Below, one piece after another: positions 1 to 56,759 of a DNA stretch of 56,759 nucleotides. The position numbers and the translations under genes were made by a program. The notes beneath the pieces were generated by a model that was not told the DNA's origin, did not search any database, and saw only the letters and a program-made list of their open reading frames with translations. Numbering within the stretch: the stretch's first letter is position 1; each line of letters starts with the position of its first letter. The stretch is from Acidimicrobiia bacterium (GTDB lineage: Bacteria > Actinomycetota > Acidimicrobiia > Acidimicrobiales > AC-14), in assembly GCA_023265025.1 (NCBI GenBank), contig JAHFUP010000027.1, positions 1-56,759 of the forward strand. Reading direction: 5' to 3'.

Positions 1-118
1 CGTGCTGCGCCTCAACGGCCACACCAACATCGCCCGAGCGCTGCGCCACATCGCCCGCAACGCAACACGAGCACTCACCCTCCTCGGTCTATAGCCCGCC
101 GACTACCGCGCAACCCTG
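1..118 (+). mobile_element. 3' end of an ISAs1-like insertion sequence (partial)
   Basis: The window opens inside a reading frame (2-94) ending in the residues NGHTNIARALRH followed by TRALTLLGL and a stop. This resembles the C-terminal tail of ISAs1-family DDE transposases. Twenty-four bases after the stop is CCCTG (114-118), the complement of the CAGGG that commonly starts ISAs1-type terminal repeats. At the very next base, ComF coding sequence resumes in frame. I infer that base 118 is the right end of an insertion sequence. The left end and the other terminal repeat lie outside the window, so the boundary is provisional. Confidence 0.6.
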
Positions 119-457
119 TTCGACCAGGCCCGCCTGCTGGCCCGGGGCGTGGCCCGCGAGCTGGGCGTCCCGTGCCGGCGGCTCCTGCGCCGGCGACCCG
201 GTCCGGCCCAGACCGGGCGCGACGCCGCGGCCCGCCACGCGGGGCCGGCGTTCGACGGGCCCCGACTGCTGCGAGGCCGGCGGGTGCTCCTCGTCGACGA
301 CGTGGTGACCACCGGGGCGACGGTCACCGCCGCGGCCCGGGCCCTCCGACAGGCCGGCGCCGGCGAGGTCCACGCCGTCGCCGCGGCTCGGACGCCTCCC
401 AGTCGACGGGGCATACACTCGGGTATGCCCGTATCGAGGAGGCCGTCGTGGAAGTAA
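119..457 (+). pseudogene. comF: comF family phosphoribosyltransferase, 5' end lost to an insertion
   Basis: Reading from 119 gives FDQARLLARGVARELG, then a PAQTGR segment, then LLVDDVVTTGATVTAAARAL, the phosphoribosyl-pyrophosphate binding loop typical of ComF and type I phosphoribosyltransferases. ComF proteins are linked to DNA uptake and helicase partners. Only the C-terminal half (about 112 codons) is present. The N-terminal zinc-binding part is absent, and the sequence abuts the transposase tail that ends at 118. The stop (455-457) overlaps the GTG start of the next gene, so the original operon junction survives. A shortened product from an internal start is possible but would lack the N-terminal domain. 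Confidence 0.7.
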
Positions 458-1002
458 CCATTCGCGGGCGCAACGTGGAGGTCACCGACCGCCTCCGGGC
501 GGCGGCCGAGGAGAAGGTCGCCCGGCTGTCACGCCACCACGAGGGGTGGGAGCAGGCCGAGGTTCAGTTCATAGAGGAGCGCAACCCGCGGATCTCGGCC
601 AGGGAGGTCTGCGAGGCCACCCTGCGCGGCCACGGCCGCATCATCCGGGCCAAGGCGGCATCGGCCGACTCGATGACGTCGCTCGACAAGGTGGTCGACA
701 AGCTCGAGCACCAGATCGACAAGCTGAAGAGCCGTCTGATCAGCCGGTCCCATCCGAAGCACCACCCGGTAGACTCCGGGCCGGCGGTCGAGGATGACGA
801 CGAGACGGCGACCGACGAGCAGGGCCCGCCCCGCATCGTCAAGACCAAGCAGTTCGACATGAAGCCGATGACACCGGAGGAGGCGGCCCTGCAGATGGAC
901 GTGCTAGGGCACGACTTCTACCTCTTCAACAACACCGACGGTGTGGCCGCCGTCGTCTACCGTCGCAACGACGGCGATATCGGCCTCATCGAAGCCAGTT
1001 AG
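448..1002 (+). CDS. hpf: Long-form ribosome hibernation promoting factor (HPF/RaiA)
   Basis: The 184-residue product has the two parts of long HPF. An N-terminal S30AE domain (about residues 1-105, starting VEVTIRGRNVEVTDRLR) binds the decoding region of the 30S subunit. A variable acidic linker leads to a C-terminal dimerisation domain (about 128-184, with IVKTKQFDMKPMTPEEAALQM and FYLFNN). Long HPF alone pairs ribosomes into inactive 100S dimers in stationary phase. I chose GTG 448 because GAGGAGG lies just upstream at 435-441 and the conserved domain begins at once; the frame is open further upstream but that part is unlike the family. The start overlaps the end of comF, as in many actinobacteria. 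Confidence 0.9.
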   Translation: MEVTIRGRNVEVTDRLRAAAEEKVARLSRHHEGWEQAEVQFIEERNPRISAREVCEATLRGHGRIIRAKAASADSMTSLDKVVDKLEHQIDKLKSRLISRSHPKHHPVDSGPAVEDDDETATDEQGPPRIVKTKQFDMKPMTPEEAALQMDVLGHDFYLFNNTDGVAAVVYRRNDGDIGLIEAS

Positions 1003-1008
1003 GCACGA

Positions 1009-1659
1009 GTGCCCCCGACCGGCCTCGGTGGCGAGGAGCCCATCCGCGTCGTCATCTCCGACGACCACGATTTGTTCCGCCGTGGGCTGAGGATGGTCCT
1101 TGAGGCCGAGGAGGACATCAAGGTGGTGGCCGAGGCCGCCGACGGTCAGGAAGCGGTCGCCCTGGTCGAGGAGCTGGCGCCCGACGTCGTCCTGATGGAC
1201 GTGCGCATGCCCCGTATGGGCGGGATCGACGCCACCCGCCTGATCCGCCAGCTCTTCCCGACCACCCGGATCATCGTCCTCACCGTCAGTGACGAGGAGG
1301 ACGACCTGTACGGGGCGGTCAAGGCCGGCGCCAACGGGTACCTGCTGAAGGAGGTGTCGATCGAGGAGGTGGCCGACGCGGTGCGAGCCGTCTTCGCCGG
1401 CCACAGCCTCATCTCGCCGGCGCTGGCGTCCAAGCTGCTGGCCGAGTTCTCGGGGCCGCCGAAGGCGGTCGACGACGCCATGCCGTCCTCGGCCCGGCTG
1501 ACCGAGCGGGAGGTCGCCGTCCTGAAGCTGGTGGCCCTGGGCCACGACAACGCCACCATCGCCGCCGAGCTGGACGTCTCCGAGAGCACGGTCCGCAACC
1601 ACGTGGCCAACATCCTCACCAAGCTGCAGCTCCGCTCCCAGACCGAACCGGCCACCTGA
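1009..1659 (+). CDS. NarL/FixJ-type response regulator with LuxR DNA-binding domain
   Basis: The 216-residue protein has a receiver domain with acidic pair D18/D19, phospho-acceptor D64 (in VLMDVRMPRMGG), T92 and K114, followed by a LuxR helix-turn-helix (about 150-210: LTEREVAVLKLVALG, then SESTVRNHVANILTKLQL). It should be phosphorylated by an unknown histidine kinase and bind DNA. It starts with GTG six bases after hpf, so co-transcription is likely. The C terminus (LRSQTEPAT) is about ten residues shorter than usual for NarL-like proteins, which normally run on through a final helix. The stop lies 12 bases before the repeat element at 1672, so the end may have been trimmed. No partner kinase is adjacent. 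Confidence 0.9.
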   Translation: MPPTGLGGEEPIRVVISDDHDLFRRGLRMVLEAEEDIKVVAEAADGQEAVALVEELAPDVVLMDVRMPRMGGIDATRLIRQLFPTTRIIVLTVSDEEDDLYGAVKAGANGYLLKEVSIEEVADAVRAVFAGHSLISPALASKLLAEFSGPPKAVDDAMPSSARLTEREVAVLKLVALGHDNATIAAELDVSESTVRNHVANILTKLQLRSQTEPAT

Positions 1660-1671
1660 GCGGTTGGAGAT

Positions 1672-1872
1672 CTAGTGCCTCGACCTCATTCGTTCGCTTC
1701 GCTCACTTCATCCGTTCGAAGTGATCGTGCTCCGGCGGGCGAGCGGAGCTCGCGCCGCCTCCGCCCTGTCCCTCCCTCCTCTCCGCAGCCGGAGGGGCCG
1801 CCTTCGGCGGCGACGGCGGCCGCGGACCGGAAACCCCACGAACGCGGCGAACGTTTGCGGTCAGGGCACTAG
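1672..1872. repeat. 201-bp MITE-like element with 14-bp terminal inverted repeats
   Basis: The ends CTAGTGCCTCGACC (1672-1685) and GGTCAGGGCACTAG (1859-1872) are inverted repeats matching at 12 of 14 bases, including the outer 8. The interior holds further hairpins, for example CACTTC with GAAGTG near 1710, and GCCGCC-TTC-GGCGGC near 1800. It also has TTCG-rich repeats and no convincing reading frame of its own. A short, structured, non-coding unit with terminal repeats resembles a miniature inverted-repeat transposable element. No clear target duplication is visible outside the ends. It could instead be a complex intergenic hairpin. Confidence 0.45.
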
Positions 1873-1909
1873 CTTGGCCTTCAAGTCGAAGCTGCGGCGG
1901 CCGCCGGCC

Positions 1910-2596
1910 ATGCCGCAGGGCACCTACACCGAGTGGCGCTGGCCACCCTCGACCTCCTTCGCCCGCACGCTGCTCGCCGGCTACAACAGCTTCGAGCACA
2001 CCCTGGTGCCCGAGATCGACCCAGGCCCGGAGTCGACCTACTTCTGGGCCCACCAGTTCCGCCTGATCGGCGGCGAGGGCGGCTACATCGGCCTCCAGAC
2101 CAAGGGCAACCGGGCCGACGGCAGCCTGGGGAAGATGGCCATCTTCTCCATCTGGGACGCCGTGGAGGCCGAGGGCCCGGGCACGATCCGCTTCGGCGGC
2201 GAGGGCACCGGCTGGAGCTGCCGCATCCCCTACCTCTGGCAGCCGGGAAAGGCGTACTCCTTCAGGGTCTCGACGCCCGGTGGCGGCTGGTGGGCGGGCG
2301 CCGTGCGCGACGAGCAGACCGGCGTGGTCAGCCAGCTCGGTGGCATCCGCGTGCCCCGCCACTGGCGCAACCTCGACTCCTGGTCGATCATGTGGACCGA
2401 GTACTACGGCCCGCCGCTCAACAGCTGTAGCGAGCTGGCCTACTCGAGCGTGGTGTTCCACACGCCGATCGCCAACGACGGCGAGGGCAAGCCCGCCGGC
2501 TCCCACAGCCACCTGGGCGACGGCACCTGCACCACCTCCAGGATCGAGGCGCTGACCTACGGCGTCCGCCACCAGATGGGCGTCCCCGGCGGATGA
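1910..2596 (+). CDS. DUF3472-like hypothetical protein, probably N-terminally truncated
   Basis: The product contains YTEWRWP, then YFWAHQFRL, then GGYIGLQTKG and MAIFSIWDA, a pattern resembling DUF3472, a family of mostly extracellular proteins of unknown role. Resemblance is by eye only. Family-like sequence continues a little upstream of ATG 1910 (AFKSKLRRPPAMPQG) and then runs into the repeat element ending at 1872, with no signal peptide visible. The true N terminus may therefore have been removed. The frame stays open to a possible start at 1721, but that part is encoded by the repeat. The stop overlaps the next gene start (ATGA), so the two are probably translated together. Confidence 0.5.
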   Translation: MPQGTYTEWRWPPSTSFARTLLAGYNSFEHTLVPEIDPGPESTYFWAHQFRLIGGEGGYIGLQTKGNRADGSLGKMAIFSIWDAVEAEGPGTIRFGGEGTGWSCRIPYLWQPGKAYSFRVSTPGGGWWAGAVRDEQTGVVSQLGGIRVPRHWRNLDSWSIMWTEYYGPPLNSCSELAYSSVVFHTPIANDGEGKPAGSHSHLGDGTCTTSRIEALTYGVRHQMGVPGG

Positions 2597-4065
2597 CAGC
2601 GACCGCCGGCGGAGTCCCGGACAGGTGCCTGTCGGTGGTGATGCCCTGTTACAACGAGGCGCCCACCGTCGCCGCGGTGGTCGAGCGGGTGCTGGCCTCG
2701 CCGTACGCCGGTGAGGTGATCATCGTCGACGATGGGTCGACGGACGGCACGCCGGCCATCCTCGACGGCCTCGACGACCCCCGCGTGCGCGTATTCCACC
2801 AGCCCCGGAACCAGGGCAAGGGCGCCGCCCTCCGGCGGGGGTTCGTCGAGGCGACGCTGCCATACGTGGTGATCCAGGACGCGGACTGGGAGTACGACCC
2901 CGCGGAGTACGGGTCGTTGCTGGCGCCGTTGCTCGACGGCCGGGCCGACGTCGTCTTCGGCTCCCGCTTCCACAACTCCCGCCCCCACCGGGTCCTCTAC
3001 TTCTGGCACAGCGTGGGCAACCGCCTGCTCACCACCGTGTCGAACATGGTCACCAACCTCAGCCTCAGCGACATGGAGACCTGCTACAAGGCCTTCCGCC
3101 GGGAGGTGCTGGCCAGCTTCGACATCGAGGAGGAGCGCTTCGGCATCGAGCCCGAGATCACCGCCAAGGTGGCCCGGGGCGGCTGGCGCATCTACGAGGT
3201 CGGCATCTCCTACTCGGGCCGGACGTACGCCGAGGGCAAGAAGATCGGCTGGCGGGACGGCGTGCGGGCCATGTACTGCATCCTGCGCTACTCCGAGGCC
3301 GGCGAGCGCTTCCGCCACCGCGGCCGGCTGCGGCCCCGGTCGCCGGCGCCGGCCGCCATTGAGGAGGCCGACGCGGAGCTGGCCGACACGCTCGACAACC
3401 TCGACGACGCGGTCAATTACGCCGACTGGATCTACTCCCTCATCGCCCCGTACCTCGGCCGGCGGGTGCTGGAGGTCGGCGCCGGCCACGGCACCCTCAC
3501 CGACCGCATGCTCCCGGGCCGCACGGTGACCGCCACCGACCTGTCCGCCCGGTGCGTCGCCATCCTCGAGGAGCGCTACGCCGGCATCGACGACGTCACG
3601 GTGGTCCAGGCCGACGTCGACGAGGCGCCGGCGCTGGGCCAGTTCGACGCCGTCGTGCTGGTCAACGTGCTGGAGCACATCGCCGACGACGCTCGCGCCC
3701 TGCGGGCCCTCGAGAAGGCGCTGGTCCCCGGCGGCCACCTGGTGCTCTACGTGCCGGCGTTCGAGGCCCTGTACAGCGACTTCGACCGGCGCATCGGCCA
3801 CCACCGCCGCTACCGGAGCGAGCAGCTCCGCAGGCTGGTCGGCGAGGTCGGCCTGGAGGTGGTCGACCTCCGCCACGTCAACATGGTCGGGGCGGTGGCC
3901 TGGTGGGTGCTGGCGACGAAGCTGGGTCAGACGCCCACCAAGAAGTGGTCGGCGATGACGTTCGACCGCCTGTTCGTGCCCGTCGTCAGCCGCCTCGAGC
4001 GCCAATGGCCGCCACCGTTCGGCCAGTCGCTCCTCTGCGTGGCCCGCGCCGTTCCGCGTCACTGA
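2593..4065 (+). CDS. Glycosyltransferase family 2 - SAM methyltransferase fusion
   Basis: This 490-residue protein joins two enzymes. Residues about 12-230 are a GT2 domain of the dolichol-phosphate mannose/glucose synthase type (VVMPCYNEAPTV, IIVDDGSTDGTP, and VIQDADWEYDPAEY with the metal-binding aspartates). Residues about 280-490 are a class I methyltransferase (RVLEVGAGHGTLTDRML, then ATDLSARCVAILEERY, then VNVLEHI). No long hydrophobic segment is evident, so it is probably cytosolic or peripheral. The GT2 half would load a sugar onto a polyprenyl phosphate or acceptor, and the methyltransferase may modify the same pathway. The start overlaps the upstream gene by four bases. The substrate is unknown. 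Confidence 0.85.
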   Translation: MTATAGGVPDRCLSVVMPCYNEAPTVAAVVERVLASPYAGEVIIVDDGSTDGTPAILDGLDDPRVRVFHQPRNQGKGAALRRGFVEATLPYVVIQDADWEYDPAEYGSLLAPLLDGRADVVFGSRFHNSRPHRVLYFWHSVGNRLLTTVSNMVTNLSLSDMETCYKAFRREVLASFDIEEERFGIEPEITAKVARGGWRIYEVGISYSGRTYAEGKKIGWRDGVRAMYCILRYSEAGERFRHRGRLRPRSPAPAAIEEADAELADTLDNLDDAVNYADWIYSLIAPYLGRRVLEVGAGHGTLTDRMLPGRTVTATDLSARCVAILEERYAGIDDVTVVQADVDEAPALGQFDAVVLVNVLEHIADDARALRALEKALVPGGHLVLYVPAFEALYSDFDRRIGHHRRYRSEQLRRLVGEVGLEVVDLRHVNMVGAVAWWVLATKLGQTPTKKWSAMTFDRLFVPVVSRLERQWPPPFGQSLLCVARAVPRH

Positions 4066-4104
4066 GAACGTCAAAAACGTACAGTTCGCGGACGCGGAAC
4101 GACG

Positions 4105-5640
4105 TCAGCCGGCCCCAGTGGGCGCCCGCACCCGCTGGGCGACCAGGATGCTCTGCTCCTCGAACCGGATGACGAACTCGCCGTCGGCCAGGAGCCGGGC
4201 CAGCATCGGCCGATCCGTATCGCTCATCTGCAGCCGGTCGATCAGGAGCCAGTTCACCCTGCCGGGGTCGTCGAGGTTCTCGCCCCGGACGCCCCAGTTG
4301 ATCGGCACCCAGGGCGCCGGCCACTCGTAGATCTTTTCTCGGTGGGTCATGTGGGGGGCGAAGTTGTAGTGGACGCTCGCCGGCGACCGAGCAGGGATCA
4401 GGGCGATCGCCTTCGCCCGCACGGCGTTGCGGGGGTCCGGGGAGAGCGCCCACAGGCCGGTGCGGTACTTCACCCCGATGGGCGAGGGCCCCCAGGCCAC
4501 GCTCGACGCCAGCGAGGTGGCCGCCACCAGCCCCACCAGGAAGGCCCGGACCGCGGCCGTCTGTCCCATCCAGGCGATGGCCTCGACCGTCGCCAGGATG
4601 ATGGCGCCGACCACGAGCGCGGCGTAGTGGTACCGGATCTCCTGCTGGTAGGGGAACGACGACAGGACGTTCACACCGATCATCGGCGCCCCGATGAGCA
4701 GCGTCGGCAGGGCGGCCAGCGGCAGGAACGCCACCGGGGCGAACATCATCCGGTAGTAGCTCATGCGGTTCGGGCGGGTGGCGACCTCGACCGCCTTGCC
4801 CGGGTGGGTCAGCACATTCTTGGTGACGTCGCCGGCGGAGTTGCCGAACTCGCCGAAGAAGGTGTCGTAGAACGGCCCGATCCCGTTGGCGAACGGGATG
4901 ATCACCCGGGTGGCGAACATGAACCAGGCCGCGGCCACCACGGCGGTGAGCGCACCGATCCGGCGGTCGCCCCGGACCGCGATCAGGACCCCCAGGACGA
5001 TCATGGCCAGGGCCACGTCCTCCTTGCACGCCAGCGCCAGTACCGCCGAGACGGCGAACCAGTTCCAGCGCCGGGCCCGGGCCGCCCAGTAGGCGAAGAG
5101 GATGGGGCCGAGGGCGAGGGCGTCGGGGTGGAAGAACTCCCAGGGCAGGTACTGGTAGGTCGGGTGCAGGAGGAGCACGCCGGCCATGGCCGCCGCCGGC
5201 CAGCGGGCCCCGAACCGGTCCCGGGCCAGCAGGAACACGGCCACCGCGCCGGCGGCCTGCGACGCCACCTGGGCCACCAGCAGGAAGTGGGGGCCGGCGC
5301 CCAGCCAGTAGAAGGGGACGAACAGCACCAGGACCGGGTTGGCGTGGGTGCCCCAGAAGTTCAGGCCACGGAGGGTGACGAAGGGCGTCTTGAAGCGCGA
5401 GAGCAGCCAGATGGCCTGGTCGTAGATGCCCAGGTCGAACCCGTAGGTGCCGAACCGGTCGTGGCGCTGGAAGCCCAGCCGGATGAAGATCAGCGACCAG
5501 ACGACCACCATGGCGGCTACCGCCCACCGCACCGGGTCCCGGCGCTTGAGCCACTGGACGACGAAGTCGAAGTCCACCTGGTCGGCCGCGGGGGCGGGCG
5601 GCTGTGGTCTGACCGGGGGAGGGAGGACCACGGCGGACAT
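4105..5640 (-). CDS. DUF2079 multi-pass membrane protein
   Basis: The protein begins MSAVVLPPPVRPQPP. It then has a long series of hydrophobic segments and the DUF2079 hallmark FDLGIYDQAIWLLS near residue 75, with FHPDALALGP and YHYAALVV further on. DUF2079 proteins resemble membrane glycosyltransferases of the GT-C fold, but their substrate is not established. The frame extends 20 codons upstream to 5700, but I prefer ATG 5640 because the extra segment (Arg-rich) overlaps the direct repeat upstream. It is convergent with the GT2-methyltransferase gene, 39 bases away, and divergent from secA. A role in lipid-linked sugar transfer alongside its neighbour is inference. Confidence 0.8.
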   Translation of the reverse strand: MSAVVLPPPVRPQPPAPAADQVDFDFVVQWLKRRDPVRWAVAAMVVVWSLIFIRLGFQRHDRFGTYGFDLGIYDQAIWLLSRFKTPFVTLRGLNFWGTHANPVLVLFVPFYWLGAGPHFLLVAQVASQAAGAVAVFLLARDRFGARWPAAAMAGVLLLHPTYQYLPWEFFHPDALALGPILFAYWAARARRWNWFAVSAVLALACKEDVALAMIVLGVLIAVRGDRRIGALTAVVAAAWFMFATRVIIPFANGIGPFYDTFFGEFGNSAGDVTKNVLTHPGKAVEVATRPNRMSYYRMMFAPVAFLPLAALPTLLIGAPMIGVNVLSSFPYQQEIRYHYAALVVGAIILATVEAIAWMGQTAAVRAFLVGLVAATSLASSVAWGPSPIGVKYRTGLWALSPDPRNAVRAKAIALIPARSPASVHYNFAPHMTHREKIYEWPAPWVPINWGVRGENLDDPGRVNWLLIDRLQMSDTDRPMLARLLADGEFVIRFEEQSILVAQRVRAPTGAG

Positions 5641-5647
5641 TGTGGCG

Positions 5648-5753
5648 CGCCGGGGGTTCAGCCGGTTGGCATCGGCGCGGCTCCGCCGCCAAGCAAGCAC
5701 GGACCGTTGGCAAATGGCTGAGCCCCGCCGGGGGCTCAGCCTGTTGGCATCGG
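5648..5753. repeat. Imperfect 28-bp direct repeat with a perfect hairpin, upstream of secA
   Basis: Two near-identical 28-bp stretches (5648-5675 and 5726-5753, each starting CGCCGGGGG and ending TTGGCATCGG) sit 78 bases apart between the divergent DUF2079 and secA genes. The second overlaps a perfect hairpin: GGCTGAGCCCC (5716-5726), loop GCCG, GGGGCTCAGCC (5731-5741). The secA ATG is 24 bases after the hairpin. With no T run behind it, the hairpin looks more like an operator, an attenuator or a repeat relic than a simple terminator. Confidence 0.55.
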
Positions 5754-5765
5754 TAGACTCGTGGC

Positions 5766-8501
<2,736 letters not shown>

Positions 8502-8503
8502 GC

Positions 8504-8553
8504 CGATTTGGCTGCACTGACGTGCCTATAGGCACGTCAGTGCAGCCAGATCG
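8504..8553 (+). terminator. Perfect 18-bp hairpin between secA and prfB
   Basis: TGGCTGCACTGACGTGCC (8509-8526) pairs perfectly with 8531-8548 around a TATA loop, and the flanks add a few more pairs (CGAT with ATCG). It starts just after the secA stop. There is no T run, so it may be a factor-dependent or structural terminator, or an mRNA-stabilising element. Its outer sequence is shared with the hairpin at 13521-13570, so it looks like a member of a repeat family. Confidence 0.65.
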
Positions 8554-8568
8554 GGGCGGGCGCGGCTG

Positions 8569-9672
8569 ATGCGCGACCTCTCTGCTGATCTGGTCGAGCT
8601 GCACCGGCGGCTCACGGAATCGGCGAAGGATCTCGGGCTGGACACCAAGCGCGCCCGGCTGGGCGAGCTGGAGAAGCTCGCGTCGGACCCGTCGCTTTGG
8701 GACGATCCGAACGAGGCGCGCAAGGTGACGTCCGAGCTGGCGCTCGTCAAGGACGACATTGACCTGCTGGACGGTCTGAAGGCGCGGCTGTCCGACGTGG
8801 AGGTGCTGTTCGAGCTGGGGCGGGAGGAGGCCGACGACTCCGTCGAAGCCGAGGTCGTGGCGGGGCTGGCCTCGCTCACCAACGAGTTCGACGTGCTCGA
8901 GCTGCGGTCGCTGTACTCCGGCGAGCACGACGAGCGCGACGCGGTCTGCGAGGTGCACTCCGGCGCCGGCGGCACCGACGCCCAGGACTGGGCCGAGATG
9001 CTGCTGCGCATGTACCTCCGCTGGGCCGAGCGGCGGGGCTTCAATGTCGAGCTGGAGGAGGTCACCGCCGGTCAGGAGGCGGGGATCACGTCGGCCACGC
9101 TGATCGTCCGCGGCCGGTACGCCTACGGCCTGCTGGTGGGGGAGAAGGGCGTCCACCGCCTCGTGCGGATCTCACCCTTCGACTCCCAGGCCCGCCGGCA
9201 CACCGCCTTCGCCTCCTTCGAGGCCGTGCCCTTCCTCGAGGAGGCGTCGGAGGAGGTGGAGATCGACGAGAAGGACCTGCGCATCGACACCTACCGGTCA
9301 TCCGGCGCCGGCGGCCAGCACGTCAACGTCACCGACTCGGCGGTGCGCATCACCCACCTCCCGACCGGCATCGTCGTGTCCTGCCAGAACCAGCGCAGCC
9401 AGCACCAGAACAAGGACGTGGCCATGAAGATCCTGGCCGCCAAGCTGGCCGAGAAGGCCCGCGAGGACCGCCGGGACGAGCTGGCCGCCATCGCCGGCGA
9501 GCAGCGTGAGGTCGCGTGGGGCAGCCAGATCCGCTCCTACGTCCTGCAGCCCTACCAGATGGTCAAGGACCTGCGGACCGACCACGAGTCGGGCAACATC
9601 AACGCCGTCCTCGACGGCGACCTCGACGGCTTCATGGAGGCCTACCTACGCTGGCGCAAACGGCCGGCGTAG
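8569..9672 (+). CDS. prfB: Peptide chain release factor 2
   Basis: This 367-residue class I release factor terminates translation at UGA and UAA. The codon-recognition tripeptide SPF is at 202-204, which marks RF2 rather than RF1. The catalytic GGQ is at 248-250 (SSGAGGQHVN), where the glutamine is normally methylated by PrmC. The N-terminal helical domain (1-110) and PCRF domain are complete. The reading frame is continuous from ATG 8569, so the autoregulatory internal UGA frameshift of many RF2 genes is absent, as in various actinobacteria. It lies downstream of secA, separated by a strong hairpin. Confidence 0.96.
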   Translation: MRDLSADLVELHRRLTESAKDLGLDTKRARLGELEKLASDPSLWDDPNEARKVTSELALVKDDIDLLDGLKARLSDVEVLFELGREEADDSVEAEVVAGLASLTNEFDVLELRSLYSGEHDERDAVCEVHSGAGGTDAQDWAEMLLRMYLRWAERRGFNVELEEVTAGQEAGITSATLIVRGRYAYGLLVGEKGVHRLVRISPFDSQARRHTAFASFEAVPFLEEASEEVEIDEKDLRIDTYRSSGAGGQHVNVTDSAVRITHLPTGIVVSCQNQRSQHQNKDVAMKILAAKLAEKAREDRRDELAAIAGEQREVAWGSQIRSYVLQPYQMVKDLRTDHESGNINAVLDGDLDGFMEAYLRWRKRPA

Positions 9673-9698
9673 GCACTCGTCGGGGTCGGGAACAGCGG

Positions 9699-10198
9699 CT
9701 ACGGCCAGTCGATCCCGGCGGTTACGTAGGTGGCGTCGACGCCGAGGAGAAGGCTTGTCCCAGAGTCGGTGAAGGAGCTTCCCGTGCGCAGGAAACACCT
9801 GACTGATTTTTCGGCCGGGTCGACCACGATGATCTCCTCGACGCCGCGGGCCAGGTAGAAGTCGAACTTGGCGTAGGTCTCGTCGTCGGGCGAGACGATC
9901 TCGACCACGATGGCGGCGGTGGCGTGCCAGACGCCGACCGGCTTGGTCCGGTGGTACCCAACGTCGGGCACCCGGAAGTCGTCGCGCTGGCCCAAGTTGA
10001 ACGGCCCCGAGGCGATGAGGCCGGCGTTGGTGGCGAACGGGTGGAGAAGGAGCGGCAGGCTGATCTGCAGGAGGGCGGGCGCCCCGGTCCGGCCGGCGCC
10101 ATGTGGTACTCGCCCTCCCATACCTCGTCGTAGAGATCCTGTCCGAGGCGGCGGCGCCGGGCGATCACGGCCTCGATGTCCGGGTTGGCGCCGAGCAC
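9699..10198 (-). pseudogene. Uma2 family (DUF820) nuclease-like gene, frameshifted
   Basis: Two minus-strand frames together match an Uma2 protein. The 5' part (from GTG 10198) reads NPDIEAVIARRRRLGQDLYD, then EVWEGEYHMAP. After a shift near 10090 the other frame continues as ASGPFNLGQRDDFRVPDVGY, then IVVEIVSPDDETYAKFDFYL and EEIIVVDPAEKSVRCF. It aligns by eye along its whole length with the intact Uma2 gene at 32381-32893, which shows the broken join clearly. Uma2 proteins have a PD-(D/E)XK-like fold and unknown biological role. The 5' end overlaps, on the opposite strand, a VapC remnant. A sequencing error could cause the shift. Confidence 0.7.
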
Positions 10199-10294
10199 GT
10201 GGCCCTCGCCGAGGCGTTGGGAGCAGCGCTGGTTACCGCCGACGCCCACCTGGCCGGCGCTCCAGCTATTCGCTGCACAGTCGAGGTGCTGTGA
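10190..10294 (+). pseudogene. 3' remnant of a VapC-type PIN-domain toxin
   Basis: The frame ends HVALAEALGAALVTADAHL followed by AGAPAIRCTVEVL and a stop. This is the typical last 30-odd residues of VapC toxins: the conserved D...A...G...VT.D core and the final beta strand. Nothing upstream in any plus frame restores the N-terminal catalytic aspartates, so only a fragment is left. Its first bases are also the antisense of the Uma2 pseudogene start, so two unrelated genes appear to have been joined here by rearrangement. The roughly 280 bases from here to ftsE hold no recognisable gene. Confidence 0.55.
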
Positions 10295-10574
10295 TGATTG
10301 CTGAGCAGCGAGAACTGTCGCCGTAGCAGCCCGATCGCGGCGCAGGTGGCCGCGTGTCGGGTCGGCGAGGCCCTCGGGGCGGCACAACCGCCGCCTGGTG
10401 TGCCGCCAACGCCCTGACGCCGTCAAGTCTGGCTCCTCCCAGGTTGCTCATAGATGTCGGGGGTACTGGCGCCGGGCATCCAGCGTCGTTACCATTGGCA
10501 CTCGTGCTTCCTGCCAGCAGTGGCGTGGGGCCCCGGGGGGGGAGTCGCACCGACCAGATGAGTCGACTTTCCAG

Positions 10575-11261
<687 letters not shown>

Positions 11262-12155
11262 ATGGCCGTCAACCTCGAGTACGTCTTTCGCGAGACGGTG
11301 TCGAACCTGAAGCGCAACGTCTCGATGGCGTCCGCCGCCCTCCTCACCGTCGCCGTCTCGCTGACGCTGGTCGGTGGCGCCCTGCTCGTGAAGCGGGGCG
11401 TCGACCGGGCCACGGTGCAGTGGAAGGGCAACGTCGAGCTCTCGATCTTCATGAAGCCCGACGCGGCGGCGCCGGAGTCCGATGCCATCGACCGGCAGCT
11501 GAAAAGCATGCCGGAGGTGAAGAACTACCGCTACGTCAGCAAGCCGGAGGCGTTCGAGGAGTTCAAGAAGATTTTCGCCAACGAGCCCGACGTGCGCGAC
11601 AGCCTGACCGTCGACCAGATCCCGCCGTCGTACCGGGTCGTGCCCCGTGAGGCCGAGCAGACCAAGATCGTGGGCCAGCGGTTCGAGGACACCGCGGGCG
11701 TGTTCCGGGTCAGCTACGCCAAGGAGGAGGTCGACGCCCTGGTGTCGGTCACCAACTTCCTCCAGATCATGCTGTGGGGCATCGCCATCGTGCTGCTGTC
11801 CGCCGCGTCCCTGCTGATCCTCAACACCATCCGCATGGCCATCTTCGCCCGCCGGCGTGAGGTGGCGGTCATGAAGCTGGTAGGGGCCACCAACTGGTTC
11901 ATCCGGGTGCCGTTCATGCTCGAGGGGCTCTTGCAGGGCCTGGCCGGCGCCGCGCTGGCCTTCGGCGTGGTCTGGATCGGGCGCGACCTGATCCAGGACC
12001 GCATCTCCAGCGCACGAAACGACATCCAGCTCTTCAAGCAGTTCCTCGTGACCGGGGCGGACGTCACCGGTACCGGGATCCTGTTGCTCGTGGTCGGCGT
12101 CGTGGTGGGAACAGTGGGTTCGGCGTTGGCCGTCAGCCGGTTCCTCGACGTCTGA
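11262..12155 (+). CDS. ftsX: Cell division protein FtsX (permease-like)
   Basis: The 297-residue protein has the FtsX layout: a short cytoplasmic N terminus (LEYVFRETVSNLKRN), a first membrane helix (about 20-45), a large extracytoplasmic loop (about 45-170) that contacts the hydrolase partner, and three C-terminal membrane helices, with RRREVAVMKLVGATNWFIRVPFMLEG between the first two. Its ATG begins immediately after the ftsE stop. The M23 hydrolase 60 bases downstream carries the coiled-coil domain that FtsX typically activates, so the three genes look like one functional module. Confidence 0.96.
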   Translation: MAVNLEYVFRETVSNLKRNVSMASAALLTVAVSLTLVGGALLVKRGVDRATVQWKGNVELSIFMKPDAAAPESDAIDRQLKSMPEVKNYRYVSKPEAFEEFKKIFANEPDVRDSLTVDQIPPSYRVVPREAEQTKIVGQRFEDTAGVFRVSYAKEEVDALVSVTNFLQIMLWGIAIVLLSAASLLILNTIRMAIFARRREVAVMKLVGATNWFIRVPFMLEGLLQGLAGAALAFGVVWIGRDLIQDRISSARNDIQLFKQFLVTGADVTGTGILLLVVGVVVGTVGSALAVSRFLDV

Positions 12156-12214
12156 GGGTCGGGCGGACCGGCCGCGATCGGGCGCGGCTACATTCCGTTG
12201 CAGGAGTTGCCGAT

Positions 12215-13510
12215 GTGGCTAGTGTGGCCAAAGTGAGAGCGAGGCGCCGTCTGTGGGCCTTGCTCGCTGCCGTGCTCGCCCTGGCCCTGGCCCTCTCCGG
12301 TGGGGCCGGCGCGCAGACCGCGGCGGACAAGACCAAGGTCGACCAGCAGATCGACGCCACCAAGAAGCAGGTCGACACCGCCTCGGCCGAGGAGCAGCGC
12401 CTGCTCGGGCTGATCGACGCCTCGACCACACGCAAGAAGGCCCTCGACGCCAAGGTCGCCGCCTTCGACAGCCAGATCGCCACGGTGCAGCGCCAGCTCG
12501 ACGCGGCCCAGTCCAAGGTGAACATCGTCGAGGCCCAGCAGCGGGTCACCGAGGCCCGCCTGGACGAGGCGCGCGGGGCCCTGGCCGCCGCCAAGCAGGA
12601 GCTCGGGCGCCAGGCCATCGCCGCCTACACCGGGCAGTCGGAGGCGGCCAGCTACGCGTCGATGCTGCTCAGCTCGTCCAGCCTGGGCGACCTGGCCTCG
12701 AAGCGGTCCTACATGCGGGCCGTCGTCGGCTCCCAGACCGACGCCATCGCCGCCACCGAGCACCTCCGCGACGAGGTGTCCGACCTGGGCAAGGAGCTCG
12801 ACGCGTCGAAGGCCGAAGCCCAGGTCGCCCGTGACCAGGTGGCGGCGCAGCGGGCGACGCTCCAGACCAGCCGCAACGCCCAGGCGTCGGCGCGGGCCGA
12901 GGTGCTGGCCGAGATCGCCCAGACCGACAAGCTGCGGGCCGAGGCCGTCGCCCGCAAGGACGAGTTCGAGGCTCACCTGGAGGACCTCGAGGAGGAGTCG
13001 GCGTCCATCACCGCCCTCCTGAAGCAGCGCGCCGCCGAGGCCGCCGCCGCCGCAGCCCGGGCCGCCACCAGCACCACGGTCGCGGGCCAGAGTGCGGGTG
13101 CAGCGGCGGCGCCGACCAAGGCGCCGGGCAAGCTCATCGTGCCGGTGCCGGGCGCACCGATCACCTCGCCGTACGGGTACCGGATCCATCCGATTTACGG
13201 CACCTCACGCCTCCACACCGGCATCGACTACGGGGCCGACGAGGGCACGCCCATCCGGGCCGCGGCCGACGGCGTCGTGGTCAGCGCCGGCTGGTATGGC
13301 GGCTACGGCAACGCCACCATCATCGACCACGGCGGCGGCATCGCCACGCTCTACGGGCACCAGTCGTCGATGTCGGTGTCCGCCGGCCAGAAGGTGACCC
13401 AGGGCCAGACCATCGGGCGCGTGGGTTGCACCGGCGACTGCACCGGCCCCCACGTGCACTTCGAGGTCCGCGTCAACGGCGACCCGGTAAACCCGGCGAA
13501 CTACCTGTAG
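12215..13510 (+). CDS. Secreted coiled-coil M23 peptidoglycan hydrolase (PcsB/EnvC-like)
   Basis: The 431-residue protein begins with a signal peptide (RARRRLWALLAAVLALALAL, cleaved near AGAQTA). A long Ala/Gln/Lys-rich coiled coil follows (about 35-265), then an Ala-rich linker, then a C-terminal LytM/M23 domain (about 300-431) with HTGIDYG, YGNATIIDHGGG, LYGHQSS and GPHVHFEVR, which supply the zinc ligands. It probably cleaves peptide cross-links at the septum and is switched on by FtsEX, whose genes lie just upstream, as for PcsB, RipC and EnvC. AGGAG at 12202-12206 supports GTG 12215; GTGs at 12224 and 12233 are alternatives. Confidence 0.92.
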   Translation: MASVAKVRARRRLWALLAAVLALALALSGGAGAQTAADKTKVDQQIDATKKQVDTASAEEQRLLGLIDASTTRKKALDAKVAAFDSQIATVQRQLDAAQSKVNIVEAQQRVTEARLDEARGALAAAKQELGRQAIAAYTGQSEAASYASMLLSSSSLGDLASKRSYMRAVVGSQTDAIAATEHLRDEVSDLGKELDASKAEAQVARDQVAAQRATLQTSRNAQASARAEVLAEIAQTDKLRAEAVARKDEFEAHLEDLEEESASITALLKQRAAEAAAAAARAATSTTVAGQSAGAAAAPTKAPGKLIVPVPGAPITSPYGYRIHPIYGTSRLHTGIDYGADEGTPIRAAADGVVVSAGWYGGYGNATIIDHGGGIATLYGHQSSMSVSAGQKVTQGQTIGRVGCTGDCTGPHVHFEVRVNGDPVNPANYL

Positions 13511-13520
13511 CCCCCGCGGT

Positions 13521-13570
13521 CGAATTGGCTGCACTTGGCCGCGTATGCGCGGTCAACTGCAGCCAGTTCG
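13521..13570. terminator. Long hairpin between convergent genes, same family as 8504-8553
   Basis: CGAATTGGCTGCA (13521-13533) pairs with TGCAGCCAGTTCG (13558-13570) with one wobble. Inside, CCGCG-TATG-CGCGG continues the stem. It lies between the stop of the M23 gene (plus strand) and that of the acetyltransferase (minus strand), so it can end transcription in both directions. TTGGCTGCACT and TGCAGCCAG are shared with the hairpin after secA. Confidence 0.65.
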
Positions 13571-13576
13571 AGCGGG

Positions 13577-14224
13577 TTAGCCCCGCTGCCTCAGTCGGAG
13601 GACCGGCGCCGGCGGGGGGCCGATCCACTCCTCCACGAGGTCGTGGCCCCGCTCGGCCCACTCCTCGGAGGTCAGGGCATAGCGGATGTGGTCCTCCCAG
13701 TGGCCGTTGATGGCCAGGTAGCGGACGGCGATGCCCTCGTCGCGGAGGTCGAGCTTCTCGACCACCCGCCGGCTGGCCCGGTTGCGGGGGATGATGGCGA
13801 CCTGGAGCCGGTGCAGGCGGAGGTCCTCGAAGGCGAAGCGGGCCACCGCCACCAGCGACTCGGGCACGTAGCCGTTGCCGGCGCGGGCCTCGTCAATCCA
13901 GTAGCCGACGTAGGTGTTCTGGAACGGTCCCCGCTGCACGCCCGACAGGTTGATCTCGCCGGCCAGGGCGTTCTCCACGAAGATGCCGAACCCGTAGCCG
14001 GTGCCGAGCTGCCACTCCCGCTCCCGGGCGCCGCAGCGGGCGTTGAACGCCGGCTTGCTCTCGGTGTCGTCGGGCTGGCCCGGCGGCGGCTTCGGCTCCC
14101 ACTTGAGCAGCCACTCGCGGTTGCGCTGGCGGACCTGTCGCCAGGCGTCGAAGTCGCTCAGGACGAGAGGGCGGAGATGCACCCTCCTCCCGCGGAGCTC
14201 GGTGGGAAGAGCGCCAGGGGCCAC
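13577..14224 (-). CDS. GNAT family N-acetyltransferase (RimJ/RimL type)
   Basis: This 215-residue protein starts with the strand typical of RimJ/RimL enzymes (GRRVHLRPLVLSDFDAWRQV). It then has YVGYWIDEARAGNGYVPESL, the acetyl-CoA pyrophosphate-binding motif region, and LHRLQVAIIPRNRASRRVVE, which closes the fold. Family members acetylate protein N termini (ribosomal proteins) or small amines; the substrate here cannot be read from the sequence. It ends the leftward run that begins with eno, with an 11-base gap from the ppx gene, and it is convergent with the M23 hydrolase across a hairpin. Confidence 0.88.
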   Translation of the reverse strand: MAPGALPTELRGRRVHLRPLVLSDFDAWRQVRQRNREWLLKWEPKPPPGQPDDTESKPAFNARCGAREREWQLGTGYGFGIFVENALAGEINLSGVQRGPFQNTYVGYWIDEARAGNGYVPESLVAVARFAFEDLRLHRLQVAIIPRNRASRRVVEKLDLRDEGIAVRYLAINGHWEDHIRYALTSEEWAERGHDLVEEWIGPPPAPVLRLRQRG

Positions 14225-14234
14225 GGGGGCGACT

Positions 14235-15143
14235 CTATCGGCGCAAGGAGAGAACGAGACCGTCCAGGATGTCGGCCTCGCTGACCAGGCACTCGGCGAA
14301 CTCGAAGTAGCGCATGAGGGCGACGACGATCAGCGCCCCACCGACGATCACGTCGGCCCGGGCCTCCTCGAGACCGGGGTTGTGCAGGCGCTGCCGGCGG
14401 TTCTCGGTGGCGAGGGTGCGGAACACGTCCTCGGCCGCGGCCCGGGTGAGCACGAAGTGGTGGATACGGTCGCGGTCGTAGGTGGCCAGACCCAGTTCCA
14501 CCGCGGCCATGGTGGTGACGGTGCCGGCCAGACCGACGAACCGGCGGACGTCCCTCGCGCCCGGGATGACCCGGGCCACGTCGTCGAGGTGGCCCTTGAC
14601 GACGTCGAGGGCCTGGCTCAGCTCCTCGGGCGCCGGCGGGTCGGTGTGGAGGAACTTCTCGGTGAGGCGGACGCAGCCGATGTCGGTCGAAAGCACGCCC
14701 TCCGGCTCGCCTGAGCCGACGGCGAACTCGGTGGACCCGCCACCGATGTCGACGACGAGGAACGGGCCGTCGTCGGGGTCGAGCTCAGCGGTGGCGCCGA
14801 GGAACGACAGGCGGGCCTCCTCGTCACCGCCCAGCAGCTCGGGCGTGACGCCGACGACGGCGGTGGCGGCGGCGAAGAAGTCGTCCCGGTTCTCGGCGTC
14901 GCGGGCCGCGGAGGTGGCGGTGATGCGCACCTTCTCGACGCCGTGGCGGTCCATGACCTGGCGGTACTCCTGCAGCACGGCGACGGTGCGGGCGATGGCC
15001 GCCTCCGCCAGCCCGCCGGTGGCGTCGACGCCCTGGCCGAGGCGGGTGATCCGCATGAGCCGCTCAACTGTCCGGCCGGCGTCGTCGGCGACCAGCAGGC
15101 GGGTGGAGTTGGTGCCGCAGTCGATGCCGGCGAGCATGGTCAT
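14235..15143 (-). CDS. Ppx/GppA exopolyphosphatase-type phosphatase
   Basis: The 302-residue protein has the actin-like ATPase fold of the Ppx/GppA family. Phosphate-1 motif is AGIDCGTNSTRLLVAD at the N terminus, followed by TSAARDAENRDDFF, the second phosphate motif LVVDIGGGSTEFAVG, and the adenosine motif VGLAGTVTTMAAVELGL. Family members hydrolyse inorganic polyphosphate or pppGpp. At about 300 residues it is the short two-domain form common in actinobacteria (Ppx1/Ppx2-like), without the HD domain. Its start overlaps the DUF501 stop by four bases, indicating an operon with DUF501, DUF72, ftsB and eno. Confidence 0.9.
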   Translation of the reverse strand: MTMLAGIDCGTNSTRLLVADDAGRTVERLMRITRLGQGVDATGGLAEAAIARTVAVLQEYRQVMDRHGVEKVRITATSAARDAENRDDFFAAATAVVGVTPELLGGDEEARLSFLGATAELDPDDGPFLVVDIGGGSTEFAVGSGEPEGVLSTDIGCVRLTEKFLHTDPPAPEELSQALDVVKGHLDDVARVIPGARDVRRFVGLAGTVTTMAAVELGLATYDRDRIHHFVLTRAAAEDVFRTLATENRRQRLHNPGLEEARADVIVGGALIVVALMRYFEFAECLVSEADILDGLVLSLRR

Positions 15144-15574
15144 GATTGCAGCCTTCCGGCGACCCAGCGGCCGATGGGGTCGTCACCGCCGGCCAGGTAC
15201 CAGGCGAAGTGGGCGTGGAGGCACTTCACGCCCTTGCGGGTGCCGGCGACACCCCCCGACGGCCGGGGGCCGGTGTGGTCCGCCGGCAGGGCGGCGTCGC
15301 GCTCAGCGGCGTAGCGGCCGTGGGCGGCGGCCACCTCCTCGGGGTCGATGGCCGCCTCGGCCTCCCGCACGCCGCCGCCGGCCTCGAGCGTGCTCACAAG
15401 CCGGCGCAGCTCCTCGTCGACCAACCAGTAGCGGGTGGGCATCGGCGTGCCGTCGGCCAGCAGCGGGGCGTTGCGGATGACGATCGGGCGGCCGTCGTCG
15501 CCCCGCACCGCGACGTCGAAGTCGCCCTGCGGCGGGCGTCCCAGCTGCAGCGTCACCGTGTCCCGGTCATCCAT
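15140..15574 (-). CDS. DUF501 family protein
   Basis: This 144-residue protein matches DUF501, an actinobacterial family of unknown function found between ftsB/eno and ppx. Typical features are LGRPPQGDFDVAVRGDDGRP, then PLLADGTPMPTRYWLVDEEL, then GGVAGTRKGVKCLHAHFAWY, and DPIGRWVAGRL near the end. Conserved Cys-x-His-x-His (CLHAH) could bind metal. The start overlaps the DUF72 gene by eight bases and the stop overlaps ppx by four. No activity can be assigned. Confidence 0.9.
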   Translation of the reverse strand: MDDRDTVTLQLGRPPQGDFDVAVRGDDGRPIVIRNAPLLADGTPMPTRYWLVDEELRRLVSTLEAGGGVREAEAAIDPEEVAAAHGRYAAERDAALPADHTGPRPSGGVAGTRKGVKCLHAHFAWYLAGGDDPIGRWVAGRLQS

Positions 15575-16265
15575 GGAGGCGGCTCATCAGTTCCCGGGCC
15601 AGGCGGGGTCCGGTGGCCTCGTCGTCGTGCTTCATGAAGACGTACGTGTCGCGGTCGTCGGCTGCCACCTTGGCCAGGCGCTGGGCCCACACGTCGAGGT
15701 CGGCCGGCGTGTAGTCGGCCCGGCGGAGACGGACGTAGGCCACCGGCCCGACCGCCGGGATCGCGGAGGTCGGCCGCTCGGCCGTGTCGCTTACCACCAA
15801 TGTGGCGCCGCCGGCGTCGAGGACGTCGAGCACGTCGGGGCGGTCCCACGCCGGCCCCAGCTCGAAGGCGGCGGGCACGGTGAACGCGGCGAGGATGCGC
15901 CGAAGCCGGTCAAGGTCGGGCGTCAGGTGGGGCAGGGACACCATCGCCGGCCCCAGCGTCGGGCCGAGGGGCGCCACCGCGGCGAGGAACGCGCCCACCC
16001 GGTCCTCCACGCCGTCGAGGTCACGCCGGTGGGAGATGCCCATGTGGGCCTTGGGGGCGAACCGGAAGCGTGGCGGCACGGTGTCCCGCCACTTCGTGAG
16101 GGCGACGGCGGACGGGAGCCGCCGGTAGGTGGCGTGGGCCTCGACGGTCGAGAACTCGCCGGCGTAGACACCCAGCATGCGGGCCGGCGAGGTCTTCGGC
16201 GGGTACACCGTCCCGACCCACGCCGGGTACGACCACCCGCTCGTTCCCACCCGGACGACAGCCAC
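15567..16265 (-). CDS. DUF72 family protein (YecE-like)
   Basis: The 232-residue protein fits DUF72, a TIM-barrel family of unknown function. Visible landmarks are VRVGTSGWSYPAWVGTVYPP at the N terminus, then YAGEFSTVEAHATYRRLPS, FRFAPKAHMGISHR in the middle and YVRLRRADYTPADLDVWAQR with YVFMKHDDEATGP near the C terminus. Length is on the short side of the family. It overlaps the DUF501 gene by eight bases and follows ftsB by 27 bases, so it belongs to the eno operon, although DUF72 is not a usual member of this cluster. Confidence 0.88.
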   Translation of the reverse strand: MAVVRVGTSGWSYPAWVGTVYPPKTSPARMLGVYAGEFSTVEAHATYRRLPSAVALTKWRDTVPPRFRFAPKAHMGISHRRDLDGVEDRVGAFLAAVAPLGPTLGPAMVSLPHLTPDLDRLRRILAAFTVPAAFELGPAWDRPDVLDVLDAGGATLVVSDTAERPTSAIPAVGPVAYVRLRRADYTPADLDVWAQRLAKVAADDRDTYVFMKHDDEATGPRLARELMSRLHG

Positions 16266-16292
16266 CGGACCAGGGTAGGGGACCGGCGGGGT

Positions 16293-16657
16293 TCAGAAGA
16301 TGGAGGTGATGCGGTCCAGCAGGGACTTCGACCGCTTCGGCTCCGGCGCCGGCTGTTCGGGCTCCGGCGCGGCCGGCGCCGGAGCCGGCGCCTCGGCCCG
16401 GGGCTGGATGAAGTAGGTCTCCTCGCCCGGCTTGACCAGGTTGTACTGGCGGGCCAGGCGCTCGATCTCCTCGTCGGAGCGCAGCTGGTCGGCGCGGGCC
16501 TGGAGGGCCTGGTTCTCCTCGGTCAGGGCCTGCTCCTGGGCGGCGAGGGCCCGAAGGTCACGACGCTGGTCGCGCCACGCCTTGGCGGGGAACACCGCCA
16601 GCGCCAGCACGCCGATCACCGCCAGCGCGGCGACGACCACGCCGGCCCGGCCCTTCA

Positions 16658-16658
<1 letters not shown>
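16293..16658 (-). CDS. Septum formation initiator FtsB/DivIC-like protein
   Basis: The 121-residue protein has a short positively charged N terminus, one membrane helix (about 6-25: VVVAALAVIGVLALAVFPAK) and a coiled coil (about 30-70: RDLRALAAQEQALTEENQAL). Then come the FtsB-type segment IERLARQYNLVKPGEETYFI and a Pro/Ala/Glu-rich tail. FtsB/DivIC forms a complex with FtsL and FtsQ that activates septal wall synthesis. Its ATG overlaps the eno stop (ATGA), the standard arrangement. Between FtsB and DivIC the name follows the actinobacterial convention only. Confidence 0.9.
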
Positions 16659-18012
<1,354 letters not shown>

Positions 18013-18134
18013 GTTAGCGGACGACGCCCGATCCCCGGTTCATTGGGGTACAACCTGGCCATGACGCCCGACGCCGGCGCACGCTGCTGAGCATCTTCGA
18101 CCTGCTGGTCATCGCCGCCGTCGCCCTGGCCGGC

Positions 18135-19259
18135 GTGGGCGGCTACCGCATGGGGTTCCTGGCCCGGGTGGCGTCGTGGATCGGGCTGGCCGCCGGCCTC
18201 CTCGCCGCCGCCCGCCTCGCCCCGGTGGTCCTCGACCTCTACCAGGGCGGCATGCCCGAGACCCGCCTCATGCTGGCCCTCGGCCTGTTTCTCATCCTCT
18301 CGACCGCCGGCGCCAGCCTCGGGGCCGTCGCCGGCGCCAGCATCCGCAAGCTGATTCCGCCGGGCACCGGCCTGCGGATCGCCGACCGGGTGGCCGGCGG
18401 GGTCATCGGCGCCCTTGGCGGCGTGCTGATGGTGTGGCTGCTGGTGCCGATCCTGGCCGTCATGCCCGGGTCGCTGTCCGAGCTGGCCCGCAACTCGTCC
18501 ATCGCCCGCAACATCGACCGCTACGGGCCGGCGACCCCCCAGGCCCTGCAGGACCTGCGCCGGCAGGTCTCCGACGTCAACTTCCCCGAGGTGTTCTCCC
18601 GGCTCGGGCCCTCGCCCCGCACGGGTCCGCCACCCGGCGCCGTCGCCCTTCCCGCCGCCGTGCGCGACCGGGTGGCCCTGTCGACGGTGAAGGTGAGCGG
18701 CACCGCCTGCAGCCGGGTGCTGTCCGGCAGCGGCTTCTCGCCGGCGGCGGACATCATCGTCACCAATGCCCACGTGGTCGCCGGCGTGGACCGGCCGAGC
18801 GTGCTCCGCCCCGACGGCCGGCGCCTGGCGGCCACCGTCGTCGTGTTCGACCCCGACCGCGACCTGGCCGTCCTGCGGGTGCCCAACCTGGGCCAGACGC
18901 CGCTGCCGGTGGCCGACGCCGACGAAGGCGACGAGGGCGCGGTGTACGGCCACCCGGAGGGGCAGGACGAGCTCGCGATCATCCCGGCCCGCGTCGAGTC
19001 GAAGATCAACGCTCAGGGCCGGGACCTCTACGGTGACCACCGCATCACCCGGCAGATCCTCATCCTGGCCGCGGCCCTGGCCCCCGGAGACTCCGGCGGC
19101 GCCCTGGTCGACGTCAGCGGGCGGGTGGTGGGCGTGGCGTTCGCGGTGGCGCCCGACAAGCCGGCCACCGCCTACGCCCTGGCCAGCGACGAGCTCCGGG
19201 CCGTGCTCGACGTGCCCCGGGCATCGCCGGTCGACACCGGTCCGTGTGTGCGCAGCTAA
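18135..19259 (+). CDS. MarP-like membrane serine protease (CvpA domain plus trypsin-like domain)
   Basis: Residues about 1-120 form CvpA-type membrane helices. Residues about 175-360 are a trypsin-fold protease with His (TNAHVVAGV), Asp (DPDRDLAVLRV) and Ser (APGDSGGALVD). MarP of mycobacteria resists acid and oxidative stress by processing wall hydrolases in the periplasm. The start is a problem. Clear coding for the first helix (LLSIFDLLVIAAVALAGVGG) begins by 18084, but no ATG, GTG or TTG lies in frame before GTG 18135. An ATG at 18061 is out of frame and stops after nine codons. Either a CTG start (18084/18087) or a one-base error near 18075-18088 is likely. The listed start is the conservative one. 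Confidence 0.85.
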   Translation: MGGYRMGFLARVASWIGLAAGLLAAARLAPVVLDLYQGGMPETRLMLALGLFLILSTAGASLGAVAGASIRKLIPPGTGLRIADRVAGGVIGALGGVLMVWLLVPILAVMPGSLSELARNSSIARNIDRYGPATPQALQDLRRQVSDVNFPEVFSRLGPSPRTGPPPGAVALPAAVRDRVALSTVKVSGTACSRVLSGSGFSPAADIIVTNAHVVAGVDRPSVLRPDGRRLAATVVVFDPDRDLAVLRVPNLGQTPLPVADADEGDEGAVYGHPEGQDELAIIPARVESKINAQGRDLYGDHRITRQILILAAALAPGDSGGALVDVSGRVVGVAFAVAPDKPATAYALASDELRAVLDVPRASPVDTGPCVRS

Positions 19260-19295
19260 AGACTGGCGCTCCCGAGGAGGCGGTACGCTGGCTCC

Positions 19296-20177
19296 GTGGC
19301 GAGATTTGGCGCGGTCATCACGGCGATGGTCACGCCGTTCGACGGTGCCGGCGCGCTCGACCTTGACGTCGCCGCCCAGCTGGCCCGCTGGCTGGCCGAC
19401 CACGGCAGCGACGGCCTGGTCGTCGCCGGCACCACCGGCGAGGGGTCGACCCTCACCGACGAGGAGAAGCTCGACCTCTGGCGGGCGGTCGCTGAGGCCG
19501 TCACCATCCCGGTCATCGCCAACACCGGCAGCAACGACACACTGCACTCCGTCCACCTGACCGAGCAGGCCGCGGCGTGTGGCGCGGCCGGCGTGCTGGC
19601 CGTCACCCCCTACTACAACCGGCCCTCGCAGTCCGGCCTGGAGGCGCACTTCCGGGCCATCGCCGGCGCCACCGAACTGCCGGTGATGCTCTACGACATC
19701 CCCGTGCGCAGCGGTCGCAAGATCGCCCACGAGGTCATGGTCCGGCTGGCCCGCGACGTGCCGAACATGGCCGGCGTGAAGGACGCGGCGGCTGACGTCG
19801 CCGCCACCGCCCGCCTGATCGCCGCCGTCGGGGGCAGCTTCGAGGTCTACAGCGGCAACGACGACCACACCCTCCCCCTTCTCGCGCTCGGCGCGGTCGG
19901 CGTGGTCGGCGTGGCCACCCACTGGATCGGCCTCGAAATGGCGGAGATGATCGCCGCCGCGGCCAAGGGCGACCTGGCGCACGCCCGCGAGATCAACGGC
20001 CGCCTCCTCGAGTCGTACCTGTTCGAGACGGGCGACGCCGCCCCCAACCCCATCCCGGCCAAGGCCATGATGCGCACGCTGGGGCTCGCCGTCGGCGAGT
20101 GCCGCCTGCCCATGGGACCTGCGCCTGAAGGCCTGGAAGCCCGGGCACGCGAGGTCTACGCCTCACTACATGGCTGA
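19296..20177 (+). CDS. dapA: 4-hydroxy-tetrahydrodipicolinate synthase
   Basis: This 293-residue TIM-barrel aldolase condenses pyruvate with aspartate semialdehyde in lysine and diaminopimelate synthesis. Visible markers are the GTTGEGSTLTDEEKL loop, VTPYYNRPSQSGLEAHF, the Tyr-containing LYDIPVRSG, the Schiff-base Lys in MAGVKDAAADV, and SGNDDHTLPLLALGAVGVVG. The GTG start is close after the MarP gene (36 bases). RNase J follows by 25 bases, a pairing seen in many actinobacteria. Residue choice fits DapA better than other lyases of the NAL family, but side-by-side comparison was not possible. Confidence 0.95.
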   Translation: MARFGAVITAMVTPFDGAGALDLDVAAQLARWLADHGSDGLVVAGTTGEGSTLTDEEKLDLWRAVAEAVTIPVIANTGSNDTLHSVHLTEQAAACGAAGVLAVTPYYNRPSQSGLEAHFRAIAGATELPVMLYDIPVRSGRKIAHEVMVRLARDVPNMAGVKDAAADVAATARLIAAVGGSFEVYSGNDDHTLPLLALGAVGVVGVATHWIGLEMAEMIAAAAKGDLAHAREINGRLLESYLFETGDAAPNPIPAKAMMRTLGLAVGECRLPMGPAPEGLEARAREVYASLHG

Positions 20178-20202
20178 GAAAACAGCCTGATCGAGAGTTC
20201 CA

Positions 20203-21864
20203 ATGACTGATTCCGTCCGCATCACCTTCCTCGGCGGCCTGGGGGAGATCGGCCGCAACTGCGCCTGCATCGAGCAGGACGGCCGCATCATGATCCTCGA
20301 CTGCGGCCTGATGTTCCCCGACGCCGAGATGCCGGGCGTCGACCTCGTCCTGCCCGACTTCACGTGGCTGCGCCAGAACGCGTCCCGGGTCGAGGGCTGC
20401 ATCCTCACCCACGGCCATGAGGACCACATCGGCGCCCTCGGCTTCCTGCTGCGCGACCTGTCCTTTCCGATCTACGGCTCGGCGCTGACCCTGGGCCTGG
20501 CCAAGAACCGCATCGACGAGGCCGGCATGCTCGGGCGGACGAAGCTCATCGCCGTCGCCGACGGCGAGCGCCGGCGCATCGGCCCGTTCGACTGCGAGTT
20601 CATCCCCGTCACCCACTCGGTGCCCCACGGCTTCGCCACCGCGTTCCACACGCCCCAGGGTGTGATCCTGCACTCCGGCGACTTCAAGCTCGACCTCACA
20701 CCGGTCGACGGCCGGGTGACCGACCTCGCCCGCATCGGCGCCATCGCCAAGGAATCGGGCATCCGGCTCCTGCTGGCCGACTCCACCAACGCCGAGGAGC
20801 CCGGCCACACCGTCAGCGAGCGCAACGTCGGCAAGGTGCTGCGGGAGATCTTCGCGGCCAACCCCGGCAAGCGCATCGTGACCGCCTGCTTCGCCAGCCA
20901 CATCCACCGCATCCAGCAGATCGCCGACGCCGCCATCGCCAACGGCCGAACCATCGCCACCCTGGGCCGCTCGATGATGAAGAACGTGGCCCTTGCCCGG
21001 GACATGGACCTGCTCCACATCCCCGATGCCTCCCTGGTCGACATCGAGAAGATCGACCAGTTCCCCGCCGGCAAGGTCTGCGTGATCTCGACCGGCTCCC
21101 AGGGCGAGCCCATGTCGGCCCTCTCGCTCATGGCCGCCGGCGAGAACAAGTGGCTCAAGCTGGCGGAGGACGACGTCGTCATCCTCAGCGCCCACGCCAT
21201 CCCCGGCAACGAGTACAGCGTCAACAAGGTCATCGACGGCCTCTATCGCCTTGGCGCCGAGGTGGTGCACTCCGGGATGGCCGACGTCCACGTCACCGGC
21301 CACGCCATGCAGGGCGAGCTCAAGACCCTGCTCTCGATCGCCAAGCCGGAGCACTTCATCCCGGTGCATGGGGAGTTCCGCCACCTCACCCACCACGCCC
21401 GCCTGGCCATGGAGATGGGCGTGCCCGTCGCCAACGTGCTGCTGGCCGAGGATGGCGACGTGGTCGAGCTCACCGAGAAGGGGCTGGACTTCGTCGACTC
21501 GGTGCCCTCGGGCTACCTCTACGTCGACGGGATCGTGGGCGACGTCGGTCATGGCGTCCTCCGCGACCGCAAGGTGCTCGCCGAGGAGGGCGTCATCGTG
21601 GTTGTCGTCGCCGTCGACGCCACCACCGGGGAGATCCTGACCGGCCCCGAGATCATCACGCGAGGCTGGGTCCACGCCCCCGAGGCCGAGGACCTCTTGG
21701 AGGAGGCCCGCCAGCGGGTCACCGATGCGCTGGCGAGCACGACCGACGCCGGCAACCTCGACTTCGACACCCTCAAGCGCCAGATCCGCCAGGCCCTCGG
21801 CCGCTTCGTGAACGAGAAGACCAAGCGCCGGCCAATGATCGTGCCCGTCGTCATGGAGGCCTGA
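20203..21864 (+). CDS. rnj: Ribonuclease J
   Basis: The 553-residue protein is a metallo-beta-lactamase/beta-CASP ribonuclease with 5'-exo and endo activity in mRNA decay and rRNA maturation. It shows LGGLGEIGRNCACIEQDG, the zinc motif THGHEDHIGAL (about residue 70), LHSGDFKLDLTPVDG, LLADSTNAEEPGHT, beta-CASP SHIHRIQQIADAAI, STGSQGEPMSAL and the final zinc site IPVHGEFRHLTHHARLA. The C-terminal dimerisation domain ends with FVNEKTKRRPMIVPVVMEA. Length is standard. It starts 25 bases after dapA on the same strand. Confidence 0.95.
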   Translation: MTDSVRITFLGGLGEIGRNCACIEQDGRIMILDCGLMFPDAEMPGVDLVLPDFTWLRQNASRVEGCILTHGHEDHIGALGFLLRDLSFPIYGSALTLGLAKNRIDEAGMLGRTKLIAVADGERRRIGPFDCEFIPVTHSVPHGFATAFHTPQGVILHSGDFKLDLTPVDGRVTDLARIGAIAKESGIRLLLADSTNAEEPGHTVSERNVGKVLREIFAANPGKRIVTACFASHIHRIQQIADAAIANGRTIATLGRSMMKNVALARDMDLLHIPDASLVDIEKIDQFPAGKVCVISTGSQGEPMSALSLMAAGENKWLKLAEDDVVILSAHAIPGNEYSVNKVIDGLYRLGAEVVHSGMADVHVTGHAMQGELKTLLSIAKPEHFIPVHGEFRHLTHHARLAMEMGVPVANVLLAEDGDVVELTEKGLDFVDSVPSGYLYVDGIVGDVGHGVLRDRKVLAEEGVIVVVVAVDATTGEILTGPEIITRGWVHAPEAEDLLEEARQRVTDALASTTDAGNLDFDTLKRQIRQALGRFVNEKTKRRPMIVPVVMEA

Positions 21865-21877
21865 ACCTCGCCCGCGC

Positions 21878-23113
21878 TCATGCCGCGCTCGCCGGCGCGT
21901 CGGCGTGGCGGGGGTGGCGGGGATCATCTGGCGGCACGAAGGCCCGTTTGCCCCGCCCCTCGACGAGCCGCCACCCGTCCAGGCTCTTGAGGTCATGGTG
22001 ATGGCCGCATAACCGGTCGAGCAGGTCGAAGATCGTCATGTGGCTGGTGGCCCAGTCCACCCGGTGGTCGGTCTCCAGCCACGTGGAAGCCGAACAGCCC
22101 TCAGCCGCACAGCTCGGGTACAACCACTCCAGCGCCGTCTGCTGGCGCGCGGTGGCCCGCCGGCCGAGATGGGCCACCCCCACCACCGCCTCGCCGTCGG
22201 TCACGACCGCAGCGAGGAACGGATCGCCGCTGTCGAGCAGCTCGCGCACCGCGGAGACGGCCACCGGCCCGAAGCCGGCGATCTCACACACCTCGCCCTC
22301 CATCACCCGGCCCCGCAGCAGCGCCGGCAGGTCGATACGGACAATGGTCTTGGGCCCCGATCGCGCCGGCCGCGACGCCGGCGCACACACCGCCTCGGCC
22401 AGAGCATCGGCGGCGTAGGCCTCCGAAGGCTCCGAGCGCCCCTCGGACCGGGCCTTGCGGAACAGCCGGTCCCGAATGGGCAACAGAGCGGCCATGATCG
22501 CGGCCCCGACCTCGGGATTCTCCCGCACCCGGAGATTCCAGCCACCCTCGGCGTCACCCCAGGTGCGCAGGAACCGCTCGGCGTGGATCTTGGCCCGCCG
22601 GGCCTCGGCATCGGGCAGCGCGGCGGCCTTGGTCCGGGCACACTCCTCCCGCAGCTCGGCCAGCGACGACGTCGCCGCCTTGGCCAGCAGCCGACCTTCA
22701 GCGCCGGCGTCGACCGCAGCGGCGTCGGCCACCGCCGCCACCTGCGAGGGCGACAACGCACCAGAGCGAGCGGCAGCGTCCACCGCCGGCAACTTCCCCA
22801 GCCGGCGGGCGGTGGCGATCGTCTCCGACGCCTGGCCGACCGACGTCCCCGTCGAGCGGGCCAGGTGGTGGGCCGCCGACCGCTCGCCGGCCTGCTTCCA
22901 CTCACCGCCGTCGGCCGCCCGGGCCGCAGCCAGGCCCTTCACCGTCGCCGCCATCCACTCGATGGCCGCCGCCTCGATGACGGCCACACCGGCCTGCTCG
23001 CAACTTAACAGCGAGGCGTCGAACCCGGCCGCATACCGACCCATCGCATCCCGCAACTCCGCCAACCGCTCGCACATCGGCGCCATCTCCATCACAATGG
23101 AGGGCCGGACCAT
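21878..23113 (-). CDS. DUF222 / HNH endonuclease (13E12 repeat family)
   Basis: The 411-residue protein has an N-terminal helical DUF222 region (about 20-270, with LARSTGTSVGQASETIATAR and SPSQVAAVADAAA) and a C-terminal HNH nuclease module (CAAEGCSASTWLETDHRVDW, then LCGHHHDLKSLDGW). The Cys pair plus D-H and H-H-H residues complete a metal-bound nuclease site. The family is multicopy in actinobacteria. Several mycobacterial members have LexA sites, and a matching palindrome lies upstream here (23134-23149). The function is unknown, possibly linked to mobile DNA or damage response. Further starts at codons 8, 10 and 13 are possible. It is convergent with RNase J. Confidence 0.85.
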   Translation of the reverse strand: MVRPSIVMEMAPMCERLAELRDAMGRYAAGFDASLLSCEQAGVAVIEAAAIEWMAATVKGLAAARAADGGEWKQAGERSAAHHLARSTGTSVGQASETIATARRLGKLPAVDAAARSGALSPSQVAAVADAAAVDAGAEGRLLAKAATSSLAELREECARTKAAALPDAEARRAKIHAERFLRTWGDAEGGWNLRVRENPEVGAAIMAALLPIRDRLFRKARSEGRSEPSEAYAADALAEAVCAPASRPARSGPKTIVRIDLPALLRGRVMEGEVCEIAGFGPVAVSAVRELLDSGDPFLAAVVTDGEAVVGVAHLGRRATARQQTALEWLYPSCAAEGCSASTWLETDHRVDWATSHMTIFDLLDRLCGHHHDLKSLDGWRLVEGRGKRAFVPPDDPRHPRHADAPASAA

Positions 23114-23133
23114 GGTGGGAGGAGACGTCTCCC

Positions 23134-23156
23134 ACGAACGTGTGTTCGTAGATTAG
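23134..23156 (-). promoter_or_regulatory. LexA-type SOS box with overlapping promoter for the DUF222/HNH gene
   Basis: ACGAAC (23134-23139), spacer GTGT and GTTCGT (23144-23149) form a perfect palindrome matching the Gram-positive/actinobacterial LexA consensus CGAAC-N4-GTTCG. On the minus strand a TAATCT -10 candidate (23151-23156) lies immediately before it, so bound LexA would cover the transcription start. The gene starts at 23113, about 20 bases further. A second perfect palindrome, GGAGACGTCTCC, lies at 23121-23132. Confidence 0.7.
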
Positions 23157-23332
23157 CGGATCGGAACGGCCGGCGCAAGGGATTCCATCTGCCGTTTGAT
23201 GTACTCACCCGACGCTGGTGCGCAGTGTCGCCAGCTGGTTCCGGAGGGCAACACCCTACGACCGACGCGCGCGTTGGGAAAGGGGTGGGCTTGTTGCAGC
23301 AGGGTCAGCCACAGACGCCGGCCTCACCCACC

Positions 23333-23380
23333 AACTGGTGACGCTTCGACAGGCCAGGGCCTGTCCGATCGTCACCAGTT
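23333..23380 (+). promoter_or_regulatory. Two-part stem-loop upstream of ftsK
   Basis: AACTGGTGACG (23333-23343) pairs perfectly with CGTCACCAGTT (23370-23380). Inside, after a symmetric 4x4 internal loop, GACAGGC (23348-23354) pairs with GCCTGTC (23359-23365) around a CAGG loop. It ends 49 bases before the likely ftsK start, in the leader. There is no T run and no upstream plus-strand gene to terminate. It may be an RNA control element or protein-binding palindrome. Confidence 0.45.
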
Positions 23381-23429
23381 CGCATGGGGGCATGTTGCTG
23401 GTGTTGCTGCTGTTAGCGTTGTTGTCACT

Positions 23430-25754
23430 GTGGCCACGAGACCGTCGACCAAGCGGCCGACCCCCAAGAAGCCGGCGCCGGCCAAGAAGCCGCCGGCCGC
23501 CAAGAAGCCGGCGCCGGCCGGTAGGAAGCCGGCGCCGGCCCCGCCCAAGGCGCCCAAGGTGAAGCGGCCCCGCCTGGGCGGCCACGGCTACGACGTCGCC
23601 GGCCTGCTGCTGCTCCTGCTCGCCCTCGTCACCGCCCTCTCGGTCTACGCCGACCTCGCCGGCCCCGCCGGCCGGGCCATCGCCGACGGTGCCGGCGTGG
23701 TCCTGGGCTACGGGCGCTGGGCGCTGCCGTTCCTCTTCGCCGCCGCCGGCGCCATGCTCCTGTGGTGGGAGACGCCGGCCGAGCCGGCCCGGCTGGCCGT
23801 CGGCCTGATGCTGGCGACGGTGGCCGGCTGCGGGCTGGTCCACCTGGTCAACGACGGCCCCGGTTGGACAGCGACAGCCGACCAGCTGAGACACTCGGGC
23901 GGCGTCGTCGGCACCGCCGCCGCCGTCCCGCTGCGGTCCGTGCTCGCCGAAGCCGGCGCCGGCGCCGTCCTTCTGACCGTCCTGGGCGTCGCCGCGCTGG
24001 TTCTGGCAAGAACCACGGTGAGGACCGCCACCAGCCAGGCCGGCGGCGCGGCCAGAAGGGGCGGCCAGGCCCTCGCCGCCATAGGCCGCTCGCTCACCGA
24101 ACTGCGCCCGAAGCCCCTGCCGGACATCCCCGAGCCGGTGCCCGAGGCGCCGGCCCTGCGAAACCCCGCCATCCCGCGGGAGACACAGCCCCCGCTACCG
24201 GTCGCCTCCGTGGAGGTCAAACTCCCGCCCCTCCCAGCCGAAGAACCAGAGCCACCCCAGCAACTCGCCATCGACGTCGGCCCCGCCGGCGAGCCGTCCG
24301 CCTGGAAGCTCCCGCCGCTCAGCCTCCTGAAAAGAGGCAAGGCTCAGGAGATCGACCATGCCCTGGTCGAGGCCGAGGGTCGCACCCTCGAGCGGGCTCT
24401 CGCCGCCCACGGCGTCGACACCGCCCTGGTCGGCATGACCGTCGGCCCCACCGTCACCCGCTACGAGCTGGCCCTCGGCCCCGGCGTCAAAGTCAGCAGG
24501 GTCACCAACCTCCACAAGGACATCGCCTACGCCATGGCGTCGGCCGACGTCCGCATCCTCGCCCCCATCCCCGGCCGCAGCGCCATCGGTGTCGAGGTGC
24601 CCAACAAGCAGCGCCAGCTCGTCCTCGTTGGCGACATCCTCGCCTCGCCCGAGGCCCACAAGGCCACTCACCCCCTCGAGGTCGCCGTCGGACGCGACAT
24701 CGCCGGCCGCCCGATCCTCGTCAACCTGGCCGAGGCGCCCCATCTGCTGATCGCCGGCGCCACTGGCGCCGGCAAGTCGTCGTGCCTCAATTCCCTCCTC
24801 ACCTCCATCCTCGTGCGCAGCACGCCCGACCAGGTGCGACTGATCCTCGTCGACCCCAAGCGGGTGGAGATGGGCCAGTACAACGGCCTGCCCCACCTCC
24901 TCACCCAGGTCGTCGTCAACCCCAAGAAGGCGGCCAACGCCCTGTCGTGGGCCGTCCACGAGATGGAGCGCCGCTACGACCTGCTGGCCGAGGTCGGCGT
25001 GCGCGACATCAGCGGCTACAACGCCGCCTACGACCGGGGCGACCTCGTCCCCGACCCCGGCTCCGACGTCGCCTACCACCGCCTCCCGTTCATCCTCCTG
25101 GTGGTCGACGAGCTCAACGACCTGATGATGGTGGCGGCGCGCGACGTCGAGGAGTCGATCTGCCGGATCGCTCAGATGGCCCGCGCCGTCGGAATCCACC
25201 TGGTCATCGCCACCCAGCGGCCCTCGGTCGATGTCATCACCGGCGTCATCAAGGCCAACGTGCCCTCCCGGCTGGCCTTCGCCGTCAGCTCGGCCACCGA
25301 CAGCCGGGTCATCCTCGACCAGGTGGGCGCCGAGCGCCTCGTCGGCCAGGGCGACATGCTGCTGGCCATCGCCTCCTCCAGCAGCCCGATGCGGGTCCAG
25401 GGCGCGTGGGTCGGCGAGGACGAGGTCCGCAAGGTGGTGGCCCACTGGCGCCGGCAGGCCCAGCCCTCCTACGTCGAGGGCGTCGAGGGCGACGAGGCCA
25501 GCGCCGGCTACGACGGCAACGGCGCCGGCAGCGACTCCGACGACATGCTGGAGCAGGCGATGGAGCTCGTGGTGCGCTCCCAGCTGGGGTCGACGTCGAT
25601 GCTCCAGCGCAAGCTGCGGCTCGGTTTCGCCCGGGCCGGGCGGATCATGGACCTGCTCGAGCAGCGGGGCGTAGTCGGCCCGTCGGAGGGCTCCAAGGCC
25701 CGCGCCGTCCTCATGACGCCCGAGGAGCTCGACGAATTGAAGAACCGGTCATAG
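23430..25754 (+). CDS. ftsK: DNA translocase FtsK/SpoIIIE
   Basis: The likely product is 774 residues: a basic N terminus made of KKPAPAKK-like repeats, four or so membrane helices (about 50-200), a Pro/Glu-rich linker, and the motor. The motor has Walker A (IAGATGAGKSSCLNSLL), Walker B (FILLVVDELNDLMM) and the TQRPSVDVITGVIKANVPSR region. The winged-helix gamma domain that reads DNA polarity closes the protein (LRLGFARAGRIMDLLEQRG). It clears chromosomes from the division septum. I chose GTG 23430 (ATRPSTKRPTPKK) because upstream codons are not family-like and span the stem-loop. There is no obvious ribosome-binding site. Confidence 0.93.
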   Translation: MATRPSTKRPTPKKPAPAKKPPAAKKPAPAGRKPAPAPPKAPKVKRPRLGGHGYDVAGLLLLLLALVTALSVYADLAGPAGRAIADGAGVVLGYGRWALPFLFAAAGAMLLWWETPAEPARLAVGLMLATVAGCGLVHLVNDGPGWTATADQLRHSGGVVGTAAAVPLRSVLAEAGAGAVLLTVLGVAALVLARTTVRTATSQAGGAARRGGQALAAIGRSLTELRPKPLPDIPEPVPEAPALRNPAIPRETQPPLPVASVEVKLPPLPAEEPEPPQQLAIDVGPAGEPSAWKLPPLSLLKRGKAQEIDHALVEAEGRTLERALAAHGVDTALVGMTVGPTVTRYELALGPGVKVSRVTNLHKDIAYAMASADVRILAPIPGRSAIGVEVPNKQRQLVLVGDILASPEAHKATHPLEVAVGRDIAGRPILVNLAEAPHLLIAGATGAGKSSCLNSLLTSILVRSTPDQVRLILVDPKRVEMGQYNGLPHLLTQVVVNPKKAANALSWAVHEMERRYDLLAEVGVRDISGYNAAYDRGDLVPDPGSDVAYHRLPFILLVVDELNDLMMVAARDVEESICRIAQMARAVGIHLVIATQRPSVDVITGVIKANVPSRLAFAVSSATDSRVILDQVGAERLVGQGDMLLAIASSSSPMRVQGAWVGEDEVRKVVAHWRRQAQPSYVEGVEGDEASAGYDGNGAGSDSDDMLEQAMELVVRSQLGSTSMLQRKLRLGFARAGRIMDLLEQRGVVGPSEGSKARAVLMTPEELDELKNRS

Positions 25755-25764
25755 AACCAAAAAG

Positions 25765-25800
25765 CGCCGGCAACGCCTCGTCATTGAGGCGCTGCCGGCG
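25765..25800. terminator. Bidirectional terminator after ftsK
   Basis: CGCCGGCA-A-CGCCTC (25765-25779) pairs with GAGGCG-C-TGCCGGCG (25786-25800) with one mismatch and a six-base loop. AAAAAG precedes it and TTGCTT follows, so each strand has a modest T-rich tail. It lies 11 bases after the ftsK stop and 20 bases before the stop of the opposing small gene. Confidence 0.75.
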
Positions 25801-25820
25801 TTGCTTATTGGCGACTAGAG

Positions 25821-26144
25821 CTAGGCGGCGATACGGGGACGCTCGTTGCGGACCCTGGTCGGGTCGGCCAGCGTGGTCGCCCCGAACCACCCGAGCAGGG
25901 CGGTCCAGGCGCCGGCCAGGGAGCCGATCACCAGACCGGTGCCGACCGTGCCCATCCAGGCTTCCCGTACCTGCACACCGAACCCCTCGAACATGGAGTA
26001 GTCGAGGGCGACGGCGAACACGATGGCCAGGATGAAGGTGAACAGGGTGCGGATCCGGTCGAGCCCGGGGACGTTCTCGATGACGAGGTCAGTGACCTTC
26101 AGAGCCACCAGACCGAGCAATGTGACGACTGCGAACTCGTACAT
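25821..26144 (-). CDS. Small membrane protein of unknown function
   Basis: The 107-residue product from ATG 26144 has three or so hydrophobic stretches: FAVVTLLGLVALKVTDLVIE near the start, then TLFTFILAIVFAVALDYSMF, then GTGLVIGSLAGAWTALLGWF. A short polar tail follows. CGGAGG lies seven bases before this start, which decides it over the longer frame reaching 26222. No family was recognised. It is convergent with ftsK and divergent from the DUF5679 gene. A perfect 16-bp palindrome covers its start codon. Confidence 0.75.
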   Translation of the reverse strand: MYEFAVVTLLGLVALKVTDLVIENVPGLDRIRTLFTFILAIVFAVALDYSMFEGFGVQVREAWMGTVGTGLVIGSLAGAWTALLGWFGATTLADPTRVRNERPRIAA

Positions 26145-26151
26145 GTACGAG
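26136..26151. promoter_or_regulatory. Perfect 16-bp palindrome over a start codon
   Basis: CTCGTACATGTACGAG is a perfect palindrome whose centre contains the ATG (minus strand 26144-26142) of the small membrane-protein gene. It sits next to the ribosome-binding site CGGAGG. In DNA it could be an operator. In RNA it would form a hairpin or a dimer that hides the start codon. Confidence 0.4.
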
Positions 26152-26276
26152 CCTCCGTTTTCCTTGGGTAGAGCTTGGGCCTTACAACCAATTCGACTGT
26201 GGGTCCACCCAAAAGGTGACAAGGGCGCCGGCCCCCGGCTTGTGTCTGGGCCCCCGATGTGGGAAAGACTGTCCCC

Positions 26277-26429
26277 ATGGCTAACTACGAGGGTTACTGC
26301 GTCAAGTGCCGCGAGAAGCGGGAGTTCGAGGGCACCGAGGTCGAGTTGGCGAACGGTCGGCGGGCGGCCCAGGGCGCCTGCCCGACGTGTGGCACCAAGA
26401 TGAACCGCATGCTCGGCAAGCAGAAGTAG
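26277..26429 (+). CDS. DUF5679-type zinc-ribbon mini-protein
   Basis: A 50-residue protein starts MANYEGYCVKCREKREFEG and ends NRMLGKQK. Two Cys-x-x-Cys pairs (C8/C11 and C35/C38, the latter in ACPTCGTK) form a probable zinc ribbon. Size and layout match DUF5679, a small actinobacterial and chloroflexal family of unknown function. It is probably a nucleic-acid or ribosome-associated protein, by analogy only. It lies 32 bases before rimO. Confidence 0.85.
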   Translation: MANYEGYCVKCREKREFEGTEVELANGRRAAQGACPTCGTKMNRMLGKQK

Positions 26430-26460
26430 CCGGCGGGCCCTTCACGACTACATTGGGGGG

Positions 26461-27693
26461 GTGCCGGAGCGCTACTGGGTCGAGACGCTCGGCTGCCCCA
26501 AGAACCAGGTCGACTCCGACAAGCTCACCGGCACCCTGATCTCCGAGGGCATGGAGGCGGCCGCCCGCCCGCAGGACGCCGACCTGGTCGTCGTGAACAC
26601 GTGCGCCTTCATCGAGGCCGCCCGTGAGGAGTCGATCGAGGTGATCCTGGCCCTCGCCGGCACCCGCCGGCCCGGCGCCCGCCTGGTCGTCACCGGCTGC
26701 CTGGCCGAGCGGGCCGGCGCCGAGCTGGCCGAGGCCCTGCCCGAGGTCGACCAGGTCGCCGGCTTCGGCGTGTCCGTGACCCTCGGCAGCAAGCCGTCGG
26801 CCATCCCCAGCTTCGACCTCCTCAACCTGCCCCGCCCCAAGTCCGACGTGCCCTGGGCCTACGTCAAGGTGGCCGAGGGCTGCGACCGCACCTGCGGGTT
26901 CTGCGCCATCCCGTCGTTCCGGGGCCCCCAGCGCTCCCGCACCGAGGCGTCGATCCTGGCCGAGGTCGAAGCCCTCGACGTGGCCGAGATCGTCCTCGTG
27001 GCCCAGGACCTGGCCTCCTACGGCCGCGACGTCGGCCGCAAGGGCGCCATCATCGGACTGGTGGAGGCGGTCGCCGCCCGGGTGGCCCGCACCCGGCTGC
27101 TCTACCTCTATCCCTCCGAGCTCGACGACCGCCTCGTCGACTGCATCCTCGCCACCGGCGTGCCCTACTTCGACCTCTCCCTCCAGCACGCCTCCAAGCC
27201 GCTCCTGCGTCGCATGCGCCGCTGGGGCGACGGCGACCGGTTCCTCGGCCGCATCGCACACATCCGCACGCTCGACTCCACCGCCGCCTTCCGCTCGTCG
27301 TTCATCGTCGGCTACCCAGGGGAGACCGAGGAGGACCACGACCTCCTCCTGCGCTTCGTCGAGGAGGCCGACCTCGACTGGGCGGGCTTCTTCGCCTACT
27401 CCAAGGAGGACGGCACCCACGCAGCCCAGCTCGACGGCGCCGTCGACGCGAGCCTCATGGCCGAGCGGATGCTGGAGCTGTCCGAGATGCAGGACCGCAT
27501 CACCGCCCAGCGCCGCAACGACCTGGTCGGCGACGTCGTCGAGGTGCTCGTGGACGAGCCCGGCGTCGGCCGCAGCCACCGGGAGGCCCCCGAGATCGAC
27601 GGCATCATCGCCGTCCCCACCGACCTGCCGGCCGGCGGGTTCGCCAAGGTGACCATCACGGGGGCCGCCGGCCCCGACCTGGAAGCCGCATAG
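26461..27693 (+). CDS. rimO: Ribosomal protein uS12 methylthiotransferase RimO
   Basis: The 410-residue radical SAM enzyme adds a methylthio group to an aspartate of ribosomal protein S12. The N-terminal UPF0004 domain has the three cluster cysteines (LGCPKNQVDSD, VNTCAFIEAAREES, VTGCLAE). The radical SAM motif CDRTCGFC is at about 141-148. Catalytic-domain landmarks such as LLYLYPSELDDRLV and FIVGYPGETEEDHDLL follow, then a C-terminal TRAM domain. LGCPKNQVDSD and CAFI point to RimO rather than MiaB. It is about 30 residues shorter than many homologues. GTG start. pgsA follows by 16 bases. Confidence 0.94.
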   Translation: MPERYWVETLGCPKNQVDSDKLTGTLISEGMEAAARPQDADLVVVNTCAFIEAAREESIEVILALAGTRRPGARLVVTGCLAERAGAELAEALPEVDQVAGFGVSVTLGSKPSAIPSFDLLNLPRPKSDVPWAYVKVAEGCDRTCGFCAIPSFRGPQRSRTEASILAEVEALDVAEIVLVAQDLASYGRDVGRKGAIIGLVEAVAARVARTRLLYLYPSELDDRLVDCILATGVPYFDLSLQHASKPLLRRMRRWGDGDRFLGRIAHIRTLDSTAAFRSSFIVGYPGETEEDHDLLLRFVEEADLDWAGFFAYSKEDGTHAAQLDGAVDASLMAERMLELSEMQDRITAQRRNDLVGDVVEVLVDEPGVGRSHREAPEIDGIIAVPTDLPAGGFAKVTITGAAGPDLEAA

Positions 27694-27709
27694 GCGGTCG
27701 CACCGGGCC

Positions 27710-28267
27710 ATGGCCACCAACACCTTCGGGCCCACGGCCCTGGCCACGCCGGCCAATGCGGTCACCATGGCCCGCATCGTCATCCTGCCCGTCCTGGTCA
27801 TCCTGATCCTCGACGAGGGATCGGAGTGGCCGGCGCTGGCCCTGTGGATCGTCCTGGCCGGCAGCGACTGCGTCGACGGCTGGCTGGCCCGCCGCCACGG
27901 CGCCACCCGCTCCGGCGCCTTCCTCGACCCCCTGGCCGACAAGTTCCTGGTGATCGGGGCCATGGTCGCCCTGGTGGCCAAGGGCGTGCTGTGGTGGCTG
28001 CCGGTGGCCCTCATGGCCGTGCGGGAGGTCGCCCTCAGCGCCTACCGGTCCTACGTGGGCCGGCGGGGCGTGTCCGTCCCCGCCCGGCTCCAGGCCAAGG
28101 TGAAGACGTGGGTGCAGGCCGTCGCCGTCGGCCTGGCCATCGCCCCGGTGTCGGGCGACGCCTACCGCGCCTTCCTGCTGGTCGTGCTGTGGGCCGCAGT
28201 CGGCCTGACGCTCGTCACTGGCGCCCAGTACCTGTGGGACGGCCGGAAAGTCATCCGTGCGCTGTGA
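27710..28267 (+). CDS. pgsA: CDP-alcohol phosphatidyltransferase (PgsA type)
   Basis: The 185-residue membrane enzyme carries the CDP-alcohol transferase motif DGWLARRHGATRSGAFLDPL followed by AD, with the metal-binding aspartates. The spacing between AR and the glycine is seven residues rather than the usual eight. Several membrane helices surround it. Position next to rimO and cinA is the usual place of pgsA, which makes phosphatidylglycerophosphate from CDP-diacylglycerol and glycerol-3-phosphate. Related enzymes using inositol or other alcohols cannot be fully excluded. It overlaps cinA by 11 bases. Confidence 0.88.
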   Translation: MATNTFGPTALATPANAVTMARIVILPVLVILILDEGSEWPALALWIVLAGSDCVDGWLARRHGATRSGAFLDPLADKFLVIGAMVALVAKGVLWWLPVALMAVREVALSAYRSYVGRRGVSVPARLQAKVKTWVQAVAVGLAIAPVSGDAYRAFLLVVLWAAVGLTLVTGAQYLWDGRKVIRAL

Positions 28268-29498
28268 GGTCGTCGCTGTAGGCACCGAGCTGCTGCTTGG
28301 CCAGGTCGTCGACACCAACTCGGCCTGGATCGGCGACCGGCTGGCGCTCGCCGGGATCGACTGCCACTTCCAGACCAAGGTGGGCGACAACCACGCCCGC
28401 ATCGTCTCGGCCATCCGCATCGCCCTCGACCGGTCCGACGCCGTGCTCGTCTGCGGTGGCCTGGGGCCGACGTCGGACGACATCACCCGGGAGGCGATCG
28501 CCGAGGTGCTCGGCGTGGCGCTCGTGCGCGACCCGGCCATGGTCGAGCGGATCGCGCAGATATTCGAGTCCCGCAAGCGGGACATGGCGCCCAGCAACGA
28601 GCGCCAGGCCGACCGGGTCGAAGGGGCGACGTTCATCCCCCAGGTGCGGGGGACAGCCCCCGGCCTGATCTGTCCGGTAGGCGACAAGGTGGTCTACGCA
28701 GTTCCGGGCGTCCCGTTCGAGATGGAAGAGATGCTCGACCGGGCGGTGATCCCCGACTTGAAGCGCCGGTCGGGCGTCACCGCGGTCATCCTCAGCCGGA
28801 TGCTCCGCACCTGGGGCACGGCGGAGTCGACGTTGGGCGAACTGGTGGCCGGCCGGGTTGAGGCGCTGGAGGCCAGGTCCAACCCCACGATCGCCTTCCT
28901 GGCGTCGGGCATCGAGGGGCTCAAGGTGCGCATCACGGCCAAGGCCGCCACCGAGGCCGAAGCCACGGCCATGCTCGACGCCGAGGAGGCCGAGCTGCGG
29001 GCCATCCTCGGCGAGTTGGTTTTCGGCATCGACGACCAGTCCATGGAGCGGGTCGTCGCCGACCTGCTGCTCGAGCGGGGGCTCACCCTGGGTGTGGCCG
29101 AGTCGCTCACCGGCGGGCTGGTGGCGTCCCGGCTGGCCGAGACCGCCGGCGCCAGCAAGTGGTTCCGGGGCTCGATCGTCTGTTATGACAGCAAGGTCAA
29201 GTTCGACCTGCTCGATGTGCCCGAGGGCCCGGTGGTCAGCGCCGAGGCGGCCGAGGCCATGGCCCGGGGCGCCTGCAAGGCCCTGGAGGCCGACGTGGGC
29301 ATCAGCGTCACCGGCGTCGCCGGGCCCACCACCCAGGAGGACCAGCCGGTGGGCACCGTCTTCATGGCCGTGGCCCTCGGCGGCGTGTTCACCTCCGCGG
29401 AGTCCCACCTCCCCGGCGACCGCCAGCACGTCCGCATGTTCTCGACCATCTCGGTGCTCGACATGTTGCGCCGGCGCCTTCTCAAGTGGAAAGGTTGA
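28257..29498 (+). CDS. cinA: CinA family protein (competence/damage-inducible; NMN deamidase domain)
   Basis: The 413-residue protein has an N-terminal MoCF-biosynthesis-like domain (CEVVAVGTELLLGQVVDTNS, CGGLGPTSDDITREAIAEVL, VPGVPFEMEEM) and a C-terminal CinA/PncC domain (GVAESLTGGLVASRLAETAG, CYDSKVKFDLL, SVTGVAGPTTQEDQPVGTVF). The C-terminal half of such proteins deamidates nicotinamide mononucleotide to recycle NAD, and the N-terminal half has ADP-ribose pyrophosphatase activity in some species. It starts with GTG inside the end of pgsA, so expression is coupled. It is the last intact gene before the decayed region. Confidence 0.94.
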   Translation: MRCEVVAVGTELLLGQVVDTNSAWIGDRLALAGIDCHFQTKVGDNHARIVSAIRIALDRSDAVLVCGGLGPTSDDITREAIAEVLGVALVRDPAMVERIAQIFESRKRDMAPSNERQADRVEGATFIPQVRGTAPGLICPVGDKVVYAVPGVPFEMEEMLDRAVIPDLKRRSGVTAVILSRMLRTWGTAESTLGELVAGRVEALEARSNPTIAFLASGIEGLKVRITAKAATEAEATAMLDAEEAELRAILGELVFGIDDQSMERVVADLLLERGLTLGVAESLTGGLVASRLAETAGASKWFRGSIVCYDSKVKFDLLDVPEGPVVSAEAAEAMARGACKALEADVGISVTGVAGPTTQEDQPVGTVFMAVALGGVFTSAESHLPGDRQHVRMFSTISVLDMLRRRLLKWKG

Positions 29499-29564
29499 TG
29501 TCGTAGCGGGCGAACCTTCAGGGCAACTTCAGTCGCCCTTGGAAGAGTCAACTGCGGTGAGGTC

Positions 29565-29925
29565 CCTGAACACGTGGAGGGCTGGGTTGTTCGACGAGGT
29601 CGGCACCCGTCCGGCCATCGCCGCCCTGATGAGCAGCTGCGGGTTTCGGGGTCACCACGCTGCCCGGCCCGACGGGCTCCGTCGGGGAGCAGGCGCGCGT
29701 GCTCTCACCGGACGTCGTGGTTTCGACCTTGCGTCCGGCGGAAGTCACGGTCTCCTGATTGTGCGGCATCTTCTCCGGTTCGTCCCAACGTGCGCCGTCG
29801 TCCTCCTCGCGCCCTTCGACGGACTGCGCGAGCCGGCGCTGAAGGCCGGGGCCTACGAGCTGGTCGGCAAGGAGGATCTCCGCGACCTCGAACGATGTCT
29901 CCTGCGCCCGGCCGGCGACCTCGAC
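29565..29925 (+). pseudogene. Degenerate response-regulator receiver domain
   Basis: Receiver-like pieces are spread over two frames: DEVGTRPAIAALMSSCGF, then GEQARVLSPDVVVSTL in the next frame, then CAVVLLAPFDGLREPALKAG followed by AYELVGKEDLRDLERCLL back in the first frame. The last piece matches the end of a receiver domain, including the Lys of the phosphorylation site. The expected Asp motif is lost (VVVSTLRP) and stops interrupt the frames. It probably descends from a regulator similar to those elsewhere in the window. Confidence 0.6.
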
Positions 29926-30014
29926 GCCGCGGGCCGCCGGCGCCGCCCCCTGATGGGGTACCGGGAGTGCGTGTCGGAGGGGCAGGGTGAGCAGGAAGGC
30001 CCCGCCTGGGTAGG

Positions 30015-30775
30015 GGCGGTGAGGTCGATCTCGAGCGCCGGCGACATCAGGCGGGCCCGATGCAGCTCTGATTTGCACAGGGCGACCATGTCGCACGGGC
30101 CGGGGTTGATGGCGAGGCCCTGGTCGACTCGAGCGAGGCGGAGGAGGGACGTGATCAGGCGGCCGGCCCGCGCCGCCTCCCGGACCAGGCCGGCCAGCAG
30201 GGCGTCGCGGTCCGCCTCTCCCGCACCCTGCAGGAGTGCTTCCGCCGCGGCCCGTAGGCCGGTGATCGGGCTCCGGAGCTGGTGCGCGGCGTCGGCCAGG
30301 AACCGGCGGCTGCGCTCGTCTGAACGCGTCGCCTGGGCCAGGGCGTGCTCCACGGCTGCCAGCGACCCTCGCGGATCTGCTGCCGACGGCGTCGATCTCC
30401 GCGACCCTGTGCTGGGGCATGCTCGTGGAGACGTGACGGCCGACCGCCTCCTCGGCCGGGTACTGGTAGAGACGCTCGGCACCGAAGTTCCACGTCAGGA
30501 TCGTGCCGTCCAGCGACGTGCTAAAGATGGCATCCTGCGCGGACTCCACGATCGTCGCCAGGCGGCCGATGGCCTCCTCTCCCTGGCGACGCTCGGTGAT
30601 GTCGCGCAGGAAGGTGTTGAAGGTCATCTCCTCGCCGACGTAGGTGACCCAGACGGCGAACTCGGCGGGGAACGTCCGCCCGTCGCGGCGAATGGCCTCG
30701 AACTCGGTGACCTGCCGAGCAACCGGTGCTCGCCGGTGTCCAGGAATCGTCGCAGCTGATCCCCAAGATCGGCGG
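30015..30775 (-). pseudogene. Frameshifted PAS-domain histidine kinase, ATPase domain missing
   Basis: Minus-strand pieces assemble into a sensor kinase: LGDQLRRFLDTGEHRLLGR, then VTEFEAIRRDGRTFPAEFAV and FLRDITERRQGEEAIGRL ending the first PAS domain. SAQDAIFSTSLDGTILTWNF begins a second PAS domain. After a shift near 30400, HisKA reads RRFLADAAHQLRSPITGLRA with the phospho-accepting His, then LLRLARVDQGLAINPG. After LEIDLTAP the frame ends without any HATPase domain. At least two frame changes and a missing ATPase make it non-functional. Its 5' end runs into the pilT remnant on the other strand. Confidence 0.7.
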
Positions 30776-31019
30776 GGGCATGATCGCCGCCTTCGAGGTG
30801 CTGGTCGGCACGGCCGGCGTGCGCAACATGATCCGTGAGGGCAAGACCCGCCAGATCCGCAACGCCGTGTCCACGGGTGTGCGCGACGGCATGTGCACGA
30901 TCGAGACGTCGCTGTCCGACCTGGTCGCCCGTGGCGTCGTGACGCACGACGACGCCGTCGCCCGGAGCCTCTACCCCAAGGAGGTCAAGGCGCCGGCGGC
31001 GGCGAGAGTGCCCTCCTGA
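30747..31019 (+). pseudogene. 3' end of pilT (type IV pilus retraction ATPase)
   Basis: The frame reads QLIPKIGGGMIAAFEVLVG, then AGVRNMIREGKTRQIRNA and SLSDLVARGVVTHDDAVARS, ending LYPKEV and a short tail. This is the standard C-terminal quarter of PilT. The ATPase core upstream is absent; instead, antisense kinase sequence begins. pilB and pilC remnants lie 4-6 kb away on the opposite strand, so the pilus operon seems to have been split by inversion or another rearrangement. Confidence 0.7.
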
Positions 31020-31041
31020 GCTCATCACTTCGGTGTAGGGT

Positions 31042-31060
31042 CAGATGTATAATCTGATGT
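31042..31060 (+). promoter_or_regulatory. Promoter and operator of vapBC, probably leaderless
   Basis: A perfect -10 hexamer TATAAT (31048-31053) lies eight bases before the vapB ATG (31061), so transcription should start at or next to the start codon. There is no ribosome-binding site, which fits a leaderless message. The -10 is inside an interrupted palindrome, CAGAT-GTATA-ATCTG (31042-31056), a likely site for autorepression by the antitoxin. Confidence 0.55.
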
Positions 31061-31312
31061 ATGCGACGTACGAATATCTACCTCGCCGATGATCAGTGCT
31101 CAGCCCTCGACGAGCTGGCGCGTTCTAGCGGAATCTCTCGAGCCGAGGCTGTCCGGCGCCTGATCGACGAAGCCATCGCGTCCGAGCGCCGAGACCTCCA
31201 GGGTGATCTCGCCGCCATCGAGGAGTCGTTCGGGATCCTCGGTGGGGAGGTGTTCTTCGATCGGGGCATGGACGAACGAGCGCGCCATCTCGAGGAAATC
31301 GCGACGAGGTGA
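31061..31312 (+). CDS. vapB: Ribbon-helix-helix antitoxin (VapB/CopG type)
   Basis: The 83-residue protein begins with a beta strand and two helices of the ribbon-helix-helix fold (RRTNIYLADDQCSALDELAR, then SGISRAEAVRRLIDEAI). An acidic and hydrophobic tail follows that would wrap the toxin. Such proteins neutralise the PIN toxin and repress their own operon. The start follows directly on a TATAAT box. Its stop overlaps the GTG of the toxin gene (GTGA). The lineage assignment to VapB rests on the adjacent toxin. Confidence 0.88.
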   Translation: MRRTNIYLADDQCSALDELARSSGISRAEAVRRLIDEAIASERRDLQGDLAAIEESFGILGGEVFFDRGMDERARHLEEIATR

Positions 31313-31698
31313 TCCTGGTCGACAGCGATGTGCTCATCGCTCATATGCGCGGCATTGAGGCGGCAAGGGATTGGTTGGTGGCGGCCCGAACAAAAGCCGC
31401 TAGCCCGTTGGCAGCCAGCGTCGTGACGGCCACCGAGATCCTGGGCGGGATGCGCTCGCCCGAACGAACCGCGGTGGCCCGCCTCCTCGCGACCCTCCGT
31501 CTCCAACCCGTGAGCGAGGTTGTCGCCCGGCGGGCCGGCGAACTCATGCGGGAGTACCGGCGTTCACATGCGGCCATCGGCCTTGGCGACTACCTCGTGG
31601 CGGCAACGGCAGAGATCCAAGGCCTCGAGCTCGCGACCTTGAACGTCAAGCATTTCCCGATGTTCGAAGGCTTGCGTCCGCCGTTTCGGCTCGGCTGA
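31309..31698 (+). CDS. vapC: PIN-domain toxin VapC
   Basis: The 129-residue ribonuclease toxin has the acidic residues of a PIN active site: D5/D7 (ILVDSDVLIAH), E43 (TATEILGG) and D94 (GLGDYLVAATA), plus N112 near the end. It is full length for VapC and is translated from a GTG overlapping the antitoxin stop. Known VapC toxins cut tRNA or 23S rRNA; the target here is unknown. It is one of the few intact genes in the decayed region, where a selfish, addictive module would be expected to persist. A separate VapC relic lies at 10190. Confidence 0.92.
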   Translation: MILVDSDVLIAHMRGIEAARDWLVAARTKAASPLAASVVTATEILGGMRSPERTAVARLLATLRLQPVSEVVARRAGELMREYRRSHAAIGLGDYLVAATAEIQGLELATLNVKHFPMFEGLRPPFRLG

Positions 31699-31762
31699 CT
31701 CTCCGGCCCCCGCCCGGCTGGACGGCGGCCATCGCAAGGCCGGTAGCGCGTCAGCCGGTGGT

Positions 31763-31830
31763 CGAACTATCTCCTCGACTCGCTGGTGGAGACGACGCTG
31801 GCCCGCGATGTGCCCTGCTGGCCAGGGTCG
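31763..31830 (+). repeat. 68-bp duplicated fragment of the AAA/DUF4143 ATPase gene
   Basis: CGAACTATCTCCTCGACTCG and the following bases to 31830 repeat bases 33491-33559 inside the ATPase gene with a single one-base deletion (CTCCTG became CCCTG). The copies are 1.7 kb apart in the same orientation. The fragment codes for nothing useful here; it lies between vapC and the next antitoxin gene. It marks a past duplication or recombination involving the ATPase gene. Confidence 0.85.
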
Positions 31831-31889
31831 TCGTCGTTGTCGGAGGGACGAACACCCTCTCGTATGCCTGGACAGGTACCCCTTCGAGA

Positions 31890-32141
31890 ATGTCCGATTT
31901 GACATCCCTCAAGGTTCCTGCCGAGGTGCGTGACCGGTTCGCCGCAGCGGCCAAGGTCCGGGGTGTGACCGTGCGTGCATTGCTCGACCAACTGTCCAGG
32001 GAGGTAGCCGACACGGCGTTGATGGAGCAGGCTGCCCGCCAGATGTCCCAGCTGCACGACTCCGACCCGGGCGCCTGGAACGATTATCTCGCTGAAGGGC
32101 GCGACTGGGAGGAAGGGACGGTCGAGCCGCTCGGTGCCTGA
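31890..32141 (+). CDS. Antitoxin-like protein of a MazEF-type pair
   Basis: The 83-residue product (MSDLTSLKVPAEVRDRFAAA) has a ribbon-helix-helix-like start, KVRGVTVRALLDQL, and an acidic, tryptophan-containing C terminus (DPGAWNDYLAEGRDWEEG) typical of toxin-binding tails. I chose ATG 31890 because upstream codons come from the duplicated ATPase fragment. The following frame is a truncated MazF, and the overlap (stop 32141, toxin start 32134) is the usual coupling. The antitoxin looks complete although its toxin is not. Confidence 0.75.
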   Translation: MSDLTSLKVPAEVRDRFAAAAKVRGVTVRALLDQLSREVADTALMEQAARQMSQLHDSDPGAWNDYLAEGRDWEEGTVEPLGA

Positions 32142-32223
32142 GCGCGGCGAGGTCTGGCTCGCCGCGCTCGATCCAGTGGGCAGGGGCGAACAAGGCGGCA
32201 CACGGCCGATCCTCGTGGGCTGA
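32134..32223 (+). pseudogene. Truncated MazF/PemK-type toxin (29 codons)
   Basis: The frame reads VPERGEVWLAALDPVGRGEQ then GGTRPILVG and stops. This is the well-known N terminus of MazF endoribonucleases, where the RGEVWLA-DP and TRP residues shape the active site. The remaining roughly 80 residues are absent; nothing in the next 150 bases resembles them. The toxin is therefore dead, leaving an orphan antitoxin. Confidence 0.75.
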
Positions 32224-32380
32224 ACTCGTCTCGCGGCCACGGCGGGAAGCGGATTATCGGGCGCAGACCGGACCGAACGGCCAGACGCCGCGCCATCCTC
32301 CGGGTGATCCCCCAAGGCCGGCAGCGCAGGCTCGGAGAGAAGGGAGGCGGCGGGCCATTTTGGTCGCTACCTTGGTCGGC

Positions 32381-32893
32381 ATGAGGACGGTGGTGCTCGG
32401 TGTCGACGACCTGGAGGCGCTGATTGCCCGGCGTCGGGCCTCGGGGGCGGACCTGTTCGACGAAGTCTGGGAAGGGACCTACCACGTGGCTCCGGCACCG
32501 ACGGCGGCGCACGCGCTTCTCGATACGCGGCTGACCATCCTGCTCGACCCGTACGCGCAGGCCGCCCACCTCGAGGGCACCGGGCCCTTCAACCTGGGGG
32601 TCCAGGACAATTTCCGGGTACCCGATCACGGCTATCACCGAGGCGAGCCGGTCGGCACCTGGGTGCCGACCGCAGCCATCGTCGTGGAGATCCTCTCGCC
32701 CGACGACGAGACGTTCGACAAGTTCGGCTTCTATGCCGCGGCCGGCGTCGACGAGCTCATTATCGTCGATCCGGCCGAGCGGCTGATCCGGTGTTTCCGG
32801 CGCGATGGTGACGGCTACGCCGAGGCGGCCCGGAGCGACCTGCTCGGCGTGAGCTCACCGGAGCTGACCACGCGTCTCAACTGGCCGGCGTAG
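32381..32893 (+). CDS. Uma2 family (DUF820) PD-(D/E)XK nuclease-like protein
   Basis: The 170-residue protein shows the Uma2 core: EVWEGTYHVAPAP, then GPFNLGVQDNFRVPDHGYHR, AIVVEILSPDDETFDKFGFY and GVDELIIVDPAERLIRCF. The E-x-S and D-E-L..VD positions are those of a restriction-enzyme-like fold. Uma2 proteins are abundant in cyanobacteria and some actinobacteria, and their function is unproven. I chose ATG 32381; a TTG at 32360 is the alternative. A frameshifted paralogue lies at 9699-10198. Confidence 0.85.
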   Translation: MRTVVLGVDDLEALIARRRASGADLFDEVWEGTYHVAPAPTAAHALLDTRLTILLDPYAQAAHLEGTGPFNLGVQDNFRVPDHGYHRGEPVGTWVPTAAIVVEILSPDDETFDKFGFYAAAGVDELIIVDPAERLIRCFRRDGDGYAEAARSDLLGVSSPELTTRLNWPA

Positions 32894-32913
32894 CCTTCCG
32901 CTATGTGAGGTCC

Positions 32914-32935
32914 TTTACTCAATGCGGTGAGTAAA
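32914..32935 (+). promoter_or_regulatory. Inverted repeat just upstream of the ATPase gene
   Basis: TTTACTCA (32914-32921), spacer ATGCGG and TGAGTAAA (32928-32935) form a perfect 8-bp inverted repeat, AT-rich within GC-rich surroundings. It ends eight bases before the ATG, so it overlaps the leader and probably the promoter. It is likely an operator. Confidence 0.5.
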
Positions 32936-32943
32936 TTGTCGCC

Positions 32944-34140
32944 ATGAAACCGGAGTTCCGCCGATCACTGTTCGATCGGGTGCGTTCCCGACTCGAGGAA
33001 CCGCGGTCGCGCATCCAGGTGCTGGTCGGTCCGCGACAGACAGGCAAGACGACCCTCGTCCGCCAAGCCATCGCCGAGATCCGCCTCCCGTCCCACTACG
33101 CCTCGGCTGATCAGCCGACCCTCCAGGACCGAGGTTGGCTCGAGGCCCAGTGGGAGATCGGGCGGCTCCGGGCGCGTGCCTCGCCCGATGGTGCGTTGCT
33201 CGTCCTCGACGAGGCGCAGAAGATCACGCGGTGGTCCGACGTGGTCAAGCGGCTTTGGGACGAGGACACCGCGGCGGCCACGCCGCTGCGCGTTTCGGTT
33301 CTCGGCTCATCGGCGCTGCTGGTGCAGCGAGGCCTGGCCGACAGCCTCGCCGGGCGGTTCGAGCTGGTGCGGGTGCCGCATTGGTCGTATCCGGAGATGC
33401 GCGACGCGTTCGGGTTCGACCTCGATCAGTACCTGTACTTCGGCGGCTACCCGGGCGCCGCCGGCCTGGTTGCCGACGGGGACCGGTGGGCGAACTATCT
33501 CCTCGACTCGCTGGTGGAGACGACGCTGGCCCGCGATGTGCTCCTGCTGGCCAGGGTCGACAAGCCGGCGTTGCTGCGGCAGGTGTTCCGCCTCGGCTGC
33601 GAGTACTCCGGCCAGATCCTGTCCTACCAGAAGATGGTCGGCCAGCTCCAGGACGCCGGCAACACGACGACGTTGGCCCACTACCTTGAGCTCCTGGCCG
33701 GCGCCGGGCTGGTGACGGGGCTGCAGAAGTATGCCGGCTCCCGGCTCAGCCAGCGGGCTTCGAGTCCGAAGTTGCAGGCGCTCAACACCGGCTTGATCTC
33801 TGCGCTGTCGGGGTTGCCGTTCACGGCCACCCGCGAGCGAGCCGACCTCTGGGGCCGGTTGGTCGAGTCGGCGGTGGGCGCGCATCTGCTGAACAGCGCG
33901 ACCAGCTCAGCCACGCGGGTCACCTATTGGCGGCACCGAGATCACGAGGTCGATTTCGTCGTCGAGGCTGGATCTGAACTCTTGGCCATAGAGGTGAAGA
34001 GCGGGCGGCACGTCAGGCCGCCGGCGGGACTCGCACAGTTCCAGCGGTCGTTCGGCTCGGCTCGAACCCTGCTCGTCGGCTCCGGGGGCATCGGCTTGGA
34101 GGAGCTGTTCTCGGTCCCGACCGAGTCCTGGGTTCGCTGA
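32944..34140 (+). CDS. AAA ATPase with DUF4143 domain
   Basis: The 398-residue protein has an N-terminal P-loop domain (Walker A LVGPRQTGKTTLVRQAI at about 29-45; Walker B ALLVLDEAQKI; sensor SVLGSSALLVQRGL). A C-terminal DUF4143 region contains a nuclease-like ending (VTYWRHRDHEVDFVVEAGSE then LLAIEVKSG, a D-x-n-E-x-K pattern). Such proteins are widespread, patchily distributed and of unknown role, often grouped with toxin-antitoxin or defence genes. Neighbours here are toxin-antitoxin pairs and an Uma2 gene. A 68-bp piece of this gene is repeated at 31763. It ends at the ankyrin and pilC remnants. Confidence 0.9.
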   Translation: MKPEFRRSLFDRVRSRLEEPRSRIQVLVGPRQTGKTTLVRQAIAEIRLPSHYASADQPTLQDRGWLEAQWEIGRLRARASPDGALLVLDEAQKITRWSDVVKRLWDEDTAAATPLRVSVLGSSALLVQRGLADSLAGRFELVRVPHWSYPEMRDAFGFDLDQYLYFGGYPGAAGLVADGDRWANYLLDSLVETTLARDVLLLARVDKPALLRQVFRLGCEYSGQILSYQKMVGQLQDAGNTTTLAHYLELLAGAGLVTGLQKYAGSRLSQRASSPKLQALNTGLISALSGLPFTATRERADLWGRLVESAVGAHLLNSATSSATRVTYWRHRDHEVDFVVEAGSELLAIEVKSGRHVRPPAGLAQFQRSFGSARTLLVGSGGIGLEELFSVPTESWVR

Positions 34141-34145
34141 GGTGG

Positions 34146-34292
34146 CCGGCGTCGTTGACCCCGCGTTGGCTCGTGCTGGATCCAGCGCCGAGCAGCATCT
34201 CGAGGATCTCATGGACGTCGGCTCGACGGGTGGCGCCGGCCGCGACATCGGAACACGAGAGCGCGGCGATGAGAGGCGGGAACCCGTCGGCA
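34146..34292 (-). pseudogene. Ankyrin-repeat protein fragment
   Basis: On the minus strand the bases after the pilC break read DADGFPPLIAALSCSD, then RADVHEILEMLLGAGSS and QRGVNDAGHLSEP. This resembles an ankyrin repeat (DG-PPL-AA, then LLGAGA, then QRG-ND-T-L). No start or end is present. It is joined to the truncated pilC in another frame, so it arrived or was left by rearrangement. Confidence 0.45.
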
Positions 34293-34909
34293 TCGGCAGC
34301 GGCAGCTTGGCGTGGAAGCTGAGGAAGAAGCCCTTGAACCGGGGCAGCACGAAGCCGGCGAGGATCACCACGACGACCAGGGACAGGGCCATGATCATCG
34401 CCGGGTAGGTACAGGCCGCCTTGATCTTGCGCCGGGCTTCGAGGTCGCGCTCGATGTACCGCGACAGCTGGTCGAGGACCACGTCGAGCAGGCCGGTGAG
34501 CTCCACCGCCCGCAACACGCTGACGAAGAAAGGAGGGAACGCCTCGGCGCGGGCGGCCAGCGCGTCGGAGAACGGCTCGCCCCGGCGCAGGCTGTCGGCC
34601 ACGTCGGCCAGCACCTTGCGCAGCGTCTTGTCCTCGGTCTCCTCGAGCACGATCTCGACCGCCTCGACGATCGGCACGCCGGCCCGCAGGAAGGCAGCCA
34701 GCTGGCGCGAGAAGTGCATGACGTTCTCGGGCTTGACCTTCTTGTGGGTGATCTCGAACTGAAGGGCGCTCTTCTTCTCCGTCACGCTGCGGACGTCGAG
34801 GCCCTGGTCGAACAGGCTCGTGGTGACGCTGTGGAGCGTCAGGCCCTTGGTCTTGCCGCGGATCTCATCTCCCGTGGCACTGACAGCGAGGTACTTTGTA
34901 GGTCGGCAT
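34293..34909 (-). pseudogene. pilC/GspF type IV pilus inner-membrane protein, frameshifted and truncated
   Basis: From ATG 34909, which overlaps the pilB stop as TGATG, the frame breaks at codon five: an extra A in TACAAAGTAC shifts it. The correct frame then runs YLAVSATGDEIRGKTKG, LHSVTTSLFDQGLDVRSVTE, HFSRQLAAFLRAGVPIVEAV, ELTGLLDVVLDQLSRYIERD and a membrane helix (ALSLVVVVILAGFVLPRF), ending at FHAKLPLP. This is only the first of the two T2SF domains. Sequence then passes into an ankyrin-like fragment. It is non-functional as a pilus platform protein. Confidence 0.8.
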
Positions 34910-36660
34910 CAGATGACGTAGATGCTGCGCATGATCTCGGGGATGGTGGACAGGTCGTTGGCGACCAGGCGGATGCCCTCCTGGAGCAGCGTCCGCATAC
35001 CGCCGGCGACGGCGGCGGCCCGCATGTCCTCGTGCTGCGCGTTGGAGACGACCAGCTTCCGGATGTCGTCGGTGAGGCGCAGCAGCTCGTAGACGCCGAC
35101 CCGCTCGAGGTAGCCGGTAGGGCTGCAGAAGTTGCACCCCTCGCCGTGCCAGAAGGTGTCCTTGTCGACGCCGCCGGCCCGCTCGTAGAAGTTCATCTCC
35201 TCGGGCGTGGGCTTGTACTCGGCCCGGCAGTTCTCGCAGATCCGTCGCACCAGGCGCTGGCTGACCACGCAGCTCACCGACGAAGCGATCAGGAACGACT
35301 CGATCCCCATGTCGACGAAGCGGTGCAGCGCCGACGCCGCGTCGGTGGCGTGGAGCGAGGAGAGGACGAGGTGGCCGGTGAGCGAGGACTGGACGGCCAG
35401 GCGGGCCGTCTCCACGTCACGGATCTCGCCGACGAGGATGACGTCGGGGTCCTGGCGCAGGATGGCCCGCAGGCCGTCGGAGAACGAGATGCCGGCCTGC
35501 TCGTTGATCTGGATCTGGTTGATCGCCGGGAAGACGTACTCGATCGGGTCCTCGATGGTCGTGATGTTCGACTCGGACTGGTTGATCCGGGCCAGGGTGG
35601 CGTAGAGGGTGGTGGTCTTGCCGCTGCCCGTCGGGCCGGCGCAGATCACCATGCCGAACGGGGCGCGCACCAGCCGGTCGTACTGCTCCTGGGTGTCGGC
35701 GGGCATGCCGAGGTCTTGCAGTTGCAGCAGGCTGGCGCCGGTCGAGGAGCCGCAGCACGGCCTTCTCGCCCCAGATGGTCGGCGTGGTGTTCACCCGGAT
35801 GTCGAGGGAGTGACCGTCGACCTCGGTGGCGATCTGTCCGTCCTGGGGCTTGCGGCGGTCGACGATGTTCATAGCGGCCATGACCTTGATCCGGCTGGTC
35901 AGCGCCGGCCCGATGCTGTCGGGCAGGGCCAGGACGTCGTGGAGGGCACCGTCGATCCGGTATCGCACCCGGATGCGGCCGTCCTGGGGCTCGATGTGGA
36001 TGTCCGACGCCCGGTCGCGAAGGGCCTGGGTGATCATGAGATTGACGACCCGCACGACGGGGGCGTCGTCGGGGGCGGCGCCCTTGGCCGGCGCCACCAC
36101 CCTGCGGAGCGACTCGGTGACCTCGAAGGCGTCGAGCATCTTGCCGACGCCGGCGATGGCCCGGTAGCAGCTGTCGATGGCGCGGCGGATGTCCGACGGC
36201 GGGGCCATCACCATCCCGACCTGACCCTTGGCCGCGGCGGCGAGCTTGGACTGGTTGGCCTTGTCCATGGGATCGGCCAGGGCGACGATCAGGCGCCCGT
36301 TCTCAACCCGCAGAGGGATGGCCGTCGCAGAGCGGGCCAGATCCTCGGGCAGGCGGGCCAGAGCGTCGGCTTGGGGCTGCGCCTGGCGCAGGTCGACGAG
36401 GGGCACCCCCAGCTGGATGGCGAGCACCTCGTACAGATCCCGTTCACCGACCGCCCCGAGCTCGACCAGCAGCACGCCCAGGCGCTTGCCCGACGTGGGC
36501 TGCTGGAGCAGCGCCTCGTCGAACTGCGCGGAGGTGAGCAGGCCGGCGTCGACGAGGAGCTCGCCGAGCGGGCGCCCGCCCGAAGGGGGACGCGGCGCGT
36601 CGGCGATCGGAGCGATCGAGCCGGCGACCGGCGCGGTCTCCTCCGCGCCCGTGGCGGCTA
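34909..36660 (-). pseudogene. pilB/GspE type IV pilus assembly ATPase, frameshifted
   Basis: The N-terminal part (GELLVDAGLLTSAQFDEALL, then LAIQLGVPLVDLRQ) and ATPase start (ASDIHIEPQDGRIRVRYRID) lie in one frame down to about 35745. There the frame shifts: ASLLQLQDLGMPADTQEQYD continues in another, with Walker A (CAGPTGSGKTTTLYATL), Asp box, Walker B (ILVGEIRDVETA), the zinc cysteines (CENC and CNFC) and a complete C terminus. PilB powers pilus extension. One base change would restore it, so recent inactivation or a sequencing error are both possible. No ATG or GTG was found for the N terminus; its first codons overlap the regulator gene upstream. Confidence 0.8.
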
Positions 36661-37310
36661 CGCGGTCGCCCGACCATTGGCCCTCCCTGCGCCGCCGTCC
36701 GACCCAGCAGTGGCCGGCGACCGCTCCGACCGGAACGAGCCGAGCGCCTCGACCAGCCGGTCCATCCGGGCCGCGAGCGCCGTCTGGCTCACGCCGAGGA
36801 CCCGCTGGACGCCGGCGTCGGTGCGCCCCTCGGCCAGCAGCGCCAGCAGCCGCCCCTCGCCCTGGCCGGCGACCAGGTCGGCCACCAGCTCGGGGTCGAG
36901 CAGCCGGGCGCCGGCGGACACGGTGCGGATCGTGCCCACCAGGTCGGTGCCCCGGAGCTGCTTGGGCAGGTATGCGGCGGCGCGGCCAGGATCGAGGCGT
37001 AGAGCGCGTCGTGGTCGGAGGCGGCGGTGAGGAGCACGACCTGGGTCGCCGGGCGATGGTTGCGGATGCGCCGGCTGGCGCTGATCCCGGTGCCGTCGCT
37101 CAGGTGCAGGTCGACGATGACGACGTCGGGCTCGGCGATGTGGGCGACTGCCTCGGCCTCGTCGATGGTCGCCGCCTGGGCGCACACGACCATGTCGGTG
37201 GCGGCGCCCACCAGACCGGCCAGCGCGGCCCGCACCACCGTGTGGTCGTCGACGACCATGACCCGAACCGTCCGCTCCCCCATCCGGGACCCAGGCTCCT
37301 CCATCACCAC
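36658..37310 (-). pseudogene. Response regulator upstream of pilB, frameshifted
   Basis: From 37310 the frame gives a receiver domain (VRVMVVDDHTVVRAALAGLV, VVIVDLHLSDGTGISASRRI with the phospho-Asp, VVLLTAASDHDALYASILA). Near 36980 it shifts, and the other frame continues AYLPKQLRGTDLVGTIRTVS, then a shortened helix-turn-helix-like end (GVQRVLGVSQTALAARMDRL) with its stop overlapping pilB. It probably controlled the pilus genes. As with pilB, one indel separates it from an intact gene. Confidence 0.75.
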
Positions 37311-37488
37311 CCGGCGCGAAAGGGCCGAACGGCCCTGAAAACCCGGGACCGGTCCCGGCGAATCCGGGATATCGCCCTCCCGGACCGGGACGAAGGCGAG
37401 GGACGGTGCTCGCCCGGCCCGCCGGCGCTACCCTTTGCCGCGTGGTGGGGGATTCGCCGCATGCCGGCCACCTTGCCTGCGGCGACGG

Positions 37489-39336
37489 GTGAAAACGGTG
37501 GTCGCAGCATGGGGTGCCGGCCGGCGCATCCGGCGCCTGATCGGCGCGTCCGCGGCCGTGCTGGCCGTCGGCGGCTTCTGCGCCGTCCAGTTGAAGGAGG
37601 CCGCCGGCGCCGGCCGTGAGGGCCGCCAGGCGCTCGTGCGTGCCGAGGCGGCTTTGAGCGACGGCGATCTTGCCCGAGCCCGGAACGACCTCGGGAAGGC
37701 CGGCGACGCATTCTCGACAATGCGCAGTGACGTCCGCCGCCTCGGCCCGGTGATGGCGGTCGGAAGATTCGTCCCATTCGTACGCCAGCAGGTGCGCGGG
37801 ATTGAAGCCTTCACCGATGCCGGCGTGCTGGTGACCGAGAGCGGCGTCCACCTGGCCGAAGCCGCCGATGCTCTGCTGGGACCCGGTGCGGAGGACCGTC
37901 CGATCTCCGGGGCGACCGACCAGTTGCGGACGCTCGGCGCCGGCCTCGACGCCGGCATCGCGTCACTCGACAAGGCGATCGAGCGCATCGCCGGCCTCGA
38001 CGGCTACCGCCTGGTCGGGCCTCTCGCCTCCGCGCAGCGGGAGATGGCCCGGCGCCTTCCCCGTCTCTCCTCTCGGGCCCGGTCCGCCCGCGACGGGGTG
38101 CGGGCCCTGGTGGCTTTCACCGCCGTCGACGGTCGCCGGTCATACCTGGTGTTCTCCCAGAACCCTGACGAGGTGCGCCCGACCGGAGGGTACATCGGGA
38201 CGTACGGCCTGCTCTCGGCGACCAAGGGGAGGCTGTCTCTCGACCGGTACGCGTCGATCGAGAGCTGGCTCGACCCCCGCCCGCAGGCGGCCGTGCCCGC
38301 CGATCAGGCGCCGACGGCCTTCCGCATCCTCGACCCGCCCGTGCGCCAGCTCATCGCCAACGTGAACCACACCGCCAGCTGGCCCGACGCGGCCCGGCTG
38401 GCCAACGACCTGTGGCAACGGGGTGGCGAGGCACCCGTCGACGGGGTGATCTCCTTCACGCCCGACTTCCTGGCCCGCGTGCTGACGGTCACCGGCCCGG
38501 TCGACGTACCCGGTTTCGGTGAGCGGGTGACGTCGGCCAATCTGGTCGAGCGGGCCGACTTCTACACCCACCTCGAAGGCAGCACGACCGGCCCGGGTGC
38601 CGATCGGAAGCGCTTCGTCGCCGTCCTCGCCGAGGTCGTGTTGCGCCGCCTGCTGGAGACGCCGGCCCGTGACCTCGACGCCCTCGGTCGGGTCGTGGCC
38701 GCCGGCCTGGATGCCAAGGAGGGCATGGCGTGGGTGGCCGATCCCGACGTCGCCCGGCCGCTGCAGGAGCGTGGGTGGGACGGCGCCCTGCCCCGCACCA
38801 CCGGCGACTTCTTCTTCGAGGCCGAGTTCGAATACGCGGCCAAGAACGGCCGGTCGCTCAAGCGCACGTTCGACCACGACGTCACCCTGGAGGCCGACGG
38901 TTCGGCCCGCACCACCACCCGGGTCACGATCGCCAACACCGCGCCGCTCCATGTGAGCGCCAACCCGGACTCGTTGAGCTACATCACGGTCTACGGCCCG
39001 GCCGGCGCCGTTCTCGACCCGCGGTCCGACCGGCCCGACGCGGCCGAGCCCGACATGGCCGGCCATCCGGCCGCCGGGTGGATCCGGGCCGCGCCACCCC
39101 TGGGGACGACCACCCTGACCATCGCGTGGACGGCGCCGAGGCTGGTCGAGCCGCCCGCCGGGGGCCGGTCGGAGTACCGCCTCGACTGGCTCCGGCTGCC
39201 CAGCCACGCCGGCGACGTGCTCCGTCTCCAGGTGCATCTCCCTCCCGGCTGGCGGTGGGCGGGGCCGGCGCCGCCGGCGTCGATCGCCCTGGATCGCGAT
39301 GTTCACGGTGTATGGCCGATCGAAGCGGTGCGTTGA
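37489..39336 (+). CDS. DUF4012 domain-containing membrane-anchored protein
   Basis: The protein of about 615 residues has one N-terminal membrane helix (LIGASAAVLAVGGFCAVQL), a helical region (about 30-200), then the DUF4012 domain (SYLVFSQNPDEVRPTGGYIG near residue 225, GVISFTPDFLARVLTVTGPV, GADRKRFVAVLAEVVLRRLL), and a beta-rich C terminus. DUF4012 proteins are extracytoplasmic, common in Actinobacteria and Chloroflexi, often near polysaccharide genes, and their function is unknown; LytR-like chemistry has been guessed from context only. The start is uncertain: GTG 37489 is chosen because the helix follows soon after. It opens the surface-glycan region. Confidence 0.8.
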   Translation: MKTVVAAWGAGRRIRRLIGASAAVLAVGGFCAVQLKEAAGAGREGRQALVRAEAALSDGDLARARNDLGKAGDAFSTMRSDVRRLGPVMAVGRFVPFVRQQVRGIEAFTDAGVLVTESGVHLAEAADALLGPGAEDRPISGATDQLRTLGAGLDAGIASLDKAIERIAGLDGYRLVGPLASAQREMARRLPRLSSRARSARDGVRALVAFTAVDGRRSYLVFSQNPDEVRPTGGYIGTYGLLSATKGRLSLDRYASIESWLDPRPQAAVPADQAPTAFRILDPPVRQLIANVNHTASWPDAARLANDLWQRGGEAPVDGVISFTPDFLARVLTVTGPVDVPGFGERVTSANLVERADFYTHLEGSTTGPGADRKRFVAVLAEVVLRRLLETPARDLDALGRVVAAGLDAKEGMAWVADPDVARPLQERGWDGALPRTTGDFFFEAEFEYAAKNGRSLKRTFDHDVTLEADGSARTTTRVTIANTAPLHVSANPDSLSYITVYGPAGAVLDPRSDRPDAAEPDMAGHPAAGWIRAAPPLGTTTLTIAWTAPRLVEPPAGGRSEYRLDWLRLPSHAGDVLRLQVHLPPGWRWAGPAPPASIALDRDVHGVWPIEAVR

Positions 39337-39408
39337 TTGACCGCCTGACGGCCTTCCGTTAGCGTAGTAGCGCGGCCGCCCTGAGACGGCTCGCTGGGGA
39401 GCGGGCAC

Positions 39409-39696
39409 ATGGATGGCGGAGCGTCGGGCAGACGGGATTGGCGGCGGCAGGTTCGCGCCGTCGTCCTTGCGTCGGCGGTGGCCATCACTGGCCTGTACGC
39501 CCTTGAGCACGCCGGCGCCGAACCGGTGAGGATCGGGACGTCGGCCGCCAAGGTCAAGCCGACTACGAGCTCGTCGTCCACCAGTTCCACGTCATCGTCG
39601 TCCACGACAACGACGTTGCCGAAGCACTGCGAGAACCCCACCGGGTCCGACGACCCGCAAAACAAGCACTGCCGCCCGCCGTCTCCCCACCCATAG
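39409..39696 (+). CDS. Small exported protein with Ser/Thr-rich tail
   Basis: A 95-residue product has a basic N terminus and one hydrophobic stretch (VRAVVLASAVAITGLYAL) acting as signal or anchor. A low-complexity TTSSSSTSSTSSSSTTTT tract follows, then a short end with two cysteines (KHCENP and NKHCRPP). The Ser/Thr tract could be a glycosylated spacer or a wall-spanning stalk. A purine-rich CTGGGGAGCGGG lies 5-15 bases before the ATG. No family was recognised. The 219 bases from here to the next gene hold no gene I can see. Confidence 0.6.
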   Translation: MDGGASGRRDWRRQVRAVVLASAVAITGLYALEHAGAEPVRIGTSAAKVKPTTSSSSTSSTSSSSTTTTLPKHCENPTGSDDPQNKHCRPPSPHP

Positions 39697-39915
39697 GGCC
39701 GCCCTTTGCAGGGGGCATTTCGGTACCCGATCGCCGAGGGCCGGCGAGCTATACACGTCTGGGAAACAAGGGTTCAATCGACTCTTCACCGGCCAGAAAC
39801 GCGTCAGTCAGCGCCCGGTCGCTTGTGAACGGCCTCCTGTAGACCTGCAATACTTAGAGAGACGGACAGGCGGGACGAGTTCCTACCTGCCGGGGCGGCG
39901 AACGGGGGGGGACGG

Positions 39916-41358
39916 TTGATAGGCGACGACCAGCTCACGAGTGCACCGTGGCACAAGCGCTACGTGGCGACGCTCGTGGTTACCGACTCTCTGGCCGTGT
40001 TCGTCGGGACGATGGTGGCCGTCATCCTGCGGTTTTCCTCGCTCGACGCCTCGGTGAGCTCGGGCGCCGGGCGGATTTCCTATCCCGCCGTCGCTCTGCT
40101 GGTCGCCCCGCTCTGGGTGGCCACCCTTGCCTTGTGCGGGGTGTACGACGACCGGAGGCTGGGCCACGGCTCCGAGGAGTACCGGGCCATCCTGAATGCC
40201 GCAGTCCACTTCCTGGCGTGCGTGGCCATCCTCGCCCTGGTGTTCAAGCTCAGCCTGGCCCGGGGCCTGGTGGCCATCACCCTGCCGTTGGCCTCGGTCC
40301 TCAGCGTGGCCGGTCACTATGCCGCCCGCCGGTGGCTGCACGGCCGGCGCGCCGAGGGCGGGTGCATGCGGCGGGTGCTCGTGGTTGGAAGCGAGCGGCA
40401 GGTCGCCGACCTCGTCCGCCACTTCCGCCGGTCTCAGCACGCCGGGCTCGGGGTCGTCGGGGCCTGCGTTCCAGGGTTGCTCGAGAAGATCGATGTCGAC
40501 GGCGAGCCCGTGCCCGTGGTCGGTGGCCCCGACGACGTGATCGATGCGCTCGCGCTGGTCGGCGCCGACACTGTCGCCGTGGCCGACCACGAGACCCTCG
40601 CCAACGGCGCCCTTCGCCGGCTGGGCTGGCAGCTCGAGGGCACCGGCACCGATCTGCTCGTGGCCCCGTCGGTGATCGACGTCGCCGGCCCTCGTATCGC
40701 CATCTACCCGGTCGCCGGCCTGCCGCTGCTGCACGTCGAGGAGCCGACGATGAGCGGGTTCAACCGGCTGATGAAGGAAGCCGTCGATCGGGTCGGAGCC
40801 GGCGTGTCGCTCCTGGTGCTCTCACCGTTCCTTCTCGCCGTCGGTCTCATCGTGCGGGTCACGAGCAAGGGGCCGGCGGTGTTCCGCCAGGTGAGGGTGG
40901 GCCGGGAGGGTGAGCACTTCACCCTCTACAAGTTCCGCACCATGCGGTCGACCGCCGAGGTCGAGCGTGACGCCCTGGCCGGCCAGAACGAGCATGATGG
41001 CCCCCTGTTCAAGATGCGCGATGACCCCCGCCGGACAACGGTCGGCCGCTGGCTCCGCCGCCTCTCCATCGACGAGCTGCCCCAGCTCTGGAACGTGTTC
41101 ACCGGGCGCATGTCCATCGTCGGGCCTCGGCCGCCCCTGCCGAGCGAGGTGGACCGCTACAGCGACGAGGTGCGCCGGCGCCTGCTGGTGAAGCCCGGCC
41201 TCACCGGCCTCTGGCAGGTGAGCGGCCGGTCCGACCTGTCGTGGCCCGAGGCCGTCCGCCTCGACCTGTACTACGTCGAGAACTGGTCGCCGGCGCTCGA
41301 CATGGTCATCGTCGGCAAGACCCTCACGGCGGTCGTACGCGGTAGGGGCGCATACTGA
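39916..41358 (+). CDS. Polyprenyl-phosphate sugar-1-phosphate transferase (WbaP/CpsE-like)
   Basis: The 480-residue protein has four or five N-terminal membrane helices, a CoA-binding-like middle domain (VLVVGSERQVADLVRHFRRS), a further helix (LLVLSPFLLAVGLIVRV) and the C-terminal bacterial sugar-transferase domain. The latter shows GPAVFRQVRVGREGEHFTLY, KFRTMRST, DELPQLWNVFTGRMSIVGPR and KPGLTGLWQVSGRSD. It transfers a sugar phosphate to undecaprenyl phosphate at the inner face of the membrane, the first step of capsule or exopolysaccharide assembly. The TTG start follows GGGGGGGACGG. This is the probable committed step for the glycan locus that follows. Confidence 0.93.
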   Translation: MIGDDQLTSAPWHKRYVATLVVTDSLAVFVGTMVAVILRFSSLDASVSSGAGRISYPAVALLVAPLWVATLALCGVYDDRRLGHGSEEYRAILNAAVHFLACVAILALVFKLSLARGLVAITLPLASVLSVAGHYAARRWLHGRRAEGGCMRRVLVVGSERQVADLVRHFRRSQHAGLGVVGACVPGLLEKIDVDGEPVPVVGGPDDVIDALALVGADTVAVADHETLANGALRRLGWQLEGTGTDLLVAPSVIDVAGPRIAIYPVAGLPLLHVEEPTMSGFNRLMKEAVDRVGAGVSLLVLSPFLLAVGLIVRVTSKGPAVFRQVRVGREGEHFTLYKFRTMRSTAEVERDALAGQNEHDGPLFKMRDDPRRTTVGRWLRRLSIDELPQLWNVFTGRMSIVGPRPPLPSEVDRYSDEVRRRLLVKPGLTGLWQVSGRSDLSWPEAVRLDLYYVENWSPALDMVIVGKTLTAVVRGRGAY

Positions 41359-41472
41359 GCAGACTGTGAGAGATCTGAATTCGACTTCGTCCCAGGTGAC
41401 GACGCCACCTTCCGCCGGAATCTTGTCGGGCGGTCGACGGCCCTGTTCAATGCGAACGGGCGCGTTCGTCTG

Positions 41473-42750
41473 ATGACCAGTTTGTCTTTCCTGAAGGGCG
41501 CTCCCGTGTGTCTCGGCGTTCTCGCCGTCGGCGTCACAGCCGCCAGTCACCCGTCCTGGGCAGTGGCTCTCGCCGTTGTCGTGTTGCTGGGCGCGGTCAG
41601 CGTCCGTGCTCCGGCCGGCGTGTTGGTGGCGGTGCTCCCGGCTGCCTACATCTCGTGGCGGGTTGGCCCCGGCGGCTCAGGTCTGAGCGTTGCCGACGCA
41701 GCACTATTCATGGGCACCCTAGCGTCGGTTCCGTTCGTACCGTGGGCCGAACCGAGGCTTCGCCGAGTGCTCCTGGGCCTGGCCGTCTACGAGGGAACAC
41801 TGGCGCTCGCTGTCGTCTCGCATCCGACCCAACGGGCTATCCTTGAGTGGGGACACCGGATCCTGCTTGTCGGAGGATCTCTGATGGTAGGGACGGCTCT
41901 TCTTCGGCTCGTGACGCTAAGGGGCGTCCTTAAGACGTATCTAGGCGCGTCGGTGGCGGTGGCCATTGCGTCCGTCCTGTATACGCTAACCGATAGTCTC
42001 AGGCCCGCATATCCATTTGGATTCAACAAGAACGCAGCCGGGCTCCTTCTGGCGTTTGCACTCGTCATCACTGTGGTCGCTCCGACCCTGGCGACATTCG
42101 CAACGGGCCTCCTGGGCCCCCTACGAGTTGCGTTGGTCCTCGGCTTGCTCTCCACCCAGTCGCGGGGTGCCATGTTGGCGATCGTGGTGGCCGTCGTGGT
42201 TCCCGAGCTTCGTCGCACAGACTCCCGCCGCGGTATTCCGCTCGTGATTGTAACCTCGGCTATCCTGCTCGCCGGGGTGTTGCTGGTTACGCAGCGAGAG
42301 GCTGAAAAGACGCGTCTCAACCCCGATGGAGCTCAGTATTATGGTATCGGGGCCCGGTCTGGCTCGGACCACGAGGCATTGGATATCTGGGGTCGCGAGC
42401 GACTCCTTGGTGCCGGTCTTCGGTATTTTTATGATCCGATGTTCAGGACGAGCGAACCACACAACGTGGTGATCGTCAGTCTGGCCGAGACAGGAATCAT
42501 TGGCGTCGCAGGGCTTTGCTGGCTGCTCTGGAGCGGCTGGTCTGCCCTGCGGGGTCTTGACGGCCAGCTTGCGACCCTGGCTAGGGCCGTTCTGGCCGTC
42601 CAGGTCCTCGCTGGGATGTTTGACATCTTTTGGGTAGCTGGCCGTGGCTCGTTCGCCTGGGCGTTGATTGGCGGCGCGGTGGGGGCGCGGGCCATACGTC
42701 CAGATGGAGATGAGCTCCCCATGCGGACCACTGCGGTTGACGGCGAATGA
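41473..42750 (+). CDS. O-antigen ligase/polymerase-like membrane protein
   Basis: The 425-residue protein is built of about ten hydrophobic segments with a larger loop near residues 275-335. It contains FGFNKNAAGLLLAFALVI and LGLLSTQSRGAMLAIVVAVV, the arrangement of the Wzy/WaaL superfamily, and SEPHNVVIVSLAETGIIGVA with the characteristic H-N before a late helix. It could polymerise repeat units or attach the glycan to a carrier outside the membrane. Codon and base usage (for example GGATTCAACAAGAACGC, TATTATGGTATC) is less GC-rich than region 1. It is 114 bases downstream of the sugar transferase. Confidence 0.85.
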   Translation: MTSLSFLKGAPVCLGVLAVGVTAASHPSWAVALAVVVLLGAVSVRAPAGVLVAVLPAAYISWRVGPGGSGLSVADAALFMGTLASVPFVPWAEPRLRRVLLGLAVYEGTLALAVVSHPTQRAILEWGHRILLVGGSLMVGTALLRLVTLRGVLKTYLGASVAVAIASVLYTLTDSLRPAYPFGFNKNAAGLLLAFALVITVVAPTLATFATGLLGPLRVALVLGLLSTQSRGAMLAIVVAVVVPELRRTDSRRGIPLVIVTSAILLAGVLLVTQREAEKTRLNPDGAQYYGIGARSGSDHEALDIWGRERLLGAGLRYFYDPMFRTSEPHNVVIVSLAETGIIGVAGLCWLLWSGWSALRGLDGQLATLARAVLAVQVLAGMFDIFWVAGRGSFAWALIGGAVGARAIRPDGDELPMRTTAVDGE

Positions 42751-43358
42751 GCATACGGCCTTCAGGAACCCCCGGGTTGGGAAGCCCACCAGTTGATGCA
42801 AGGGCGTTCGCAGATTGAAGTTCGTGGGCTGCTGCGTTCGTGGGGCGGGGCCGTGACGCCACCTCAGATCCATGTCGCCACAACGAAGGTCGAGGAGCGC
42901 AGCGCACCATTGATGTCATCGGCCCGGCAGACGTCGGCAGTCGAGACCCAACCGTCTCAGGGGTTGTCGCCACCTCCAGGGCTACGACCGGGAGGCCGCG
43001 CCGTGGTCCCTACAACGCTCAATCGAACCGCTTTCCGTCAGGCGGTTGCGGGTAGAACTGCAGGCTCCGCAGCAGCTCCGAGACATCAGATCGGAAGCCG
43101 GTTGTGAGCCCGTGAACTGCACTCCGGTGCCGTCAGTTCAAACGCTGTCGCCTCATGGGCGTAGAGAGCCGTCCAGAGCGCGTCTGCCGGCGTTGAAAAG
43201 CTGCCGACCCTTCTTCCGGGCCCGCCGCACCCGCTCACGCGACCGCCCACGCCGCCGCCGGCGAGCTGGCGCAGACGCAGGCACCTCATCTCGCCACGGT
43301 GTGCGTCTCGGGATCGGGCTCGACGGGGCTGGTCGGCTCGGGTCGGGGAGAACGACGA
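42751..43358. other. Gap without recognisable gene
   Basis: About 600 bases separate the ligase-like gene from the first leftward glycosyltransferase. Short open frames exist on both strands, but none shows family features, a good ribosome-binding site or consistent codon pattern. The stretch may be decayed coding sequence, in line with the pseudogenes nearby. Confidence 0.5.
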
Positions 43359-44396
43359 TCAGGCTCTGCGGGTGCGGCCGGCAACCAGCACGCGGTAAAT
43401 GTCGAGCAGGCGGTCGACGTGCACCTCTAGGTTGAAGTGCTCACGCTGGTGCGCTTGGAGCTGCTTGCCGTAGGACTCCCGCGCCGCGGAGCTGCTCACG
43501 AGAGCATCGAGGTGCTCCGCGCACGCCGCGGCGTCGCCCGGGGCGAAGAGGTAGCGGCGCGTGGCCGAGCCCACTGTCTCCAGGTGGGCGCCGCCCGCCG
43601 CAGCGACGACAGGCACACCGGCGGCCATCGCCTCGACCACGCTGAGACCGAAGGGCTCCGACCCGGCCGTGGCCAGTAGGATCCCGACGCGGGCGAAGAG
43701 GGCGGCGACGTTTTCGACGTGGCCCAGGAACTCCACAGACTGGCCGATTTCGAGGGTCGACGCTAGAGCCCGGAGGCGCGGTTCCTCCGACCCGCGCCCG
43801 GCCACGCGTAGCCGCCATCCCGCCGCCCGCGCGCCGCTCCGAGCCCATGCGCCTAGGGCCAACCGGGTGTCCTTCTCGATTTCGAGGCGCTGGAGGACGA
43901 GCACCTCCTGTCGACGGTGGGCGACCGGAGCGGCCGCCCGGACCGGGACCCCATTGGCCAACACGACAGTCGGCTCGTCGAGGGCAGAGGCGACGTAGGC
44001 GCTGATGGCGAGCTGGCAGTCGAGGAACCAAGGGATCAGGCGACATGCTCCGCGGACGAATCCGGGCCGGCCTCGTACTGCCGCGAAGTGACGGGTGGAG
44101 ACGAATGCGGCGTGGGTGAACGGCCGGACGGGGACGAGACCCCACTCCGCTGCGGTCATGTGGGCATGGATGACGTCGACCGCTCGATGCCTAGCCACCT
44201 GCAGGAGCGCCCCGATGGTGTTGCGGGCGGGGACGAAGTCGACGCCGTCGTCGTCGAGCAGGGGACCCATGATGCTTGGATCACCGCCGACGACGGTGAC
44301 GTCGCAGCCTCGGGCCGCTAGAGCGGGAGCTACGTAGCTTATGTAGCGCTCGACGCCGGCGAACCGGTCGGAGCTGACGACATGGAGAATCCTCAC
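43359..44396 (-). CDS. Glycosyltransferase family 4
   Basis: The 345-residue GT-B enzyme starts RILHVVSSDRFAGVERYISY. It has VIHAHMTAAEWGL in the acceptor domain and the donor-binding end GILLATAGSEPFGLSVVEAM followed by AAGVPVVAAAGGAHLETVG, where the E-x7-E motif is seen. The LQRLEIEKDTRLAL segment replaces the more common R-x-x-x-K-G of GT4. It uses a nucleotide sugar to extend the surface glycan. The GTG start overlaps the stop of the upstream GT2 fragment as GTGA. Confidence 0.9.
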   Translation of the reverse strand: MRILHVVSSDRFAGVERYISYVAPALAARGCDVTVVGGDPSIMGPLLDDDGVDFVPARNTIGALLQVARHRAVDVIHAHMTAAEWGLVPVRPFTHAAFVSTRHFAAVRGRPGFVRGACRLIPWFLDCQLAISAYVASALDEPTVVLANGVPVRAAAPVAHRRQEVLVLQRLEIEKDTRLALGAWARSGARAAGWRLRVAGRGSEEPRLRALASTLEIGQSVEFLGHVENVAALFARVGILLATAGSEPFGLSVVEAMAAGVPVVAAAGGAHLETVGSATRRYLFAPGDAAACAEHLDALVSSSAARESYGKQLQAHQREHFNLEVHVDRLLDIYRVLVAGRTRRA

Positions 44397-45097
44397 CCGC
44401 GGCCATTGAAGGGCACTGCGGGCGGCATGGTGGTGAGCCGGTAGCATGGGCCGCGAGCGTGGAGGGCGGCGAGGACCAGCGTATGTCGCCGGGCGCCGGG
44501 CGGCGGGCGGGCCGACCGCAACCGCGCGGCGACAACGGCTGTGGCCCTGTAGGACTGCCATCCGAGCGCCCCGTGCCACGTGTGCGCATAGGTCTTGGTG
44601 CCGCAGTGGAACAGCGCCTCCCGCAGCACCGGGTCGGAAATAGTGCCGCAACCGGTGCCGGCGAGCTGATGGAGGGCCAGTAGATTGGGGCGGCACGTGA
44701 CCTCCCACCCGGCCCGTCTGGGAGGTCGCGGCCTGCCTTCTTCCTCGGCGTGTAGGCAGAACCGTTTGTCGAATGGCCCAACCTCGGCCCGCAGCAGCAG
44801 GAGGGTGCCGACCCGGAACCCCGCGTCCCGTCGACCGTCCGCCTGCAACCGGCCGAGCCCTACCCGCCGGCCGCAGCCGTCGGGTCCGACCAGCGCCGTC
44901 GTCGCCGTCACCCGGGGCGCTGAGCGCCGGCCGAGAAGATCGTCTCCAAAGCACGACGCGGCCGAGCCGCATTGGACTGCCGGCTCAAAGTCGCGACGGA
45001 CCACTAGGGCGGCGCCGCATTGGCGGTCCTTGCTGCATTGGGGGTAGTACGCCAGCAGCCCGGCGATCGCCAGCCTGGCACTGTTGCTATCATCCAT
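44393..45097 (-). pseudogene. GT2 glycosyltransferase fragment, N-terminal domain lost
   Basis: The C-terminal part matches a rhamnosyltransferase-like GT2: GTLLLLRAEVGPFDKRFCLH, AEEEGRPRPPRRAGWEVTC, LLALHQLAGTG, ALFHCGTKTYAHTWHGALGW. The expected N-terminal nucleotide-binding half (D-D-x-S, D-x-D) is missing; the first 80 residues are not family-like. Cysteines and prolines replace usual residues in the acceptor motif, suggesting decay. The frame is intact and coupled to the next GT4 gene, so a product may still be made. The bases from 45098 to about 45344 show no gene. Confidence 0.6.
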
Positions 45098-45344
45098 GAC
45101 CGGGTAACCCTATTCACCTAGCAGCCTTGACCCGATCAATGCCGACTGAGGCGAGGGGGGCGGCGCTGAGCAGTTGGAACTGCCCTGTGCCGAGCGTCCA
45201 CTGCCCGCCTGTCTACCCGTCGATCGACCAACCGGCCCAACATTCCCCGAGTTCACCGAACGGACGATCGTGCGGAGCGCAACTGAACCGCGTAACTACG
45301 ATGCGTGATCACCACGGTGACTCCTGGCTCTGTACGCACCGGTG

Positions 45345-46188
45345 TTTGCAGCATCGTCCTCAACGCTAATCTAGTCGTTTGCAGCTCGAGTCGGTTGGTC
45401 AACGGAGCCCAGACGACAGGCCGGAAGGTCGTCTATTGCTGTCCACTGAAGGGCTTGTTGTACCACAGCTGGTTCTACGCCAACCGCGGGCTGAGAGGCC
45501 GGTCGTAGGCGCGGACCGGCGGCTGCTCGACGCATGGGACAAGCGCGCCGCGTCCTCGCCGATGTCTACCTGGGCAACTCTCGGATCGTGCAGTACCGGG
45601 TGCGCGACCCCTACGGCATCAGCGCCGAAGTTGTCGAGCCTCATGCCGTCGCGCCGGACGGGCATCAGGAGCCGGTACCGGGGATCGGCGACGGGTTCCT
45701 GGTTGGTGTCTCCCTGCTCCCCTATAGGAATATCGGCGAGGTCATTGAGGCGTTCGTGTCGTTGGGCTCTCCGGCTCGTGATCGTGGGTCCGAGGCCCTC
45801 CGGGGGTCTCCGAAGGGCTGGCGCGCCGGACAACGGAACGTTCGTAGGCAAGAAGAACGACGCGGAGCTGCGCTGGCGGTGCGACCGCGCGCAAGGCCTG
45901 ATCGCCGCGTCGTACGAGGACTTCTGGCTCACGCCGTTGGAGGGTAGCCGCGATGGGGACGCCGTCCGCAATGCTGCGCTGGGGCAGGTTTCTCGACACC
46001 GCTATAGAGGGCGACGTGGGCATCTTCGTCGACGAGCCCAATCCCGCCCTCGTCGCCCGTGCGGTGCGGCGACTGGCGTCCGACCGACCGACCAACGGGG
46101 CGTGGTACGTCAAGCGGCCCGCCTCACCGAACCCGCGTTCATCACCAGAATGTGTAAGGTCGCCGGCGTCGTCACCAATGGCGGCTGA
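45345..46188 (+). pseudogene. GT4 glycosyltransferase (WbaZ-like) with several frameshifts
   Basis: Family pieces alternate between all three plus frames: NANLVVCSSSRLVNGAQTTG then RKVVYC; LLDAWDKRAA; VYLGNSRIVQYRVRDPYGIS then GDGFLVGVSLLPYRNIGEVI; LRLVIVGPRPSGG then AQGLIAASYEDFWLTPLEGS; GTPSAMLRWGRFLDTAIEGD then VGIFVDEPNPALVARAVRRL; and finally EPAFITRMCKVAG. Together they cover a nearly complete GT4 of the mannosyltransferase WbaZ type. At least four frame changes make it clearly dead rather than a single sequencing slip. Confidence 0.8.
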
Positions 46189-46201
46189 GGCCCAGTTGGC
46201 A

Positions 46202-47377
46202 ATGAGGATCGTACTCGTCGCGAGTGCATACGCGCCGGCAATCGGCGGCGTTGAGCAACTCACCAACCGGCTAGCCGCCCACCTGGTCGCGGCGGGCGAC
46301 GAGGTTGAGGTGTGGACCATGCGGCATCCCGCCGACCTGGCCCAGAGTGAGGTTATCGATGGGGTGGTTGTGCGTAGGTTCCCGTTCTACCTTCCGCCCG
46401 CCCAGCCCCGGCCGCTGCTGCGGCTTCCCTACCGGGCCGTGATTGTTCTGCGGGCCATGCGGCGCGCGGCCGCAGAGTTCCGGCCCGACGTCGTGCATGT
46501 CCAGTGCTTCGGCGTGAACGGGGTTTACGCAACGGCACTGGCCCGGCTGGAAGGGCTGCCGCTCGTCATCACGCTCCAAGGCGAGACCCTGATGGACGAC
46601 CACGACATCTACGAGAGGTCGGTTAGCCTGCGGACAGGGCTACGGCTGGCCCTGCGCTCGGCCGCCGTAGTGACCGCATGCTCGCAGTTTGTGCTCGACG
46701 ACACCGTCGCTCGATTCGGGCGCCCCCTCGGGGCGGCCGAGGTCATCTTCAACGGGGTCGACACTGAACCCGATCAGTTGCCTGTCCCTCTCGGCATCGT
46801 TTGGCCGCGGTACGTACTCGGCTTGGGACGTCTGGTCCACAAAAAGGGATTCGACCTCCTCCTCGACGCGTTTGCTGGGCTTCCAGATGACCTCGCCGAG
46901 GTGGCGGTGGTTATTGGAGGCGGCGGCTCGGAGCTAGCGGCTTTGCGGCGGAAGGCGGACGAGCTCGGCCTAGGGGAGCGGGCCATCTTTCCAGGCCCGC
47001 TTTCGCGCTCCCAGGTGGCCGGAACGATGGGCGAGGCCGACGTATTCGTGCTCCCCTCCCGTATCGAGCCGTTTGGCATCGTGACGCTGGAAGCCATGAC
47101 GGCGAGTACCCCGGTGCTCGTATCGAGCATCGGGGGGGCACCGGAAATCGTGCGCCACGGCATCGACGGTCTGACCGTTGACCCGACCGACCGGGCCGCC
47201 TTCAGGGTGGCCCTCACCACGATGCTTCGCGATGGCGGGCTGCGGGAGCGGCTTGGGGAAGCAGGTCGTAGGCGGGCCGCCGCTTTCACGTGGCCCACTC
47301 TCACCGACGACTACCGGCAAATCTACCGGGAGGTGATTTCAGCACGGGTGCGTCGGCCCCGCGACGCCACCAGGTGA
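46202..47377 (+). CDS. Glycosyltransferase family 4
   Basis: The 391-residue enzyme begins MRIVLVASAYAPAIGGVEQL with the glycine loop of GT4. It has VVHVQCFGVNGVYATALARL, the donor segment VLGLGRLVHKKGFDLLLDAF (R-x-x-x-K-G), VVIGGGGSELAALRRKADEL, and DVFVLPSRIEPFGIVTLEAM with the E-x7-E nucleotide-sugar clamp. ATG 46202 is chosen; ATG 46178 is in frame eight codons earlier but inside the pseudogene end. Its stop overlaps the next GT4 start. Donor sugar unknown. Confidence 0.93.
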   Translation: MRIVLVASAYAPAIGGVEQLTNRLAAHLVAAGDEVEVWTMRHPADLAQSEVIDGVVVRRFPFYLPPAQPRPLLRLPYRAVIVLRAMRRAAAEFRPDVVHVQCFGVNGVYATALARLEGLPLVITLQGETLMDDHDIYERSVSLRTGLRLALRSAAVVTACSQFVLDDTVARFGRPLGAAEVIFNGVDTEPDQLPVPLGIVWPRYVLGLGRLVHKKGFDLLLDAFAGLPDDLAEVAVVIGGGGSELAALRRKADELGLGERAIFPGPLSRSQVAGTMGEADVFVLPSRIEPFGIVTLEAMTASTPVLVSSIGGAPEIVRHGIDGLTVDPTDRAAFRVALTTMLRDGGLRERLGEAGRRRAAAFTWPTLTDDYRQIYREVISARVRRPRDATR

Positions 47378-48426
47378 CACACGGCGCGGCAGGATTGGCG
47401 CCCATCGAGGTGCTCGTCGCCGGCATGTCGACGGGCTCCGGCGGCGGGCAGGACGTCTATGAGCGCGACCTGATCGCCGCGCTCTCCCGATCGACGGAGC
47501 TGCGTCTCGGTGCCGATAGAGTCGGCCTGAGCGCGAGGACCATCGCCCGCCGCGCCATGAGTGGTCGGCTACTCCGGTTCTCCCGTGTGCTTCGGCGGCC
47601 CCTCGGCCCATTCACTTGGGACCACCGGGTGGTTCATCGTCTCGACCTCCGTCTGCCTCCCGGTCGGGTCGATATCGTCACCATCCACGACGTTGCCCCC
47701 ATGCTCTTTTCCGATGAAGCGCGCATTCCTGCAACGGTCTGGCAGGAAGCCCGAAGGGCCGACGCGGTGATCACGGCGACACAGTTCGCAGCGGAGGAGA
47801 TCCGCCGTGTGTTGGGGTTGGCCGCGCCGATCGTGATCCCGCACGGCGTCCCTTCCGACGTGCACGACAGTCTCCCCTTGGATACCGCCGGGCTTCGGCA
47901 GCTCGGGATCACCGCCCCGTACGTGCTCCAGGTTGGCGGAGGAACACGGCGGAAGAATCTGCCGCTGCTGCGTGAGGCGTGGCTAGCCTCAGATGCACGG
48001 CGAGACGGAGTGATGCTCGTATCGTGCGGGCCTATGCGGGCGGGGCGACAGTCGCAGCTCGGCGGCGGCGGGTCTGGGGTCTTGATACTGGACGTTCTTC
48101 CTCGGAACGTCGTACTCAGGCTGATGAGGTCCGCCTCGGCTGTTGTGGTCCCGTCGATCTACGAGGGCTTCGGGCTGCCGCTGGTTGAGGCCATGGCGAT
48201 GGGGACGCCGGTCGTGGCCGCTCGCACGCCCAGCGCCGTTGAGGTGTGCGGCGACGCCGCGATCCTCGTCGATCCCGACCCGGACAGCTTGGCCGCTGGG
48301 ATTGATCGGGCCTTGTCGGTCCGCGACACCGTTGCGAGAGAGACGATGAAGGCGCGCAGCCGGCTATTCACTTGGGAGCGGGCTGCGTCATCGCATGCCG
48401 AGATCTATCGAGGCTTTGTCAAATAA
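47374..48426 (+). CDS. Glycosyltransferase family 4
   Basis: The 350-residue enzyme has VDIVTIHDVAPMLFSDEARI (a motif of mannosyl- and galactosyl-type GT4), VITATQFAAEEIRRVLGLAA, YVLQVGGGTRRKNLPLLREA and VVVPSIYEGFGLPLVEAMAM with GTPVVAA. All indicate a full GT-B donor domain. I chose GTG 47374 because the stop of the preceding GT4 (TGA 47375-47377) overlaps it as GTGA, and the extension to 47290 has no homology. It is co-transcribed with the GT4 upstream. Confidence 0.92.
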   Translation: MTHGAAGLAPIEVLVAGMSTGSGGGQDVYERDLIAALSRSTELRLGADRVGLSARTIARRAMSGRLLRFSRVLRRPLGPFTWDHRVVHRLDLRLPPGRVDIVTIHDVAPMLFSDEARIPATVWQEARRADAVITATQFAAEEIRRVLGLAAPIVIPHGVPSDVHDSLPLDTAGLRQLGITAPYVLQVGGGTRRKNLPLLREAWLASDARRDGVMLVSCGPMRAGRQSQLGGGGSGVLILDVLPRNVVLRLMRSASAVVVPSIYEGFGLPLVEAMAMGTPVVAARTPSAVEVCGDAAILVDPDPDSLAAGIDRALSVRDTVARETMKARSRLFTWERAASSHAEIYRGFVK

Positions 48427-48735
48427 CAGAATGGAGCAGCGGATCTTAGTCAATAGGTATTGCATTGCATCCCGTTCGCCGCCACTTCGGTGCGAAGTCC
48501 TTTGTTGGCAAGACAACCGTGGTCGTCCGCCGCTTAATGCGCCGAGGCCTCACCGCGGCGGAGCGGGAGCGGGCGCTGGTGTGCGTCAATGCTAGTCCTC
48601 CCAGTCAACAACGCCCAACTCCCCAGTTCGCTGGGCCTTAGCGTCTGGAGCAATCACGCGACCGCCGTCCGGCTCGCAGGGCGCGCGTGACGCACTCGCC
48701 GCCGCTACGGCCGAAAGTGCCCGAATGGAAGTCCG
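48427..48735. other. Gap with a possible coding relic
   Basis: No complete gene is present. One plus frame (about 48470-48600) reads HPVRRHFGAKSFVGKTTVVV then RRLMRRGLTAAERERALVCV with actinobacterial-looking codons. It could be the tail of a lost glycan-synthesis protein. It has no start and no recognised family. Confidence 0.35.
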
Positions 48736-49878
48736 ATGACTACCCGCCGCCTCGTGCAGGACAAGATGTTGGCGATGAGACGATTGGAGCCGAGCCCGCG
48801 CATCGTCTGGCTCAGCAACGAGACGCCCGACCGAGAGGGCGGGGGCGGCCAGCGCCGCCAGTATTTCCAGATCCGGGCGCTACTGTCTGCAGGCGTTGAT
48901 GTCCGGGTTGCTTCGCTGGTGAGCACGCAGCACCATACGAGTTTGCGGGAGATGGTGCGCGTGGAGCGATTTGGGCCAGCCGACCGGCGGGGCCGGTTTC
49001 ACGATCCGGCGCTCGACCGGTTCCTATCTGCGGAGCGCGCAGACGGCGCTGTCGTCGCACACGTCGAGTCGGTCCCGAACGTGCGCGGCGCCCTTGCCAA
49101 GCACCGTCTCCCGTGGCTGTTGGACTTCCAAAACGTCAATTCGCGCTGGTACCTCGCCCGTGGCAAGCGGCATTCCGCCGTCGCTTGGATGCGGCGCGAA
49201 CGAGCGGCGCTGCGTTGGGCTGCGACGGCTACCGCTTGCTCCGACGAGGAGCGTTGCGCGCTACTAGCCGTGTCGGCGGGGGCGCATGTTGAGGTCGTCG
49301 GAAACGGCATCGCACCCGAGGAGTGGCCTGAAACGGCGCTGCAAGAGCGTCGACGACCGGACATCGCGGTCGCCAGTTCATGGACCCACGAGCCCAATCG
49401 TGACGGCGCCCGATGGCTCGCCCGAGAGGTGTGGCCGACTATCCGTTCAGCGGTCCCGGAGGCACGGCTGCTTCTCGCTGGTCCGGGAGCACCGCCGCGC
49501 CTGGCGCTCGAGACAGCCGGCATCGAGCATCTCGGTCGCGTCGACGACCTTGCCAGCCTGATGGGCAGCGTTCGCGTCAGCGTAGTGCCCATTGTCAAGG
49601 GTATCGGAGCGCGTGTGAAGTTTGGGGAGGCTTTGGCCAGCGGCGCCGCCGTCGTGTCGACCTCGACGGGCGCGGAGGGCTTCGACGCCGCAGGGTGCTT
49701 CGTGACCGCCGACGACCCCACAAGCTTTGCCGGGGCCTGCATCGATTTGCTGCGGGCGCCCGATCGGGCCGCCGCGCTTGGAAGAGCCGGGCGCGAGGTC
49801 GCCTTCGGGCGCTACACTTGGGAGCAGAGATGTGATCCGCTCGTTCAGTGGGTCCGTGAATCCACGCATAGCAGCTGA
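48736..49878 (+). CDS. Glycosyltransferase family 4
   Basis: The 380-residue protein starts IVWLSNETPDREGGGGQRRQ, an N-terminal pattern of GT4 enzymes acting in capsule synthesis. It continues with LLDFQNVNSRWYLARGKRHS, WMRRERAALRWAATATACSD and a C-terminal donor domain of the Glyco_trans_1_4 kind (IAVASSWTHEPNRDGARWLA, LLLAGPGAPPRLALETAGIE, VVPIVKGIGARVKFGEALAS, GAAVVSTSTGAEGF). ATG 48736 is chosen by the frame; codons 11 and 14 are possible starts. FkbM methyltransferase follows by 26 bases. Confidence 0.9.
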   Translation: MTTRRLVQDKMLAMRRLEPSPRIVWLSNETPDREGGGGQRRQYFQIRALLSAGVDVRVASLVSTQHHTSLREMVRVERFGPADRRGRFHDPALDRFLSAERADGAVVAHVESVPNVRGALAKHRLPWLLDFQNVNSRWYLARGKRHSAVAWMRRERAALRWAATATACSDEERCALLAVSAGAHVEVVGNGIAPEEWPETALQERRRPDIAVASSWTHEPNRDGARWLAREVWPTIRSAVPEARLLLAGPGAPPRLALETAGIEHLGRVDDLASLMGSVRVSVVPIVKGIGARVKFGEALASGAAVVSTSTGAEGFDAAGCFVTADDPTSFAGACIDLLRAPDRAAALGRAGREVAFGRYTWEQRCDPLVQWVRESTHSS

Positions 49879-49904
49879 GGACGCCGACGCCATACCATTT
49901 CGCC

Positions 49905-50657
49905 ATGTCCTTCAAGTCGCGCATCGCAGATCATCTGACGACGCAACTGCCGTCCGTAAGCCCGGTCATCGCGGGGATTCGCGCAGCTAGGACACCGGCA
50001 TGGCAGGCGCGAAACGACCGCGACGACCTGCACCTTCGCGTCATCCTCGCCGCTACCCTCGGGATGAGCTCTAACGTGATTGATGTGGGCGCTGCGAACG
50101 GAACGGTACTCGACGACGTCGTGCGTTACGCACCGCAGGGTCGGCACGTGGCGTTCGAGCCCCGGAGGGACGCCGCTGCTGCGCTCGCCGGTCGATTCCC
50201 GAATGTCACCGTGCGCCAGACCGCGGCCTCAGACGTGGCGGGCTCGGCGCCGTTCACTCTTGTCCGCAACATCCCCGAGTTATCCGGCATGAAGCCGCGG
50301 GCGTGGCCGCATCACGAGCTGGTGACCGATTACTGCACCGTGACGACCGAAAGGCTCGACGACGTCATCGGTCATCCCGTCCACCTGCTGAAGATCGATG
50401 TCGAGGGAGCGGAGGCGGCATGTCTGCGGGGCGCGAGAAGGCTCTTAGAAGAATTCAGACCGCTCACGATCTTCGAGCATGGCGCCACCACTTCGACCGA
50501 TCCGGCTTCCCCCGACCATGGCGATATCTGGGGCATCCTCGACGAGGCTGGCATGCGCATCTTCAGCATCGATGGAGATGGTCCACTATCTAGCGACATG
50601 TTCTCGGCGCTGAGTTCGTCGGGAAACATCTGGAGCTTCGTTGCGCGGTCTATGTGA
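49905..50657 (+). CDS. FkbM family methyltransferase
   Basis: The 250-residue SAM-dependent enzyme shows NVIDVGAANGTVLDDVVRYA (SAM loop), HVAFEPRRDAAAALAGRFPN and the FkbM signature VHLLKIDVEGAEAACLRGAR with LTIFEHGATTSTDPASPDHG. FkbM enzymes O-methylate sugars or hydroxyls of secondary metabolites and surface glycans. It is the first of three such genes in 2.5 kb. It is convergent with the second one, 18 bases away, so those two cannot share an operon. Confidence 0.88.
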   Translation: MSFKSRIADHLTTQLPSVSPVIAGIRAARTPAWQARNDRDDLHLRVILAATLGMSSNVIDVGAANGTVLDDVVRYAPQGRHVAFEPRRDAAAALAGRFPNVTVRQTAASDVAGSAPFTLVRNIPELSGMKPRAWPHHELVTDYCTVTTERLDDVIGHPVHLLKIDVEGAEAACLRGARRLLEEFRPLTIFEHGATTSTDPASPDHGDIWGILDEAGMRIFSIDGDGPLSSDMFSALSSSGNIWSFVARSM

Positions 50658-50675
50658 AGCGTGCCGAAGCACTTA

Positions 50676-51587
50676 TCATGTTTTCAGCAGCAGCAAGTCG
50701 GTATAGCCGTGGCCGGTGTCGCCGAGTTCGATCACGCGCCGGCATAAGCCGTCGAGTGTCAACTGCTGGCGAATGCGCCCGACCTCGATGATCTCGTCCC
50801 AGTTCGTCACCAGCTCGATGAACCGTTCGAGCTGACCCGCCCGCCGCAGCACATAGGGCCACATTTCGACGACAGTCGGATTATCGGCGAACTTGCCGAA
50901 GCCCTCGATCGCTTGAGCCTCGTGTCCTTGGATGTCCATCCAGACCAACGTTCTCGCAGAATACTCGATCGTGCCTTCAGCCAGCAAGGTATCGAGGCGT
51001 CGTGCTGGGACGGTCGTGATTTCCCTGTTGTCCTCACCTAAGAGACCGCCGGCTGCCATAACGCGGACTCGATGATCGCCAGCGTTGTCCCCTGACAACT
51101 CGAACTCCAACTCCGTGTCGGCGTCGCTCACCGCCATGTGGTGTGTCACTACTCGGTGATCGAGATCGTTGCCCACAAGATTCTGGCGCAACAGGCGGTA
51201 GTTCAACGCGTCGGGTTCGAAGGCGACTCCCGTCGCGTCGGGTATTCTGCCGAGCAAATCTACCGTGACAAAACCGATATTCGCACCGACATCGAAAATC
51301 TGATCTGGCAGGCGATCCCGGCATCGCAACTCCTTGTAGACGGCATCGATATTCTCTCCCTCATAATTTCCCTCAAAGAATAGCCCGCGGCTAATGCCGA
51401 TGTCGCTCGGGTTGACTAGGTAGCGCCTGCCATCCCGTTCTATCTCAAGCGCCGTCGCATAACGCCGGGAGGCGCTCCAGTACAACTCCTTCATGCGCTG
51501 CGCGCGCAACTCAGGAGACCGAATCAGATCGGTTGCCAGACGGGCGGCGAAGATGCCTTTCTTGCGCATCTTCGGCAGTCTAGCCAT
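50676..51587 (-). CDS. FkbM family methyltransferase
   Basis: The 303-residue enzyme has a leading helical region (LRAQRMKELYWSASRRYATA), then RDRLPDQIFDVGANIGFVTV (SAM loop), ATGVAFEPDALNYRLLRQNL, a paired acidic position after the fourth strand and TLVWMDIQGHEAQAIEGFGK, the FkbM signature in the D-I-Q-G-H-E form. It is longer at the N terminus than its two neighbours and looks like a different subgroup. It is divergent from the third FkbM gene with 73 bases between starts. Confidence 0.88.
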   Translation of the reverse strand: MARLPKMRKKGIFAARLATDLIRSPELRAQRMKELYWSASRRYATALEIERDGRRYLVNPSDIGISRGLFFEGNYEGENIDAVYKELRCRDRLPDQIFDVGANIGFVTVDLLGRIPDATGVAFEPDALNYRLLRQNLVGNDLDHRVVTHHMAVSDADTELEFELSGDNAGDHRVRVMAAGGLLGEDNREITTVPARRLDTLLAEGTIEYSARTLVWMDIQGHEAQAIEGFGKFADNPTVVEMWPYVLRRAGQLERFIELVTNWDEIIEVGRIRQQLTLDGLCRRVIELGDTGHGYTDLLLLKT

Positions 51588-51660
51588 CGACGATGGCGAT
51601 GTGGAGCTCCGCCTTGTGCGGCGTGGATCGGCGCTTCGGAGTACGCTGCCTTCTGTGCCA

Positions 51661-52410
51661 ATGAATTTCGCCGATTCGGCACACAGGGTGCTGAGGGTAT
51701 GTGGCAGAGCTGCGCGCAGTTCGCTAAGGGCCGGCGGCTACCAGGTGTCGCGACCGCCGATGGCGCTTCTCCAGCGCCCGGACGCCTGTTTGACGATAGC
51801 GTTTGAGCACCTGGTATCGTTGCTTCTCGCGGAGCAATCGCAACTGTTCATCGTCCAGATCGGCGCCTTCGACGGACAGACCGGCGACCAGATTCACGAT
51901 TACATCAAGAAGTACGGCTGGCGCGGAGTACTTGTGGAGCCCCAGCCGCGGTACTTCGAGCGCCTAGTATCTACCTACGCCGGAGTGGAGGGTCTTCACC
52001 TGCACAACGTCGCCGTCGCCGACAAGCGCGAGTCGCGAACGCTTTACGCAGTGCGGGAGGACCTCACAGGCTTGCCCTCATGGGCGCCACAGACGGCGTC
52101 GTTTGATCGATATCAGCTCGAGCATCACGGCTTCGACGACGACGTGATCGAGCATTACGACGTGCAATGCGTGCCGTTATGCGAATTGCTCGCCGACATT
52201 AATTGCGTGGATATCCTACAAGTTGATGTCGAAGGATTTGACGCGGAGATTATTCGGATGTTTGATTTCGATGTCTTCCGACCGCGAATCGTCCGGTTTG
52301 AGAGCGCTCATCTCAGTCGCTCCGATCATAATTTGGCCATCAAGCGGCTTGTGGGGTATGGGTACCAGGTTGCGGTGACGGGCATGGATACCATCGGTTG
52401 GCATCCCTGA
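51661..52410 (+). CDS. FkbM family methyltransferase
   Basis: The 249-residue protein reads LFIVQIGAFDGQTGDQIHDY (SAM loop; Q-I-G-A-F-D-G), GWRGVLVEPQPRYFERLVST, DILQVDVEGFDAEIIRMFDF and RIVRFESAHLSRSDHNLAIK, the layout of an FkbM subgroup seen in glycan clusters. The frame is open upstream to 51493, but ATG 51661 is preferred because the earlier part is antisense to the start of the neighbouring FkbM gene. AT-richer codons (ATTAATTGC, TTTGATTTCGATG) stand out. Confidence 0.88.
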   Translation: MNFADSAHRVLRVCGRAARSSLRAGGYQVSRPPMALLQRPDACLTIAFEHLVSLLLAEQSQLFIVQIGAFDGQTGDQIHDYIKKYGWRGVLVEPQPRYFERLVSTYAGVEGLHLHNVAVADKRESRTLYAVREDLTGLPSWAPQTASFDRYQLEHHGFDDDVIEHYDVQCVPLCELLADINCVDILQVDVEGFDAEIIRMFDFDVFRPRIVRFESAHLSRSDHNLAIKRLVGYGYQVAVTGMDTIGWHP

Positions 52411-52754
52411 GTTGAGTTATTGTTCGTACCAGATGCGGGAATCCGCCGCGGGCGGAGCCCGAGACCGACGCTCGGATTCGGCCCCCGTCGGGTATTGCGA
52501 TGAGTTGTGTCGTAGTAATAGAGCATTTTGCGCGACGCCGCCGATAGGACTGGGACCCACTCATTGAGGACGATCCGAGCCGATGGCGAGCGCACTGATC
52601 AGTGTCCGGTGAGAAGTGATGCAGTTTTCCAGGCCGGGGGCGCTGCACGGCTTCGTCGCCCGCGGATTTCAGATTGCATGACGGGGCGACGGTTAGCGGC
52701 GGGCTCGGCCCCGTCCTTCCGACTCGACTGGAGCGGAGGTACCCTCAGCGGGTC
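52411..52754. other. Gap without recognisable gene
   Basis: About 340 bases between the third FkbM gene and the exostosin-like gene contain no frame with family features. GGAGG at 52735-52739 lies 15 bases before GTG 52755, rather far for a ribosome-binding site. No strong hairpin or promoter was noticed. Confidence 0.5.
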
Positions 52755-53711
52755 GTGAGAATCGCCGTGGCCACAGTCGGGGACGGCCCTGAGCAGCATG
52801 GCGCACTAGACGTCTTCCTCCGTCTGGCACGCTTGGATGCCGTCGGGGAACATGAGCTGACGCGCGATCCGGAATCGGCTGATGCGCTGCTCGTCGTGAA
52901 TCTCCAACAACTGCCGGATGATCCATACCTCAGGGCGTTGCGACAGAGTCCCCTCGTAGAGGCGCATTTCGACAAGGTCTACGTCTACGATCAGCGCGAC
53001 AGGCCGTTCTTCACGTTCCCGGGGATATATGTATCGGGTGCGGGACGATGGGCGCGACGCCTGCCGCTTGTCGGCGGACCGTATCCCAACCTACCCAACG
53101 CGCCGGAGCTCGCGAATCAAGCGCCCGATCTTTTGTTTTCGTTTCTGGGGGCACGTACCCACCCGGTCCGAGCGGGCATCCTCGCGCTCGAACATCCGCG
53201 CTCAATCGTCGAGGACACTAGCGCGTTGAATTGTTTTCCCTGGGTGAGTGACGAAGACCCCGACGACCGTCTGCGGTCCGCGCGCACCAGATATCGCGCC
53301 GTCGTCGGACGCTCTAAGTTTGTGCTTTGCCCCCGGGGCCACGGCCCATCCTCGTTCCGCCTATACGAGACGCTCTGTGCGGGCAGGGTGCCGGTCGTGA
53401 TCAGCGACGACTGGCTCGCTCCGCCGCGAGTCAACTGGGGCGGTTGCGTGCTGCGGGTGCCCGAGAGAGACGTGCAACGCCTTCCGCAGATCCTCGAAGA
53501 GTATGAGACCCGCTGGCCGATCATGGTCACGGCTGGACAGGCGGCGGTATCGGAGCATTTCAGCAGCACCCGGCTGTGGCACCACATTGCGGCGTCTATC
53601 ACCAACTTGATGCAGGTTCGCCGGCCGCGGACCCCTTGGTGGGCGCAATCGCAGGTCATACGTATTTGGGCCCGCACCATGGTGCCATCGCCGAAAGCCT
53701 GGAATCGTTAG
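52755..53711 (+). CDS. Exostosin-like glycosyltransferase (GT47 type)
   Basis: The product of about 318 residues starts VRIAVATVGDGPEQHGALDV. It has the exostosin-like core: LLFSFLGARTHPVRAGILAL, SKFVLCPRGHGPSSFRLYET, LCAGRVPVVISDDWLAPPRV and LPQILEEYETRWPIMVTAGQ. The F-V-L-C-P-R-G then S-x-R-x-x-E and C-x-P-V-x-x-D spacing is that of bacterial exostosin-domain proteins in polysaccharide clusters. Donor and acceptor are unknown. I chose GTG 52755 over the longer frame (52674), which adds no homology. Confidence 0.82.
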   Translation: MRIAVATVGDGPEQHGALDVFLRLARLDAVGEHELTRDPESADALLVVNLQQLPDDPYLRALRQSPLVEAHFDKVYVYDQRDRPFFTFPGIYVSGAGRWARRLPLVGGPYPNLPNAPELANQAPDLLFSFLGARTHPVRAGILALEHPRSIVEDTSALNCFPWVSDEDPDDRLRSARTRYRAVVGRSKFVLCPRGHGPSSFRLYETLCAGRVPVVISDDWLAPPRVNWGGCVLRVPERDVQRLPQILEEYETRWPIMVTAGQAAVSEHFSSTRLWHHIAASITNLMQVRRPRTPWWAQSQVIRIWARTMVPSPKAWNR

Positions 53712-54040
53712 CCCTCGATGAGGCGCTCCGTCTGGCAGCCTTCGCGGGAACCCCTGGTTGAAGACCTTCCCTTTCGTTCATCCGGCGGTCTTTGACGAGC
53801 ATTTGAAGGACCAGTTGCTCGGCGCACTCCCAGCTCGAAGCGATACGTGACTACCCCTTGGTCAAGCTGACGCTATTGTCTGATGTCGTCAGAAGTCCGG
53901 CCACTTAGGTCAGCCCTTGCGGATAGCTTCGATCCGACGCCCGCGGTCGTCGCCCTGCATCGAACGAGTCCTGCAGCTCGCACGTTCGAGCAAATTGGGG
54001 CCTACTCGCTGCTGCTAACCCAACACCGGGGCAAGTCTGA
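53712..54040. other. Gap, probably decayed coding DNA
   Basis: Short open pieces occur, for example PTPAVVALHRTSPAARTFEQ near 53940, but none is complete or recognised. The stretch leads directly into the methyltransferase relic at 54041, so it may be the broken upstream half of that gene. Confidence 0.4.
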
Positions 54041-54243
54041 GCCGAGTTTGTGCTAGTCGATGACGCCCAGGATTATCTCCATGGTGTAGCCGAGACGCGA
54101 TCGGCACTCTAGAGATCGTGAAGCCGCGTGGGCTGGTGCGTTGCGACGATTTCGACCCGTACTGGCATTGACTGGTAAACGGCATTCTCGACGCAGTGGA
54201 ATCACGGCCCGCGGGTTCCAACTCGGTGATGCTCGGCACGTGA
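54041..54243 (+). pseudogene. Class I methyltransferase relic
   Basis: One frame reads AEFVLVDDAQDYLHGVAETR then SAL and a stop. After a shift, EIVKPRGLVRCDDFDPYWH, another stop, then LVNGILDAVESRPAGSNSVM. This matches the second half of a SAM-dependent methyltransferase of the Methyltransf_24 kind (V-L-V-D-x-x-H-D-Y, then K-P-G-G-L-V, then D-D-F). One frame change and one internal stop show decay. Confidence 0.45.
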
Positions 54244-54315
54244 GGGCAGGTATCCGTCAGTGGGTCGGGCCAAGCACGCAAGGCCCTCTCCCGTCATTGG
54301 CCCTCATACTGAAAC

Positions 54316-55323
54316 TTAGTTGCCTGAGGGCAGCTCCGGCGCCAGGCGTCCGTCTAGGTCGCTACGAGTCGGCATCGCCGTTCGACTAGGAGCGCCTCGG
54401 ACGAACCGCACGCTTGCGGCGGCCCCTCGGGCCAGTTCGCGCACTGCGTCCATCGGGTGGCGGGCTGCGACTGCTTCGCGGGCGAGACGACTCCGAGCGC
54501 TGACCTGGTCTCGCTGTAGTGCACGCCAGCAGTCCCGCACCAGCGTCCGGTGGTGCGGCTGATTCTCGGGAGAGTAGAAAGCGCGTACGCGGACGCCGTG
54601 GGCGATGCGGCCCATGTCAGCGCGAGCTCCCAGGTTCGATTCGTGTCGGCGATACCCGATCAGGACATCGTTGATAAACCGTAGGTCTCCATGCCGAGTC
54701 GCGCGAATCAAGAGATCCCAGTCGCCCTCGAGTGACTCGGCGTCATATCCCTCAATACGCTCATACACCCAGCGTCGCATCAGGAGGAGACCGGGGGGGA
54801 ATAGCACGCTGGTGGTTATGACGGTCTCAAAGCAGGTCGGCTGATCTGTCGGCCATGGGTGCAGACGACCACCCCGGCCCGATTTTCGTGCTCGTCCGAA
54901 TGAGGAAAACTCGCCGGGACGTAATAGCCGTCCAGCTTCGTCGATGAACTCGCCCAGTCCATGGGCCCCGATTGATGCAGGGTGACGCTCGACTTCATCC
55001 ACGAGTCGCTCGAGCGCCGTCTCCTCCCACACATCGTCGGCATCCATGATAGTCACCAGACTGATGCCAGTGTCGAGTTGCGAAAGGCCACAATTTCTAG
55101 CGTGGCAGAGCCCCGAATGGTCAATCGAGAGGACGAGAATGCGGGTATCATTGAGTGCGAACTGATCGGCAACCTCTCTGGTGCCATCAACGGACCCGTC
55201 GTCGATGACCACACACACCCACGACCGGTATGACTGACGAGCAATAGACCGGAGCGTGTCGGCAAGGAATTCTCCAGCATTGTGGGCAGCAATCACAATA
55301 CCGACTACCGGCATGATAGTCAT
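54316..55323 (-). CDS. Glycosyltransferase family 2
   Basis: The 335-residue GT-A enzyme has VGIVIAAHNAGEFLADTLRS, VVIDDGSVDGTREVADQFAL, GLCHARNCGLSQLDTGISLV, the metal-binding TIMDADDVWEETALERLVDE and the acceptor part ESLEGDWDLLIRATRHGDLR (E-x-D-W-D-L). No membrane segment is seen, so it works at the cytoplasmic side on the growing glycan. Its start is coupled to the preceding gene on the same strand by a four-base overlap. Confidence 0.92.
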   Translation of the reverse strand: MTIMPVVGIVIAAHNAGEFLADTLRSIARQSYRSWVCVVIDDGSVDGTREVADQFALNDTRILVLSIDHSGLCHARNCGLSQLDTGISLVTIMDADDVWEETALERLVDEVERHPASIGAHGLGEFIDEAGRLLRPGEFSSFGRARKSGRGGRLHPWPTDQPTCFETVITTSVLFPPGLLLMRRWVYERIEGYDAESLEGDWDLLIRATRHGDLRFINDVLIGYRRHESNLGARADMGRIAHGVRVRAFYSPENQPHHRTLVRDCWRALQRDQVSARSRLAREAVAARHPMDAVRELARGAAASVRFVRGAPSRTAMPTRSDLDGRLAPELPSGN

Positions 55324-56273
55324 ACCTCACCGTCTACAGTAGGTGCTGCGAGTCGGGTACGAATATGCAACGCCAACTCAGGGTGTCGGTCGAACTGATG
55401 CACTACTGCCGGGAGTGAACCATCCTGGTTAAGGATTCGCCCGTCGTCGTCAACGTCATAGCCCGTCATCCCCCCCATCGTGAGCACTCGGCCGACGCCA
55501 TTGCGTTCAATGGTCACCGATGACATCCGGCCCGAATGCACGAGCAAGTTGTGAACCCCTTGGTCGTGGCTCCCGAGCGGTCGTCGTCGCCATGTAACGC
55601 AGGCCGACATCTCACGCAGGTAGTGCATCATTGCCTCCTGTGTTCCTAGAACCGTGCCCGAGCACGACGGAACGCCTAGTGCCATTTCAGCGAAACGCAC
55701 CGGACCGGCAAGGTTTCGCACCCAACGGCCGTTGAAGGGGTCATTCGCAAAACGGTGTGACGGATCCTCGAGGACGACCTCTAGCCCATCGAGTCGACGC
55801 TCGAATGGGTCTCCTTGGAAAAAGACGTCGCGCAGGTCGCTGATCATGACCTTATCAGCGTCCGGTGCCAGCTCTCGGATGAAGTCGTAATAGATGCCGT
55901 AGCGGAGGGCCTGAAGGCCCTCTATATGGAACTCGAGCGCCTCCCATCGCGCCTGCGATGTCCGTTCGCGACCGATTCGGCATGCAAGCATGAAGAGGGG
56001 TGTGTAGTAGCGTCGAAAGCCCCGAGTCGAGCGTGCCTTCTTTAGAAGCCAGAGGAGCTCTCGATTCGGTGTTCCGTACCGGTCGTCGACCACCATCACC
56101 AGATCGGCGAGCGCAGATAGCACACTCAAGTCCCGCTCGTCATACTGGGCGAGGACGAGACCCAGCCGGCCGATGTATCCGGTCGCACGAAGCGACCGAG
56201 CGAACGGCTCGATGAACGTGGGGTCGAGCCGAGCTGCGAATCCGAGGACAAGTGACTTCTCCGTGGACGCCAT
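55320..56273 (-). CDS. Possible nucleotide-sugar transferase of the glycan locus
   Basis: The 317-residue protein is not firmly recognised. It begins SLVLGFAARLDPTFIEPFAR. It has DKVMISDLRDVFFQGDPFER, a D-x-R-D motif resembling the metal-binding site of GT-A enzymes, and SHDQGVHNLLVHSGRM near residue 245, as in several nucleotide-diphospho-sugar transferase families. It ends with LPAVVHQFDRHPELALHIRT. Being coupled to a GT2 gene by overlap supports a role in glycan synthesis. A glycosyltransferase is the best guess; exact family unknown. Confidence 0.6.
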   Translation of the reverse strand: MASTEKSLVLGFAARLDPTFIEPFARSLRATGYIGRLGLVLAQYDERDLSVLSALADLVMVVDDRYGTPNRELLWLLKKARSTRGFRRYYTPLFMLACRIGRERTSQARWEALEFHIEGLQALRYGIYYDFIRELAPDADKVMISDLRDVFFQGDPFERRLDGLEVVLEDPSHRFANDPFNGRWVRNLAGPVRFAEMALGVPSCSGTVLGTQEAMMHYLREMSACVTWRRRPLGSHDQGVHNLLVHSGRMSSVTIERNGVGRVLTMGGMTGYDVDDDGRILNQDGSLPAVVHQFDRHPELALHIRTRLAAPTVDGEV

Positions 56274-56754
56274 CCCAAGCTAGGATGTCACAACTTCTGG
56301 CACCACGCTCTCGCCGTGCGATGCGCTCTATTCAACCAGGACGGCAAACTCAGGAGGTGCTGTGTGCGGTTGGCCGCCCGCTATCGGGAGCCGTAGGTCT
56401 GGGGAGCGCAGAATCTGACCCGGGTCAGCGAACAGTGATACTCATGCAGATCCGCTCGGTGATGCCAGCCGAAGTGAACCGCTTGGTCTGCTGGGTGGAG
56501 GGACGGATGCCGTCGACAGGGGAGTTATGGATCCCACGAGCCCGAGCGTGCTTCGCCTGTCATTCCGCGAACGCTGTAATCCTTCGGTGGCGCTTCCCGG
56601 CTCGACGCGGGGGCGTGTGTCGCGAGGTATGCGTTGATCAGGAGGTTGTCCCGGGCGTCGTAGAACTTTGAGTGGCGGTCCTCCACCTCGGGCCCTGCCG
56701 TGAGGCAGGCTCGGGGTGTCAACCCAACCGAGTTGAGGAGGAGGACCACCAACC
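56274..56754. other. Intergenic region before the next gene
   Basis: About 480 bases show no recognised gene. The minus strand has a short open frame (56525-56752, with VEDRHSKFYDARDNLLINAY), which looks protein-like but is unassigned and may be a relic. The plus strand at the end carries AGGAGGAGG (56736-56744), a strong ribosome-binding site, so this stretch probably holds a promoter for the gene beginning at 56755. Confidence 0.4.
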
Positions 56755-56759
56755 ATGTC
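56755..56759 (+). CDS. Start of a gene cut by the window end
   Basis: ATG at 56755-56757 stands 10 bases after AGGAGGAGG, an unusually good ribosome-binding site for this window. Only two bases of the second codon are visible, so nothing can be said of the product. Confidence 0.4.

Follow-up and report, generated by a model that had tools for sequence, protein, structure and literature searches.

The window, that is the whole stretch of DNA that was analysed, is an entire contig (C121, 56759 bp), so that the surface-glycan locus at positions 39916-56273 is truncated by the contig at its 3′ end. Every gene class named in an earlier, sequence-only reading was found where that reading had placed it. 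The features are:

28257-29498, + strand: cinA, with which the conserved part of the chromosome ends ahead of the non-syntenic stretch (Pfam CinA)
37435-39336, + strand: DUF4012 protein, a possible upstream member of the locus (PF13196, E 3.2e-32)
39916-41358, + strand: priming polyprenyl-phosphate sugar-1-phosphate transferase, WbaP/EPS type (Bac_transf PF02397, E 9.9e-64)
41473-42750, + strand: Wzy_C membrane protein, polymerase or ligase (PF04932, E 2.9e-8)
43359-44402, - strand: GT4 glycosyltransferase a (PF00534, E 5.9e-29)
44444-44863, - strand: GT2 gene relic that retains just the C-terminal half (match to the GT2 gene of locus L062)
45558-46078, + strand: GT4 gene relic, broken up over three frames (match to a gene of genome G004)
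46202-47377, + strand: GT4 glycosyltransferase b (PF00534, E 2.7e-42)
47290-48426, + strand: GT4 glycosyltransferase c (PF00534, E 7.4e-21)
48736-49878, + strand: GT4 glycosyltransferase d (PF13692, E 5.3e-20)
49905-50657, + strand: FkbM-type methyltransferase 1 (PF05050, E 2e-20)
50676-51587, - strand: FkbM-type methyltransferase 2 (PF05050, E 9.6e-13)
51493-52410, + strand: FkbM-type methyltransferase 3 (PF05050, E 7.4e-17)
52674-53711, + strand: exostosin-like GT47 glycosyltransferase (Exostosin_GT47 PF03016, E 7.7e-17, C-terminal part only)
54316-55323, - strand: GT2 glycosyltransferase (PF00535, E 2.1e-25)
55320-56273, - strand: orphan P0001, GtrOC6-like, predicted GT-A glycosyltransferase (relatives and fold model)

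The priming transferase, as expected of a polyprenyl-phosphate-primed (Wzx/Wzy-like) glycan locus, passed the TIGR03025 cut-off. The Wzy_C match (34.1 bits) was narrowly above the cut-off of 31.7 and assigns the protein to the Wzy polymerases or WaaL-type ligases. The window ORFs scanned contained no Wzx flippase, the contig ending inside the locus; one Wzx is present at the end of contig C38 of the same genome. The ORF of GT4a reaches 44972 with the domain starting at residue 206, and that of GT4b opens at 45953 with the domain from residue 97; the starts probably lie at ∼44402 and 46202, respectively. The GT47 protein is 43% identical to a neighbour in locus L050.

All three FkbM proteins scored above the curated PF05050 cut-off of 22.7 (74.1, 49.0 and 62.4 bits for FkbM1, 2 and 3), and the true start of FkbM3 (GC3 of 0.690) is probably at ∼51658. 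The proteins have nearly no pairwise similarity, which agrees with the earlier description of three distinct genes and rules out the recent duplication of one of them. The same description had them in three orientations; their order is +, -, +, and only two orientations can exist. Nor is such a triplet rare or unique: G008, a genome of the same family, has three FkbM genes at positions 2466-4965 of its contig C491 (∼2.5 kb), and G000 has three within 5.9 kb of contig C10. The protein O-glycan cluster of Tannerella forsythia is likewise described as having three methyltransferase genes, of which two lack significant similarity (PMC6120980). That cluster differs in being experimentally defined and in yielding two methyl groups only, two of the three methyltransferases being required for one and the same methyl group; the term FkbM does not occur in the main text of that paper. 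Since three methyltransferases give two methyl groups in T. forsythia, the "heavily methylated" glycan of the earlier reading is unsupported, as three methyltransferase genes do not show heavy methylation. Of the relics it had noted, two were confirmed. The GT2 relic is 38% identical to residues 140-275 of the L062 GT2 (7219-8067 in that locus, E 1e-20), and the pieces of the GT4 relic are 38, 53 and 66% identical to the G004 gene in locus L015 (joint E 1e-33).

The lower GC content that had been proposed for the locus was borne out, and the drop along the contig is real but gradual. The GC content in 2-kb windows was 0.68-0.74 across the first 30 kb, 0.66-0.68 at 31-36 kb, ahead of the glycan locus, and 0.60-0.70 from 41 kb onward. 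Of the 12 glycan genes, 11 had GC3 values of 0.64-0.83, compared with a mean of 0.943 (sd 0.032, minimum 0.834) for 20 upstream core genes, which were hand-picked ORFs from the first 29.5 kb. Values at the 3′ end of the contig were 0.64-0.75; the priming gene (0.909) and the preceding DUF4012 gene (0.879) were higher. GC3 was also determined for 9 of the 11 FkbM matches in the genome (all except those on C45 and C18): five segments on C10, C107 and C163 had values of 0.938-0.976 and the FkbM gene at C38 a value of 0.745, showing that low GC3 is not confined to this glycan locus. The end of C38 is a second low-GC glycan region in the same genome.

The region without synteny begins directly 3′ of cinA (29498) and not at 39916. 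The cinA gene is 83% identical to its counterpart in the same genus and is followed by recA within 0.7-3.4 kb in 8 of the 10 relatives examined (G001 and nine fetched neighbourhoods, out of a set with ten more relatives with a cinA match), the other two stopping at contig breaks. Here, recA is missing from the 27 kb 3′ of cinA and sits on another contig. Such a break in a gene order that is conserved elsewhere, by which genomic islands are recognized, indicates that the locus was inserted or relocated. No tRNA was found in the window and no long terminal repeats within 29400-56759, and the ORFs scanned included no integrase; the distal boundary of the locus lies beyond the contig. The end of the contig shared no 25-mers with the other fetched loci and had no match to them by BLAST. 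Uniform composition together with full synteny, the outcome that would speak against acquisition, was looked for and not found in a comparison that covered other species only. Diversifying exchange, which the earlier reading also proposed, is unsupported by this comparison across species. The uneven composition, the relics and the broken cinA-recA order thus uphold an acquired locus, either foreign or relocated. As such the locus is ordinary, variable glycan islands being well known.

Seven genes of the window and one of its relics recur in L062, the glycan locus of the Actinomycetota MAG palsa_456 (PMOB01000033.1, genome G710; loci L062/L054), which belongs to a different actinobacterial class. 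The common set consists of WbaP, GT4a, WzyC, GT2, GT47, a P0001-like gene and GT4c, plus the gene that survives in the window as the GT2 relic and is intact in L062. Among 108 loci, a set that excludes seven loci overlapping the window contig, L062/L054 gave the best match for GT4a (44%, 186 bits versus 90 elsewhere), GT4c (44%, 191 bits versus 84), GT2 (45%, 249 bits versus 96), P0001 (48%, 270 bits versus 105), GT47 (41%, 198 bits versus 162) and WzyC (31%, 75.5 bits, none elsewhere); four of the genes match L062 about twice as strongly as any other fetched locus. GT4a and GT4c were compared with fetched loci only. GT2 was compared with plasmids too, as a control; of the 422 plasmid records that matched, the one listed first was 28.5% identical. 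L062 differs from the window in being compact, with GT2-GT47-P0001-GT4c all in one direction, whereas the order in the window is rearranged. It also encodes a sulfotransferase-GT4 fusion and an ATPase of the ParA/CbiA type, here taken for a Wzc-like kinase; the 10 of its ORFs that were scanned include no FkbM gene, and its GC content is 0.69-0.72. The FkbM genes and two GT4 genes of the window are without close counterpart in L062 and look like additions. Because the GC3 of the L062 genes is 0.85-0.91, L062 is not a recent donor. The priming gene need not have arrived with the cassette: its closest relative is in G014, from the same order, at 52% identity, compared with 33% for the G710 locus.

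The alternative that the genes arrived one by one, the likeness to L062 being due to glycan genes so common that any locus of this kind collects them, is possible though doubtful. It would account for the rearranged order and orientation, the uneven GC3 (0.64 to 0.91), the nearly unrelated FkbM genes, a priming gene nearest to a different lineage and the relics, and also for the finding that L083, L084, L108, L109 and L111, which likewise hold a GT47 relative, gave no relative of P0001 at E<=1e-6. However, P0001 and GT47 are rare in genome samples, yet they are adjacent in L062 together with the closest GT2 and GT4c. P0001 was found in 1/41, 1/395 and 3/396 genomes sampled (its own genome counted each time and one of the three being spurious), and in 1/399 with the family profile; GT47 relatives occurred in 3/99 and 4/299 genomes, several as short partial matches. 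The spurious match, in G700, was dropped, as it lies on the opposite strand of a long ORF and contains a stop. With seven genes and a relic recurring in L062, the patchwork of the earlier reading is not supported in a pure form. The cassette was seen in one other genome only (G710); its occurrence across classes suggests, from two loci, that backbone genes and decoration genes (FkbM here, sulfotransferase in L062) may be exchanged separately.

An assembly chimera, in which the chromosomal cinA end was joined to the glycan contig of another organism and acquisition is an artefact, would fit a draft genome of 185 contigs, the compositional shift along the contig and a T2SS ATPase split across two overlapping ORFs, as assembly errors can produce, but it is improbable given that the shift is gradual, that GC3 of the DUF4012 and priming genes is near-native, that the end of C38, in the same genome, is likewise a glycan region of low GC, and that the DUF4012 protein has a 48% identical paralogue at C38.

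Overall, we consider it likely that the region is a surface-glycan locus, incomplete here and brought beside cinA by insertion or relocation, with a core akin to a distant actinobacterial cassette to which the FkbM genes and two GT4 genes were added and in which two genes decayed, and with P0001 as a GT-A enzyme of an uncatalogued family that contains GtrOC6. The pathway that we infer, in all its enzymatic steps, sugars, linkages, retention and export, would run as follows. The WbaP-type enzyme would load a sugar-1-phosphate onto polyprenyl phosphate; the GT4, GT2, GT47-like and P0001 enzymes would attach sugars stepwise, and the FkbM enzymes would O-methylate particular hydroxyls. The chain would be exported by a flippase, unseen here, and the Wzy_C protein would either polymerize it or pass it to an acceptor.

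P0001 gave no Pfam match at E<=10 and no NCBIfam match, and Pfam at E<=10 likewise gave nothing for its L062 relative and for GtrOC6 of Acinetobacter baumannii. Against PDB, its sequence profile returned nothing relevant, and GT6 and GT8 chains were absent from the matches at E<=10. P0001 is homologous to GtrOC6 (25.6-26.5% identity, best E 1e-22) over 93% of its length, that is, over most of the protein, and a profile excluding the Acinetobacter sequence recovered GtrOC6 at E 1.5e-48, the viral members of that profile having been recruited by an alignment which did contain it. The Acinetobacter gene was named gtrOC6 from gene order against the published tables (PMC10327509); in its locus, L064, no window gene besides P0001 was matched (E<=1e-6). 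The residues D146, R148, D149, Q153, N181, C204, G206 and G210 are invariant in the family. The family reaches phage proteins, viral scans with A3 and A4 giving 10 and 13 loci (13 distinct). A viral scan with A1 and the INPHARED phage records gave no P0001 relative, and the motif pattern matched 8 viral stretches, with no profile relatives among them.

GtrOC6, from the OCL1 locus, is described as a presumed transferase without family (PMC10327509). An IS insertion in gtrOC6 leads to a slightly shorter lipooligosaccharide (PMC4110982). As presented in these sources, the glycosyltransferase label was given mainly because the known structure needs seven such enzymes, the insertion mutant being preliminary support (PMC4110982, PMC10327509, PMC4172580). 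No assignment to a fold or family, and no statement of donor, acceptor or linkage, was found in the available portions of the GtrOC6 literature. Like P0001, GtrOC6 lies among glycosyltransferase genes. It differs in belonging to a Gram-negative lipooligosaccharide outer core and in having as neighbours a GT25 gene and, according to the published table, a Stealth-type gene, versus GT47 and GT2 at P0001; the 26% identity permits a different sugar or linkage.

A first structure model of P0001 (3 sequences, pLDDT 55) was set aside, Foldseek giving no matches at E<=0.001. The second model is of moderate confidence (pLDDT 65.6, pTM 0.69) and poor at residues 102-115 and much of 257-317. It matched glycogenin (GT8) in Foldseek (E 9.2e-5) and GT6 in VIA (Z 13.8, 172 residues, rmsd 3.1); TM-scores by query length were 0.24-0.43 in the 50 Foldseek rows shown. 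The GT-A fold of the CAZy families GT6 and GT8 was thus found on a moderate model and not by sequence profile. P0001 has this predicted fold in common with GT6 (alpha-1,3-galactosyltransferase, ABO synthases, BoGT6a) and GT8 (glycogenin), and its acidic motif ends the fourth strand, as in both families. The motif is D-x-R-D, compared with DxD in mammalian GT6 and NxN in BoGT6a, as described in PMC3961637. P0001 is probably a glycosyltransferase of an unclassified family, with a predicted activity. We give little credence to the alternative that P0001 has a nucleotide-binding fold but is not a glycosyltransferase, being for example a nucleotidyltransferase or phosphotransferase acting on sugars. 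In its favour, P0001 matches no family and no PDB sequence, the model confidence is moderate, and cytidylyltransferases and further folds were among those ranked for the weaker first model. Against it, the best matches of the second model are glycogenin and GT6, the gene is placed in glycan loci of both Actinomycetota and Acinetobacter, and the gtrOC6 insertion alters the lipooligosaccharide. In addition, GtrOC6 (E 2e-7) and the L098 phage protein (3.9e-5) are matched by a phage family that is annotated as glycosyltransferase, although P0001 and the other two phage proteins tested are not.

On balance, we lean towards a single unclassified family of retaining GT-A glycosyltransferases that comprises P0001, GtrOC6, a Synergistales fragment and the phage proteins, in which D-x-R-D replaces DxD and which is paired with a GT2-GT47 module in both Actinomycetota genomes where it occurs in these data. 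A retaining mechanism is probable for P0001, and the enzyme may act late, as a capping or side-branch transferase. If so, the sixth transferase of the OCL1 outer core, so far unassigned, would receive a fold and a mechanism. For GtrOC6, the analysis adds relatives from phages and two Actinomycetota genomes, together with its invariant residues and a predicted GT-A fold, by which its donor and linkage become testable.

The source assembly is a draft of 5.45 Mb in 185 contigs, and the window is the entire contig C121 (56759 bp). Pfam families were assigned to a priming transferase, a Wzy_C protein, four GT4 glycosyltransferases, three FkbM-type methyltransferases, an exostosin-like GT47 enzyme and one GT2, so that the gene inventory made from the sequence alone was borne out with small corrections. 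The last gene, P0001, has no Pfam family. The locus itself is a further example of an already known type of glycan locus; the part worth following is the orphan enzyme family of P0001.

Features of the glycan locus, with GC content at third codon positions (GC3)
43359-44402 (putative start), minus strand: GT4a, GC3 0.825
44444-44863, minus strand: GT2 relic, C-terminal half, 38% to L062 (glycan locus of the actinobacterial MAG palsa_456), E 1e-20
45558-46078, plus strand: GT4 relic spread over three frames, with a joint E of 1e-33 to a gene next to a priming transferase of relative G004
46202 (putative start)-47377, plus strand: GT4b, GC3 0.785
47290-48426, plus strand: GT4c, GC3 0.771
48736-49878, plus strand: GT4d, GC3 0.753
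49905-52410, plus, minus and plus strand: FkbM1, FkbM2 and FkbM3, GC3 0.745, 0.714 and 0.690
55320-56273, minus strand: P0001, GC3 0.664
Other genes: DUF4012, GC3 0.879; priming gene, 0.909; WzyC, 0.690; GT47, 0.725; GT2, 0.640

P0001 gave no match to Pfam (E≤10), NCBIfam or PHROG, and was not found in 40 relatives or in the other 394 sampled genomes of its class. A phylum sample (n = 396) returned its own genome, the palsa_456 genome G710 (49%) and one false match; a profile search in the class of G710 returned G710 alone (1 of 399). These samples overlap one another. Among annotated plasmid records, P0001 matched three of A. baumannii. The match in CP040041.1 lies within the stretch from the branched-chain amino acid transaminase to aspS, directly past a family 25 glycosyltransferase, and from this gene order and the published gene lists (PMC10327509, PMC4172580) it was identified as GtrOC6. 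In those lists GtrOC6 stands as a hypothetical protein without a family, called a transferase on the ground that the structure requires seven; the paper of 2014 also refers to preliminary experimental data backing this role, and an ISAba23 insertion in gtrOC6 makes the lipooligosaccharide slightly shorter (PMC4110982). A profile lacking the Acinetobacter protein recovered GtrOC6 (E 1.5e-48), its viral members having earlier been recruited by an alignment that held GtrOC6. In CP040041.1 gtrOC6 (L065:14998-15922) is split between two reading frames and lacks a CDS annotation.

Viral scans yielded 13 distinct contigs with P0001 relatives (28–33% identity). The two loci inspected carry phage-type genes, such as DNA ligase, endonuclease and endolysin (L092) and PhoH and exonuclease (L114), and there a GH19-type gene directly follows the P0001 relative. 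The relative also lies three genes past a C-methyltransferase, with a nucleotide-sugar epimerase-like gene close by; a phage-borne sugar-modifying set is possible. A scan of genome contigs that used no more than two peptide patterns turned up G710, a Synergistales fragment and nothing else. Since it missed Acinetobacter, the family is probably broader than these scans reveal.

The fold of P0001 was modelled from twelve sequences (pLDDT 65.6, pTM 0.69; weak at residues 102–115 and much of 257–317). With Foldseek, 28 matches in the PDB passed E≤0.001, headed by a glycogenin (GT8; 9.2e-5), with TM-scores by query length of 0.24–0.43 among the 50 matches listed. The matches listed by VIA-align include alpha-1,3-galactosyltransferase, ABO enzymes and BoGT6a (Z 13.8–12.8), the top match covering 172 residues at 3.1 Å. 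Q238 is near-invariant and lies within an H-D-Q stretch that, we presume, recalls the catalytic region of GT6. GT8 enzymes are retaining. GT6 enzymes are described as retaining too, with a DxD where the two subdomains join (PMC3961637); in the model the invariant D146-x-R148-D149 lies where the fourth strand ends and would occupy the same place. As both structural neighbours are retaining, we infer a retaining mechanism for P0001.

The locus L062 of G710, whose class differs from that of the window's genome, holds relatives of seven window genes and an intact form of the GT2 relic, in a rearranged order: priming gene, GT4a, WzyC, GT2, GT47, P0001-like gene and GT4c, the last four tightly packed. 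It was the best of 108 loci for GT4a, GT4c, GT2 and P0001, scoring roughly double the runner-up in bits, and for GT47 (198 versus 162 bits), and the sole match for WzyC (75.5 bits). It was not the best for the priming gene, GT4b, GT4d, FkbM2 and FkbM3, and FkbM1 matched weakly both ways (38.5 bits, others 40.4). GT4a and GT4c were compared within the fetched loci and GT2 also with plasmid records, where the top listed of 422 matching records was 28.5% identical versus 45% in L062. A GT47 relative also occurs in five further loci, none of which had a relative of P0001; the Acinetobacter locus has P0001 alone in common with the window. The GC3 of L062 is high (0.85–0.91), so the window copy has no recent origin in such a donor. 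We read the shared genes as a putative old cassette whose decoration has been exchanged, with FkbM in the window and a sulfotransferase-GT4 fusion in L062.

The three FkbM genes do not lie in "three orientations", as was first stated, since their order is +,-,+. Their best pairwise match is 39% over 33 residues (E 0.001), and they are thus no recent duplicates. All three retain, as judged by eye, glycine-rich and acidic motifs, which we take to be those of the family. At least one FkbM match occurred in 32 of 41 genomes sampled, the window's genome having most (11), and G008 (same family) also has three inside 2.5 kb. The findings lend no support to a heavily methylated glycan or to diversifying exchange of the locus.

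The proposal of a foreign, less GC-rich locus held. GC drops along it to about 0.60, and GC3 lies below that of 20 hand-chosen upstream genes (0.943, sd 0.032, minimum 0.834). Elsewhere in the genome FkbM matches lie on C10, C107, C163, C38, C45 and C18, and GC3 was compared on the first four of these contigs. Five segments on the first three contigs have a GC3 of 0.938–0.976, so low GC3 is no general trait of this genome's glycan genes. The FkbM on C38 (0.745) belongs to a further glycan region of low GC, located at the end of that contig (C38:98001-110857), with flippase, Wzy_C, GT4 and asparagine synthase genes. This region could belong with the window locus; no overlap was found between their ends.

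Loss of synteny was also confirmed. Up to 29498 the window reads ftsK, a UPF0004/radical SAM gene, a CDP-alcohol phosphatidyltransferase gene and cinA. All 21 genomes searched gave a cinA match, a weak one in G013 and partial ones in G009 and G019. In 8 of 10 neighbourhoods (G001, G004, G005, G006, G012, G014, G016 and G018) recA begins 0.7–3.4 kb past cinA; the other two stop at a contig end (G002 at 0.5 kb, G003 at 3.1 kb). No recA-like sequence was found after cinA in the window, and the genome's recA is at C49:15282-17156. In G001 (same genus) the two genes preceding cinA match at 87–88% and cinA at 83%, and DUF4012 (47%) is the only window gene beyond cinA with a match in that neighbourhood. 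With the cinA-recA order lost and only DUF4012 matched, the region past 29498 is inserted or moved. The breakpoint adjoins cinA, 10 kb ahead of the start at 39916 in the sequence-only reading. The relics of the sequence-only reading are borne out, with the GT2 half-gene and the three-frame GT4.

A 59-bp piece of an AAA_14/DUF4143 gene (33483-33541) recurs upstream of that gene, between PIN and Uma2 genes (31755-31813, 98%). A T2SSE/PilB-type ATPase (34909-36475) is divided over two overlapping minus-strand ORFs, MshEN with the N-terminal part (35417-36475) and the C-terminal part (34909-35706); either the gene is disrupted or the contig is misassembled here. The contig with recA (L080, C49:1-20000, and L081) has a further glycan locus (DUF4012, Wzc-like ATPase, GT2, GT4, Wzy_C) on one flank of that gene and, on the opposite flank, a group of caspase-like, ankyrin and LigT genes, with a HipA gene farther out. 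The recA of G001 (L059:7929-10082) includes a LAGLIDADG domain of the kind inteins have; the 740-codon frame of the window genome's own recA, with the domain in two parts, suggests an intein-like insert there too.
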